DNA of 64,000 bases from Styela clava (Eukaryota; Chordata; Ascidiacea; Stolidobranchia; Styelidae). The translations under genes were made by a program, and so were the position numbers. Within the stretch, counting starts at the first letter, position 1, and each line of letters opens with the position of its first letter. The notes under the pieces are model-generated. The model was not told the origin of the DNA. It saw only the letters and a list, made by a program, of their open reading frames with translations, and made no database searches. The DNA lies in assembly GCF_964204865.1 (NCBI RefSeq), contig NC_135250.1, positions 28,015,395-28,079,394 of the forward strand, given 5' to 3'. This document shows positions 1-64,000 of the stretch, one piece after another.

Positions 1-190
1 CGGATAAGGTCAGGGTTAGGCCATAGTTTCATGTACAAATGCTACGGGAGTCATTTGGCTAGTCCCCGAACTCGTAATAGAACTAAAATAAGAAAAATTA
101 GAATAAAATTATCTCCTAACCCTTATCTGATACACACACTACGTACGGTGTTCGCTATCTTGCTGCACATACTACGGGAGCGCCACAAAT
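1..190. mobile_element. Truncated miniature inverted-repeat element (ATGGCG-end family)
   Basis: This AT-rich stretch matches the interior and one end of the miniature family seen complete at 28121-28347. It has the GTTAGGCCATA block, the CTCGTAATAGAACTAAAA block and a terminal segment ending in ACATACTACGGGAGCGCC. The other end lies outside the window. An open frame across it is not a gene. Confidence 0.6.
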
Positions 191-194
191 TTGT

Positions 195-795
195 GATGAA
201 AGCTTCATTATTCTATTTGAAATTATCCCAAGCAGAAAGCTATGTTTACTGGCAATTTCTAAAACCATTTGAACAAACAACAATTATTGGATTTACTTTA
301 GAGGCATTCCGCGCCCGGTATCGGCATATTTGGCAGACAATGACATTGTTTACCGGAACCCTTTCTCCTTACTGTCATATGACTAAACATCTTGTTTTGC
401 GCTATCATGTGATAACAATCGCGAAACGTTGCATCTTTTACAACTGACAATTGCGCCAAGTTTGCCAAAGAATTAGATCGAAAGATATGTCATGTGAGAA
501 GCGGTAATAAAATTTTGCCACGTGAGCAAATTGACCTTTTGTTATAGAATGGGAACCGATTCGAAATTCACTTCACGTCAAGTTGAAGGAAGTCCGAATT
601 TCAATGTTCTTTAAGTTCCTTCGTTTACTGTCATGTGAGAACGACGCTATAGTTTAACAAATACTGCAATTTTTGTGGTGCAATGGGTTCGTCGAAGGGA
701 CATTAAACTGTTAGGTTTGCTCAGTATTTTTACGGTTCCATATACATGTGTCAGTGCTCGAACAAGCTCTAATAAAAACAACAATTCTGGCATCG
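195..795 (-). repeat. Dispersed repeat rich in CATGTGA/CACGTGA motifs, copy 1
   Basis: The reverse complement of this stretch matches two blocks in the sixth introns of the tandem P450 genes (41960-42400 and 50705-51330). Several CATGTGA-like or CACGTGA motifs, which resemble E-boxes/M-boxes, recur through it at 30-100 base spacing. No coding potential is evident. Being shared between the far left edge and the P450 introns, it is either a transposon-derived repeat or another remnant of the inverted duplication. Confidence 0.6.
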
Positions 796-1556
796 CTATT
801 TGAAGATTTCGGTTTTAACCCTATTATCTGCCGACTTGACCAGGTCGGGTAAAGACAACTTGAACTTCAAAAACTGAGGAGCTACTTTTTAAAGCAGATT
901 GTAGCATAGAATTTTTTGGGCTTGTAATTCAAATATCTCATGAAATTGTGCTAGTTTCCATACATGACTTCACTTTCTCGATTGTTTTAGAACTCTTGCT
1001 TTAACACAAATTCATATTCAAAAATGCAATTATCCGCACTTAATCATATAAACTTACGTTGAAACTTTTATGCAGCGAATGCATAAAATTCAATGAATAA
1101 CAAGTAAAGAATTACAATGAAAAAAGTGAAATAGTGAGATAATTGAACGATGGCAAATATCGAATAAGGTAAATGTGTTCGGTAAAAAACAAGTACCATT
1201 CATCGACTTGGTAAACTGTTGTTTCTATGCAATCGCGCTTGCTATTGTTTATGCCTGATGTTCATGTTATATCGATATGACGATCCTGTTGCAGCATTGA
1301 ATTGCAGCGTCACAATGCTATACACTTACAGTATTCTCGCCAATTAAAATTCAACGGCTTCAAGGTGGGGAGAAAAAGACAAAAATTTATATGAGCCGAA
1401 GCGTAACATGTTGAAATCAGAGCAATAACAGTTTGATATATACTGCTCATATTGAGACCATACTAATGAATAATATGTAATTTATTCGCTTACGCTTTAA
1501 AAGTTCAATCAGCTTCTTGAAAGTGCAGGACGAGACTTCTGAATATACTTATATAT
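796..1556. other. Non-coding stretch, nothing recognised
   Basis: AT-rich DNA with no convincing exon, RNA gene or terminal repeats. Confidence 0.5.
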
Positions 1557-1753
1557 AGGGTGTGCATAAAGTCTTGAAATTTTTCAAAATTGCAAAGAGA
1601 ATTTATCGATAACAAATATTGTTTTGACCTTCACAGATGTACTAAATGAAGTAAAAATACCTAAGTTTAAAATAACAGCAGACCTGGGTATAATATATTG
1701 AGAGCTAACCTCATAACCAAATTGAAATTGTAAATGGACTTTATGAACACCCT
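1557..1753. mobile_element. Small inverted-repeat element (GGGTGTGCATAAAGTC ends)
   Basis: The left end AGGGTGTGCATAAAGTC is mirrored by GGACTTTATGAACACCCT at the right end, giving imperfect inverted termini of about 18 bases around a roughly 197-base AT-rich core. No protein is encoded. This is the form of a non-autonomous DNA transposon (MITE). The target duplication is unclear, so the superfamily is not assigned. Confidence 0.55.
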
Positions 1754-2059
1754 TCAAAACACTTTTCCCCGCAAGTTCCTAACGTCATTCACGTTAGTAC
1801 GTGCTCGTGAAGCGACCAACGACGGGTAAACGACACACGGGGAAATTTACGCATCACATCGAGCCTCAAAGTCTGTTCGCCTAAAACACACAATAGGCAG
1901 TGTTATTGACGTTTAATTGCAAAAAAATATGAAAAACAGTAATGGCAAAAAAAAAGCAAAATTTGTCTGATTAACAACAGCCAATATGCGGTGCGTATGT
2001 TTGCATAGGCCCCTGTTGGCGTATTATTGGCCGGTTCATAAGACCGCACGTTCACAGTT
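1754..2059. other. Non-coding stretch outside the inverted duplication
   Basis: No gene or repeat recognised. Confidence 0.4.
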
Positions 2060-2210
2060 AAAAGCCATTGAAAAGCAGTATCATGTGATACCGTGGGTAT
2101 ACTATTACGAAACCCTGTTAAAAAAACATATATTTTAATGTATTATAATATTTCTAATCCGAATCACACGTTAACGTTTTAGCTAGGACTAAGACTTTAT
2201 TTGCATAGAA
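2060..2210 (-). repeat. Inverted remnant of the P450 upstream region
   Basis: In reverse complement this reads TAACAGGGTTTCGTAATAG followed by TATACCCACGGTATCACATG. It closely matches DNA upstream of the first P450 gene (about 36510-36690) and, in part, of the second (from 46446). No P450 exon or TATA box follows on the minus strand, so only a promoter-proximal fragment is present. It marks the outer edge of the left arm. Confidence 0.75.
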
Positions 2211-2589
2211 ATATTAACTTCAAAATGATTCGCGAAAAATTCAATCATATGGTATTCACGCAATATTATTTTTTTTGGTCACTTCGACTTCTTCTCACCT
2301 TTTTTTCGATATTGCGTAATATACAATTATAAATTATCATTTTATAGAGCTAGCCTGTAAGATAGCGTACAGATGATTTAACCCATTACTACACCCTGGT
2401 ACGTATAGCTAAGAATGTTTGTCGGTCTGACTTGTCATTGCAAATTGTCCAATTCAATCAACCTACATACGACATGTACTGTTGTAAATTAGTAAGATAA
2501 TCTGGAAAATAAAAATTGCTGGAACTCAACGCTTAATCGATAGCGTAAAAGGACAATTTCAATAATATCGCTATTATTTCTTTGGACAG

Positions 2590-5420
2590 TGAGCATTCTT
2601 TTCTTCTACATCGGAGCTTGCGAAATAGTCAACGTTTGTTCTCAAGCTAGAACTTCCTTCAAGAACAATCGTTCACGAATTGACAACTGGCCTATAACAG
2701 AAAATGAATGGACTTTAACGAAAAACGGATGTAATCACAGTAACGAAGTATTGGTGCTAAAAGTGACAAATGTAGACTATGACGAGAGGGGTTTCTATAG
2801 ATTCTATAGAAGACACCAAAATATTTGCAAGTGTCAAGTTGGTCGATATATTACTCTTGAAAATACGATAGGATTTACATATTTATCCCAGGGTAGAAGA
2901 ATACTGATAAGACGGCTTAACCATGTGGCGAATCACGGCCCCTCGCCCGGTTACCAGCCCATGTCGGGTACGGGATTAGTTAGCCAGTTATTTGTTTTCG
3001 GAAGCATAAGCTTGGTTATCCGTATTCCAATAGCTATGCATTATTTAAAACAAAGTAGGACACCACAATCAAAACGAAGAATTATCAAACCTTTCACAGT
3101 TCAAAGTTTATTCCTTATAAAAACGCTTCCGACTTCGCAAAACACCAAATTGCTGAAATGAGATAAACAAAAATAAATAAACAAAGCGGTTGCTGTCTCT
3201 GATTAATGTCGTTTTCATTATATTTTTGATTAACAGCAAATAGATGGAAAAGAACAATTCTGAAAAAAGACGAGAACATGTGCTTTTTGTTTAAACATCT
3301 CAATATATCCAAACATGATTTTTCAATTATAAATTCCGAAGGTTGTGTTGGAGCTTATTGGATAGTACAAGATGATATATTCCCTGTGAATATTGGTTTC
3401 ACACTGGATAGTTATAGAGGCTTGCACTTTGAGTTTTTGATTGATATGGCATATATCTACCAACAGGAATTTACAATAACACCAGGTAAGAACTGTTATA
3501 TTTTAAGACTATAGAATGAATTTGGTATAGATATTTTGGTCGAAGCAGGAATTGTATTTCGAAAATTTACTGTTGTCGAAACTCATATTTAACCTCTCTG
3601 AGGTCGCAGTCGGAATGTTAGACTCGTTAAATCCTGAAACAGAGGTCGACTAAATCAACTTAAACTAAAAATGGTTGCAAACGTTGAGGTATATTTATTC
3701 AAAAAATTGTCAAACCGGCTCTCAAATTAATTTTTTTTTGTCCAAATACAGAATCAAAAAGGACATTCCGAGTACGAATATATTATCAAAACTGGAAGTC
3801 GATTAGCGCAATGCATGGTGCATGTAATCAAATTAAAAACTTGGAAATATTATTTTCTTTCAAAATGAATAGAAATATTCACACACATGTCTGCATTATT
3901 CTTCAATAAAGTGTATATTATTTTTACAGTTAGAACCACTCGCCATATCAGTTACGAAGCTTCTGATCCATCCATTATATCACGCAAAACTGAGTCATTT
4001 CCTGCAACAAACGAACCAGAAAATGAGTCACTCAATGCATCTAACTTTACCCTAGATGGCGTTAGCATGGTGATCGGTCTCATCATTCCTACTGTTATTT
4101 TGATTATAGCAGTTTGGTTGATACTATGCTTCGAAAACAGCTTATGATGTAACCCTTTGTTTCGTTTGGAATTGACTTCCTTGTTTATGTATTTTATAGC
4201 TGCATTAGAGCCAAATAGGTTTATATCACATTTTAAGATGAGAAAATCGCATATTTTTAATTTTTTGATCTGTACAGTCCAACCTAAGCATGGACATATG
4301 AAAAATGAAAAATGAAACAGGTACATCTTTGATACTTAACCAAAATATGGTCACTGGACCATGATGACAAAAGGTAAAATATAAATTTCTGGAAAATGTG
4401 ACGTAAACTAATTTGGTTTTACTGTGGCGATATGTGGAAAATGGTAATTACTATAAAATTACTAGGACACAAATTGCTACCCTTGCATTTTAATAATACG
4501 CCAAAATAAATAAAAGATTTTTAATTTATCAACATGCTTGTACAAGACGAATTCAGTTGGACTATTAATGAATCGTTTTATACAATTAATAATGTAGTTA
4601 ATGTTGTTGTTTTTGTTAAACAAACTAACTTGTACGCAACCAATGAACAAAATGTTTATTATATATAAATGGAGAGACATCAGGCTACTATCTATAAATT
4701 TTTACAAAGCAGATTTGAGTCTGATAAGACACAAACTTTAACACAAAATATTCATTTTTTATTCTAATTTGAAAAAATATTTGAAACTATATGAATGAAC
4801 TGAGATGTACAAAGTATTTTGGTTTACAATATTCGTGCCATTAATTTACTTTTTATTAATATTCAAGTGCAAAGAGACAAGGATATGTGGGAACAGAAAA
4901 CATTCAAAAAAACAAAAACAGTCCAAGAGGTGAGTTATTTTTGGTATTAAACAAAAGTGAATTAAATGTGTTTTTGGGATAGTAAATGAGATAAAGTATA
5001 TGGTATAATCATTGATGTAGAGGAGAATGAACAACGGTACTGAATATCCTTTAGTTTTGTTAGAAATGTTATTTCTATAAAGCAGTTTGCATTATTTCCG
5101 CAATATTGAAAATGTTTATCTCTCTGATACAATATTGGTGTTTTAGTTCTTAGACAAAAGTGGGGTGATATCACTGTCTTTCGGACAGCAAACCCCCAAA
5201 AAATGAAAGGTTGAGAAACTTTCAATTTTATTCAAATCAGGTATAAACAGTCATATATTAAAAAATAAATTAAACTAATGAGACTCAATTTTTTATTTTA
5301 AAAGGCAATTTGGATGTAGAGACCAGTGGTGAACATCAAAACGACGAACCAGCTTATTCTAATATAATTAATGAACCAACATACGAACAACCAATGGAAC
5401 GCACCTACCAAAATGTATAA
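2590..5420 (+). pseudogene. Decayed copy of the tyrosine-motif membrane receptor (left arm)
   Basis: Exons homologous to exons 2-6 of the intact receptor at 30938-34932 lie at 2590-2837, 3237-3485, 3930-4148, 4868-4929 and 5305-5420. Four defects point to a pseudogene. There is no exon 1 (start codon and signal peptide), because the matching segment is absent from this arm. Exon 2 is 5 bases longer and would enter exon 3 out of frame, and its donor is GTTGGT instead of GTAAGT. Exon 4 lacks one base just after the membrane segment, giving an early stop at 4144-4146. The exon 6 acceptor AG has moved, although the frame there is kept. Otherwise the reading frames are open and well conserved, including the final tail motifs (AYSNI, TYEQP, TYQNV), so decay is recent. 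A replacement first exon outside the window, or assembly errors, cannot be excluded. Confidence 0.72.
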
Positions 5421-7704
5421 TAACTGATGCGAACTGACTGAGATATTGAGATGCTTCAATCTTTGTTTTTATTTCCTGTGAGCTCATGAAATTCAAAAAT
5501 TATCATTTTATTTTTATTGTATTATTTATATTGAACATTTGAATTTTCAAAACTTTTTTTGGGGGGGTTAAATTTCCATTTTCCATTGATATAAAGGGAG
5601 AAATATATTTAATTAATAAATTTCCGATAAGAATTGTTTGAGTCAAAACCAAGTTATTTAAATCAACGCAATCGGAGAATTGTATATATTTCTCTATATC
5701 AAAAGTTGATTTAAAATTGTACTAATACCAGATATCGTAGCAAATTTGCAATGTGTCGCTGATAGTAGTCTTTTTCCATTCCTTTTTTGTGAAATACCGC
5801 TATTTCTTCAACTTTTCAACCAATTGATTTGAAAGTTTTCGTGGTTAAGGATTGTTGGTGTCACTGGACGGTTATTACTTCCATTTAGTTAATAAAAATA
5901 GATGTGGGCTATATAACATTTGTTTTTCACTTTTGTTTGATGACGTAATCGAAATTAATTATTGTTCACTGTGCCGTTGTAAAGAGAAGCAAATCGAATC
6001 AGCATATTCACGTATTTAATTACCGTTAAACTATGCATTTAATCAAAATATATTGAATTTAACTGTAATTTTATTGGCTTTATATTGAACAGGGTAATTC
6101 ATTTGTGACCACCACTTATATATTTATGTCGTTTGGAATACTTGGTAATAGTTTATGCCAGTGTTGACTATTATATAAATATACAACTTTGAACATTTTA
6201 TATATGATTCTTGATGCAGTATTCAATTTATTGCGAATAGCAGAAAGTTTGCATATGTTTAATATAAAGAGGCATATTATATATATAAATTTGATACAAG
6301 AGAACAATACTCAAATAGGCCTATATGAAGACGGACATCAAAACCAGGTAGTACGGCCACAGGTATGCAATCAGTCACATGAGACTACTTGTACCGCAGT
6401 CTTCACGACTTCGCCTGACGAATGCCAACCCGTAACCCGCACAAGTAGAGCAAATTTTAATTTTAATGACGTCATCGCAATAAAAAAGTTCTGACAAGTT
6501 CTTTCACTTCAGAAAACCATGCCGAATCTATATCTCTATAAATCAAGATCGAGGCCGTTGATTATCGTGATATTCCAAAAACGGGCTTGCACGAACCCAA
6601 GAGATCCCGTGTATCCAACCATTTTATACTGAAGCGTTTACAATAATGATAATCTATTAGAGTCATTAACAGTTCAAGTGCTTCGTTGCCAATTGAAACA
6701 AAACATAGTATGTGTACCAGGTTAGAGTTAGGCCATAATTTTATTCCAATTTTCCTTCAATTATATTACTAGTTCGAGGACTAGCCAAGTGACTCCCGTA
6801 GTATTAGTACCTGAAATTATGGCATAACCCTAACCTGGTACACATACTACGTTCCGGTGTCCGCCATCTTGGTTCACATACATCAGGAGTACCCAAAATT
6901 GCTCTATACTTAATCTAATTTACCCTGTTACACGCGCTCGTGTTTGAGAACCGTTGATACAGAGTGACAGAATCTGATCTCAGCCATGACAAGAAACGTG
7001 GCTTCAAATTATATTATTTTTTCGAATTTGAACTTTCGAAACTGTTATTCACGATTTATGATAATTGATTTATGATTTATGATGAAAATTCAAGGTTTTT
7101 GTTGTAAAGGTAATACTTCATAAAAAATTATATAGGATGAATTTTTCATACAAAGGAAAAGTATGTGAGACTGTAAGACGGATTTATCATACGGCAAAAT
7201 AAAACTTTCATTCAGTATACTAAATCACAAGAAACCAGATAAGATTCTATTGATTAAGTAAAAAACGATGACCTATGTGCCTAGATCTTAGATGATCCCC
7301 TGTTTCCAGTGTTTCTCCAATCTAGGATTAGGTGGTAGTGCATCCGGGAAATTTTAAAATGTGCACAGAGGTTTTTATTGGGCCTACAGTAGATTTCACG
7401 AAAAGTGCGTGACTGAAAAAGAATCAACGTTTGGAAACACAAATTGATAAATAAACAAAAGAATTAGTTTTGTCACGAAAACTTAAACTGTAGCTTTGAT
7501 AATAGTAATATAAAACATTTTTATGATACTCAAAAATTTTTAAGCGTTTGTGGACCTAGAATTTCTTTTGACGCTGGACACCCTTCTTTTGACCACAAGA
7601 GAAGGAACGATGAGAACCGACGTATCAGTCGATATTATACTTATAGATTTGCAAGTAAAGTATAGAAATCTGTAAAACGGATGACAAATGTATGTGTGAC
7701 TTAC
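5421..7704. other. Non-coding left-arm DNA with a dispersed repeat
   Basis: The stretch matches right-arm DNA at about 29230-30937 and, from about 6900 on, 27115 downwards. The part at about 6080-6710 is a dispersed repeat containing TGACGTCA, with related blocks at about 29240-30120 (the mirror copy), 24790-25060 and 59880-60110. Short open frames here have no splice support or recognisable domains. Confidence 0.6.
6712..6895. mobile_element. Miniature element, ATGGCG-end family
   Basis: It begins GTGTACCAGGTTAGAGTTAGG and ends with GTCCGCCATCTTGGTTCACA and CATCAGGAGTACCC, the typical right terminus of the family. The left terminus is missing. It lies exactly where the left arm lacks about 2.1 kb that is present in the right arm. 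Confidence 0.7.
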
Positions 7705-8330
7705 CGTTTACAAAGTCGGTAAGGCCCGTGCTCGCTTCATCTGCAATAAAATGACTTTATACAAGATATTTACAAAATGATCCCGCCTATTACTAACAAA
7801 CTTCGTTTTTGCCTCATGAGAATAATACTCTGTGATTAGTATTATGGCCATGGATAGACGTAAATAAGATGAAGAAGGTATCAGACCTGAAACTTTGCTT
7901 CAGCAATAAATAAAAATAATATTAAAACGTAGTGTAACAAATTTTTAATTTGAGTCGCCCACTATAAACTAGACCATTAATAAATTTATATGCCATTATT
8001 ATCTGCTAGCATTTAATCATTTTCTTTTAATAATTGCGAATAAAACAAAAATAATATTGAAAATATTTATTAAAAATGTGCTAACAAAATTTTTACTTTT
8101 TTTCATGGTTTGAATATATTACTTTTTTTAATTTTAAAGCGTTACTTATTTTTCTAATAACTCATTTATTAAATTATATAAATAACTTGTCAACTCCTTA
8201 AATACTTAATGGATGTCCAATTGCATCGTGCATTTTTTTTCGTGCCCAATCAAGAATAATAGCAGCTGAAACTAGAACTTTGTATCCCAGAAATAAACAA
8301 AACAACAAACAAAATATTATAACTAGCCAT
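7705..8330 (-). pseudogene. Decayed copy of the small secreted-protein gene (left arm)
   Basis: This is the mirror of the intact gene at 25882-28739. The exon 1 counterpart (8206-8330) has one extra base in the signal-peptide region (125 instead of 124 bases), which puts the ATG at 8330 out of frame with the otherwise conserved part reading SAAIILDWARKKMHDAIGHP. Its donor changed from GTACGT to GTATTT. Exon 2 (7705-7740) is intact and reads DEASTGLTDFVN with good splice sites. The last three exons, present in the right arm, are missing with the rest of a roughly 2.1 kb segment. A separate signal-peptide exon at 9040-9103 ends in the same phase and might rescue exon 2, but no terminal exon is visible. 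Confidence 0.7.
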
Positions 8331-9039
8331 TGAATTACCACTAATCATAAATTTCAAAGAATATTACATATAATCCATTTGCCATACGACGCAGTTCCAA
8401 ACACTCACGCATAATTGCTTCCTACAGCAAGATATTCATAGTTAAGTTTTTTTTTCATCCAGTAAAAAATAACATATAAAACTGACAAAATACAAAATTA
8501 ATCACACAAGAAAACTAGAGTTACAGTATTTTTGTAAACCATATGAAATGAAATTATAAACAAGATTTCATTTTTATCTCTACAGATAATAAAACATATG
8601 ATATTAAAATTTTAACGTTCACATTTTCTACGAGGAGGTATTTGTACATATTTTTAAGTTTGGAAAAATTGGTTAAAACTATTTTCTGTCCGGAGACTGA
8701 TCTTTGAGTTACTGGCGGGGCGGCTACGCACCTGCCTATGCTGAAATTTAATTAGAAAATTGAAAATTTTTATTTTATCGATAGTGGGGATTGTGGGGAT
8801 TCATGATAATCGATTAACAATGTGATTAGAAGTATACATTGCAGAACTATAAGCTTTTAATATTATAATTTATACCAATATATATATATATATATTGCTC
8901 AAGAAGCTAATAATTAATTACAACGACACACACTTAATATTTTGATTCCATACTAGATTACCTACTATATTGTTGTTTAACTTTTTTTTGGCGAATAAAA
9001 CCGTTCTAGAATGCCATTATTATTTCAAAAATTACTTAC

Positions 9040-9103
9040 CTATTATCCCATTACATTTAATAAATAGAGCACCGGTTAAGAATAATGCTACGAAACTGTT
9101 CAT
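9040..9103 (-). CDS. Candidate signal-peptide first exon of an unassigned gene
   Basis: On the minus strand an ATG at 9103 opens MNSFVALFLTGALFIKCNGI, a good signal peptide, and ends in phase 1 at a canonical GTAAGT donor. A possible TATA-like TATATAATC lies further upstream near 9313. No downstream exon can be assigned firmly. The only phase-compatible exon recognised is 7705-7740, which belongs to the decayed secreted-protein copy. This may be the start of a hybrid or dead gene, or a chance open frame. Confidence 0.35.
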
Positions 9104-12100
9104 AGTTACCTCCGATTTTTCTAAACGTTCCAACCCAACGTAGTTGTGTAAATATCTTTCGGTTTCTAGTGCTTGCCAGAGTTAGAACTTGTTGTACTTA
9201 ATAGGATGTATATTAGTTTCCGTTTACGTGAATTGAAAGTACAACAAAGTTTTTTTCCTCCGAATGAATTGTGTTGGTTAAAAACAACAGCCTATCTGGC
9301 ACATTTTAGGATTATATACTAATTACATATTTAGATTACATACTAACATACATACAGCTGTTTTATATGTTAGCATATAAACATTAGGTTATCACGGTAT
9401 TAAATATGGATGTTTCAGTTCAAATACGATCAAATAATTTCAAATGCAAAGACTTGAATTGAATACAATTTGAAAATAAGTTTTGTAATAATATTAATGA
9501 AACTAGTTTTCGTTTGTATATCTCAAACTGATTGTAACAACATAATGTACATGATGTGTTGTGCATTGAAAAAATCGTTAGCGAATTTTTAAAAATCGTA
9601 AAGTTTTGCGCTGTAGTGGATATAGTATTTTAACTTTCATACATCTTAACAAAAAGCAATCATTTACATAAATCAAGCGTGCCTATGAAGTGTAAAAGTT
9701 GTTATATTTGAAAACAAATTCCATCTCAATAAACTCGAACACAAATTCCTTGCAACCAAAATGATGTTAAAGCTGAATTAGTCTAACTCCTTGGATGCTT
9801 TTTGACCAACATTAAATATGTTTAATTTACGCTATGTAGCTACATCATATACGGCATATCAATGAGCGTATCAAATATTTTGTTTAAAATTATGAATGAA
9901 AATTTCGACCCGTTAATATATTTTTTCTCAAAGTACTCTTCAATTGCTTGTCAAATGTATACAAAAACTATTCCCAGGTAATTTCTGTCCTACTGTTAAT
10001 CTTTTGATACATGCACATCAACATATTAATATTTATAGCCTCTTTTGATTGACAAAATTTAAATTTTAAGTTCCAACATTATTTCATCAAACGATTTTAA
10101 TTTTTGCAAAAAGTTAAACTTTAGGTTTGGCTAAATTTCCTATTTTATATATCTTTATCGGAAGCAAAGTATACTATGGATTTGTACAAATGCCGGCAAT
10201 GTGATGAGAACCCTGTCACAACGTTTAATCTGATTTGAAAAGCAATCAAAATCACCAAAGTATCAAGTATAGTATTATATTTTTATGTAGTAGATTGCCG
10301 ACGCAGTTTTACCCAAATAATACAGAACATTTGTGAACAATGTTAATGCAATTATGTAAGTTTACAAAAGCTGACACACTTTCAAATAAAAGATACATTA
10401 ACTTTCTTTGAAACAAATCACGATTTACTGAAAAAAAAAAGGTTTTTTAAATGTTTTACAATATAATATGCACGTTCAAACAATACGATGAGTGTGGTTG
10501 TTTTGATGCATAACCCGACTGAAGGTCCGGCATAAACAATACTCCGAGTTAATTTGAATAGATTACATCGTTTTATGAAATTAATGAATTGGATAAATTG
10601 CGACGCAATAGAAGTTCTTGCAAAATCTCGCAAAGTACTAGTGCTTTCACACGCACAGTTTGGGAACCACTTTATTAGCTACTTAAATAAATATTCGTTG
10701 ATAGTTTATTTTCTATATTCCATCATCTCAAACTTTTCGCAAAATATTGAGCATCCCAATCTAGCCCAACCCAATCATTTCTATATTATCATCTTTTTTT
10801 CATAGAGTCCTTATTTCTATGCATTTAAAATGAACACAGACAAACCAACGTTATATGAAACAAAAAATATAAAATTTATTCACAATTTTATTATAGAAAA
10901 ATCAAAATCATCTTATTGGAATTGAAATGTGGTAGGCCATATTACAATTTTTTTAATTGATTAAATACCAATGGAAAGTAGAATATTATATATTATTGTT
11001 TATCACTTTACTATTTTTTTAATGAATCCGCGTGACAACGGCCAAATACGGATCCAAAATAAGAAGTAGACTTGAAAAAAGAATCAACAGTTCAATTCAC
11101 AATATCCTAGTACCCTCCCTCTCAGTGGTTCCCAAACTTTTTAGAGTTGGGACCCACTATTTATTACCACAGCTTATGGCGACCCACTTAACTTAACTTA
11201 ATTTTCTTTTGTTTTTTATGACATAACACAGAACACAGCAATAACTAATCATTGCAAAAGTACCGTGAAAATAAGACCTGGCCTAAAAATAAGATAATAA
11301 TTTGAATTTTCAAAATGATTTTAAATAAACCCTACCCTTAAAATAAATTTAAAATGTGTGGGAGAAGAAAGGTTCATTAGCTTGAGGTAAGGTGAAGATC
11401 ACAACACTATTCAAGATTGTGTGATATCACAATTAGGATATTTTTCACTTGATTTTTGTATAAGAAATACAAATAAAAACAATGGATGTCGGTTTTTATA
11501 TATTATTTAGTGAAAAATCTTGTTATTTTCTACAATGTAATTTTATTTTTGATAGATGAACACAAAAGACCATTTACACACTATTCTATCATTATATAAT
11601 ATTAACATTGTCTATTGTATGTTAATTAAGTTAAATAATAAAAATCTAATTCAACCAGGGAGTTTGGTTCGTTCTAATAATCCAAGTATCGAATGGCGAT
11701 GTTTTGGTTGAACGACCAAAATGTACTATTTTATTGCGATCTGAATCCAATTTATATTTCCATTGATTACGACGTTGATCTAAAAAATCAAATATTTTCT
11801 GTTAAACACTTATAAATAGTATACGAAATTGCTGTGTTACAGATTGTTGTTGTTGTTGACAAAAACCATTTTTTTCTGTTCAACCGCTAGAGACAACCTT
11901 TTTATTTTTTACAGTATTACTTACTTCTCTTTCATGTGTTTACGTGTTTTTCACTAATCCAAGCAAATTTTTAAAATTATTGTTTCTAATGCGACCTTTA
12001 TTGAACATATTTTATAATATTTGATATTTTTTCTACATGTGTTTAGTATTTCCCAACTGATAAAATTGTCAACAGCATAGCCAGTAATTTTGATATGATG

Positions 12101-12533
12101 TGAAGAATTGACAAATTTTCTAAAAACAATACTTACTTCTCAGATCTGTCAAGTCTTTGTTGAATTTTGATGCTTTGTGTGTAGCTGAAAATGTAATTCA
12201 ACATTCAATAAATAACTTGTGTTTGTCTTTTGTGGTCAATCGTCCTGAATATTTGATTACTCAGATTAAATTTTGTCATCAAGGATGGGACGAAGTCATT
12301 ACCACGAATCTCCATTTTTTCCATCTTTTAAGCTTAAATGAACATTTTTGCTCATATATCATTATTGCTAATTAAGGACCGTTTTGCGTGTTTTTTAGAA
12401 ACATATTTTTCCGTATGGGCTTGAATGGGAAAGTTTGGATTTCTTCCTGCGAGTTGAAATTTAAAAATTATCACGACGGAAGCATCACAGGTAATGACAA
12501 TCGAGTCAAACCATGGTTACACGTTTAATTGAT
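9104..12533. other. Non-coding stretch between the arms
   Basis: AT-rich DNA with no exon that I can support. The only recognisable item is a hAT-like terminus at 11123. Confidence 0.5.
11123..11250 (+). mobile_element. One end of a hAT-like element
   Basis: CAGTGGTTCCCAAACTTTTT followed by GGGACCCACTATTTATTACC and GCGACCCACTTAACTTAA is the widespread 5' terminus of non-autonomous hAT elements. No matching inverted end was found downstream, so this is a fragment and its right limit is arbitrary. Confidence 0.6.
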
Positions 12534-13306
12534 TTATCCGGATGTGGATCTAGAAATCGTGTTGAAGGTGCGACTAAAGGGTGGCTTAGTCAATGTTTTA
12601 CACGAGTCTTTTCTAAATAGTTTCGATATTAAACAATGTACTTACTTATACGATTTCTGTATTTTCTGATAACGCCCCCTCGTCTTACGGTTGCTCGGAT
12701 TGCTGTGAAAGAAAAATTTCCAAGTCTGACAAGAATTTGTGCAGTCTATTTTTTTTTTAAGTTTCAGTTTTTATGTATTCTATCACTTTTACCAGATTTT
12801 GATATAATTTTTTTTAAATATTATCACGCATTGAATATACTTATTTGACTCAAAACACCCGAATACGCATTTCGCAATATTTGCTTTCGAAATTCGCTAT
12901 TAAAACTGGAATGTTAATATAGACCTATGTATTTTAATAAAAACGTCGCCCAGAAATACGCATCAGGTTATGTTTTTAATAAACGACGATATTTCTTATA
13001 GCACATATCACCCTAATTTTCGAAATAGGCAAATAGGATTTTTACGTTTTATAAATACAAGTAGCAATGATCAAATCGCACTTTACGTGAAGGTTTGCTT
13101 TATTATTTGGATATTGATTTAATTCTAATATTATTACATCTAGTATAATTCCACATTGATAACATATTTTTTCGTACAACTGGAACAATCACAATCTTTC
13201 GTTTATTTTTTACTAATACTTTCAAATAGCAATTACCTTCTATTTGAATAGATCCAAAGAATATCACAAAAATGAATAACAAGACCAAAAAGCTGTTTAT
13301 ATTCAT
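12534..13306 (-). CDS. Small basic secreted peptide, three exons
   Basis: The model has exons 13237-13306, 12646-12745 and 12534-12612 and encodes 82 aa. Both junctions keep the frame (phases 1 and 2). Donors are GTAATT and GTAAGT, and the acceptors are pyrimidine-rich (one preceded by a long T tract in transcript sense). Residues 1-21 form a strong signal peptide (MNINSFLVLLFIFVIFFGSI). The mature part is rich in Lys/Arg/Ser, with cysteines at 25, 29 and 61. An odd number of cysteines would leave one unpaired or suggest a dimer. No known family was recognised. The overall form, signal plus a short cationic tail, would suit a host-defence or signalling peptide, but that is inference. On the opposite strand another short frame with a signal-like start overlaps exon 1, and it lacks supporting splice sites. 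Confidence 0.5.
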
Positions 13307-15238
13307 CTCAATTTACGCTGTATCACACGTTACAGACGCTTCAGATTGCAACACCGTTGAATGTACTTTTGGTTATATGCATGGTTATATGTGCGTAATA
13401 GGACATATGATTAATTCTGATACCAGCCTTGTAATAGTAACATTTCCTGAAATTGTTACAGTTTGACGTCAATGGTTTAAAGTTTGAACCTTCAATTTAT
13501 TTAACAAAGCAAAACTTATTTTTCGTGAAATAGAATACTGATATTAATTTACAAATATGAGCAATTGAAACTCATAGCCTATTAACGTAGGATGAAAATA
13601 AATGCTTTAAAAATTCGATACTTAGATTCGATTTAACTACTAATTAAGAATATCAATGCTCGCTGGTATTGGTTTCTCTGCGTCTCCGTTTACCCTGAAA
13701 TTCAATTCCCGATTCACGATTTTGCCATCACTAAGCGCTGTTAACTGTATATAATATTCGTATATATGACAAGAAATATTTCATTAATTACGGATTATTT
13801 CCATAAAGCTAGCTAATCTTTGTCTAGAATTGACGTTTTTTTGTTGTATTCCACGTGTTCCATCAATCAGATTAATATCAAATCGTCTATTACCAGAAGA
13901 ATATATTTTCAAATTTTATTACGAAACATAAAAAAAATAGATTTGCTACTTTGTTTCTGATTATATATATATATGAAATATTATTTATTATGAATTTTGC
14001 TCCATCAGACTCATTATTCAGCGCATATTTACAATACTCAAAATGGTCTTTTATTAATAGAACTACAAAACATTTTAAAGCAAAAAGATTCTGATTAGTT
14101 GCGGTGGTTCGAATTTGATACAAGCAAAAGCAATTCATTTATAATTTATCATTGTTGTTTATTATCATGACGTGCTTAATAGCAAACAATATATTTCTAG
14201 GCAGGCATATATGCGTATAAGAACGTTTGGTATCTTAACCCTTTTCAAGCAAAATGAAACATTATTTTAACCTCGGTAGCTGAGAAATGTAACATACTGG
14301 TTAATTAGCAACTACAATAAAGTACGGAAGTCTCCCCGATATATGAGAAGCCATTCACAAATACTATGACATAAGCAGTGAGCATGTTGTATGTATTGAG
14401 TCGATATGAAAAACTTTAAAAATTTGTTAAAATGTAATGAAATTCTTCTAGTATTTAATATTAACTGGTTTAATTAGCTAATTGGCAAAGTTAAATTTTT
14501 AATTTACAATTTTACCCCATACTAAATTCATGAGTTTTAAGATGGGGAACACCAGTTTCAATTTTCACTGATTCAGTTGCCATTATAGCAACTTCATGTT
14601 CCATATTGTGATGAGAGATTCGTAGACGTATTTATCAACGTTTTGGTAAAGAATTGACAGATTTAAAATGTGGTGGAATTTTGTTCGATGTTGTGCCGTC
14701 AGTTGAGAACTTCAGATTATTATTCGTTTCAAAGTTTTCTACCTGAATATTAATATCATGTTGTAAAGTTGGCTTGGCCCTTCACTCAAAAGAATGCTGT
14801 TTACAGACGGCCATAGGTAAAAAGGTATTATGGCTCAGAAGAAGTTTTTGGCATCGCCTACCATTAATTACAACGTAAGTTGTATGCTTGTAAGTTGTAT
14901 GTACAATAAGTTCAATGCTTTACCAGATCATATCTTCAACAAAGTACGCACTTAGTAACTTTCTGAAAGTTAATCAACTAAACTGTAAACTAAACTCTCG
15001 GTGACTGAAAAAAGATTTATGAGTATGATTTACCAGTTTGATACGGCATTCAATATTACTCAGTCACTTATAATGAATATACTATAAAATCACTGATATT
15101 GAATAAACTGAGTATTCAGTTTGAAAAAAAAAATCGAAGTGTATTGTTGAAAAGTATAGAAAATTATTTATTGAGTTTAATATGCTCCATGTTCGTAATT
15201 AATTTATACCATTAACAAGTGAAATTTTCACTATACAG
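13307..15238. other. Non-coding stretch upstream of the cysteine-rich secreted gene
   Basis: No exons recognised. A perfect acceptor-like CTATACAG directly precedes the ATG of the next gene, so an untranslated first exon could lie in here. Confidence 0.4.
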
Positions 15239-18161
15239 ATGTATAGACAAATATTAATTCTCACATTAGTCCTGTTTGTTTGCATATCTGACGGACTAAG
15301 AAATAGGGAATTTGGAGTACAAAATGAAAATGATTACAACGATGAGGAAGATTTAAGGTTTGATTGCAGTTTCTGATTTTAGATTAAATTTCAACAATTT
15401 GATTTACAAGTCTTGTGAGGTACTCTCACACGTTAGGGTCAGGCATTCATTTTATTTCCTCATTTTAGTTTTAATATGATTTCGGGCAATGTCTATGTTA
15501 GTCAAATAAATATACCCCCCGCCCATAGGATTCAGCGAACAAAAATAATTACCTCCATATTGGTACACACACGCGGCTGGTGTCATAATAAATCTATATT
15601 GACTTTGATAAATTAAATATATTCAGACGGAATATAAATATGGATCGTTTTTTCTAAATCCTTGTTGTTGTTGGAAGAAAACGATTTTCCCATAGAATTT
15701 ACTAAAACGCTACATACTTTATTTAATTCTCTCATTATAACTTTGAGCTTTCCCGCCTAGCTAATTCAATGATCGGCCTTACCGTATTGTGGTGGTCAAT
15801 ATGTTACCATTGCTGTCTTTTTAATTGGGAAAACGCATTCACGCATAGGCTCAACTGTCAAGTTGTTTATTTTTTTACTTATGAAAAATTTTAAAAAATT
15901 CTAAGTTTGAGATTTTCAAATATTAAGAGATAATTTATACCAAACTTGAAACGCACACTCATAAAAAGATTGTATTATTTAATTAATATCACTACATCCA
16001 TGAAATATTTTCAATAAAGTTAAAGCTTTCTCCATTAACAGTCTCAAAATCCAAAACATTCACCTATTCACCGATATTATACATGAACTATACGGAAATA
16101 ATTCATCATATTTGTCTCAGGTTACAAGAAAATGACTACGACACGCCATACGCGACGAATTATAACTCCAGGTATTATGGTCATAGAAGATCGCATAACA
16201 ATGGATTAAAATGTTCAAAGACTTCTGGATACCACAAATGCAGGTAAAATACATTCCTCTCTAATACACTGAGACAAGTCTAACAATCTATGTTGAAAGT
16301 TAAACAAACTATTTAAATTAGGTTCAGTACATAGGTTCTATACAGTTGTATTTATCTTGACTTCTATTTTTCATTCAATGCTTTATGTCTGTAACTACAT
16401 TCATAATGTTGACTAAACTATATCACACGTGCTTCTTACGGTAAAAAACATACGTTGTTGTTTTTATTATGAGTAAACAACATTTCAACGCCGGCAAAGA
16501 AACATGTGCATAGAAGAAAAAAAATTTGAATAAGTATCTAGGCATTTTACAGCTGTATACTGCAGTTTTGTGTATAAAGACACTTAGAAACTTTTCGTTG
16601 ATATTGATTTTTCTAAATGCTATTTTCACATGATATTACATCATGTTTTGAAACTTTTTTTTGGTTTTGTTTGCTCCCCAGAATTTTTTATTTTTTATTT
16701 AAGTGCATTTCAAAGTTTTCAAAATGAACTGTCTATTTAAAAATGGGTATACCTACATATTGAACCTTAACTGTTCTTGCAATAGTTTATTCTTCATTCT
16801 ACACTACAGATCTTATCGAGTGCGTCACCTCAGTTCCGCAACTTGTCGTCTTTTAGGAAGCATAATTGTATTAAACGAAGATTTTGAAACACGTAGATGC
16901 GTCAAATATTGCTGTCCGAGGTATGGAAATAATGTTCAAAATTTTTTTACATCAATTCGGGTTGATTAAAATTTATTTTTTTGATACTTGAGCATTATCT
17001 GCACAATAATTTATAATCGTGATCTAAATATTAAATTTTATATTACTAACTAAGACCAAACAAACATATTATTATGTAAAACTAAAACAACGCTAAACGT
17101 AAATCTCTATTCAAAAATTCAAGGTTTTCTGTTAAATGCATTTACTTATAAAAATTTAAGCCTTGTAAGGTTTTTCTTTGAGAGGTACCGCGAGGTTTTT
17201 ATACGAGTTAGGCTTCTTTCAAGAAAGCGTGAATACAACCAACAGTAATCAAATATTCAAGCTATACATAAACGCAGAAGGTGCCTCGTCCTGTTTTTGA
17301 GTGCACTAATAAAATTAATGATTATATCACAAATTGTTGCTTTATTTCAACGGTTTTACAGTGAATTTAGGAATTTATTTTCGTTAGGTTACCGTTGCTC
17401 GTTCGACATCACAAGCCTGGAGCAACAATAACCAACTCAGTCACTGCAACGTCGACAAAACATGACCCAACGAATACAATCCCCATACCAGCTAATATAA
17501 CCAAAGTTAACGAAAACACGAGCATAGAAAAAAGAATAACCACCACAAAGCCAACTTCCCCAACACCAAAGAAGAAAAATTCGGGTATTTTTTTTACTTT
17601 ATTTAGGTTTTAGAACATATAGGCGATTTTTACCTGAATTTAGAACCTGATCGCATACTTGTCTCATATCTATTCTTACCCTTTTATTTTTATACGACAT
17701 TTTTTGAAGTTTTTCACCATATAACACTTCATAATCAATCACTACTAAACTACTTTAAAATGACCACAATCATTCGTGTCCTGCATTGCCTACCAATTTG
17801 TTAAACCATGCGTCAGTTGCTTGGTATGGGCTTCGAACCCTTGATTTATTTGATCCTACAATTAGTTTGATCCTATACCAAACTCCAGTAACCCTAGCAT
17901 ATTTGTTCATTCTCCAAGTTTGAAATGTATAATTTGCAATATTAATCAACGCCAGTTAGACAGAAAAAAACATATTATGTAAATATTTCAGACGATAAAA
18001 GCAGAATTTCCTCACATAAATCTCTCGAGAATGCAAATGTAGAAGATGGCAATTTGGAAAAAGACCTTCTTGCTATTCTCCAGAAAACAAAAGATACAAT
18101 GACTGAAAATCCTAGCAGTGAAGAGGATATACTTGTGGAACAATTAAGAAAACTAACATAA
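15239..18161 (+). CDS. Secreted cysteine- and threonine-rich protein, five exons, 239 aa
   Basis: Exons are 15239-15357, 16121-16243, 16810-16920, 17388-17584 and 17992-18161, and all phases agree. Residues 1-19 are a signal peptide (MYRQILILTLVLFVCISDG). An acidic and Tyr/Asn-rich stretch follows to about residue 60, then a basic stretch around HRRSH. A six-cysteine module has Cys at 71, 80, 93, 111, 115 and 116, a spacing of C-x8-C-x12-C-x17-C-x3-CC. Next comes a Thr/Pro/Lys-rich linker (about 125-182), probably O-glycosylated, and an acidic, likely helical C-terminus. The terminal CC recalls defensin-like folds, but the spacing does not match those I know, so no family is claimed. The ATG follows the acceptor-like CTATACAG directly, so the message may begin with an untranslated or trans-spliced leader exon. 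Confidence 0.68.
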
Positions 18162-20119
18162 ATATATTTTAAGAGGATTTGACTTAACACATAAATACAA
18201 ATGTATAAACTGACTAAGGACCAATAATACTCAACATTTCACAGCCACTAACAGAAAAATTAGAAGTTTTTTGTTTTCTGAAAAATGTATTTTTTCACAT
18301 AATTTTTTGAAATACATTTATAACAGCAACCCGTAATAAGTTGAATAATTTACTGAATTTCACTAAAGAGGGAACAGTTATAAGAGTGCTGAATGTGTTA
18401 TGTACTATAACATGGATAACAAAAATATTAAAAAAAAAAATGTAAACGAGCATGAAGTTTGATATTACTGATCATTTTAGAATGTGATGCGGCCTTTCCC
18501 AAATTGCAAAAACTTTGTTTTAGATAATTTTATTTTAATTTTATTCTTTATGTTTAAATAAAATTGTTATTGTTAGTAATTAATTGAAATGATTATCACT
18601 GATATGGATGTTATTTCAGAGGATTCATCGTTTATATGTAAATATACCAGTCAAATTGGGGGATTTTCTGACTCAAATTAATAAAAAAATTGGGTACTCC
18701 TTAAGTATGCGCACCAAGATGTCGCACAACCTGAACCCAAACCTGGTACGCAACCCGAGTTCAGGTTGTGCGCCATCTTGGTGCGCATACTTCAGGAGTT
18801 CCAAAAATTAATATATATAAAACCCCGACGATTATAGTCGATATAATCATAATACACTACGAGTCGAAATATACAATAAAAATCTGGACAGTTCAATGCA
18901 ACGCGGGGTTTGTATAAAATATTGATAAAACTAATTCATGACAAACATAAGAGTTTTTAAAATATAAACTATAGAAAAAAAAATATAGAAAATATAGAAA
19001 AATTACAGAAATACATTTGTTCCAGTTTGCAGCAGGGCCTTTGAATTATATAGCAAAAACACTGAGAAAAAACAGTAGAATTGTCTGTTGTCGTGTATTT
19101 GTTTCAGAATACGCAACTTATATGAATCTTACTTGCCCCTGACGATCAATAAAAAATCAGTCTGAACAATTTTAATCTGACAAAACATAGAGTACTCACT
19201 CAATATTGGCTTTCAAAAGTTTGGAAAGTTTGAACATAATTAAAGCTGGTTGGTTAAAAGCCTTCTTTGGGGTCGAAACAACTACTTGTTTAGAGAGTAT
19301 TATGAGAAAAATAAATCGTCAACGACCCACACTATACAATACTCTGAAAACGATTGAAATGAATTTTGAAAAGAATAAGAATATATTTAGTATGTTCTCT
19401 TTGTTGAATCAGCCCCTAGACATGGCTCATTTTGTAACAGTTTCAATTCGACTCGCAGTCGTGGCTTTGGGTTTGTCGTTTCTAAGAGAAACGTCTCATG
19501 GAATGGCTCAGCAGTCATCACACATTTATTTGTTTTGTTACCGCAAGAGTATGTTTTATTTTTATTTTTCAATTTCGATGAGATTTTATATCTAAATATT
19601 CATTTTGTGGCGAGTCAAGGAAAAAATTTAAATATACACATAGCCTTATTGATTTACGATTGGTTTCAAAGCTTGACCATTTAACTGTCACTCCTAAAGG
19701 GAAGGTCTCATGAAAAGTCATGTGTCGGGTTGTGACAGACATAAATTGTTACATAGAGTGAAAAACATATATATTCCACAGATAGGCTTGGTTACTCAGA
19801 AGTTGACTGCTTTTAGTTTTCTGATTTATTGAATTACTGAAATTCGCTGGCGGTTGGTTATAATCTCGGCAATGTATTAGGTAGTGTGATACGGTCTTAG
19901 ATACAAAACACTGTCCGCAGTGGTAACTTATGCTATAAGATTAAAATTCATGGCGCAATATCTAGTGAAAGACGAAATAACGAACTTGATATTCATGAGC
20001 GATATGATTGTGTTATGTCGCGTTTAAATGCGTAATAGATTCATTACAGTTATTTTCTCAATCGCTATTGATAGCTTATGAAGAGCTCATCAGTTTGTAA
20101 TTATTTATGAATGTAATCT
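18162..20119. other. Non-coding stretch between convergent genes
   Basis: Apart from the palindromic miniature element at 18696-18799, nothing is supported. A 129-codon open frame near 19.2-19.6 kb has no recognisable domain, signal peptide or splice context. Confidence 0.45.
18696..18799. mobile_element. Near-perfect palindromic miniature element, ATGGCG-end family
   Basis: About 104 bases form an almost perfect inverted repeat. One arm reads AAGTATGCGCACCAAGATG then TCGCACAACCTGAAC, and the other mirrors it (GTTCAGGTTGTGCGCCATCT). The central spacer of other family members is nearly gone, so it could fold into a long hairpin. Confidence 0.8.
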
Positions 20120-23100
20120 TCAATTTGAATAAATTTCGTATGTGTTCACTCCTGCATCGTTTCCATCCAAGTCTTCGTAACTGTCGTCTCCACACATCAT
20201 GTTTCCACCAGCATTGATCGGATTTAAGTTATGATTAGTGTACGCTGTCTCCATGACTGATGTAGTAGCAAACTGCGCCATTTCATACTGAGCTGAAATA
20301 GACATTGAAGTATCAACGTCAATATAATGACTACATTACCTAAAATAGCTTGATTTTGTTTTTGACTAGACATTATTTAAGGCTTGAATTTTTTCAATGA
20401 AATAAACAAGAATAAAAGTTATTGTACGAATAAAAAATATTGAATTACTTATATTAAAATTTTCAGTTTTTGGTATAATCATGAAATTTTTCAAATTGAA
20501 ACAAATTCAGGCATTTAGATTATATGTTAATATAGCGCTCAGTTATCACAAAATCTAAATCACTTATTGTATGCACTGCATCTTCACAAATGGACTAATT
20601 CTTTCTAGTTTTTTAGTAGAAGATGAAAGTATATCATAAAGTAATAAAACTTTCATAAGATCATAAGATGTTTCTATCATTTTACCAAAACACATTTTTA
20701 AACATTGGCTCACTCAAAAATTGGAATCTGAAGGTTTTGAAACTATATGAAGTGATCAACCTTTATAACAAATGCTACGCGCAATTTCACAACTACACAG
20801 TGACATAACCCTCGATCTCCGACCTAAATTGTCAACATCCTTGATGTAACATTCTGAAAATTAATATAGGCCAATACACCACGTACCTGTTGCATCTGTA
20901 ATACCTTGATTCGGATTCGCGTGAGCAGATAAAGCAACATGTCTTTTCATTCTGGAAAGCATATAGTTTTTATGAAATTGATGATGAGTATGCAGTTTCA
21001 AACAGAAAATACGGTGCATGGATACTGATAGTTTTAGGTACCGGTATACAGTAGACCTACCTAACATACAGTCCACCTCATTCGTTCAGATAGAGGCTAA
21101 ATACGTCAAATAAACAAATTTATCGATAGGTAAACTGACATGTTTGGCTTAGATAGTGGCGGATCTTGAGTAACCTAATACTGCTAAAATGGTAAAATTA
21201 AATCTATGCATTGATCAAATTTTCTAATAAATTATTGAAAGTCAGACAGTATAAGTATTAAATATTTGCCCATGTACATGTCAGTCCACATAAAACTAAA
21301 AACAATTGAAAAAAGATGTCAGCATTTTAGCAAATTCTTTTAACTTTAAATACTGAATATTAAAATCGATTAGTTCACTAGAAAGGCGTTCTTTCTTAAC
21401 AACAACAACAAACGAAACAACAACAACAATTTAGCAAAACGAATTATATGTACACTCCATGCCTTTTTATCCTATAGAAACCCACCTCAAAAATTGTGTC
21501 CTGTAATACATCATATTCCAAACTGTTAAAACCAAAATTATGGTAGGAACGATCAGGCCTATTATAAAGCTTATGACGTCAAACTGAAAGTCAGCATCAC
21601 CTGCAAATAATTGAACAGTTGAATAGTTTTAATCCTCACTTCAAAAAGAGCAAATACAAACCACTCACTAATACGTAAAGCCTTGTGTATCTGCTTAACA
21701 TTGTATTAGTCAGAAGGAAGTAAACAACGGCGTAACAATTGAAATTTCAGAAACTGCTTCAGTCAAATACATCTATAGACATGGTTTTTAACATATAGCG
21801 TATTTTTGCCAGTTGTATGACATTTTGTAATTTTGAAAAATACGTATTAATCGAATTTCTCAATGATCATTTTCTTACGAGTAGTGTTAATTTAGTTGCA
21901 GTAAATCAGGCTTAATACCCCAAAAGCCGCGATGTAATAGGCTTTATTTTGTTTATTTTATTGTGGTATGTGGTTGAATATTTTGAATCAAAAGAATTGT
22001 CATAAATTCCAAATCTCTTCGTTAGAACCAACTCGTAATCAATTTTGGAAGGATCATAAAAAGAATTTGAATGGTAAGAATGGTAATATATTGAAAGAAT
22101 TTACTGTATTGAATCAGTACTGAAATATTTACCTTGTTGTTTTTTTGTTTCCGTGATGTTAGATTGGTATGAATGGGTAACAGCAATCACAAAATGAGTC
22201 CAACCTTGCGATGTAAGCGTTATGGGAAATATATCTTTGCTCATCATCATATGAACGCTGGCACATTCATTTGGAAAAATTTCTATCAAGTCTGAAATTG
22301 ATATATTCTCTGACTTGAGCAAAAAACATTGGTCTTTATCTTGTATTGTTAGATCCCGTGTCCAACTCGGCCCTATAAAAACACGAAAGATATGGCTAGA
22401 CGCCGTGATAGGTTTCATTCTGTTCGCACGGACCCGTTCATTAAATGTCGCGTGGATTTGCTTATCCGAACCTATTTTTACAACTATGAGTTTAGAACGA
22501 TTTTTCTGAAATGGGCGAAACAGAACAGGAATCCAAGATGCCAGCTATTACAGAACAGCGAATATTAACCTAGTATCTGAGTTGAGACCAATTTTGCTTC
22601 GTATTTGAATACAAACACTACGAATAACAAAAGACAATCGTAGAAAGTAAATATACATGAATATATAAATCCCTCCATGCATGGAACCATTGCATTTTTT
22701 TCAACATTGCAAATTCCAATATAAAACGTAAATCAGGATTTAAATGTGAACACAAAAAATATCAGAAGAGAGAAACAAATTCTAAAATCATAGACAAGCT
22801 ATTTTCAATCCCGCCTAAACAACATACCTTCTTTTCACACGGAAAATTAATAGCAGCAGCCAAACAAATAGTTACCGAATAAATTTGGGTTGGTGTGCAG
22901 CAAGACTCTTGAAACTAACAGATAGCCATCTTCATTCTTGCTACTGCACCTTTACATTATACACATACGGATCCATCTCCACCAATGCATATAGAACAAG
23001 AAAAGGTAGTGGGTTCCCCGCAACCCCAACTGATAAATATATTTACATATGTAATTTTACCATCTTTTATATTTTGTAAAATATGTTCCGTCTTCATAAA

Positions 23101-23439
23101 AATCACTCAGACACGGTTTACCATTTTGGCAAAAATCGGACTGGGACGGAATATATTACATAAGAAAATTAAACCGTGTGTTATTAAAAAATAGAAAAAT
23201 AAACAAATCCTAACCTGATACTGTTAGTGGCGGTGCGTAGCTTATTGACCCAAACGTAAAATCTTGGCTACATGGATTAAGTGCTCCTATGATTGTAATT
23301 TTCAGCAACCATTGATCGTTTTGAGAATTGCAATCTCCTGTCAGTTTCCATGTTTTATCTCCGTCAAGAGATATTGAGTTAGTATCATTGGAGCACACAT
23401 CGATCTCTATATCTTCGGCATGGGCAATAGTAAGAGCCA
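20120..23439 (-). CDS. Third member of the tyrosine-motif membrane receptor family (first exon not found)
   Basis: Exons are 23215-23439, 22133-22372, 21486-21600, 20887-20951 and 20120-20292 on the minus strand. They follow the same exon/phase plan (1,1,1,2,1) as the receptor at 30938-34932. Exon 2 encodes the end of a signal peptide (VALTIAHA) and a domain with cysteines and WKLTGDC...WLLKIT, similar to W-T-x-T...C...VLKVT in the other copy. Exon 3 has CFLLK...C...KDIFPITLT, matching CFLFK...C...QDDIFPVNI. Exon 4 holds the membrane helix (FIIGLIVPTIILVLTVW). The tail has tyrosines in YEMA, YTNH, DSYEDL and TYEIY contexts, and the last two form a spaced YxxL/YxxY pair resembling an ITAM-like array. 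The initiating signal exon must lie above 23439 but was not recognised. It is intact as far as seen. Confidence 0.7.
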
Positions 23440-25440
23440 CTGTGAACAAAAAGTAAATATCTTATTGTTTTACTGGTTCACAAACTACTAATGAAAAATC
23501 TGATATTAGATTTGTTACACATTGGTAGTTTTTAGATATACTTGACTCTGCAGGTCTTTAAATCTTTTGTTTTATCTCCTGCATTCACGTCACAAACCCG
23601 ACTTTAAAAAAAAACGGAAAGCAAAAACGTCGTTTTTTTGTCCAATATTTTCTGCGGATAGAGTCATGAACAATGATCGAGTACAGGATATGCATTTCGA
23701 TCTGAACAAAACTCTATACAGCTATCCACGACAACCAGAAATATTTAAACTGCAATACTAACATAATTAATCAAAAGAATAATCACAGGGCATCGCGCTG
23801 TTTTATCGCGTTTCTTTTTTCCGTGCCATCAGTCTTTTCTAAAAAAATCTTTTGCACGCACATGGAAAGCTACGAGCTAGTATGTTTTGATTTTTATCAC
23901 ACAAATTATCAGCATTTAGTAAGTCTTCTTCTATCAGTAAATCTCACCTATAATCACAAAGATTGCACGTGTTATCATTTTTTAGATGATCCAATAAAAT
24001 TTTCCTTATCAACTTTACAGTCTGTTGCTTGCCTTCACTTCCTAAGTAATACCTATGGAAATAGACTTGACAGTGTTACTGGAATTTCCGGTTTGAAATT
24101 TCTGTAGCCAACTTCAGGTTTCAATAATGAATACGGTGAATTCCTTCTGCATAGAATTGATATCACAAGATTTCAGTATGCTATTTATAGCACTGTTCGA
24201 AATATCATACGTTTTAAAATGCATGTAGGATACATTAACATGACACGTTTTACACAGATCCAATGTATAATCCAAATATAACGCTATTCTCCAGCTGCGG
24301 TGTATGTAGGCCAATTATTGCTGCATTTGCCTAACGTTTAAAAATTCAGAACATAAAATAATTTATAAAACATAGCATTAAAAGTCTTCAAGTTCATTCA
24401 CATATTTAACAATTACTTAACACGAATTAGTTTTCTTAGGAAATCCGTTTTCAGTATGTGCAAAAAATAAATTAATTGCATTAGTTCAGTAACGCATTTC
24501 TCTACTGGTAAACTATACATTTAATCATGTTAACTTGAATTTAAATATAGTACTATTGGATTTTCATTGAGCAATGTACTTTAAATATGTTGATATGTTT
24601 TGTGTCGTCTTTTGCCCCGTTTGGAATACTTATCGATGCTTTATATACAGTTGTTTATAATGTATATAATTTTATAACTTGAAACTTCACTGAAGAATTT
24701 CATGGTATATTTTTCAAACTAATGCAGGTGACCAGGTAGAATGTTAGCATTTATTCATAAAATATAGCATAAATGCGACCAAAATGACAGATTTAAAAGC
24801 AATGACGAGATTCAAAATGTTGACATCAGGTTCTATTTTACTTCGAACTCAGTATTAACAGGTTCTATCATTCCAGAAAACCATGCCGACTCTATAGCTA
24901 TCTATATCGGATTCGCTCATTATCAAGACATTTCGTTCGTTTGCGCGAACACTCGCGAACCCCGAATATATCACTACTGTATTGATCCTTTTTATACTTT
25001 TATGTAGTTTGCAGTCACAATAATCTATTAGAGTTATCGTAATAATTTTGAGTTCAAATTTTCTGCGTTACCTAATAAAATCCGAATTACTTCCGATTCT
25101 GAAGTAATTGTAGCATAATGATTTTGCTTCCTTTGTAATTTGACTATTGTCGTAAGAAAGTTTACTTTAGCCTTCCAGGGATTTAGCTGATTATTGGTCA
25201 CGACATCTAAGAATCGTTTTGTTATTATATTGTTGTTGTTTTTAGTGTTAAGAAAAAAATATCTTTTCAGCTACTTGATAAATAACTTTGAAATTTCCAG
25301 GAATCTCTCATGGAATCCAAAAAAATTACCTACATGTTCTCTTGTATGTATCAGAATTTCTGCACAGATTATTTTAGAAATCAATCTCAAAATAAAACAA
25401 ATATCAAAGCAAAAACCAGTTGCTGATTATCATAACATCC
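23440..25440. other. Non-coding stretch with one repeat copy
   Basis: It should contain the missing first exon and promoter of the receptor gene at 20120-23439, but no convincing ATG-plus-donor was found. At about 24790-25060 lies a third copy of the dispersed repeat also seen at about 6080-6710 and 29240-30120 (shared AGAAAACCATGCCGA and TAATCTATTAGAGT blocks). Confidence 0.5.
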
Positions 25441-25470
25441 CAAAACACGAGTTCGAAAACCCCCACTCTC

Positions 25471-25478
25471 TATATAAG
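25471..25478 (+). promoter_or_regulatory. Putative TATA box of the small secreted-protein gene
   Basis: TATATAAG lies about 400 bases before the ATG at 25882. A short sequence with TTTCAGTTCAGTCAGG follows about 30 bases downstream. The left arm has weaker similarity here (CCCACTATCGATAAAA), without the TATA. Confidence 0.4.
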
Positions 25479-25881
25479 ATCGAAAGTTTTCAACTTTCCA
25501 CCTTGAATTTCAGTTCAGTCAGGTGGAGAGCCTCCATTAACTCAAAGATAAGTCTCCGCACGTAACTTGGTTTTGAGCACTTCCACATAAAATTAAAAAA
25601 TATATATGCAAAAACTTTCACGCTGAAAACGTGAACAATTAAATTTATATATTCACCATTTGTTTTATTTTATGTTGGGATAAAAATAAAATCTTGTTTT
25701 AATCTCATTTCATATGGTTATTTTATTTTTTTTTTACAAAAAATACGGTAACTCTAGTTTTCTTGCTTTAGGAAGCACGTCCCACTGACGCACAGGATTA
25801 TGAGTGTGTGTTTGGAAATGCGTCTTATGGCAAATGGTTTATATTTAATATTCTTTGAAACTTAGAATTAGTGGCAACGCA

Positions 25882-28739
25882 ATGGCTTGTTATCTATTTT
25901 GCTTGTTATTTTGTTTATTTCTGGGACGCCAAAGTCAAGTATCTGCTGCTAATATTTACGATTGGGCACGGCAAGGATTGCACGATGTTTTCGGAAAGTC
26001 ATTAGGTACGTAAGAGGTTTACAATACATATATATTGTTATTTTTATTCACCATTATTAAAAAAAAAAAAATTAGCACATGATTAAATGCTAGCTGATAA
26101 TAATGGTAAACAATCTCATTAGTGGTCTAGTTCAGGGGTGTGCAACCTTTTTTTATTGGCGGGCCAAATACAAGTAACTGGGTGAAGCCGCGGGCCGCAC
26201 CTTTATTTAATTTAGGCTTTCTGGTAGTTGCAAGCACAAAAATTGCCTATATTTGCTATTGATCCTACGGCATTATTAGGGGTTCTTGCAGAAATATTAG
26301 ATTTGAAACGCATAAACTTCTGAAGAAACTGCTATTCAAATTTTTTGTCACACCAACTTCAAACGAATGGAGTGAGAAACACGTTTTTGTAATATAAATC
26401 GTGTATTTTGCAACAGAATTTTGCTAGCTTGTTTTGCTTTGCGACGAAAAAGAATAAATTCTCAATTTGCGGGTACACCATTCGAAATTGTTATTTCTAC
26501 GCGGGCCGCACAACTCCTTCTTGCGGGCCGAATTTGGCCCGCGGGCCGCAGTTTGCACACCCCTGGTCTAGTTTATAGTTTTTGTTACACTGCATTTTGA
26601 TATTATTTATTACAGAAGCAAAGCTTCAGGCCCGTTATCTTCGTAATCGTATTCACGTTTATTCATGACCATAATACTAATCCCAAAGTAATAGTCTCAT
26701 GACAAAAAAATAGATTTTTTATTTAGGTGAAATTCGGAAACATTTTTGTAAATACCCTAAATAAAATTATTCAATTGCAGATGAAGCGAGCACGGGCCTT
26801 ACCGACTTTATGAACGGTAAGAAACACATATGTTTTGTAGGAAAGATTCATCATATATGATTTTTTATAAATCATTACCTTTACAGAAAAAAATATTGAA
26901 TTTTCATCAGAAATCAGAAATTAATTATCATAAATCATGAAAAACAGTTTTGAAAGTTCGAGTTTGAAAAAAAAATTAAAGTCGAAGCCACGTTCATTCT
27001 CATAGCTGAAGTCACATTCTGTTACTTTAGATCAAGAGTTCTCAAACTGGAGCGCATGCAACCCCAAAAGTACATTACGACGCTCACATGGTACATTAGA
27101 TTAAGAATAAGTCCATTATTTCCATAACCATACCACGGAAACTAAAACGCAGTTTCGCAGTTCAAACGACTCTTTTTGTCTAATGCCAGGTATCAAGACA
27201 ATTTTAGAGTACACGTTCGATTCATAAAATGTCCAAAGGGTACCGATGAATGTAAGGTTTGGGAAACCCTTCTCTAGTGGTTGAACATTTGTTTGGCATT
27301 TTTGGCAACTAATGAAGAGTTTTATTTTTATTTTTTTTTAAATGAAAGACAAAATTTAAATCTCCCTACAGTTGGAGACGTCCGTGATTCTATTTTGATT
27401 TTATTGTCTTTAACTTTACCCATACTTGCAGCTTCTCAGGCACCGATCGAAAGCAAATTTTTTGGTACTGCCGTAGTATGTATACCAGGGTAAAGTTAGG
27501 GCATTTATTTATTCCGATTTTTCTAATTTTAATTCTAATACAAGTTTGGGGACTGTTTGTGTTAGTCCTTTTACACAACGTCATGTAAAAAATACTCACC
27601 TCCACATTGATAACAACACTTCTAAAGCGCCAATTTTTTAAAGAAAAATGTTTGAAAAGTATGTTATATTGAACAAATTTCAATTGATCGATTAATTGAG
27701 TTTTTTTTTCAATTCGATCAGGAGTGACTGACTGGAAAAGTTGGAGTGATGGTGCGTAAATATTTTATATATTACCCGACAACCCCATTATAGAGGCTGA
27801 AGACATAATCTGGGTGTCAATAGAGAATAGTGCAGTTTGAACTCTCAAACATTGTTTACAGCTTACGCAATAGTGTGGAAGCCTATATTCAAATCATGCA
27901 TGTGCGATGTTCAAAGAAAAATACATTTAGAATATAAATACTGTATGATCAGAAATATATCAGAAATATAATAGATATATACGTGAAATGGTGTTGGAGT
28001 GTATTTCTGAAAACATAGAATTTGAAAACTACCATGATTTTAGCGTTTGTTAGTATCTGATTTTTCATCCATTAATATTTTCTAACACCCAATCTACCTC
28101 TGGAAATAATTTTTTTGGATACTCCAGAAGTGTATGCACCAAGATGGCGGACACCGAACGTCGAATGTGTACTAGGTTAGGATTAGGTCATAATTTTAGG
28201 TACAAATATTACGAAATTCACTTGGCCAGTCTCCGATTTCGTAATAAAACTAAAACAAGGAAAAGTGGAATAAAATTATAGCCTGACCCTAACCTGGTAC
28301 TCATACGACGTTCAGTAACCGCCATCTTGGTGCACATACTTCTGGAGCGCCCATTTTTTATTTTAAATAAAATTCTCTATAACTTCTATTAATCGATTAT
28401 TTTCTCTTTTAGTCGATTATTAACTTTTTCATTTGCATTAGAGGTAATTGATCATTGATTCTATGTTTTTGTCACATTTATTCTTATAACTTCTTTGATA
28501 CTTTGCGTTAAAGAGCAAAACAAATGTGTTAGGTCAGACAATAATTGCTTTTTATTTTTTTTATTTAAACAGGCAAAAATTTTGATGATATCTGGAAAAT
28601 GTTCAAAAGTAAGAAAATGACTGAATAAATAACTTGTGCCTTAACATTTCTAAACTTCTTTGATTTATTTTTGACAGATCTTCGTCAAGTTACCGTGAAG
28701 AATAAGTGTCCAGTCAATTGCTTGAAAACACATAATTAA
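25882..28739 (+). CDS. Small secreted protein assembled from very short phase-1 exons, 95 aa
   Basis: Exons are 25882-26005, 26781-26816, 27722-27751, 28573-28608 and 28678-28739. Every junction is phase 1. The first exon gives a signal peptide (about residues 1-22, MACYLFCLLFCLFL then GRQSQVSA) followed by NIYDWARQGLHDVFGKSL. The next three exons are only 36, 30 and 36 bases and encode DEASTGLTDFMN, GVTDWKSWSD and GKNFDDIWKMFK, each a short tryptophan- or phenylalanine-bearing amphipathic-looking unit. The last exon ends with KNKCPVNCLKTHN, with two cysteines three residues apart. No family was recognised. Symmetric exons mean any of them could be skipped without a frameshift. A hAT-type miniature element interrupts intron 1. 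Poly(A) signals AATAAA follow near 28780. An extra small exon near 27371 was considered and left out. Confidence 0.62.
26133..26565. mobile_element. hAT-type miniature element with 8-base target duplication
   Basis: Termini CAGGGGTGTGCAAC and GTTTGCACACCCCTG are inverted copies. The flanks are perfect 8-base direct repeats GTCTAGTT (26125-26132 and 26566-26573). The 433-base interior has GCGGGCCGCA-type blocks and no coding frame. The matching left-arm position (7967-7974 in reverse complement) has a single uninterrupted GTCTAGTT, so the insertion came after the duplication. Confidence 0.93.
27467..27566. mobile_element. Fragment of the ATGGCG-end miniature family
   Basis: It carries GTAGTATGTATACCAGGGTA and TTAGGGCATTT with the AAGTTTGGGGACTG block, matching the interior of 28121-28347. 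Both termini are missing. Confidence 0.55.
28121..28347. mobile_element. Full-length miniature element, ATGGCG-end family
   Basis: The left end ACTCCAGAAGTGTATGCACC then AAGATGGCGGACACCG is mirrored at the right end by GTAACCGCCATCTTGGTGCA then CATACTTCTGGAG. The core carries the TTAGGATTAGGTCATAATTT and CTCCGATTTCGTAATAAAAC blocks found in fragments elsewhere. It lies in intron 3 of the small secreted-protein gene. No coding capacity is seen. Confidence 0.85.
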
Positions 28740-30937
28740 CATCATATGTCATTTATAGATAAATTCATTTATTTATTCCAAATAAATACAATAAATTCTA
28801 AATTATATCTTTGTGTGAATTTATTTAGGAAAAAATAAACAATTTTAACACAAATTGGAAATACAATTTTTCAAATTTTTCAATTTTTTAAATGCCTTTA
28901 TTGCTGGAGTGGTGAGCTGAAGCTAAAAATAGGCTGAATATTTGTCAACTAAAATTTGTCTCAATGTAAGGCCACGCAAAGTCACTCAGAAGGAAAACAG
29001 GTTGATTTATGAGATAAGTTACGAGCGACCAAGGAAGTGTCACCTATAGAAAGCGTATTTGAAATAAGCTGCAATTCTCATTAAGCCAGCAACACGCAGT
29101 CAAATTGAATTTCCAAGTACGTGTACTTAATAGTCCTAATAAATCATCGCAGAAACACAGATTTTGCTGAAATCTTAAAACGTAAAATTGAACTTTGTTA
29201 CAAAAGTAATCAAATTTTCAGGTATCGGGAGTTAATTTTGTTTCAGTTGGCAACGAAGCGCTTGAACTGTTAATGACACTGATAGATTATTATTATCGTG
29301 ATCGGCAGTCTAAAATAACGCATAAGTGTAATGTTGACCTTTAAGCAAAGGATAGATACACAGGCTTCATTGGTTTGTGCAAACCCGTTTTTGAAATGTC
29401 GTGACAATCAACGACCCCGATCGTGTTTGAAATTCGGCATGTTTTTAGAGCCTTCGATACAAAACAGAAATTGCTTAGAAATGTTGAATCCCACCCATCG
29501 TTGTTAATCTGTCATGATGGCATTTGATCTTTAAGGATGTTATTGAACATAAACTGTATCTATCGTTTTGTTATTATTATTTTATAGTTGGTAATATTTT
29601 GCTTCTTGTTGCTGTTGTGAAAAATCGCTTTTTTTTTTACTGTATTACTAAAACAATTGCTCTGTTTAAAGATAATTTTTTTTGCAAAAAGGCTATTACT
29701 TTCATTTATTTCAAAAATTTGTTTGAGTTGTATGTAATTCGTGTTGTTGCGATGACGTCATCAAAATTAAAATTTGCGCACCTTGTGGGGGTTCCACGTT
29801 CGCATTCGTCAGGCGAATTCGTGACGACTGCGGCACAGGTAGCCTACTGTGACTGATTGCATACCCGTACTACTTGGTTTTGGTCTCCGTTTTCATATAG
29901 GCCTATTTGGGTATTGTTCTCTTGTATCGAATTTATATATATAATATGCCTCTTAATATTAAACATATGCAAACTTTCTGCTATTCGCAATAAATTGAAT
30001 ACTGTATCAAGAATCAAAAATGAAATGTTTGCAGTTGCATTTTATATAATAGTCAATACCGGCATAAACTATACAAGTATTCTAAACGGCACAAATATGT
30101 AAGTGGTGGTCACAAATGAATCGCCCCGTTAAATCACATTGCTCAATGAAAAGCCAATTAGTACAATTAAATTCAATAATTTTGATTTAATTAATGCAAA
30201 GTTTAACGGTAATTAAATACGTGAATATGCTGATTCGATTTGCCTTGATAAGAGTCAAGTTATTTTTTATATTACTCAGGACTGAAGGCAAATTATGATT
30301 ATATCATTGCACCAAATCAAACAATGTTGCTTGCAATACCATGTGCTGAATTTTGTATTATAAATTTAATAAGTCTTCTCTTTATAACGGCACGGTGAGC
30401 AATATTTAATTTTGATTACGTCACCAAAAGAATCTTATAGAGCCCACAGCAATTTTTATCAACTGAATGAAAAAAAAGCTAGTGACACCAACAATCCTTA
30501 ACCACGAAAACCTTCAAATAAATTGGTTTAAACGTTGAAGGAAAAGGCGATATTTCACAACAAAAGCATTGGAAAAACAGCGACACATTGCAAATTTGCT
30601 ACGATATATGATTATGATTCAGCATAGCTGACAATTTTAAATCAGCTTATCTCTTTGTTCCTTATTAGTTATTTGAATAAATTACTATTGCTTCCTTTAT
30701 ATCACTTGTTACTTGAAATTAGAATCCACGATAATTTTAGAGCTTTTGAGTAAGTGTTTGTTATATACGTTATATAGATTAAAGTATTATTACAAAATAA
30801 ACAAGATTTGAAAATTTAAATGTTCAATATAAATAATAAAATAAAAACTAAATGATAATTCTTGAATTTCATGAGCTTACTGATAATAAAAACAAAGTTT
30901 CAAGCTTTTCAACGTCTCAGTCAGTTCGCATCAGTTA
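28740..30937. other. Intergenic right-arm DNA between convergent genes
   Basis: It contains the mirror copy of the TGACGTCA-bearing dispersed repeat (about 29240-30120). Open frames inside it are shared with the left arm only as DNA and look non-coding. Confidence 0.55.
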
Positions 30938-33900
30938 TTATAAATTTTGGTAGGTGCTTTCCATTGGTTGTTCGTAAGTTGGTTCAATAGTTATATCAGA
31001 ATAAGCTGGTTCTGCGTATTGATGTTCACCACTGGTCTCTAAATCCAAATTGCCTTCTAAAATATTTAAAAAAAATTGAGTCCTATTGGCTTAATCTATT
31101 TTTCAATTTATAACTGTTTATACCTGATAAGAATAAACGTGAAAGTTTCTCAAGCTTTCCTTTTTTTTTGATATGCTGTCCCAAAGACAGATATATTAGC
31201 CCACATGGTCAATGAATCAAAACACGAATATTGTAATAGGGAAGTAAATTTTTTCAATATATTGGATATACTGCAAACTGTTTTTATAGATAATTACTTT
31301 TAACAAAACTAAAGAATAATCAGTACCGCTGTCCATTTTCCTATACACCAATGATTTAACAAAAATAACTCACCTCTCGGACTGTTTTCGTTGTTTGGAA
31401 TGTTTTCTGTTCCCACATTTCCTTGTTGCTTTGCACTTAAAATAAAATTAAAAAGTGATAATCAAAATCGGCACACATATTGTAAAACAATCACTTTAAA
31501 CATCTTCATTCATTCATATGAATCAAAAAAAAATTTCTCAAATTTGAAAAAAAAATGAAAATTATGTGTCAAAATTTATGTCTTATCAGACTCAAAGCTG
31601 ATTTGGAAAGAATATATAATTGTATACTGATGCATCTATTATATATTCAAAATTTCGTTCATTAGTTGCGTACAAGTTTGTTTGTTTAACTAACAAAAAC
31701 AACAACAATAACAAGAATATAAATTTAATTAAACGAGACTAGCAATTTCAGCAATTTTTGTCACATTTTCAATTTTTCGCATATCGCCACAGTAAAACCA
31801 AATTAGTTACGTCACATTTTCTAAGGAATTGATTATTTTATTTTCATGTCATCATGGACAAGGCGCCATATTTTGGTTTGGTATCAAAGATGTACCTGTT
31901 TCAGTTTTTATTTTGGGTAGTGCGTTATGTCCATGTTTAGGTTTGGCTGTTTGAAAATTACAAACATGCCATTTTTGCAACTTCCTATAATGTGATATAA
32001 CCAAATTTCGCTCTACTGCAGCTATGTAAAGATATAAACAAGGAAAACGATTCGAAACCAAATAATTTGAAAAACAAACAAAATCTTACATCATAAGCTG
32101 TTTTCGATACCATAGTATTAACCAAATTGCTATAATCAAAATAACAGTAGGAATGATGAGGCCAATCACCATGCTGACGCCATTTAAGGTAAAGTTAGCT
32201 TCATTGAGTGACTCATTTTCGGGTAAGTTCTTTGCATGAAATGACTTATTTTCGTGTGATATAATGAATGGCTTGGAAGCTTTGTAACTGATATGGCGAG
32301 TGGTTCTAACTGTAAAAATAATATATCGTTATTTTGAGAATTATACACGCATATGTATATAGTTAGTTTTATTCAATTCTTACGAAAATTATATTTGAAA
32401 GTTTGAATTCGATTACACTAACAAAGCATTGTTTTTTTTAAATATACAATAAACTTTTTACTCCTCATAAAGTCCGACTTCTAATTTTAACATATACCTA
32501 CTCGGAATATCTCTTTTAATTCAAGATTTGAACAAAAAAATTGAATTGGGATCCGGCTTGACAAGTTTGTAAATAAATATAACTTAACGTTTGTAACCAT
32601 TTTTAGTTTAAGTTGAATAAGTAGACCCCTGTCTCCGGATTTGAAGAGTCTAAATTTCCGACTGCAACTCCAGAGTAGTCAAATATGAGACTCGACACCA
32701 GTGAACTTATAATAATTCCCGCTAAGACTAAATTATATATATAAAAAAAATAAAATTCACCCCATAGTCCTAAAATAATGCGATTCTCACCTGGTGTTGT
32801 TGTTAATTCTTGTTGGTAGATATATGCCATATCGATGGAAAACTCAAAGTCCATATAATAAGACAGTGTGAAACTAATATTCACAGGAAATATATCATCT
32901 TGTACTATCCAAAAAGCTCCCACACAACCTTCCGAACTTATGATTGAAAAATCAGGTTTGTATATATTACGAGGTTTAAACAAAAAGCACATGTTTTCGT
33001 CTCTTTTCAGAATTGCTCCCTTCCATTCATTTGCTGTTAACCGAATATATAAAAAAAAACATCATTGAGGGCAACACGATTTCTGTTTTATATATTTACG
33101 CAATAAATTTTGGAACAATTGTCTTGGAATTGGCAATGGATGAAGGCAGTTATAGTTGCTAGTTGTCTATTACTCTGATTTATTCAAAAAATTCTTGTGA
33201 TTTTTATGGATTCGTTTTTTACTTTAAAGTTTTGTGTGATGAATCCAAAGTCGCGCACTTTGTGGCAATTACGCAATCGCATTTCAGCAATTTGATATTT
33301 AGCGAAGTTGGAAGCGTTTTTGTAATGAATAAAATTGGAACTGTAAAAGATTTGATAATTATTCGTTTTGATTGTAGTATCCTACTTTGTCTTGGATAAT
33401 GCATAGTTAAATGGAATACGGATAATCAAGCTTTTGCTTCAGGAAAGAAATAACAGACTAACTATTCCTATACCCGACATGAACTGGTAACCGGACGAAA
33501 GGCCGTGTTTCGCCACATGATTAAGCCGTCTTATCGGCGTTCCTCTCCATCGGGATGAATATGTGAATCCTATGATATTTTTGAAAGTAATATATCGACT
33601 TACTTGACACTTGCAAAGGATGTTGACGCCTAATTCTAAAGAAACCCCACTCCTCATAGTCTATACTTGTCACTTTTAGCACCAATACTTCGTTACTGTG
33701 AGCACATCCGTTTTTTGTTACAGTCCATTCGTTTCCTGTTATAGACCCTTTATCAATGCGTGAATCATTGTTCTTGAAGGAAGTTCTAGCTTGGGAACAA
33801 ACGTTAACTATTTCGCAACTTCCGATATAGAAGAAAAGAATGCTCACTGTTCAAAGAAATAATAGCAATATTAATGCGATTGTCATTTTACGCTACCGCT

Positions 33901-34932
33901 CAAGCGTTGAGTCCCTCCCTCAATTTTTATTTTGCGAATTATCTTACTAATTTACAGCACCACGTTTCGTAGGTAAATTGATTGAGCTGGACAACTTGCA
34001 ATGTCAAGTCAGACCGACAAACACTCCTAACTATAAGTACCAAGGCGTACTAATGCCCTGATTAAAAAAAAATTTGCCCGATGTCTAAAATCATCTATAC
34101 GTAAACTTACAAGCGAGTACTATAAAACCATGAGCAACTTCACTCGTATGGTTTACTCGCGATATCGAATGCCGATAATCGTGAGTGGTGAGAAGTACCT
34201 TAAGTCAAAACGACAAGCAAAAATAAATCGCGTGAACACCAAGTGATTGAATTTTTTCCGGAATCAATTTTGGAGTGAATATTTCTTTCCCTGATCTTTC
34301 GACTTAATTGTGACCAATTTCTTACATCTCTTTGGTTTGTATCGAGTAATTACCTGGTCAGGATTAAAATCTGAGATCTCCCAATTGCGATTCTAAATGA
34401 CAACACCCACGCCCAAACAGATGGATGTTCATTATCAGTATAAATCGAAATCAAATGGAGGAAACCTTATAATTGAAATGATGATGTTGAATAAATTAGT
34501 TTATATCGTGAGTCAGATATAATTAATGCATAAGATATAAAACAAGCAGTATTCATAATTATTTTTTAACATTCTTAATTATTTTTACTATAATAAAGGA
34601 AATTTATATGACACTTGAATTTCAGTTTGAATATGATTGTACACAAAAGTTTTAGTAGACTATAACACTATACACAAAGGTTATTCTCTCTCTAGAATAT
34701 GTTCCCAATAAACTTGAGGGAAGGGGGACTTTGTAGTACAAAAAACACACCGCCTCAGATTTTTAAAATATGTTCACGAAGTGTGAATGCGCTCAGACTG
34801 AGTAAATTCGCAATAAAATGAAAAATCAAAATGAATTGGGCATTTGACACACATATAAATTCATTTGATGAAAACAGTAAGCTTACCTGCTATCAGAAGC
34901 AAAAATAGTCTCTGCATAATTGAATATTTCAT
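30938..34932 (-). CDS. Type I membrane receptor with C-terminal tyrosine motifs, six exons, 310 aa
   Basis: Exons on the minus strand are 34887-34932, 33604-33846, 32791-33033, 32090-32309, 31374-31435 and 30938-31056. All phases agree (1,1,1,2,1) and the donors are mostly GTAAGN. The signal peptide spans exon 1 and the start of exon 2 (MKYSIMQRLFLLLIAVSILF, cleavage near residue 25). Two ectodomain modules of one exon each follow. The first has Cys32, NEWTVTKNGC and EVLVLKVTSIDYEEWGFF, with an Ig-like feel. The second has CFLFK...GCVGAFWIVQDDIFPVNI. A stalk with N-glycosylation sites at 198, 209 and 216 leads to a membrane helix at about 222-244. The tail carries Tyr285, 290, 299 and 307 in YAEP, YSDI, YEQP and YQNL. 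STYQNL at the extreme C-terminus fits the ITIM pattern S-x-Y-x-x-L and a Grb2-type YxN. No named family was recognised. A phosphotyrosine-signalling surface receptor, perhaps in immunity or self-recognition, is inferred. Confidence 0.75.
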
Positions 34933-34971
34933 GGTGAATCTCTTCACATTTGATTTGCAGAGAAATAGTGT

Positions 34972-34981
34972 AATATATATC
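34972..34981 (-). promoter_or_regulatory. Putative TATA box of the receptor gene
   Basis: In transcript sense GGATATATATTACA lies about 40-50 bases before the ATG at 34932. This segment has no counterpart in the left arm. Confidence 0.45.
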
Positions 34982-36599
34982 CTTTCAAAAGCACGCTACA
35001 AATAAGTGTATGAAAACTATATTTAAAACAGATCAAGTCTTAAATACGTGGCACTAAAGTTCCAAATTTTTATTAATACAGAAAGCACCGAGTTTGCTGG
35101 AAAAATACGTTAAAAAAGCAATAGTTAGACTACGGTAGAATGCGGAATATTAGTGTTTCATTCAATCAAAAAAACAGTAAACGTAGGGTTCTATAGGTAC
35201 ATTTTAAAGATACAAGTATACGACAGCTATCCGTCTATACCAAACCCAGACTGGTAAATATCGCCATGTCAATAAATTCTTAGTTATAGTCTAAAATAAT
35301 GGGATCCAATTGCCATAATACTAATTCTACGTAACACCACGTTTACTAAATCAATTACTCCGTATGTCTCTCTGAGTTTTTAAAAATACCTATAGCAATT
35401 TAATTGTTTTGCTGTAACTCCCATTAAAAATGATACATGGGCATTGAGTACCCATGAAAATAGCAAGTTGCGTCTACAAGTAATTGTTTATCGGTCAGTT
35501 AGTGAATTTCGATCTGTGATGACGCATTCTATTGTATTATTAGACGTACGTGATAAAACTCATTCTGGCTACGTACGGTATGCAATATGGATTATATTTT
35601 ACAACAAAGTACCGTTACTGTGTTGGAATTTTTTATAAATCAACCTATTACAATAAAAGTACGAAATGCCCCATAAATTACGAGCTATATTCCGTCATGA
35701 TAGGCCCTCTTTGTCAACTTGTGTGTGTGTTTGTGTGTGTTGTATATATATATATGTGTGTGTGTGCAGCTGTATCGTATAAACGACTGGACCGATATGA
35801 ATGAAATTAAACCCTTGGGTAACTTGTGACTCTAGTAATAAGCGTTTCACCGCCGAAGATCCAGATTGATTTTTTGTTTACATGGGAGTAGCGGCAAAAC
35901 AAAAAGAAGTTGCAAGTTTCAGAAACCCGGTCACCCGGTCAGCGATCTTCGCGGCTATGGATTTTATCATTGATTCGTTGTTCGTGAATATGTTGGGAGG
36001 CTAATTATTCGTAGTGCATGTTCGTAAATCGTAATACCTTTCAACAAATATAAGATCTTTAAAATTAAAATTTTAACTATTCAGATATTTGAAAAATAAA
36101 CTTCAAAATATACGCAGTGAACGAGTAACGTGGACCTCAGCTGATGCCTAGCATTCATTCGTCATTTCGGAAGTTATGAATTAGACTTATGGAAAGCGCA
36201 GACGCGTAGATGCAGCTCAGGTGATATTATAAACGTGACTCATAGTGATATTAATATAATATATTCTCTGAAAAGTAAGGGATCTTTTGTTAGTAAGTAG
36301 ATGCAAAAGAGAATATGGTCTTCAAATTTGGAATCGCACCGCTGTATATATGCATATGTATTCCTAATTTACGTCCTATTATTGCCGTAGTGCATATTCT
36401 ATGAATAAAATCATTAGGCTACATCAAGTAGGCCTTTGAAACACCCACGAAACTGGTACAAGGTACATGTATTTCCTTTTTAAATTGAGTTCTGCGCTAC
36501 AGAAACGTTTTTGTGAGCGCTTCATTGGCAAATAAAAATATAGTGCTAAAACGTTAACGGGCAATTCGGATCCGAAATATTATAATACAGTAGAATATA
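34982..36599. other. Intergenic region between divergent receptor and P450 genes
   Basis: No exon recognised. It contains a GT/TA microsatellite. From about 36510 the sequence is again shared with the left arm. Confidence 0.5.
35719..35767. repeat. GT/TA microsatellite
   Basis: Alternating TG runs flank a short TATATATATA tract. Confidence 0.9.
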
Positions 36600-36735
36600 C
36601 GATTTTTTTAACAGGGTTTCGTAATAGTCTACCCACGCTATCATATGATGCTGCTATTGAATGGCTTTTAACGTTTGATCGATGACTGGTTAGCAATGAA
36701 AAAACTCTGTATGGCGTAATAAGTCTCAGCGAGTA

Positions 36736-36743
36736 TATATAAA
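36736..36743 (+). promoter_or_regulatory. Putative TATA box of P450 gene 1
   Basis: TATATAAA is followed by ACGGTCGTATAGGTGGAAGG. The same block is conserved before gene 2 (46570-46577). The distance to the ATG is about 340 bases, leaving room for a long leader or leader intron. Confidence 0.6.
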
Positions 36744-37078
36744 ACGGTCGTATAGGTGGAAGGTCGTTATAATGTCGCAGTCTGAATTGAAGGCAATTTG
36801 ACAAGCCTAGCATATATGTGAAGTGAAGCGTCGAGTCTGAATGGGAAGCATACAGATAACTAGTACAGGGGAATCGGCGATTATCATTGCATTTAGAGGC
36901 TGAAATGATTTTATATAATATATATGAACGTAAGAGGGAGATTTAATTCATTTTCGTGATGCACAGTGCGGTAATGTACATTATGAAATACAGCTTAATC
37001 CTTTATTTTTAGTTAAAATTGAGTATAATTTTGATGAGCATAACTACAAATCCATTAAATTAATAAGTTTCTAGTAAT

Positions 37079-40000
37079 ATGGAATTCTGTGAGTGTACGA
37101 TTGCGTTACTTGGCCTGGCTCTCTTATTGTGTTGGTATCTGTTGAAAAGACCGAAGAATTTTCCGCCAGGTCCTCATGGGTTACCATTGGTTGGTTACAC
37201 TCCATTTATGGGCGACAACCCTGCTGAATTATTTCGAAAAATGAAAAGTAAATATGGATCCGTCATGTCAGTACAAATGGGTCGCGACGACTGGGTAGTT
37301 TTGAACGACTATGACACTATCATGGAGGTAAGAACAGAAAGATTATTTTTTATCCACATTAAAGTATATATGCATTTTCAGAAGTCTCGTCATGCACCCT
37401 CAAGAAGCTGCTACAACGTTTAAAGCTGTTCAAATGAATAAATTGCATGTTATTCATTAGTGAGGTCTCAATACGAGCAGTATATCATCACGCTAATAAC
37501 CGAATTGAGTGGGTCATTTTTAGCAGTTTTGAGAAAAACGTAAAAAACTTCCTTATGATATTGTTATGCCATCGAGAGTCAATAATTTGCCATGGTTCAA
37601 TTTTTTGATCGTAGCCGGATTTAAGTTAACTTGTATGACGCAGTTAAGTGACGTCATAATGCCGCACTGTGACTTAGGCAGAAATGTGTCTATGACTTGG
37701 GGACATACGTAATTTTGCAACATTACTATATGCACCAGTCCTGAAAATTAAACATTCCAAAAACGAATGTAATTCTCAGTATCTGGTATCTACAATGTCT
37801 AATTCCCAAAAGAGCTAATCAGTTTCAATTACATTATTTTTTAAGTTTTGAAATATATATTATTTTGCCTTTGTGAAGTCACAATAGTCCTGCGGTATCA
37901 ATGATAATTCATTATGACGAAACAATTGCACAAATGTGCATGTCATACTAAATCTCCATTTTTATGGGTTTCGGAATTCTTAAAATAAAATCTGAGTTAA
38001 CAGACAGGTGCGCAGCATCACATAAATACCTATTTTATAAAACAAAAAAAAAAACAAAAAAAAAATATGACTTACGCAATTCGGTTAATAGGATGACGAT
38101 ATGCCAAACAGTTATTTCTCTATCTTCAACATGTTACGCTTCAATCCACCTAAATTAATGTCATTTTCTCCTTACTTTGAAGCCGTTAAATTCGAATTGG
38201 CGAGAATACTGCATGGCATTGGAGCGATGCATTTGACTTTTCTTCATAAATTTACAAAGTTAACAATAAGAGCAATTGAGAATTGTAGATTTATATATCA
38301 CAGTGATCGCTTGTATAAAGCCCTGTTTAATTAATATGAACACTGGAAACAGATGCGCAGGACATCGATATATATTACAAAAACCAGCCCGCATAAAATG
38401 TCAAGCGCGTTTGCATACAGACACAACAGTACGCCAAGCCAATACTCGTTTTGACAAACACAGTTACATTTTCCACTTATTTATTCCTAAATTTTGTTTG
38501 ACACGCTCGCTTAATTATCTCACGATTTCACTAAGATATTGTAATTTTTACATGTTTTTTATATTCATTTTTATGCATCTATACTTCGCAGGCTCTCGTG
38601 AAACAAAGCGAAAAGTTTTCTGGCCGTCCTAAGCTTTTCATGCTAGAATTAGTAACAGGGGGCCGTGGATTGGCCATGGTTGATTATGGTCCTACATGGA
38701 AAACTCTTCGAAAGTTTGGTCTGATGACTTTGAGAGGGTAAGTGTATGGTCTAGTTCAGGGTGGTCCAAACCCAGGCCCGCGGGCCACATATAGCCCGCC
38801 GCTATATTATCTGTGGCCCGCGTCACATTCGGAGAATAATCAAAAAATCGCATTTCGTGTTGTTTCGTAATAAAATTAATCAGAAAAATCTTTTGACATA
38901 TTGTTACATCAATAATGTCACTGAATTGACTAGTGTTATGGCTAGCTGAGGCAACTAGCGAAGTCGAATGATGTGCTTGGCAATCTAAAGTATTATCTGG
39001 CTTTCTATTTTTCTGGTCGGGAATATGTGCTAACAATATAGGCATCATAGAAAACTAAAAATCGAATGCGGAATATATTATTCTGGGATGGCTATGTCTG
39101 ATAACTATGTGTTTGCACAATGAAAGTGTTTGTTTTGTATTTCACTGTTTACCTATTCTTGGCACTATTGTGGCCCGCGAACAATGCAAAAATAATTTTG
39201 TAGCCCGCGTAGCCGACAACCTTGGACCACCCTGGTTTAGTTTAATAATATAAATGTAACATGTTGTTCTGCAGAATTACACATGCTAATAATAAATGTG
39301 TTGGGTACCTTATTTATTTATTTTTCAAACGAGTTATTTATATGTCTTTCGCTCCAAAATAGGCTGTACACAAGCAACCGGTGCTATGATATGGTTGGGA
39401 ATGACAAGAATCGGATTTTCTGTACAAAGCCCCGGTCACTGATACAAAAATGTGAGATTTGAGAAATACATCCCCGCCATGTTTTAAAATCCATTTAGGG
39501 TTGGGGGTTCGGGTTGGAAATGATTTGAAAATATGATAAATTTGCATGGCTCAGTTCTATGTAAGAAACATTTTTGATATAAGAAGTAAACTCTAACGCT
39601 AAAGTCATGATATGATGGTTTCTCCCTTCGCAGGTTTGGCGTTGGCAAAAAGGGGATGGAGGAAAATGTTATTGAAGAAACTCGATCTCTAACCGAAGAT
39701 TTGACAACACAGAGCAAGCGTAGTTTGAGTGTATGAATTTTACTTTTTGATACACATGAAATGAAGATTACCGTAATTTATCATACCAATGAAATTGCCA
39801 AATATTGTATCGAAAAACAATTATAAGCTCAAAGTATTTTTATATTACAGCCTTTTTCAGCTATGGATAAATCTAATTGTTTTATAGGGAAAAACTTTTT
39901 AGGAACGTTTAGTGATGCTATTACTCTTTCCTTAATTAGAATTTTTTTCTAAATGTACATACATTTTATACTATATATACACAGTAAAAAAGTCGGATCC

Positions 40001-43000
40001 CGGGATGTGTGTAACATTAGATAATGATCTAATAAAAAGCAACAACAAACGGCAAAAGTTTAATAAATAATGAGGGAAACCAATAAAAAGTTAAATAGGC
40101 AATAAAAGAAATATATCAAAAAGAATGAGAAAAATGCTACAGAATATGCACTCTTATTGGTATTTTTATTGATATCTTTAGGTAAAGCCTATCAAAAACA
40201 GCGTACAATTTTGAATCCACGATTTTCTTGAAGTCTTGGCGTCTATAATACCCACTACTACTACAATTGTAGCATCTTCCACTATATTTAATTATGTTAA
40301 TTCACCTTCTAGAATTCTTTCTCATTTTTTTTTTTTTCAGATGAAATTCACTCAAGCAGTGTCGAACATTATTTGCCGAGTTGCGTTTGGCTCGAGATTT
40401 GAATACGACGACAAAGAATTTCTACAGTTACTTGGAATATTACGAAAATAGTAAGTTTCATTTTGATACGAAATGTAAAGACGAATAATTCTACAAAATT
40501 GCTGTCGTCGCTCTCCGCATCTGGAGAACAACGTGGCCAGAAAAATATTATTTGTTTCCGAAATTTACTCCAAGTGCTATACAGGAGTAATGAATAGTAT
40601 TTATATTTCATCTAAAACATATGTGTGTCCTTTAATCCATGAATGTAGAAAAATAGCTTTGTGGCTTAGTTTCAGAAACACCGAAATAAACGCATAATAA
40701 AAAGATTAATAAAATATATCAACAATATTAGAGTTAAAAAATACTCCCAACTTCCCCATTAACGTTGTTACCAATTTTCGTCAATAAAACTTATTTTAAA
40801 CAGTGGCATTTCTATATCTAATTCTAGCCTTGGAGATACGACAGCAGCTAAGATGGATGGATTAATGACTATGGCTCCTATTCTGAGATTTTTACCCCCA
40901 TTTAGCAGCCACTTCAAGGAGGGATTGAAGGATGTAGAGTTTTCCATGGGTAAGTTTTGGGAAGCTTTTTCACATTGCTCATTAATACGGAGCTTTCCCC
41001 ACGCAACCTCATGCCCCACCTCACCCAGGATGTAATAAAGTGTGTAGAAATGTCGAAGCAAACCGGGAAGATTTTGGTCCTTCTTCAAAAATAGTAGTCT
41101 CTACATATAGATATCAATGACTGTTTGCACAAGGCCTTGTATGGGCCGAAAAGCCGTATGTATAAATTGACTTTGAACGTGCGAAGCTCGCACTCTTTGT
41201 AAAGAGCACTATATTTTGTGGAGATCAAAATATTGCCTGTTCGAAATTACCTACTTAATTTATTACATCACTATTGGATCACACTCTATTGGATTTCAAC
41301 CGTAAAGCAACATTTATTTGAAATGTAAAGTGATTTTCATTATATCTAAAATTGGGCAAAAAAAAATTTTCGTTGGCGCTCTGAGAGTACTGTTATGTTA
41401 GAATCCAATCAAGACATCGCAATCTGTATGAAATTATCCCATGGCTAAAATTTTCATAAAAACAGTTCATCTTATTCCATTTTTTGATGGAATTAATTTT
41501 TATACTTAGGTATAATAAGCAGAATCATTGAAGAGCATAAAGAACAGTTTGACGAAAATGATATCAGAGACTTTATTGATGCTTTCCTCAAAGAAATGAA
41601 GACAAGAGATAAAAATGACGCCAGTTTCAACGTAAGTTGATTTGTAATTGCACTTTTATAAAATACAAATCTGGTTAAAGCAAGAGTACTCATATACTTA
41701 CGAAAGAATTGTCGTGATAGAAAACTAGCGCAATTCTATGAGATATCTCGGCGCACCACCATGGCGGCGTTTCAGGTTGTGCGCCATCTTGGTGCACATA
41801 CTTCGGAGAACCTATATTTGAATTACCAGCCTAAACATTTTTATGATACAATCTGCTTTCAAGCTTTCAAGGTCCAATGTTTCTATGCCCAATCTGGTTA
41901 AGTTGGTACATAAAGAGGTTAATACCGAAATTTCAAATAGAGATGCCATGATTTTTGTTTTTATGAGAGCTCGCTCGAGCACTGTCACATGTATATGAGG
42001 CCGTAAAAAATACTAAGCAAACTTAAGAGTTTAATTTCCAATTGACGAACCCATTGCACACACAAAAATTGCGGTATTTGTTAAACTAAACCTTCAGTTA
42101 TCACATGACAGTAAAGGAAAAAAACCAGCGTGAAATTCCGAATGACTCTACATTCAACTTGACGTGAAGGGAAATTCAAATCGTTTCCCAATCTATAACA
42201 AAAGGCCGATTGCTCACGTGTCATCGGCATTGACAAAACTTTACCGAAGCTGCCGATACCGGTCGTAATGTCAGTAAAGTAAATCCAATAATTGTTGTTG
42301 CTTAAAATTCTTTTCAAAATTGCCAGTGAATTGAATAGAAATCGGTGGTATGAAACATAGCGTTCTGCTTCGGATAAATTCAAAATATAATAATAAAATT
42401 TTTATCATGAGTTTTTATCCAATATAGCTCATGCAATCATACAAGTCACTGGATAGCGCCGAGTATTATAAAGAATAATTTCATGCAATCATATGATATA
42501 TAACTGAGAGTGTCAATAATGTCTTCGTAGATGCAGATAAAATTCCTAAACCTCAATTATTTTGTAATTTATTTTATTAGACATTCGACATGGATATATT
42601 TTTTTTTATAAATTATAAAGAGTCTTATTGGAAACATTGTACTTATATATTGGGTTTATTTGAAGTCAATTCATATAATTTGCTAGTTGAATGAAAAATT
42701 CCGAATAGTTAAAGCTACAATTGAAGCAGTTAACACGATTCAACTGTATTCGTCACATGACAATGAATAGTAAGCTATGCAGAGTGGGGAGAAAATATAT
42801 CACGATAAATTGGTATCGTGAAAAGACGCCTCTTTATTTCAGATCATTGTGAGGTCATGTCAATGCTTGGAACACTTGCTTGAACAACAACACGATAATA
42901 ATACGATATAAGACTAATTTTTTCCAAACTATGGCATGCCATAGACTATGTCATAGATCGATTGACGCAGGTTCGAGACTCCATTTATCAAAAACTCGAA

Positions 43001-44651
43001 ATGGCATGACTGGGCATTGTCATCCACTATCCGCCATTGAGACTAAACTCAGTAGATGATTCGACTCAAACTTGACTCAAGATTCGGACGACTTGCGACT
43101 CGAGGTTCATGAACTTTGCAACATTGCAGCATTTGGGGTCATACAGGATGACCTCACAAAACGGAATTCATAAAATATGTCCAAATGGACTTGGTTCCGT
43201 TTTGTGGTCACCGTGTAAATGTGAATCACGTACTACACCAACACCAGAACTATTATGTTCTATTAGGTTCAGACCTACTATGTTTTCTATCATAAATTTT
43301 CTCATACTTTCAGAAACTTCAACTGATTCAATACATCAGAGATTTATTCGAAGCTGGAACGGGAACAACTAGCACTACATTATGTTGGGCAATTCTGTGC
43401 CTTGCACATTACCCAAAATGTCAAGAAAAAATTGCCGACGAAGTTGAAAAAACTTTAGGTAATTCGTTTTTTATCATTTTTATTCATCGCATAAATTGGA
43501 CTATTTGGCTTGAAAATAGAGCTCAAAGGAAATTAAGAAATGAGAATGAACGCTTGACTATTATACTTTGCTCTTCCTCATTATAGTTCCAAAAATTTGT
43601 AAGCATTCACTTTATACTTGTTGCACCTCGACAAATTAGGATTCTTTTATGTATATATTTGTGATTATGCAACTGTATATAATTACTGAGCTTAATTAAT
43701 GTGCGTGTAAAAGAGACGGATACGCATTATAAACCTGTTGGCACCAAACACACCAAGACGCTCATTAAAGTTGCATTTTTTCGCAGGTTCGGACGGAGTA
43801 CCTACTATGAAGCATCGAGATGAAATGCCTTACACATGTGCTTTCATACAAGAACTAATGAGACACAGAACTTTGGTGCCATTTAGTGTATTCCATAAAA
43901 CGAACGAAGAAGCGACTCTCAATGGATATACTATCCCAAAAAATACCACGGTATGTTTTGTTATACATTTCAGGGCACTCCAGAAATGTGTGTACCAATA
44001 TGGCGTAACTAATGTTGTTCGCCTACTTTACATTAAGTATTTAAAGGGACTATAACCCATGGGGGTATATTCATTGATTAAAACAGTCTCCGAACTCGTA
44101 ATAAGACTAAAATGTGGTAAATCGGAATAAAATTATGGCCTAACCTGGTACATACCCTACGGGTATACCATTTTAGTACTACAGTGAGTTGCGAGTAATT
44201 CGAATAATTTACTTGAGTATTATAAATTCCTTTTAATATTTTTCACCTCGTTTTGCACACACTATTATGAGACCGACTTTGCTTCAAATCAAACTTACTT
44301 CAACAAAACGCTTAACAATATTTTCTGTTTTAGATCAGTCCAAACCTTTGGGCGGTTCATTTTGATTCCAAATATTTTGACAACCCAGAAGAATTTTGTC
44401 CAGAGAGATTTATCGACGACGACGGAAAATTTATCAAATCCAATCACGTGATCCCATTCTCCGTTGGTCCCCGTCACTGTGTTGGAGAACAACTTGCAAG
44501 AATGGAAATTTTCATATTCTTGGTCGGCATAATTCAGCAGTTGCGGATTGTACCGGACCCGAAGAAGCCACTCCCAGCCTTTGATGTCGGTGCTTTCAAC
44601 AGCCTTACGTATGAGCCTTTCGATTTTGAAGTGATTTTTCAAAAACGTTGA
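37079..44651 (+). CDS. Cytochrome P450 (CYP2-like), tandem gene 1, nine exons, 490 aa
   Basis: Exons are 37079-37327, 38592-38737, 39634-39730, 40341-40450, 40828-40949, 41510-41631, 43314-43458, 43787-43950 and 44334-44651, all joining in frame. It encodes an endoplasmic-reticulum haem monooxygenase. The N-terminal membrane anchor is followed by KRPKNFPPGPHGLPLVGY. Helix C has W119-x3-R123, helix K has ExxR at 353-356 (ELMR), PERF lies at 408-411, and the haem loop is FSVGPRHCVGEQLARME with Cys434. The oddity is the I-helix motif AGTGTTS (296-302), with glycine at 299 where most P450s have Asp/Glu. The substrate is unknown. CYP2 enzymes oxidise fatty acids, steroids and xenobiotics, while loss of this acid is known in P450s that rearrange peroxides. 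It is intact. Introns hold a hAT-type element, two miniature elements and a CATGTGA-rich repeat. Confidence 0.95.
38757..39234. mobile_element. hAT-type miniature element in P450 gene 1, intron 2
   Basis: Termini CAGGGTGGTCCAA and TTGGACCACCCTG are inverted, around GCCCGCGGGCC-type blocks. Flanking 8-base repeats are GTCTAGTT (38749-38756) and GTTTAGTT (39235-39242), with one mismatch. The matching place in gene 2 intron 2 (about 47938-47950, GGCTTAGTTTAAA) is uninterrupted. Confidence 0.9.
41751..41810. mobile_element. Partial ATGGCG-end miniature element in P450 gene 1, intron 6
   Basis: GCGCACCACCATGGCGGCG and GGTTGTGCGCCATCTTGGTG followed by CACATACTTCGGAG form a short, imperfect palindrome of the family. 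Confidence 0.65.
41960..42400 (+). repeat. CATGTGA-rich repeat, copy 2 (gene 1, intron 6)
   Basis: It matches 50705-51330 in direct orientation and 195-795 inverted, with an internal part missing relative to both. It carries GTTATCACATGACAG and CTCACGTGTCATCGG. Confidence 0.7.
43976..44165. mobile_element. ATGGCG-end miniature element in P450 gene 1, intron 8
   Basis: It begins GCACTCCAGAAATGTGTGTA with CCAATATGGCG and contains CTCCGAACTCGTAATAAGAC and GGCCTAACCTGGTACATACC. The right terminus is degraded. Gene 2 intron 8 lacks it, so it inserted after the tandem duplication. Confidence 0.75.
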
Positions 44652-44844
44652 AGAAGAAGAAATGACTGTTTGAAATGATAATCAATTTTATCCATATAGG
44701 ATTTGAAATATTTTCTTTGACCACATTATAATTTCATTTCACTTAATTTTAATGCTTGAATTCAATGATATATAAATCCATTTATTTAATTCTCCGCAAC
44801 CTTCAAAACCCACTTCAAGATATCTATAACTTTGATAATGTAGC

Positions 44845-44850
44845 AATAAA
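44845..44850 (+). terminator. Poly(A) signal of P450 gene 1
   Basis: AATAAA lies about 195 bases after the stop codon, in a block (GATAATGTAGCAATAAATATG) conserved after gene 2. Confidence 0.6.
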
Positions 44851-44899
44851 TATGATTAGCTTTCGTGTTGTCTACTTTTATTTTTATGGTAATGTACTC

Positions 44900-46310
44900 A
44901 CAGGGGCGGACACCCGGGGGGTCGCTCCCCCAATAATTTCGCAAAAAGTTTAATACATGTTGTTTCCGCCTTACAAAATTATCATTTCCGAAAAGTGCGA
45001 AAGTCGAGCGCAATTAAACGGTTAATAGTTACCAATATTATAACTGTCTTCCTACAATAATGTGGACCAGAGCGCATTCGGAGCACCTCACATTTTCGTG
45101 AAACATGCGCGCCCACACGGGTAATACTCCGTCTTCAAACGCACCGCCCATCACGCGCCACGGTTTTCCACGACTAATTCATTTTTGTACAATTTAATAT
45201 GGTTTTCTCATTGTCAAAATCTCTCAATAGTGTTATTGTTGGCACTTGCGAGAGAAGTGAATGAGGCAAACTGTATTTCATTACAACAATTAATTATCAT
45301 CGCTAAAAATTAACTAGATCTAAAGTTGTTATAAACAATTTTCACCGCCGGACGTATCTTTCCACGTTATGAATTTCGTGCAAGGCCCAGCATAATTCGC
45401 GGGCAAAGATCAAAGCATTTGGTATGTCGAAACGCCTATTCGACTTTTCAGACCACAGAAACTATCTAAAAAAGATACCCCCCACCTCTCCTGAATGTTT
45501 TTTAAAATTGAAAAAGTCGCCAATAACGCGTGCAATTGCCTTTTGCTAAAATCGCCGATTGTTTTCATCATTGTGACCTAACTATTTAGGTCGTAAACGC
45601 CTTTACGTTGGCGTTTATCCTCTCTAAATCACCAATTTTCTACAAATTTGTGACACGATGACTATGATAATTATTTTATTTTCGTACGAGCACGGACTTA
45701 GGAACCCGGCGAGAATTCTAATAAGTATCAACAAGTTGAAAAGCGGCAATATAAAATACTAAAAATAAAATTGTAATCAATAGGTTTTGTTGAGGCCCGC
45801 GACAGTCTAAAAACGCATTTCTAAGCATCGAAAATCGCAAAATTTCGTGTGTCTACGGCACAAATTATGTTTGCTTGACCTTTAAAAACATTTCATCACT
45901 AAAATCGAAACACGGTCAATTGTGAGCGGGATTTGCCTATTTATCCATTACTTTTAAATTGACGTCGAAAATTTTCGTGTTAACATTAAACAAAGCTGAG
46001 AACGCGCCTTTTTTGCCGGTTTGTGATGATTTATATGATAATTGAAGTATATTCGATCAATTTTTGTATTTATTGTATTTATTTTTATTTTGACGTAAGA
46101 AGTCGCAACCGCGAGTTACGTTGCACACAATTAAATTAATATATAAGAAAATTTTAGAATCTTGTGGCTGCCATGGATTGAATATTTTACGCGACAGAAA
46201 ATTATACGCTTAAATAGGCGGCTCTTCGGGCGCGTAATCGCAGTGCTTGTTGCATACGGCAATGTGAAGTTCCGACTTTAACCCCCCCCCCCCCCCCCTC
46301 AAAATATCAA
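44900..46310. other. Unmatched 1.4 kb block after P450 gene 1
   Basis: It starts with CAGGGGCGGACACCCGGGGG, which resembles a hAT terminus, at the point where similarity with the gene 2 downstream region stops (about 53884). It ends near a poly-C run. It has more GC than its surroundings and no coding frame. The expected inverted right end was not found, so it may be a truncated transposon or unrelated replaced DNA. Confidence 0.45.
46282..46298. repeat. Poly-C run
   Basis: Seventeen consecutive C bases, possibly of uncertain length in the assembly. Confidence 0.85.
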
Positions 46311-46569
46311 TTTTGGAGTACACAATATTGATTTCTAGGCAATTACCTATGACATATTTGTGTAATTGCCATTAAGTTTTGAATAATAAAGATGACATTC
46401 ATTGTCGTCTTGAGTGTGTTTGCATATTCACCATTAGGAGTTTACAGGGTTTCGTAATAGTATACCCGCGATATCACATGATGCTGATATTCAATGACTG
46501 TTAATATTTGATCGAGGACTGGTTATCATTATCAATGCAACTCTGTATGGCGTAATAGGTCTTAGGGAG

Positions 46570-46577
46570 TATATATG
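46570..46577 (+). promoter_or_regulatory. Putative TATA box of P450 gene 2
   Basis: TATATATGAAACGGTCG is the counterpart of the gene 1 TATA but reads TATATGAA instead of TATATAAA. If it is the core promoter, this weakens the match. Confidence 0.5.
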
Positions 46578-46876
46578 AAACGGTCGTAGGTGGAAGGTCG
46601 TTATAATGTCGCAGTCTGTATTGGAAGCAATTTGACAAGCCTAGCATATATGTGAAGTGGAGAGTCGAGTGCAGTGGGGAATCTGTTGTTAGTGTATTCA
46701 AAGTCCCAAATGGTTATATATATAAAATTTCGAGCGAGATTCAATTTATTTCAGTGATGCATAATGCGGTTATTTACAATATGAAATACAGCTTAATTCC
46801 TTATTTTTAGTTAAAATTGGGTATAATTTTCATGAGCATAATTAAAAATCCATTACATTTTTAAGTTTCTAGAAAT

Positions 46877-49800
46877 ATGGAATTCTGTGAGGGTACGATT
46901 GCGGTACTTGGCCTGACCCTTTTATTATGTTGGTATCTGTTGAAAAGACCGAAGAATTTTCCACCAGGTCCTCATGGGTTACCATTGGTTGGTTACACTC
47001 CATTTATGGGCGACAACGCTGCTGAATTATTTCGAAAAATGAAAAGTAAATACGGATCCGTCATGTCAGTGCAAATAGGACGCGACGACTGGATAGTTTT
47101 GAACGACTATGACACTATCATGGAGGTAAGAACAAACGGGCTCTGTTTTATATAGGTTTACTTAAGGTTGGATACTATTGAACATCAAATCATACTTTAG
47201 GCATTTTTAGAGTTTCGCCCTGCACTTCGTAGAAGCTGCTAATACCTTTAAATATGTTAAAACAAATGATTCTTATGTTATCCATCAGTGAGGTCCCAAT
47301 ATGAGTAGTATGTACCAAAAAGGTTATTGCTCTGGCTTTAACATATTACGTTACATATAAATTGTTATCATTTTCTGCGTATCGTTGAATTTGAATTGTC
47401 GACAATATTGCATGGCATTGGAACGATGCATTTGACGCTTCTTCATAAATTTATGAGGTTTACAATGAAAGCAATTAGTACTTGTAACTCCTTAACATCG
47501 CAGTGACCGCTTTTGTAAAACCTTGTACAATTTGAACGCGGGGCACACGGGACATAGATATGATATAAACATCAATTCATATACGATATCATGTGCTATT
47601 GCATGGACACAACAGATTACCAAGTTAATGAATGTTTGTCTAAACAAGTACCATTACCTTTTTTACATATTCATTCTTACAATTTAGTTATTCACGATCG
47701 CTCAATTTTCTCACGATTTGACTCAGATATTGTAAGTTTCTACATGTTATTTATATTCATTTTCATTGCTTTATAATTCGCAGGCTCTTGTGAAACAAAG
47801 TGAAAAGTTTTCTGGCCGTCCCAAGCTTTTCATGCTAGAATTATTAACAGGCGGCCGCGGATTGGCAATGGTTGATTATGGTCCTACATGGAAAACTCTT
47901 CGAAAATTTGGTCTGATGACTCTAAGAGGGTATGTGTGGCTTAGTTTAAATGTCTAAGTGTAACATGTTGTTTTGCAGATTTACAGATGCGAACACTAAA
48001 TGTGTTGGATACCTTATTTATTTAATTTCCAAACGAGCTATATTTATTTGTCTTTCGTTCCAAAATAGGCTGTACACAAGCAACCGGTGCTATAATATCG
48101 TTGGGAATCGCAAGAATCGGATTTTTTGTACAAAGCCCCGGTCACTGATACAAAAATATGGGATTTGAGAAAACGACCCCGCCACGTTTTAAAATCCAGT
48201 TAGCGTTGGGGATTCGGATTAGAAAAGAGTCAAAAATTTGATAAATTTGCATCATATACTGGCTCAATTTCTAAGTAAGAAACATTTTTGATATAAGAAT
48301 TGAACTCCAATGCTTAAGTTTTGATGTTATTGTTTCTCACTTCGCAGGTTTGGCGTTGGCAAAAAGGGGATGGAGGCAAGTGTTATTGAAGAAACTCGAT
48401 CTCTAACCGAAGATTTGGCAACACAAAGCGAACGTAGTCTGAGTGTAAGAATCTAACTTAAAATATGCATAAAATGCGAAGACTGTATTGTACTAATAAA
48501 AAAGTCAAGTTTTGTATCAAAATACAATTATAGGCTCTAAGTAATGCTATAATTCAGCCTTTTCTAACCATGGAGAAATCTAATTACCTCATAGGAAAAA
48601 AATTTAATTTTTCACGTCCGTGTAGTTACTGATTTGAATTTATTCTTAAATGCTCAACTATTATGTACTATATAAACATTAGAAAAACCATAGTGCAGCA
48701 TGCGCGTAACTTCAAATAATGATCCAGTAAAATTGAACAACAAACGGCTACAAAGTTTTATGCATAATGAGGGAGGTCAATAAACTGTTTTTAAATAGGC
48801 AAGAGTGTCAAAAAGGCTGCGAACCACTGCCATAAATAATGTCTGTTTTATCGGTACTTTTGTCTTTACCAAAAACCTACTGGCCGTTTTGTACAGATGA
48901 AGTTTACTCAAGCAGTGTCGAACATTATTTGTCGAGTTGCATTTGGTTCAAGATTTGGATACGACGACAAAGACTTTCTTCAGTTAATTGGAATAGTACG
49001 AAAATAGTAAGTTTTTAGAAACGGAGCGTAAATATGAATAATTCTACAAAATTATTGTCGCCCCTTCTCCACATCTGATGAACCAAGTGGCTATGAAAAA
49101 TATAAACTTAATTTGTTTTCCAATTTAATTCAAGTACTATAGGAGTACTACGTATTAAATATATTCCACCTAAAACTTAGGTCCTTTAGTTCACGAAAAT
49201 CAAAACAATTGTTTAGTGGCTTAGTTTTAGAAACGCCAAAATAACGCATTATTACAATAATTATGAGTATGTATCAACAATATTGGAGTTTTTGAATATT
49301 AGCTCTCTTATTAACGTTCGAACCAATTTTATCATAAAAAATGATTTCATCAACTGACATTGCTGTTTTGTTCTCTTTAGTCTTGGGGATACGACGGCTG
49401 GAAAAATGGATGGGTTGATGACTATGGCTCCCATTTTGAGATTTTTTCCACCATTTAGCAGCTACTTCAAAGAGGAATTGGAAGATATTGAAGTTTTCAT
49501 GGGTACGTTTTGGGTAGCTCATCTCTTTAATACAAAGATTTTTTAACATTTCATTTTCTAATTCAATCATTTCAACTAATCTAGGTTATAAATTTATAAT
49601 AAATTGAACAGAAATGCTCTAGCGAACCGGAAGGAATTCGGTCGTTTGTAGCAAAGTAAAAGCTTTTTATTAGCCTTTAAATCGAAAGGCTCAAATAGGT
49701 ATCGTTTAAAGGATAAAATGACTTCGAGCGAGAATCTGTCGAGGCACTGCTTTGTAAAGAGCACTTTGCTTTGGGAAGACCAAAATATTCACGGTTTGAT

Positions 49801-52800
49801 AATGCCTATTTAATTTATTACGCTGGCTCTCATTCACTAGAAGAAAAAAAATGTAACGGCTGCAAAGCGATTTTGAAAATATCTAAAATATTGCAAGAAT
49901 ACATTTTACTGGTGCCTCTATGACAGGGTTTCCCAAAGTTGATTGACTGCGGGCCAAAATTTGTGCAGAAGGATATTCGCGGCCGGGAAAGGGGAGAGGG
50001 CAAATGGGCGCGACGGAACGGTTTGACGGGTCGCTAAAGCGCCCTGGGAAAATTTTGAAACATAGGCACTAAAATATGCTTCAAACTTGATTTTACATAC
50101 ACCTAGCATCGCAGTTTATTATGTAACGGAATGTATATATTTAAGAATAGGTTATTTCACTCAAGTTCGGCGGGCCATTTTAAACCGTTACGCGGGACGT
50201 TATTGGCCCGCGGGCTACGGTTTGGGAACCCCTACTATAAAAGATCTGTTAGAACTAAATCAAGCTATTAGAATTTATATGTGAAAAAAAATCCCGTGGC
50301 TAATCCCATTGCATAAAAACATTTTATCTTATACAATTTTGTATTAAATTGGGATTTATACTCAGGTATCATAGCCAGAATCATCGAAGAGCATAAAGAA
50401 CAATTTGACGAAAATGATATCCGAGACTTTATTGATGCTTTCCTCAAAGAAATGAAGACAAGGGATAAAAATGATGCCTGTTTCAACGTAAGTTTATCTG
50501 ATTAGGAGCGGATAATTGCCTTCATATAAAATTTGATAAAATCATTTTTCTGTATCATAAATAGCAATTTTCCGTAGCTTGAAATGCTTTTTAGACCATC
50601 GAGACTAATAATAAAAACATGCGTATTCCAGAGTTCGATCGTACCCGCTAACTGTTTCGATCTAACTTGGAAAATAATAATTTCAGAACCTTCCCCCCTG
50701 GCTTCGCCCCTGGCACCGACACATGGATATGAGACCGTTAAAAATACTGAGCAAATTTAACAGTTTAGTGTCCCTTTGACGAACCCATGGCACACAAAAA
50801 ATTGCGGTATTTGTTAAACTATAGCATCAGTTATCACATGATAGTGAACAAAAAAAACTTAAGAGTAACGTGAAATTCCGAATGACTACCTTCAACAAGA
50901 CATGAATTTTGAATCGTTTTCAATTCAAATCGTTTCACAACATTTAATAATGGGCCGATTTGCTCACGTGTCATCGGCATTGACAAAACGTTATTACCGC
51001 TTCTCACATGACATATCTTTCGATCTAATTTAAAGACAAAATTGTCGCAAATGTCAATTGTAAAGGTTTCAATGTGTCGCGATATTCATCACATGATAGC
51101 GCAAAACAAAGTCTCACGTTATTCGACTGTAAGGAGAAAAGGGTTTCGGTAAACACTGTCATTGTCTACCTGAGATGCCGATACCGGTCGGAATGTCTGT
51201 AAAGTAAATCCAATATTTGCTGTTGGTTTCAAATGCTTTTAATATTCGCTAGTAAATTGAATAGAAATCGATGGTATGAAACGTAGCTTTCAGCTTGGGA
51301 TAAATAAAGCTTTCATTATACATTTTATCCAATATAACTCTTACAATAATTGGAATCATTGTACTTTTATATTGGGCTTATTTGTAGCCTATTCATATAA
51401 TTTTCTAGTTGAACGAGAAATTCCGAATAGTTTAAGCCCCAATAAAAGAAGTTAACACAATTCAACGGTATTCGTCACATGACATTGAATAGTTATGGGA
51501 TGCCATGCACAGTTAGGAGAAAATATCTCACATTAAACAAAAATCGTGAAAAGGCGCCTTTTCATTGTAGTTCATTGTCAGGTGATATCAATGCTTGGAA
51601 TACTTGCTTTAACAACAACACGAGAATAAAACAAGGACTACTTTTTTAAAACTATGAAATAAGCCTCGTGCCAAAACTAAATTTAAACGCAATCTCAGCA
51701 AAACACTTGTCCCATTTTTTTTTATAAATTATCATAATTCAGTTTTATTCCGGTTGAGACAGCATCAAGCGACCCAGATTCAATTACCCGACGGGCCGGA
51801 TTTAGCACGTGGGCCGTATTTTTCCTAGTCAGGCATAACCTATGTCCTAGACTCGACTCGCGTTAGACTTAAGCCTTTATTTAACAACGACTTAATGTTA
51901 TCAAAATTGCATGAATCAGACTTGACAACAATTCAATGCCTATGAGATTTATTTGCCGCCGTAATTGACTCGACTCGTGGCCCAAGATTCATGGAATTGT
52001 ATCCAACATTGGAGCATTTGGGGTCATACAGGGTGACCTCAAAATAAGTAACCCATACAATATGTTGCAAATAGCCTGTGTTCCGTTTTTTGGTCGCCTT
52101 GTACATGTAAATCCCATAATATACCAACAACCAAAATAATAGGAGCTATGTTCTCTAACTTAATTAATTAAATCTTCATATTCCTTCAGAAACTTCAACT
52201 CATTCAATACATCAGAGATTTATTTGAAGCAGGAACAGGAACAACAAGCAGCACTTTATGTTGGGCGATTCTTTGCTTTGCACATTATCCAGAATGTCAA
52301 AAAAAAATTGCCGACGAAATTGAAAAAACTTTAGGTAATTCGGTTTATTTATCATTTTATTTTATATTTCATTATGTAATATTTTACTTCCTATCATCAT
52401 AGCGTTTCTATGTGTTAGTCAGCGACCAAATTAATTCACGTATATTGGAATCACTACATTGAAATAATTTGTATTAATGGTGGTAATGATGAATGAGAGC
52501 ATCAAACAAACAACAAGGGCTCCAAGTCTTGGTCTGACCTCACAATATGGCCACGAAGTTCTATTTACAAACCGCAGTACCCGCGCATAAATCTATTATC
52601 TGATGATTCAAGTTCTGCTTATCGAATGTCAAATGTACTTGGTGACGCAGTATACGCAGAAATTGGACTTTCTGGCGTAGACGTAGAGCCGCAGAGAAAA
52701 TTAGAAAAATAAGAATGAATGCTTGACTTTCATATCTTCCTCTTTCTAATTTAGGTGAGAATTGTAAAATAATTTACTTTTTACTGGCTCTGCCTCGAAA

Positions 52801-53651
52801 AATTCAGATTCCCTTATGTATATATGATTATGTACTTGTATATACGAAATAGATAGATATAGAAAAAGAGACGGATACACATAAGTTATATTGTTTGCTA
52901 CAAGCACAGTGAAACAAAACGCATAAGTAACTCACTGTGACAATAAAGCATACGACAAGAAATGAGTAGTCATCATGAAAACTGTGTTTTTCTACAGGTT
53001 CGGACGGAGTACCCGCTATGAAGCATCGAGATGAAATGCCTTACACTTGTGCTTTCATACAAGAACTAATGAGACACAGAACTTTGGCGCCATTAAGTTT
53101 ATTCCATAAAACGAACGAAGAAGCGACTCTCAATGGATATACTATCCCAAAAAATACCACGGTAGGTTTTGTTATACATTTGAGCAATATAGTGAGTTGT
53201 GAGTAAATTAAAAAAAATTAGTTTCATAAATTCCTTAAAATATTTTCACTTCGTTCTGCACACACTTTTATGAGACCGATTTTACTTCAAATCAAACTTC
53301 AACAAAAAACGAAACTGTATTTTTTGTTTTTAGATCAGTCCAAATATTTGGGCAGTTCATTTCGATTCCAAATATTTTGAAAACCCAAAAGAATTTCGAC
53401 CTGAGAGATTTATCGACGACGACGGAAAATTTATGAAATCAAATCACGTGATCCCATTCTCCGTCGGTCCTCGTCACTGTGTTGGAGAACAACTTGCAAG
53501 AATGGAAATTTTCATATTCTTGGTCGGTATAATTCAGCAATTGCGAATTGTACCGGACCCAAAGAAGCCTCTTCCAGCCTTTGATGTCGGTGCTTTCAAT
53601 GGTTTTTCGTACGAACCTCCCGAATTTGAAGTAATTTTTCAAAAACGCTGA
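46877..53651 (+). CDS. Cytochrome P450 (CYP2-like), tandem gene 2, nine exons, 490 aa
   Basis: Exons are 46877-47125, 47784-47929, 48348-48444, 48897-49006, 49381-49502, 50366-50487, 52190-52334, 52998-53161 and 53334-53651. Each is exactly the length of its gene 1 counterpart. All P450 signatures are kept: FPPGPHGLPLVGY, the W-x3-R helix C, ELMR, RPERF and FSVGPRHCVGEQLARME with Cys434. The I-helix again reads AGTGTTS without the acidic residue, so the change predates the duplication. Differences from gene 1 are scattered substitutions, for example in the SYFKEELEDIEVFM stretch after helix F and near the C-terminus (GFSYEPPEFEV), both plausible substrate-contact or surface regions. It is intact and probably expressed. 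Intron 5 has an old hAT-type element and intron 6 the CATGTGA-rich repeat. Confidence 0.95.
49924..50234. mobile_element. Old hAT-type miniature element in P450 gene 2, intron 5
   Basis: CAGGGTTTCCCAAAGTTG at the left and GGTTTGGGAACCCCTA at the right are imperfect inverted ends, with GCCCGCGGGCTACGG inside. The flanking 8-base repeats (CTCTATGA and CTATAAAA) are poor, as expected of an older insertion. Gene 1 intron 5 lacks it. Confidence 0.75.
50705..51330 (+). repeat. CATGTGA-rich repeat, copy 3 (gene 2, intron 6)
   Basis: The fullest direct-orientation copy, with TCAGTTATCACATGATAG, TGCTCACGTGTCATCGG, CTTCTCACATGACAT and ATTCATCACATGATAGC. It matches 195-795 inverted along most of its length. 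Confidence 0.7.
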
Positions 53652-53830
53652 AGAAGACATGTAAAAGTGATAATATAAACCCTAAGAAAAACTGTTCGTA
53701 ATGATATAAATTTTATCTATGAAGGATTTAAAATATTTTCTTTGACCTAATTATAATTTTGTTTCAATTTTGTAATTCTCCCCAATCTTCAAACTCCACT
53801 TCAAGATATTTATGACTTTGATAATGTAGC

Positions 53831-53836
53831 AATAAA
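53831..53836 (+). terminator. Poly(A) signal of P450 gene 2
   Basis: AATAAA lies about 180 bases after the stop in the block conserved with gene 1. Confidence 0.6.
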
Positions 53837-54774
53837 TATGTGTAGCTTTTGTGTAGTCTAATTTTGATTTCATGGCAGTGCACTCAGAATGATTAGAAAA
53901 CGCTGATCAGCGATGCGGGGTAAGAGAGTAAACAAAATGCCGTAAACACGAGGTGGTGCTGTTGTGCAGAAAATGCTATTTGGCCATATTAAAAAAAATA
54001 GTGAAATAATTGATTGCGTTCAGATTAATAATCTAAATATCCAATGAAGTTTTTATTTTGAATATCATCTTTGAGGTGCACAAGATTTTTTTCTAGACGA
54101 TAACCTATGACATTTTGTCATATAATTGCCGTCAAGTTTACGAATATTCAAGATGACAGGAACTAAATGCCGGGTATCAATAATTAGGCATTTCGTTTTT
54201 CAAGTAACGAATGTTTCGAAATTGTATAAATGTACAATATGACTCTTACATTTAAAAATAAATATTAATGTCTGTTTATGTACGTACACGCGTTTATAAT
54301 TACCTCCAATCTAGTATACTTCCCTAATAGACACAGAAAAAACGATGTGAATATTACAAAGAAGTTGTCTATAACTAAACATGTGCTAATTTAGAATAAT
54401 AAAATTTGCTATATATATTCGAAAACCGTCAAATTAAAATATTGCAGATATAAATTTTCCAGATGATAATGAGTCATCCTAATCAAAACTGAGAAATATA
54501 TACTTTTGCCGTTCTAATTAAAGCTGAATTTAAAGATTAGGACTTACCGCACTGAATAGGGAGTTTCTGCTTTGACACGCAGTGTGGCCTATCCGTATTT
54601 TAAAAACATAAATGTTTGAATAATTTCTTATCATTATTATTTAGCATTTTGCTCTGCATAAAGTTAGTTATATTGATTTCACCGGTTCAGTATCGTTTTG
54701 GTCTTTTTGATTTAGATATATTTGATTAGGTGTTTGACTTATTCAATCAAGGCTGATTATGAGTTCATTTTAGG

Positions 54775-54885
54775 GTTCTCCCGAAGTTTCGTACCAAGAT
54801 GGCGCACAGCCTGAACATAGTATTTGTACCAGGTTAGGGTTGTTCAGGTTGTGCGTCATATTGATACAAAAACTTCCGGAGAGTC
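54775..54885. mobile_element. Palindromic ATGGCG-end miniature element
   Basis: TCTCCCGAAGTTTCGTACCA then AGATGGCGCACAGCCTGAAC is mirrored by GTTCAGGTTGTGCGTCATAT and AAACTTCCGGAGAG. Confidence 0.75.
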
Positions 54886-57128
54886 CATTTTTGTTCTGAA
54901 CAATAAGTATCTGAGCATTACTTGTTTTGTATAAAAAAAAAACAATGCTCCAAGATATCGATACGAAGGTCAAGCATCGGTACCCATGCGATGATTTTTT
55001 GGAACATCATTTGTTTTTAAAGATCGCCAGACTTTTGTAAAAGATGGTGGATAATGCACATTGCAATAAATAGCCTATGCCTCTAGTGAAAATAAAATGT
55101 AAAATTGTGGAAATGATTTCGTCTAAATTAGTTCATTAGTATCTGAAAAACCTTTTTTTTTTTCAACAACAACCGCACAACAACAATGTAGCAAAACGCT
55201 TCATATATATTAACTAATTACGAAATACGGTACTTTTTATGAAATGTTGAGACATGTTTTTGAACAATGTCTCTAAAATTAAAATCGAAAACAATGGTCT
55301 ATTGTTGTCTGTGGCCTTTTAATAGGAATTTTATCATTAAAATCAGAATTATCCATCACTGTATATAAATATAGCTCACTTCACTTGTATATCGCCCAGG
55401 AGACTTAAATCATATTTTGATATTATACTGAACACTTCGAACACTTCCTACTACGATAAATTACTTTTTATATATTTTCATTTGATCCTGTTATTTATAC
55501 ACAGAACGCGTTGACTTGGTGGTTTCTCATTCAAAGTTGTCAGCAGTGTTACCAAGTATATGCTTTGATTTGTGTTTTTGCATTTTACTTCCAATTTATT
55601 GTTCTACGAAATGATCTCATGAAGCGTTATATTTACCTTGGGATGAAGACCTAAAACTATTCAGCTAGTATCGCTTAGTAAAGATGGAGAATTACTAAAG
55701 AAGTGATGTTTTGAAAAAGAATTCTTATTTCTCTCTTGATTTATCAAAGAACCTTACAGACCGTTTACAATATGAAAATCGAAATAAGTACATTGAATGC
55801 CAATAATTTGATTGATTTAGATTCGAAAGTATATTATTTAGTTGTATAATAAATTTCAAACTATGGTAACAGATATAATTTCAGGTCTAGACTCTAGACA
55901 GAACATAAATCACTGGCAAAAATAAACAGCATTTTATTTTCACAAAATAAATAGCTGCAAATATTTGGCTTTTGTACATTAAAGCAACTTTTTTACCTGC
56001 AAAATGTAAAATATTGGAAACTTTGTGCTCGCTTGTTTATCCCTCATGTTTGCACGATAAACATCACTATTAATAGATAAACATTGTCAAAATGTAGGTC
56101 AAAATGAGTTTGATGCATCCCTAAGGCGTCTCAAATATGAAACAAAACAAGGAAAAGATTTATCATAATCCTCAGTTTCACGGAACAGTATTCTAGTAAA
56201 TATTCCTTCTAAAAAATATTTTCATTATATTTCCTAAAATTAATGGTAGAATAGATAAGTCTGATAAAAGTTTCTGAACATATGAGTTAACAAACCCAAA
56301 ATATCATAATCCGTCATTCTACGGAACGCTAATTTATAAAAATATCTTTTAGAAGTTTTATATGATACCGGTACATTCAGCATGATCTGTGAAGCCTTAG
56401 GCGTCAGGCTGTGAACACGCATGAAATATGTACCATAATCTGTACTTCTAAGAGACGCTACTTTATTTAATTTTTGAAAGGAGCTTGTCGATTAAAGTTT
56501 TTAACAATTTAAGAAAGATGTAATTTGTGCTTTTCAGCATTTACGTCAGCCTATAACTAATATCGTTATGTAAAATGTCTAGCAACATCATTTTAGTTTT
56601 TCACATTGCGATGCAAAGTTTTACGAAAGAGCGAACGAGAGCAAAAGGCGAATATTTACGAAAGTTTTAATCATGTATATTCAAGGCAGACCGAATAACA
56701 TACATAATAGAAATAAAGTAATTTCATTTAGGCATTTGTAAAATTATATAAAACGACTGCAATAGGCTTATGTATCGCAGGCTCGGAGAAAATAACGTAT
56801 TACGAATTTATAGTTATTTGTGGAAGTGTAATTACTTAGGCTTTAAACCTGATTTTTATCAGCCTCAATTAAGATATACTTCTGGCTGGGGATTTTAAAT
56901 CTAAATGGGTCGTAAGTAAGTCATTCAATATTCCAGTTCAAAAATATTTTTCTAGCAGTATAATAGATTTATATATCCCATATTGTATGCATGATGACGT
57001 ATGTATGAAAAATGATTTAAAAAAATCAGCAGACAAGCAATATGTAAGAGCTCGACAGTACATAGACAAAATCATTTCGTTTCTGCATTTCCTATGCATC
57101 ATATTGCTTGCCTGACGATCGTTTAAAT

Positions 57129-57230
57129 CAGGTGTGTACAAAGTGCGGCCCGCGATACAAATGCGGCCCGCGGAGAAGTGCCAATTTCGAATGGTGTGCC
57201 GCCAGCTAAACTAGTTTTTAATTTAGTTTG
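57129..57230 (+). mobile_element. hAT-type element fragment
   Basis: CAGGTGTGTACAAAGTGCGG followed by CCCGCG blocks and CGAATGGTGTGCC resembles the interior and end of the element at 26133-26565. The right end was not found. Confidence 0.5.
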
Positions 57231-57545
57231 ATCTGGGATCCCTTTGCGTTTTAAAGCTTATATCCAATTATTTGTCTATGTCATGACGTTACGTCTTAAC
57301 AGCGAAGCGAACAACGCGATTCACAAAGCTCTCACTTGCTGAGCAGCGAACAATTTGAAGGGGTATGCGGAAAAGACGCTAATGAATTTGTAAGAACGGG
57401 CAATTGAAGATAAGGCAACTGGAAAGCAGTTTGAATTTTTTTTTATATTAAGAGATACGAAAGTTAAATGGGGTTTGGTTCCAGTCTATCAGATTTTGTT
57501 TTAATCTAATCTAGAATAAGATTTGACAGCAAAGTATTTGGAAAT

Positions 57546-57665
57546 GAATCACACCCTGAACATAGTATGTGTACCAGGTTAAGGTTGTTCAGGTTATGCG
57601 TCATCTGGTTACGAATACTTCGGGAGCACGTGTTCGTACCAATATGGCGCACAACCTGAAAATAG
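57546..57665. mobile_element. Rearranged ATGGCG-end miniature element
   Basis: Family blocks (CCTGAACATAGTATGTGTAC, GGTTGTTCAGGTTATGCGTC, CAATATGGCGCACAACCTG) are present in an order suggesting two overlapping or nested insertions. Confidence 0.6.
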
Positions 57666-58649
57666 TAACTGTACTTGCAGCGACGATTTATTTGCATTTT
57701 TCGGGAATGACTTAAATTAATTTTGCGGTGAATTATTATATTGATTGAGTTCAATGCTTTTTTTTTCTGTATATTAAATATATTAATATCAATTTACTGT
57801 TATTGCTCAGTGGTATTTTTTGATCTGACGTTTTAAGTAAAAATTATACGTTTTTAATACATTTTACCGCCAATTCATTTATCGAATGCGCGAAACTTTC
57901 CCTTCCAATCTGAGAAGATACTTGCGTTTCTTCTGTAAACAAAAGTACCAAGTTTTTATTTGAAATTCAGGTTAATATACATCACATTAATGAGTTAAAC
58001 CACCTTGCAGCTAAACAATATCGTGACATCGTCTTCATTTGTTGCATACGCAACGATTGGTAGAGTCATAATAAAATGATATTTGATGGTAAGTACTATA
58101 CCTACCTATTTAGTTTAATTTATTGTACTATAAATGGTATGTTGAGCATTAGGATTTGAAATTGGATGGTTTCAAGAGTCAATCATTCTACATATCTTCG
58201 AAGACCTGAAAATACTTTGTAATGGATATTGTTAGTTGAGTTAGTATGAAGTAGTGACGCGCTTTACAGTATCTAAATTTAAAATTTTTAGAACAAGTCT
58301 TTTTGGTGTAAACTTGCAAACAAGTTGTGTAAACAAAATTTTTCCTCGTTTCATAGAACTTATGCCGGAGTAAAACAAAAAGGTAAGAACGGGATCACCA
58401 ATAAGACGATATTTGAAAAACAGGTTCGCGTGAAATTGTTCGAGCCCGCTGATTCTTATAAATATAAATCAACAATTTGAGGGACATATCTGTAGATGGG
58501 TATTGAGTCAATATTTACGAGAATAAATTTTAATTTTATTCTCAGTAAAGCATATCTATAAGAAATACATCTTATCAATATTACACATTTGAATTTTCTG
58601 CAGATTTTGATATCAAAACAAATACAGATTACTGAAAAGTAAGAAAAAA

Positions 58650-58907
58650 ATGTGGACGAAATTAATCGAATATCCAAATGCTTTAGCTGGGATTGCAGCC
58701 TTTATATTTTGGTGCTATTTGCAAAGGAAACCAAAAAAATTTCCACCTGGTCCTCGAGGTCTGCCTCTTGTCGGTTACATTCCGTTCATGGCAAAGAATC
58801 CCGCAGAAACTTTTATGAAATTGAAAGAGAAATACGGATCAGTTGTCTATGTTCAATTTGGACAAGAAGATTGGGTCATTCTGAATGATTATGACACCAT
58901 TAACGAG
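58650..58907 (+). pseudogene. Lone first exon of a third CYP2-like P450
   Basis: It encodes 86 aa aligned with exon 1 of the tandem genes. There is an N-terminal anchor, RKPKKFPPGPRGLPLVGYIP, EKYGSVVYVQFGQEDWVILN and DYDTINE, ending at the same codon boundary. The donor is GTCTGC rather than GTAAGA. None of exons 2-9 was recognised in the remaining 5 kb, and an unrelated peptide gene starts 2.5 kb downstream, while the tandem copies have intron 1 of 1.26 and 0.66 kb. It is probably a truncated duplicate. A very long intron, or continuation beyond 64000, is possible but less likely. Confidence 0.65.
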
Positions 58908-60789
58908 GTCTGCTGTACAAAATATTTCAAATGTAGCTTCATTCAATAAATAAACATGAGATTCAAAATAACTCGAGTAAAAATTTCTATGTTCTAAAAC
59001 AATTATTGCCAACCACCTGTTTAAAAATAAAATTTCTAAACTCCTCGCCATTAATTTCATGAGCCATCGTCGTTCGTGTAATTTGTTTTATAACATTAGA
59101 AAGCAAGCTGCGTCTACTATCTGATAGATAAATAAGGATAATAATATAATACAAATATAACTCAATGCATGTATCTCAAAAAAATACCAAATCTGAAGAC
59201 AAGGACGGTGTGGAAACCCTGACAATAACCAATAAACCGAGCGTCTTATATGCTTACTTCATGTCAACGTTATACAAACTTCTTTAATAGAACTAAACCC
59301 CAACCAGGTACACACAATACGGGAGTAACAATTTTTCAACCTTTTTCCACTTCAAAGCTTTAGATAGAATAGGATTTCCGTACAATACAAGAATTATTTT
59401 TACACTATAATAACAGGCGATAAAGAATAATTGATAAAAGGAAAAGAAATAAAATAACGTTACGGAGAGTAAACAAACCTATAATGAGGAAAAAACTTTA
59501 AATTTAAACAAATTTGTAAAAAATTAATATTCAAATGGAAGGCTGAAAGTAGTGGTACGTGTTCACTCAACCTGAAATGTATTAATTCACGCACACTCAC
59601 TCTGGTAAAAAAATATAAGATTTTTTCAGAATCGAATATTTTCTTCGAATCGAATCTCGAATACTTGGAAGATATAAAATTGTATGTGACTTTTTTATTG
59701 TATTATGTCCTCTAGCTAGTTAGACACATAAATTACAGTAAACATAGAATACATCACTCAGGCAGATTGCTGATCGTTCACACACAATAAAAAAACACGT
59801 TTTCATCAATAACTCATCACAGAAAAGAGTCAGATATCAGAATTGCGTTGAAAAAATATGGCTTCAAGAAAAACAAGAGAGCTATGCTCAAATACATGGA
59901 CACGTAGCGCCACCCAATAGCAATAATTTTGATGACGTCATAGCGAAAAAAAACGTAATAGCTTTCTGGAGAAATATTTTATCTTTAACCACTGAAAATT
60001 TCAAAGCAATTGGTGCAGTATTCGAAGAGAAAAGCGATTTTTTAATGATAATGACGAAAGAAAATAACAATAACAACAAAATTTTAAAACGATCGTTATG
60101 GCCACTAAACGTGTCCAAAAATGAAGAAATAAACTCGGCCATTGGCGGAAAGAAAAAAAAACAAGATGGTGGCGATTCGAAATTTTGCTCTGAACCGATT
60201 CGAAATGCCCAGTCCTAATTACATGGCGAACCGCGGCCTCACGTCTAGTTACCAATCCTTTGTGAGGTATAGAATTCTTTTGCCTGGTATGCATGGACTT
60301 TGAAGAAATCATAATAATCTGTGGTTACGTCAAATTACCCTGCTACGCAAGAAGTCTGGCAATCCTGTGGAACTTATTGTCCCCCACGTAGTTCGAACCC
60401 ATGTAGGGTAATCAGAGGTTCGGTAGCAGTTTTGATTTCATTGTACACAGTTAAAAATTATGACTCTGCGCCAAATCCGATCTTTTTAGCAAACGCGGTT
60501 AAGGCCTTCCTCGTACCGATGCGACCCCCAAGTTAGTAGTTGATGGAACCATAGCTTAGGGAATCATACTCTTTTTTATTTGCATGTATGATCGAGGCCT
60601 TTTACATCAGTACCTAATATTTTCATTTACAGATAAACACTTACCAGTGGCGACACTCGACGCTTTGAGTCCAAATATTTATGCATTGCTTTATTGTAGT
60701 TATCTGTATATATATCTGATCTCTTTTTCGCGGTATAAGCATCTATATTATATATAAGCAGTGATGAAATTGTCAGATGGCTTGTAAAG
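58908..60789. other. Non-coding stretch after the lone P450 exon
   Basis: It includes a diverged copy of the TGACGTCA-bearing repeat (about 59880-60110) and a short block GAACCGCGGCCTCACGTCTA GTTACCAA (about 60228) resembling sequences in the receptor introns near 2930 and 33500. No supported exon was found. Confidence 0.45.
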
Positions 60790-61010
60790 AGATAAAGCGA
60801 AAATATTGATCGCCTTTTAAAGGAGATCACACATCCTGTTTTGCCCGCGTTTCACAAGATTGCGCTATGTTGTTATTTCCTAAACTGCCAATCTTTTTAT
60901 CAATCTCTGGTTTTCTGGGATGATTACAGTCTGATATTTTAGTCTTGTGTTCGACAACTGAAGGTGTTGCATTGACGCTGTGAATTGAATCAGGTTCGTG
61001 AATTATTACA
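60790..61010 (+). repeat. Duplicated upstream block of peptide genes, copy 1
   Basis: GCGAAAATATTGATC, a segment around CCTGTTTTGCCCGCGTTTC, and GTTGCATTGACGCTGTGAAT recur in the same order at 62113-62330. The block precedes each peptide gene, so gene plus upstream DNA was duplicated in tandem. It is a candidate shared regulatory region. Confidence 0.7.
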
Positions 61011-61431
61011 CTATGGGTGGAAAAATTACAAACGGCCACCGATGTGTTCCATCTGACCCACTAGTGGAATTACGACTATAGTTTTCATGGATATAAATTT
61101 ACGTTGAAAATATCGATGAAAATAATGTCATAATGATCGAGATTGTTACATTGTGCTTTTTAATATTTGAACGTTTATGTAGCTTTTGTAAATAAACTGT
61201 TTTTCATTCATAGTTTTTCTTATTGGGTTCTGAGCCTCCAGCTCAGTAACTAAGTCTATTTTCTGTAAATGGCCCACTCAAAAAATAATTGTATTACACT
61301 GTATCTTTTCATATCGCAATTTCGGCAATGCTTCATTTTTTAGCTTACTTCTTACTTTCAGTCTCACACCTTACCGTGTCAGTACTCTTGATCCTAGTGT
61401 GCCTATGTTTAAAAATTGTTTTAATTTCAGA

Positions 61432-61866
61432 ATGTTGGATATCAAATTATTCGTGTTTTGTCTGGTTGTTCTACTGCTTGTATTGACGGGAACAGCAATG
61501 GCCCCGCCTCCCCCACCGCCACCACCAATGCACCACCATCAAAACTGTGAGTAAATATACCGTTCATAATCTCATAGGCCTGCAATATGTGATACCGGCT
61601 TTAAACTCTGCCTCACTAAAAGCTTGCGAAACTGGGAAAACAATGCCAGCGTTGATTGTGTTACTGACTAAATTTTACATTTTCAAATGCATGTTCTTCT
61701 CTTATTATTGTTATAAACTACTTGACTGAAGAAGTCTGTACTAATGAAAGGGTTACAAAATTTGTGAAAGCGTGATATTTTCAAACAAGTCAGTCTTGAC
61801 ATACATAAATTATATTTTCTTGTTTCAGTTTTTGAAAATGATCCGGATTTGCTGGAAACTTGGTGA
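61432..61866 (+). CDS. Short secreted Pro/His-rich peptide, two exons, 50 aa
   Basis: Exons are 61432-61546 and 61829-61866, with donor GTGAGT, acceptor TTTCAG and phase 1. Residues 1-22 or so form a signal peptide (MLDIKLFVFCLVVLLLVLTG). The mature peptide begins with eight consecutive prolines (25-32), then MHHHQN, then an acidic, aromatic end FFENDPDLLETW. The N-terminal His cluster suggests metal binding or pH-dependent activity, as in His-rich host-defence peptides, but this is inference and no family was recognised. A TTAATTTCAG acceptor lies one base before the ATG, so the mRNA likely has an upstream untranslated or trans-spliced leader exon. The poly(A) signal follows 57 bases after the stop. 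Confidence 0.7.
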
Positions 61867-61922
61867 ATTTTGGACTGGGAGCTTAACTACGATATTTTCA
61901 TGCTGCAAGTGGAACATATTTT

Positions 61923-61928
61923 AATAAA
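61923..61928 (+). terminator. Poly(A) signal of the first peptide gene
   Basis: AATAAA follows 57 bases after the stop codon at 61866. Confidence 0.6.
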
Positions 61929-63548
61929 GAACCTATGTTATATAGCAAGTTATGTGCAATGTGTTTCCAATATGAGGTTTATGTGTTAAACGCGGTAGAG
62001 TCTGCGCATATTGCTAGGCGTCGGGAACAGTTTTATCATTGCGCCACTGATCACACTTACGTGGGTTTGGTTGAAATTCGTTTCGTGGCTGAGTTTAGTA
62101 TGTGCTAGAAGATATTGAAGCGAAAATATTGATCACTTGTCAAACGCAGCATCATATTCTGTTTGCCCCGATTTGACAAGATGAAACGGGTTGGGTATTT
62201 CCTTTAAACTATCAATCTTATCTGCCCTGTTTCTTCTATCAGTAAATGTTAGAACCTGGTAATAATGAACGCATTTTCGTCTCAACTAGACTGCGTTGAC
62301 GCTGTGAACAGAAGCAGGTGGGTGAATTACGATAAGTTTTCATTATTTAAATGAGAGATAGGACAGCTTAATATTATGGTACACTAAGGCTATGAATCCA
62401 AAGGCGTTGTGCTAACCGTTAGCACAGTGATTTATATTAACTCTAAAATGACAAAGCCAACACATATATCATTGATGGGAAATATTTAGTATAGCGGAGT
62501 CTGGTTTGGGGCAAATCGTTTTGAATGTGTTTTGAATTTTGTCAAAAATGCGTGAATTCGATGTCATTTTGGGTTAACGGGACGAGTTAAGGTTGTCCAA
62601 GTTATTGGAAAAAAACGTATATCCGCTTTGCACGCCACTAAATACTGTTCAGCATGCGACTTGAAAGCATTTTGAATTCAGCATAACACGCCTATCGACG
62701 CCCACCAATCCAAATTCTGATTTGGAATTAATTCAACCATTTGTAACTTGTAATCCATTATCGGATACGGAGTGGACCTATATAGTTTTTCTAAATTTTG
62801 GGGAGCTTTTGTACAAATCGCCTGTCAAAAACACCTCGCCATAGCTCAAAATAATCAAATTATTGATTATTCAGTTAAAGTTAGGAATGCAGATTTCGCG
62901 GGAAGTTCAATTTTTCAATCATTCCTAACCCCAACTGGATGATTACTAATCTGTTATTCTAAAAGTTGCGAGGGTGTTTTCCTTAAATTCCACATTTTGC
63001 ATTAGTGGCGGCCGGCGGGGCTTTGTATGAAAGATCCAATTTTTGTTATCGCTGTTGAAATTTTTTTTAGATGGACCAACTAATAGACAAACCTTTTAAA
63101 CTGTACAAAACCCCAAATCCATACATATATTATTAGCCAACCCTTACATCAGTGGCTCTCAGTCACGATTTTTTTTGTTTTTAGGGGAAATTTTTACCTT
63201 GTATTTGTGTGTACTGATATTTTTTACTTACTTATCAATTATTACTGTAATACATATGTTTGCATCCACCTTTAATAATTCGAACAGTAATAGAAGCCAG
63301 ATTGCGAGTTGTGAGTTTCACTAGCTAATGATGCATTTGATTGAAGGCACGAACACCATGAGGTTTGAAACAGTAAAAAAAATACTTATTTTGCACGATA
63401 ATAGGCTTCATGGCGAGAAAATACGATTCCGGTACCGTCTCCAATCAAAACATGCCAGTCTCTGACATCACAGCCCTAATTTAAAAATATCGATTTTATT
63501 TTTACGTTCCAAACTTCTGTTTATATATTTCTAGAACTCAAAGAAAAA
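61929..63548. other. Intergenic region between the two peptide genes
   Basis: It contains the second copy of the upstream block. The rest shows no supported feature. Confidence 0.5.
62113..62330 (+). repeat. Duplicated upstream block of peptide genes, copy 2
   Basis: Counterpart of 60790-61010, more diverged (for example CCTGTTTTGCCC reads TCTGTTTGCCCC). Confidence 0.7.
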
Positions 63549-63660
63549 ATGATGAATTCCAAACTATTCGTGTTTTGTCTGAAAGTTATGGTTATCGCTT
63601 TGATGGTGGCAGCAGTGGCTCCGCCTCCAATGCACCATTTTTACCATCATGAACATACCT
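63549..63660 (+). CDS. Second short secreted Pro/His-rich peptide (first coding exon only)
   Basis: This paralogue encodes MMNSKLFVFCL, then a hydrophobic signal segment, then APPPMHHFYHHEH, ending in phase 1 at a canonical GTAAGT donor exactly like the first gene. The proline run is reduced from eight to three and the His cluster is larger. A TTTCTAG acceptor precedes the ATG by 17 bases. The terminal exon was not seen before 64000 and probably lies outside the window. Confidence 0.65.
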
Positions 63661-64000
63661 GTAAGTGAATTTTGGAAAAAATTATTTGTATTGAAATACA
63701 AAGGCAATACGACTTTATTTTTTCATTGGGTTTCTATAAGACCAAGTACTTATTTTTCTTCCATGCCGGTGGATCCGTATGCATGTAATGCAAGGATGCT
63801 GTAGCAAAAGTCGGGATAGCTATTCTGTGTAATTTAAGAGTCTCGCTGCACAATAAGACAAATATATTTCCGCAACCTCGCTTCACCAAGGTCAGACCTC
63901 TTCAGACAAATTCAGTAATTCACGCCCCCTTATTAGAATTTGTCAAGTCTCGCCCCATCTTAAAAATAACTAGCTAATAATAAGCTGCAAAAAAACAGAT

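Follow-up and report, generated by a model that had tools for sequence, protein, structure and literature searches.

A multigene family of candidate type I receptors with an apparently undescribed ectodomain in the ascidian Styela clava

The stretch of the Styela clava genome analysed here (64,000 nucleotides; hereafter, the window) contains three members, two of them intact and one decayed, of an apparently undescribed receptor family, and a fourth, locus D, is found on another contig. The sequence evidence supports a large multigene family to which the window genes belong and whose members are laid out like type I single-pass receptors. We consider it fairly probable (about 0.6) that these genes encode small type I surface receptors that function in recognition and signal through the tyrosines of their cytoplasmic tails, likely in immunity or self-recognition. 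The picture that we infer is that of a single ectodomain, joined by exon shuffling to a membrane exon of different provenance, exposed at the cell surface and coupled to tyrosine signalling in an immune or self-recognition role.

Gene structures and the extent of the family

The exon models of loci A, B and C were rebuilt from the window DNA with their splice sites (Table 1). Locus C (window 34932-30938, minus strand) consists of six exons of 46, 243, 243, 220, 62 and 119 nt, that is, 933 nt including the stop codon and 310 aa, with GT-AG at every intron and phases 1,1,1,2,1. Locus B, also on the minus strand, is open and shares the six-exon layout and the phases of C (849 nt including the stop codon, 282 aa). 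The preliminary description reported no first exon for this locus; alignment with its closest paralogue, D, reveals one of 31 nt at 23978-23948, encoding MITRAIFVII-VALTIAHAEDIEID including the split codon. Locus D (contig C17, 9398429-9402887) is also intact: its exons measure 31, 228, 231, 202, 65 and 173 nt and encode 309 aa, and its phases equal those of B and C. The predicted type I layout (signal peptide, one membrane helix, cytoplasmic C-terminus) was read directly from the sequences of B, C and D.

Locus A (plus strand, 2590-5420) is an inverted duplicate of C, with 76-81% DNA identity that extends over introns and flanks. Its description as decayed is borne out by a frameshift in exon 2 (248 nt vs 243 in C), length changes in exons 3 and 4 (249 and 219 nt vs 243 and 220 nt) and loss of the acceptor AG before the last exon; no first exon could be established in the DNA comparison with C including the flanks. 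The splice-site models thus confirm the common exon layout and phases that had been proposed for the three loci, and the CFL(F/L)K..C..DIFP signature, the GLI(I/V)PT membrane segment and the STYQNL-stop ending were all found as described. One intron of C contains a dispersed repeat (window 31783-31950) that matched 39 further places in the genome at 68-82% identity in a DNA search.

Table 1. Positions of the receptor gene features in the window
Feature	Positions	Strand	Evidence
Locus C exon 1, start of signal peptide MKYSIMQRLFLLLIA	34887..34932	-	ATG, donor GTAAGC, phase 1
Locus C exon 2, ectodomain part 1	33604..33846	-	exon model; family HMM E2 3e-28 (C in model)
Locus C exon 3, ectodomain part 2, CFLFK..DIFP	32791..33033	-	exon model; HMM E3 9.7e-32 (C in model)
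Locus C exon 4, stalk and membrane helix GVSMVIGLIIPTVILIIAIWLILWYRKQLM	32090..32309	-	
Locus C exon 5, cytoplasmic	31374..31435	-	exon model
Locus C exon 6, tail, four tyrosines	30938..31056	-	exon model
Locus C C-terminal STYQNL-stop, ITIM pattern and YxN	30938..30958	-	sequence
Locus B exon 1	23948..23978	-	B-D alignment: ATG, length 31, donor GTGAGA kept; phase 1
Locus B exon 2	23215..23439	-	exon model; family HMM E2 1.6e-20 (B in model)
Locus B exon 3	22133..22372	-	exon model; family HMM E3 4e-28 (B in model)
Locus B exon 4, membrane helix DFQFDVISFIIGLIVPTIILVLTVWNMMYYRTQFLR	21486..21600	-	
Locus B exon 5, cytoplasmic	20887..20951	-	exon model
Locus B exon 6, tail, five tyrosines	20120..20292	-	exon model
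Locus B DDSYEDL, hemITAM-like	20168..20188	-	sequence; D reads EDTCYEAV
Locus B C-terminal YEIYSN (YxN), identical in D	20123..20140	-	sequence
Locus A exon 2, frame shifted vs C	2590..2837	+	exon model; HMM E2 1.1e-20 (A outside model)
Locus A exon 3	3237..3485	+	exon model; HMM E3 7e-27 (A outside model)
Locus A exon 4, membrane exon	3930..4148	+	exon model; matched by lectin-receptor membrane exon, E 0.0066
Locus A exon 5	4868..4929	+	exon model
Locus A exon 6, acceptor AG lost	5302..5420	+	exon model

A search of the same genome (376.6 Mb) with B, C, one member from contig C6 and one from the array on contig C1 as queries yielded, among the best-scored candidates, approximately 53 clusters of exon 2/3 matches, which are to be understood as loci rather than working genes; some of the counted copies carry internal stops. 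Matches at E <= 0.05 were merged when within 2.6 kb, with positions taken from four match lists; membrane-exon matches were left out, as was one match at C6:18514951 that spans exon 3 and the membrane exon. The count is approximate, given that one cluster merges two neighbours and one pair 3.2 kb apart may represent a single gene. By contig, there are 34 clusters on C1 (31 at 27.58-27.95 Mb plus A, B and C), 13 on C6 (18.2-18.55 Mb), 3 on C17, 2 on C3 and a weak one on C13, in support of the earlier suggestion that the family spread by duplication. The ~31 clusters at C1:27.58-27.95 Mb lie directly upstream of the window. Profile HMMs built from nine members match four loci outside the models, L050-L053, picked from the weaker genome-search matches, at E values of 1.4e-28 to 2.1e-20 for exon 2 and 9e-27 to 4.6e-19 for exon 3, which rules out chance resemblance among the loci. 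In nine other loci, the splice sites inspected around exons 2, 3 and 4 show the same phases, the start of the membrane exon being seen in four only.

Several observations from the same searches can be recorded here. In a member on contig C3 (L065, C3:20.19-20.25 Mb), a single open frame runs through ectodomain part 2 and the membrane segment, which looks like the result of intron loss, and two loci of the C1 array (L082, L084) each contain a second, partly broken exon 3 unit. Two or more cytochrome P450 genes have their C-terminal exons in the window, at 44334-44648 and 53334-53648 on the plus strand (Pfam p450, E 5e-27 and 8.5e-28, respectively); of 114 open frames scanned there, 12 match p450. 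A single exon of glycosyl hydrolase family 6 on contig C9 (E 1.5e-6, above the cut-off) fits a tunicate, as tunicates have this domain fused to cellulose synthase. COX1 was not found in the assembly.

The ectodomain and its possible fold

No Pfam family scored over its cut-off with B and C, or with 17 members at E <= 0.05 (two sub-threshold matches, one member each), and specifically, neither a C-type lectin nor an Ig or sushi domain was detected by Pfam in either set. Nor did any PDB sequence match the 17-member profile below E 0.55. Thus, profile searches against Pfam and PDB place exons 2 and 3 in no described family, and the view of the ectodomain as apparently undescribed holds; among the titles and abstract openings listed from the open literature (most subscription papers and bioRxiv preprints being outside this scope), we found no description of this ectodomain or of the sharing of membrane exons. 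The best match to the SNAD1 deaminase (E 0.0043, 17.4 bits vs a cut-off of 25, over 39 residues; E 0.0094 in the 17-member scan) is taken as chance, as are short matches to galectin-1 (E 0.028), an antibody, the IL-21 receptor and protein C among PDB sequences.

Alignment of the members reveals invariant or nearly invariant columns with four cysteines, W, L, F and P. The cysteine that comes last in exon 2 and the one that opens the series in exon 3 (C56 and C68) are both present in 15 of 20 members and both absent in three (L039, C and A); in B and D the former occurs without the latter, in a part of the alignment that is uncertain. The Fisher p value for this co-loss is 0.009, a figure that ignores relatedness, A and C being one lineage, and that uses exon 2 labels assigned by hand from the alignment. 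Joint loss of these cysteines suggests a disulfide across the exon border and hence that exons 2 and 3 encode one cross-linked domain, contrary to the preliminary description, which envisaged two independent modules. Profile comparison rejects the two exons as an internal repeat of each other.

Could this domain be a divergent version of a known fold? With CUB and Ig domains it shares a weak beta-sandwich-like profile signal, with no convincing profile or Pfam match. All hhalign probabilities for the ectodomain profiles against known domains are at or below 24.4%; AlphaFold2 on single exons with three sequences gave mean pLDDT of 59.5 and 46.8, and a Foldseek search with the low-confidence exon 3 model returned no match at E <= 0.001 among 207. 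If exons 2 and 3 together were a very divergent CUB domain, these genes would join a known extracellular class. The C6-C32 spacing of ~26 and the W-x-L..LLLKL..C-x-G-x-L-x-I pattern observed here resemble CUB domains, the joint loss of C56 and C68 agrees with a bond between the third and the fourth cysteine, and the exon 2 profile scores 18.2 against the CUB profile, compared to a maximum of 13.9 in 100 block shuffles. Nevertheless, the hhalign probabilities for CUB are only 5.5% and 2.5%, the conserved W precedes the second cysteine instead of following it, exon 3 does not align to the CUB profile, there is no Pfam CUB match, and no profile match covers the whole domain, so we regard this assignment as somewhat unlikely. 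The alternative that exon 2 is a shrunken Ig-like domain, which would make these proteins IgSF receptors, possibly related to those of Botryllus with Ig and sushi domains, appears to us improbable. Ig domains show a C..W..DxGxYxC pattern. In some copies, exon 2 does end in an Ig-like F strand (e.g. LRDSGYYQC), and its profile matches Ig with P 0.00081, none of 100 column shuffles reaching the score; with 23 members, the score is 19.9 (block-shuffled maximum 18.6 of 100) at P 0.0021. However, the SGxYxC form is present in a minority of members, the hhalign probability is at most 24.4%, the joined exons 2 and 3 yield only P 0.022, and the CUB score is nearly as high, so that the signal may be that of a generic beta-sandwich; furthermore, no Pfam Ig match was obtained in the 17 members, whereas a true Ig exon nearby was found at 4.9e-7.

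The membrane exon and the cytoplasmic tails

The membrane exons of B, C and D resemble those of C-type-lectin and lectin-Ig receptors on contig C1, and that of A does so by search. Similar membrane exons lie beneath different ectodomains within 3.4 Mb, beside the large ectodomain array. The phases agree as well, the membrane exon of the lectin receptors starting in phase 1 and ending in phase 2 in two single genes; that lectin and membrane exons of these receptors belong to one transcript is suggested by exon order and strand only. Six other sampled members of the family have membrane exons dissimilar to those of the A-D lineage. Given that the membrane exons of the other branches are also mutually unlike (C6 vs the C1 and C3 branches, Z -0.4 to 1.5, no resemblance), this mismatch with their own family could reflect plain divergence, and the argument for shuffling derives from the positive match to the lectin-receptor membrane exons. 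On this ground, construction of the A-D lineage by exon shuffling through phase-1 introns appears well supported, albeit not proven. A separate receptor gene array is located at C1:25.28-25.63 Mb (L047, L056 and others), where exons for C-type lectin, Ig and perhaps FN3 domains precede the membrane exon in the one copy followed upstream, and the tails contain repeated SSNVLQETxGYEQ-like units whose number varies among the copies read.

An ITIM, which recruits SHP/SHIP once phosphorylated, is defined by the pattern (S/I/V/L)xYxx(L/I/V) in a cytoplasmic tail, an ITAM by two YxxL/I motifs spaced 6-12 and a hemITAM by acidic residues before a single YxxL, and YxxL/I/V also fits sorting signals. 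The tyrosine-rich tails noted earlier are found in all four loci. The tyrosines of C lie in QYAEP, AYSDI, TYEQP and STYQNL, and A retains three of these four; those of B lie in QYEMA, AYTNH, DDSYEDL and TYEIYSN, and those of D in AYKNN, QYQMA, LYLTP, CYEAV and EYEIYSN. The feature best kept in A-D is a Y-x-N near the C-terminus, which is Grb2-like and not an ITIM. The members on contig C6 for which tails were read have YSVV or YSVI, with an additional E(L/I)YNL at the end in L039, L043, L051 and L052; none of these are ITIMs. The proposed pairing of inhibitory and activating receptors survives in part: C does carry one ITIM-pattern motif, but its twin A, itself decayed, ends in RTYQNV, B and D lack the pattern, and a single ITIM in a tail with four tyrosines would, by our rough estimate, not be an uncommon chance event. 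On the activating side, DDSYEDL of B fits a hemITAM, but its counterpart in D, EDTCYEAV, fits poorly; the ITAM-type array previously read in YEDL and YEIY of B must be abandoned because the second motif has no L/I at +3. The motifs are weakly kept in A-D and the C6 members; tyrosine signalling by the tails is likely, but an ITIM/ITAM pair is not demonstrated.

Functional readings and their implications

The genes are under constraint, with omega well below 1: 0.51 for B vs D (bootstrap 0.36-0.70) and 0.25-0.62 (median 0.44) for 22 within-group pairs of nine C6 loci, the 14 between-group pairs, 13 with saturated dS, being left out. Diversifying selection was not seen in these comparisons gene-wide or over the whole ectodomain, as measured by whole-gene omega. 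Such constraint, together with B, C and D being fully open over six exons with equal phases, makes it very improbable that the loci are non-functional repeats kept by segmental duplication and mostly pseudogenes, even though A is decayed, several array matches have internal stops and two array loci carry the extra exon 3 unit. Purifying selection would also suit adhesion or developmental receptors, with tails that serve endocytosis or growth signalling of the Grb2 type and take no part in immune decisions; so would the conservation of YxN, not an ITIM, at the C-termini of A-D and the fit of YxxL/I/V to sorting signals. We nonetheless deem this possibility unlikely, since recognition receptors are the more usual setting both for a family of ~53 strongly diverged loci that lie mainly in two clusters and for a membrane exon similar to those of lectin and lectin-Ig receptors.

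The latter similarity strengthens the case for a role in immunity or self-recognition, which is a reasonable inference. A recognition receptor of this type would consist of a signal peptide, a compact ectodomain of ~140 residues (exons 2-3, up to six cysteines), a stalk, a helix and a tail in which four to six tyrosines are spread over 60-80 residues. At the cell surface, the ectodomain would bind a ligand of self or microbial origin, Src-type kinases would phosphorylate the tail tyrosines, and SH2 proteins would then dock: a SHP-type phosphatase or Grb2-type adaptor at STYQNL of C, and a Syk-type kinase and Grb2-type adaptor at DDSYEDL and the YSN end of B. Different tails would translate into different outputs, as in NK-type receptor sets, with blood-cell immunity or self-recognition the most likely setting.

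Among known systems, the FcoR/fester receptors of Botryllus schlosseri are similar in being ascidian, multigene, clustered, type I (FcoR) and equipped with tyrosine tails, which are described as containing ITIM, hemITAM or core YxxI/L/V motifs (PMC12065747). In FcoR, the ectodomain is made of Ig and sushi domains and the tail carries an ITIM or a hemITAM (PMC12065747); compared by description, its V-type Ig, sushi and two C2 Ig domains in 520-610 aa differ from the unmatched ectodomain of ~140 aa in proteins of 282-310 aa in total. The Botryllus receptors are further characterised by paired loci and by gene content that varies between haplotypes. The haemocyte membrane glycoprotein of Halocynthia roretzi, as described, is likewise an ascidian surface protein with tyrosine signalling motifs, but it has two ITAMs and the genes described here none; Ciona ITIM/ITAM proteins are mentioned in the same source (PMC5465252). 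C-type-lectin receptors of the NK type and the lectin receptors of contig C1 share the similar membrane exon and the tyrosine tails with the window family, which, unlike them, has no recognisable C-type lectin domain in its ectodomain. Tentatively, one can envisage a supercluster resembling the NK complex on one chromosome of a non-vertebrate chordate, in which C-type lectin, lectin-Ig and the new six-cysteine ectodomains (~50 places) are mixed by phase-1 shuffling with a common membrane exon and tyrosine tails into a self/non-self repertoire.

The origin of recognition receptor sets outside vertebrates is an open question, and in allorecognition systems a common signalling machinery appears to be reused beneath ectodomains that are unrelated (PMC12065747). 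The present genome on its own shows similar membrane exons under different ectodomains, near a large array of a domain without a match in the searched sequence libraries, and it provides concrete genes for the study of haplotype variation, blood-cell expression and SH2 binding.
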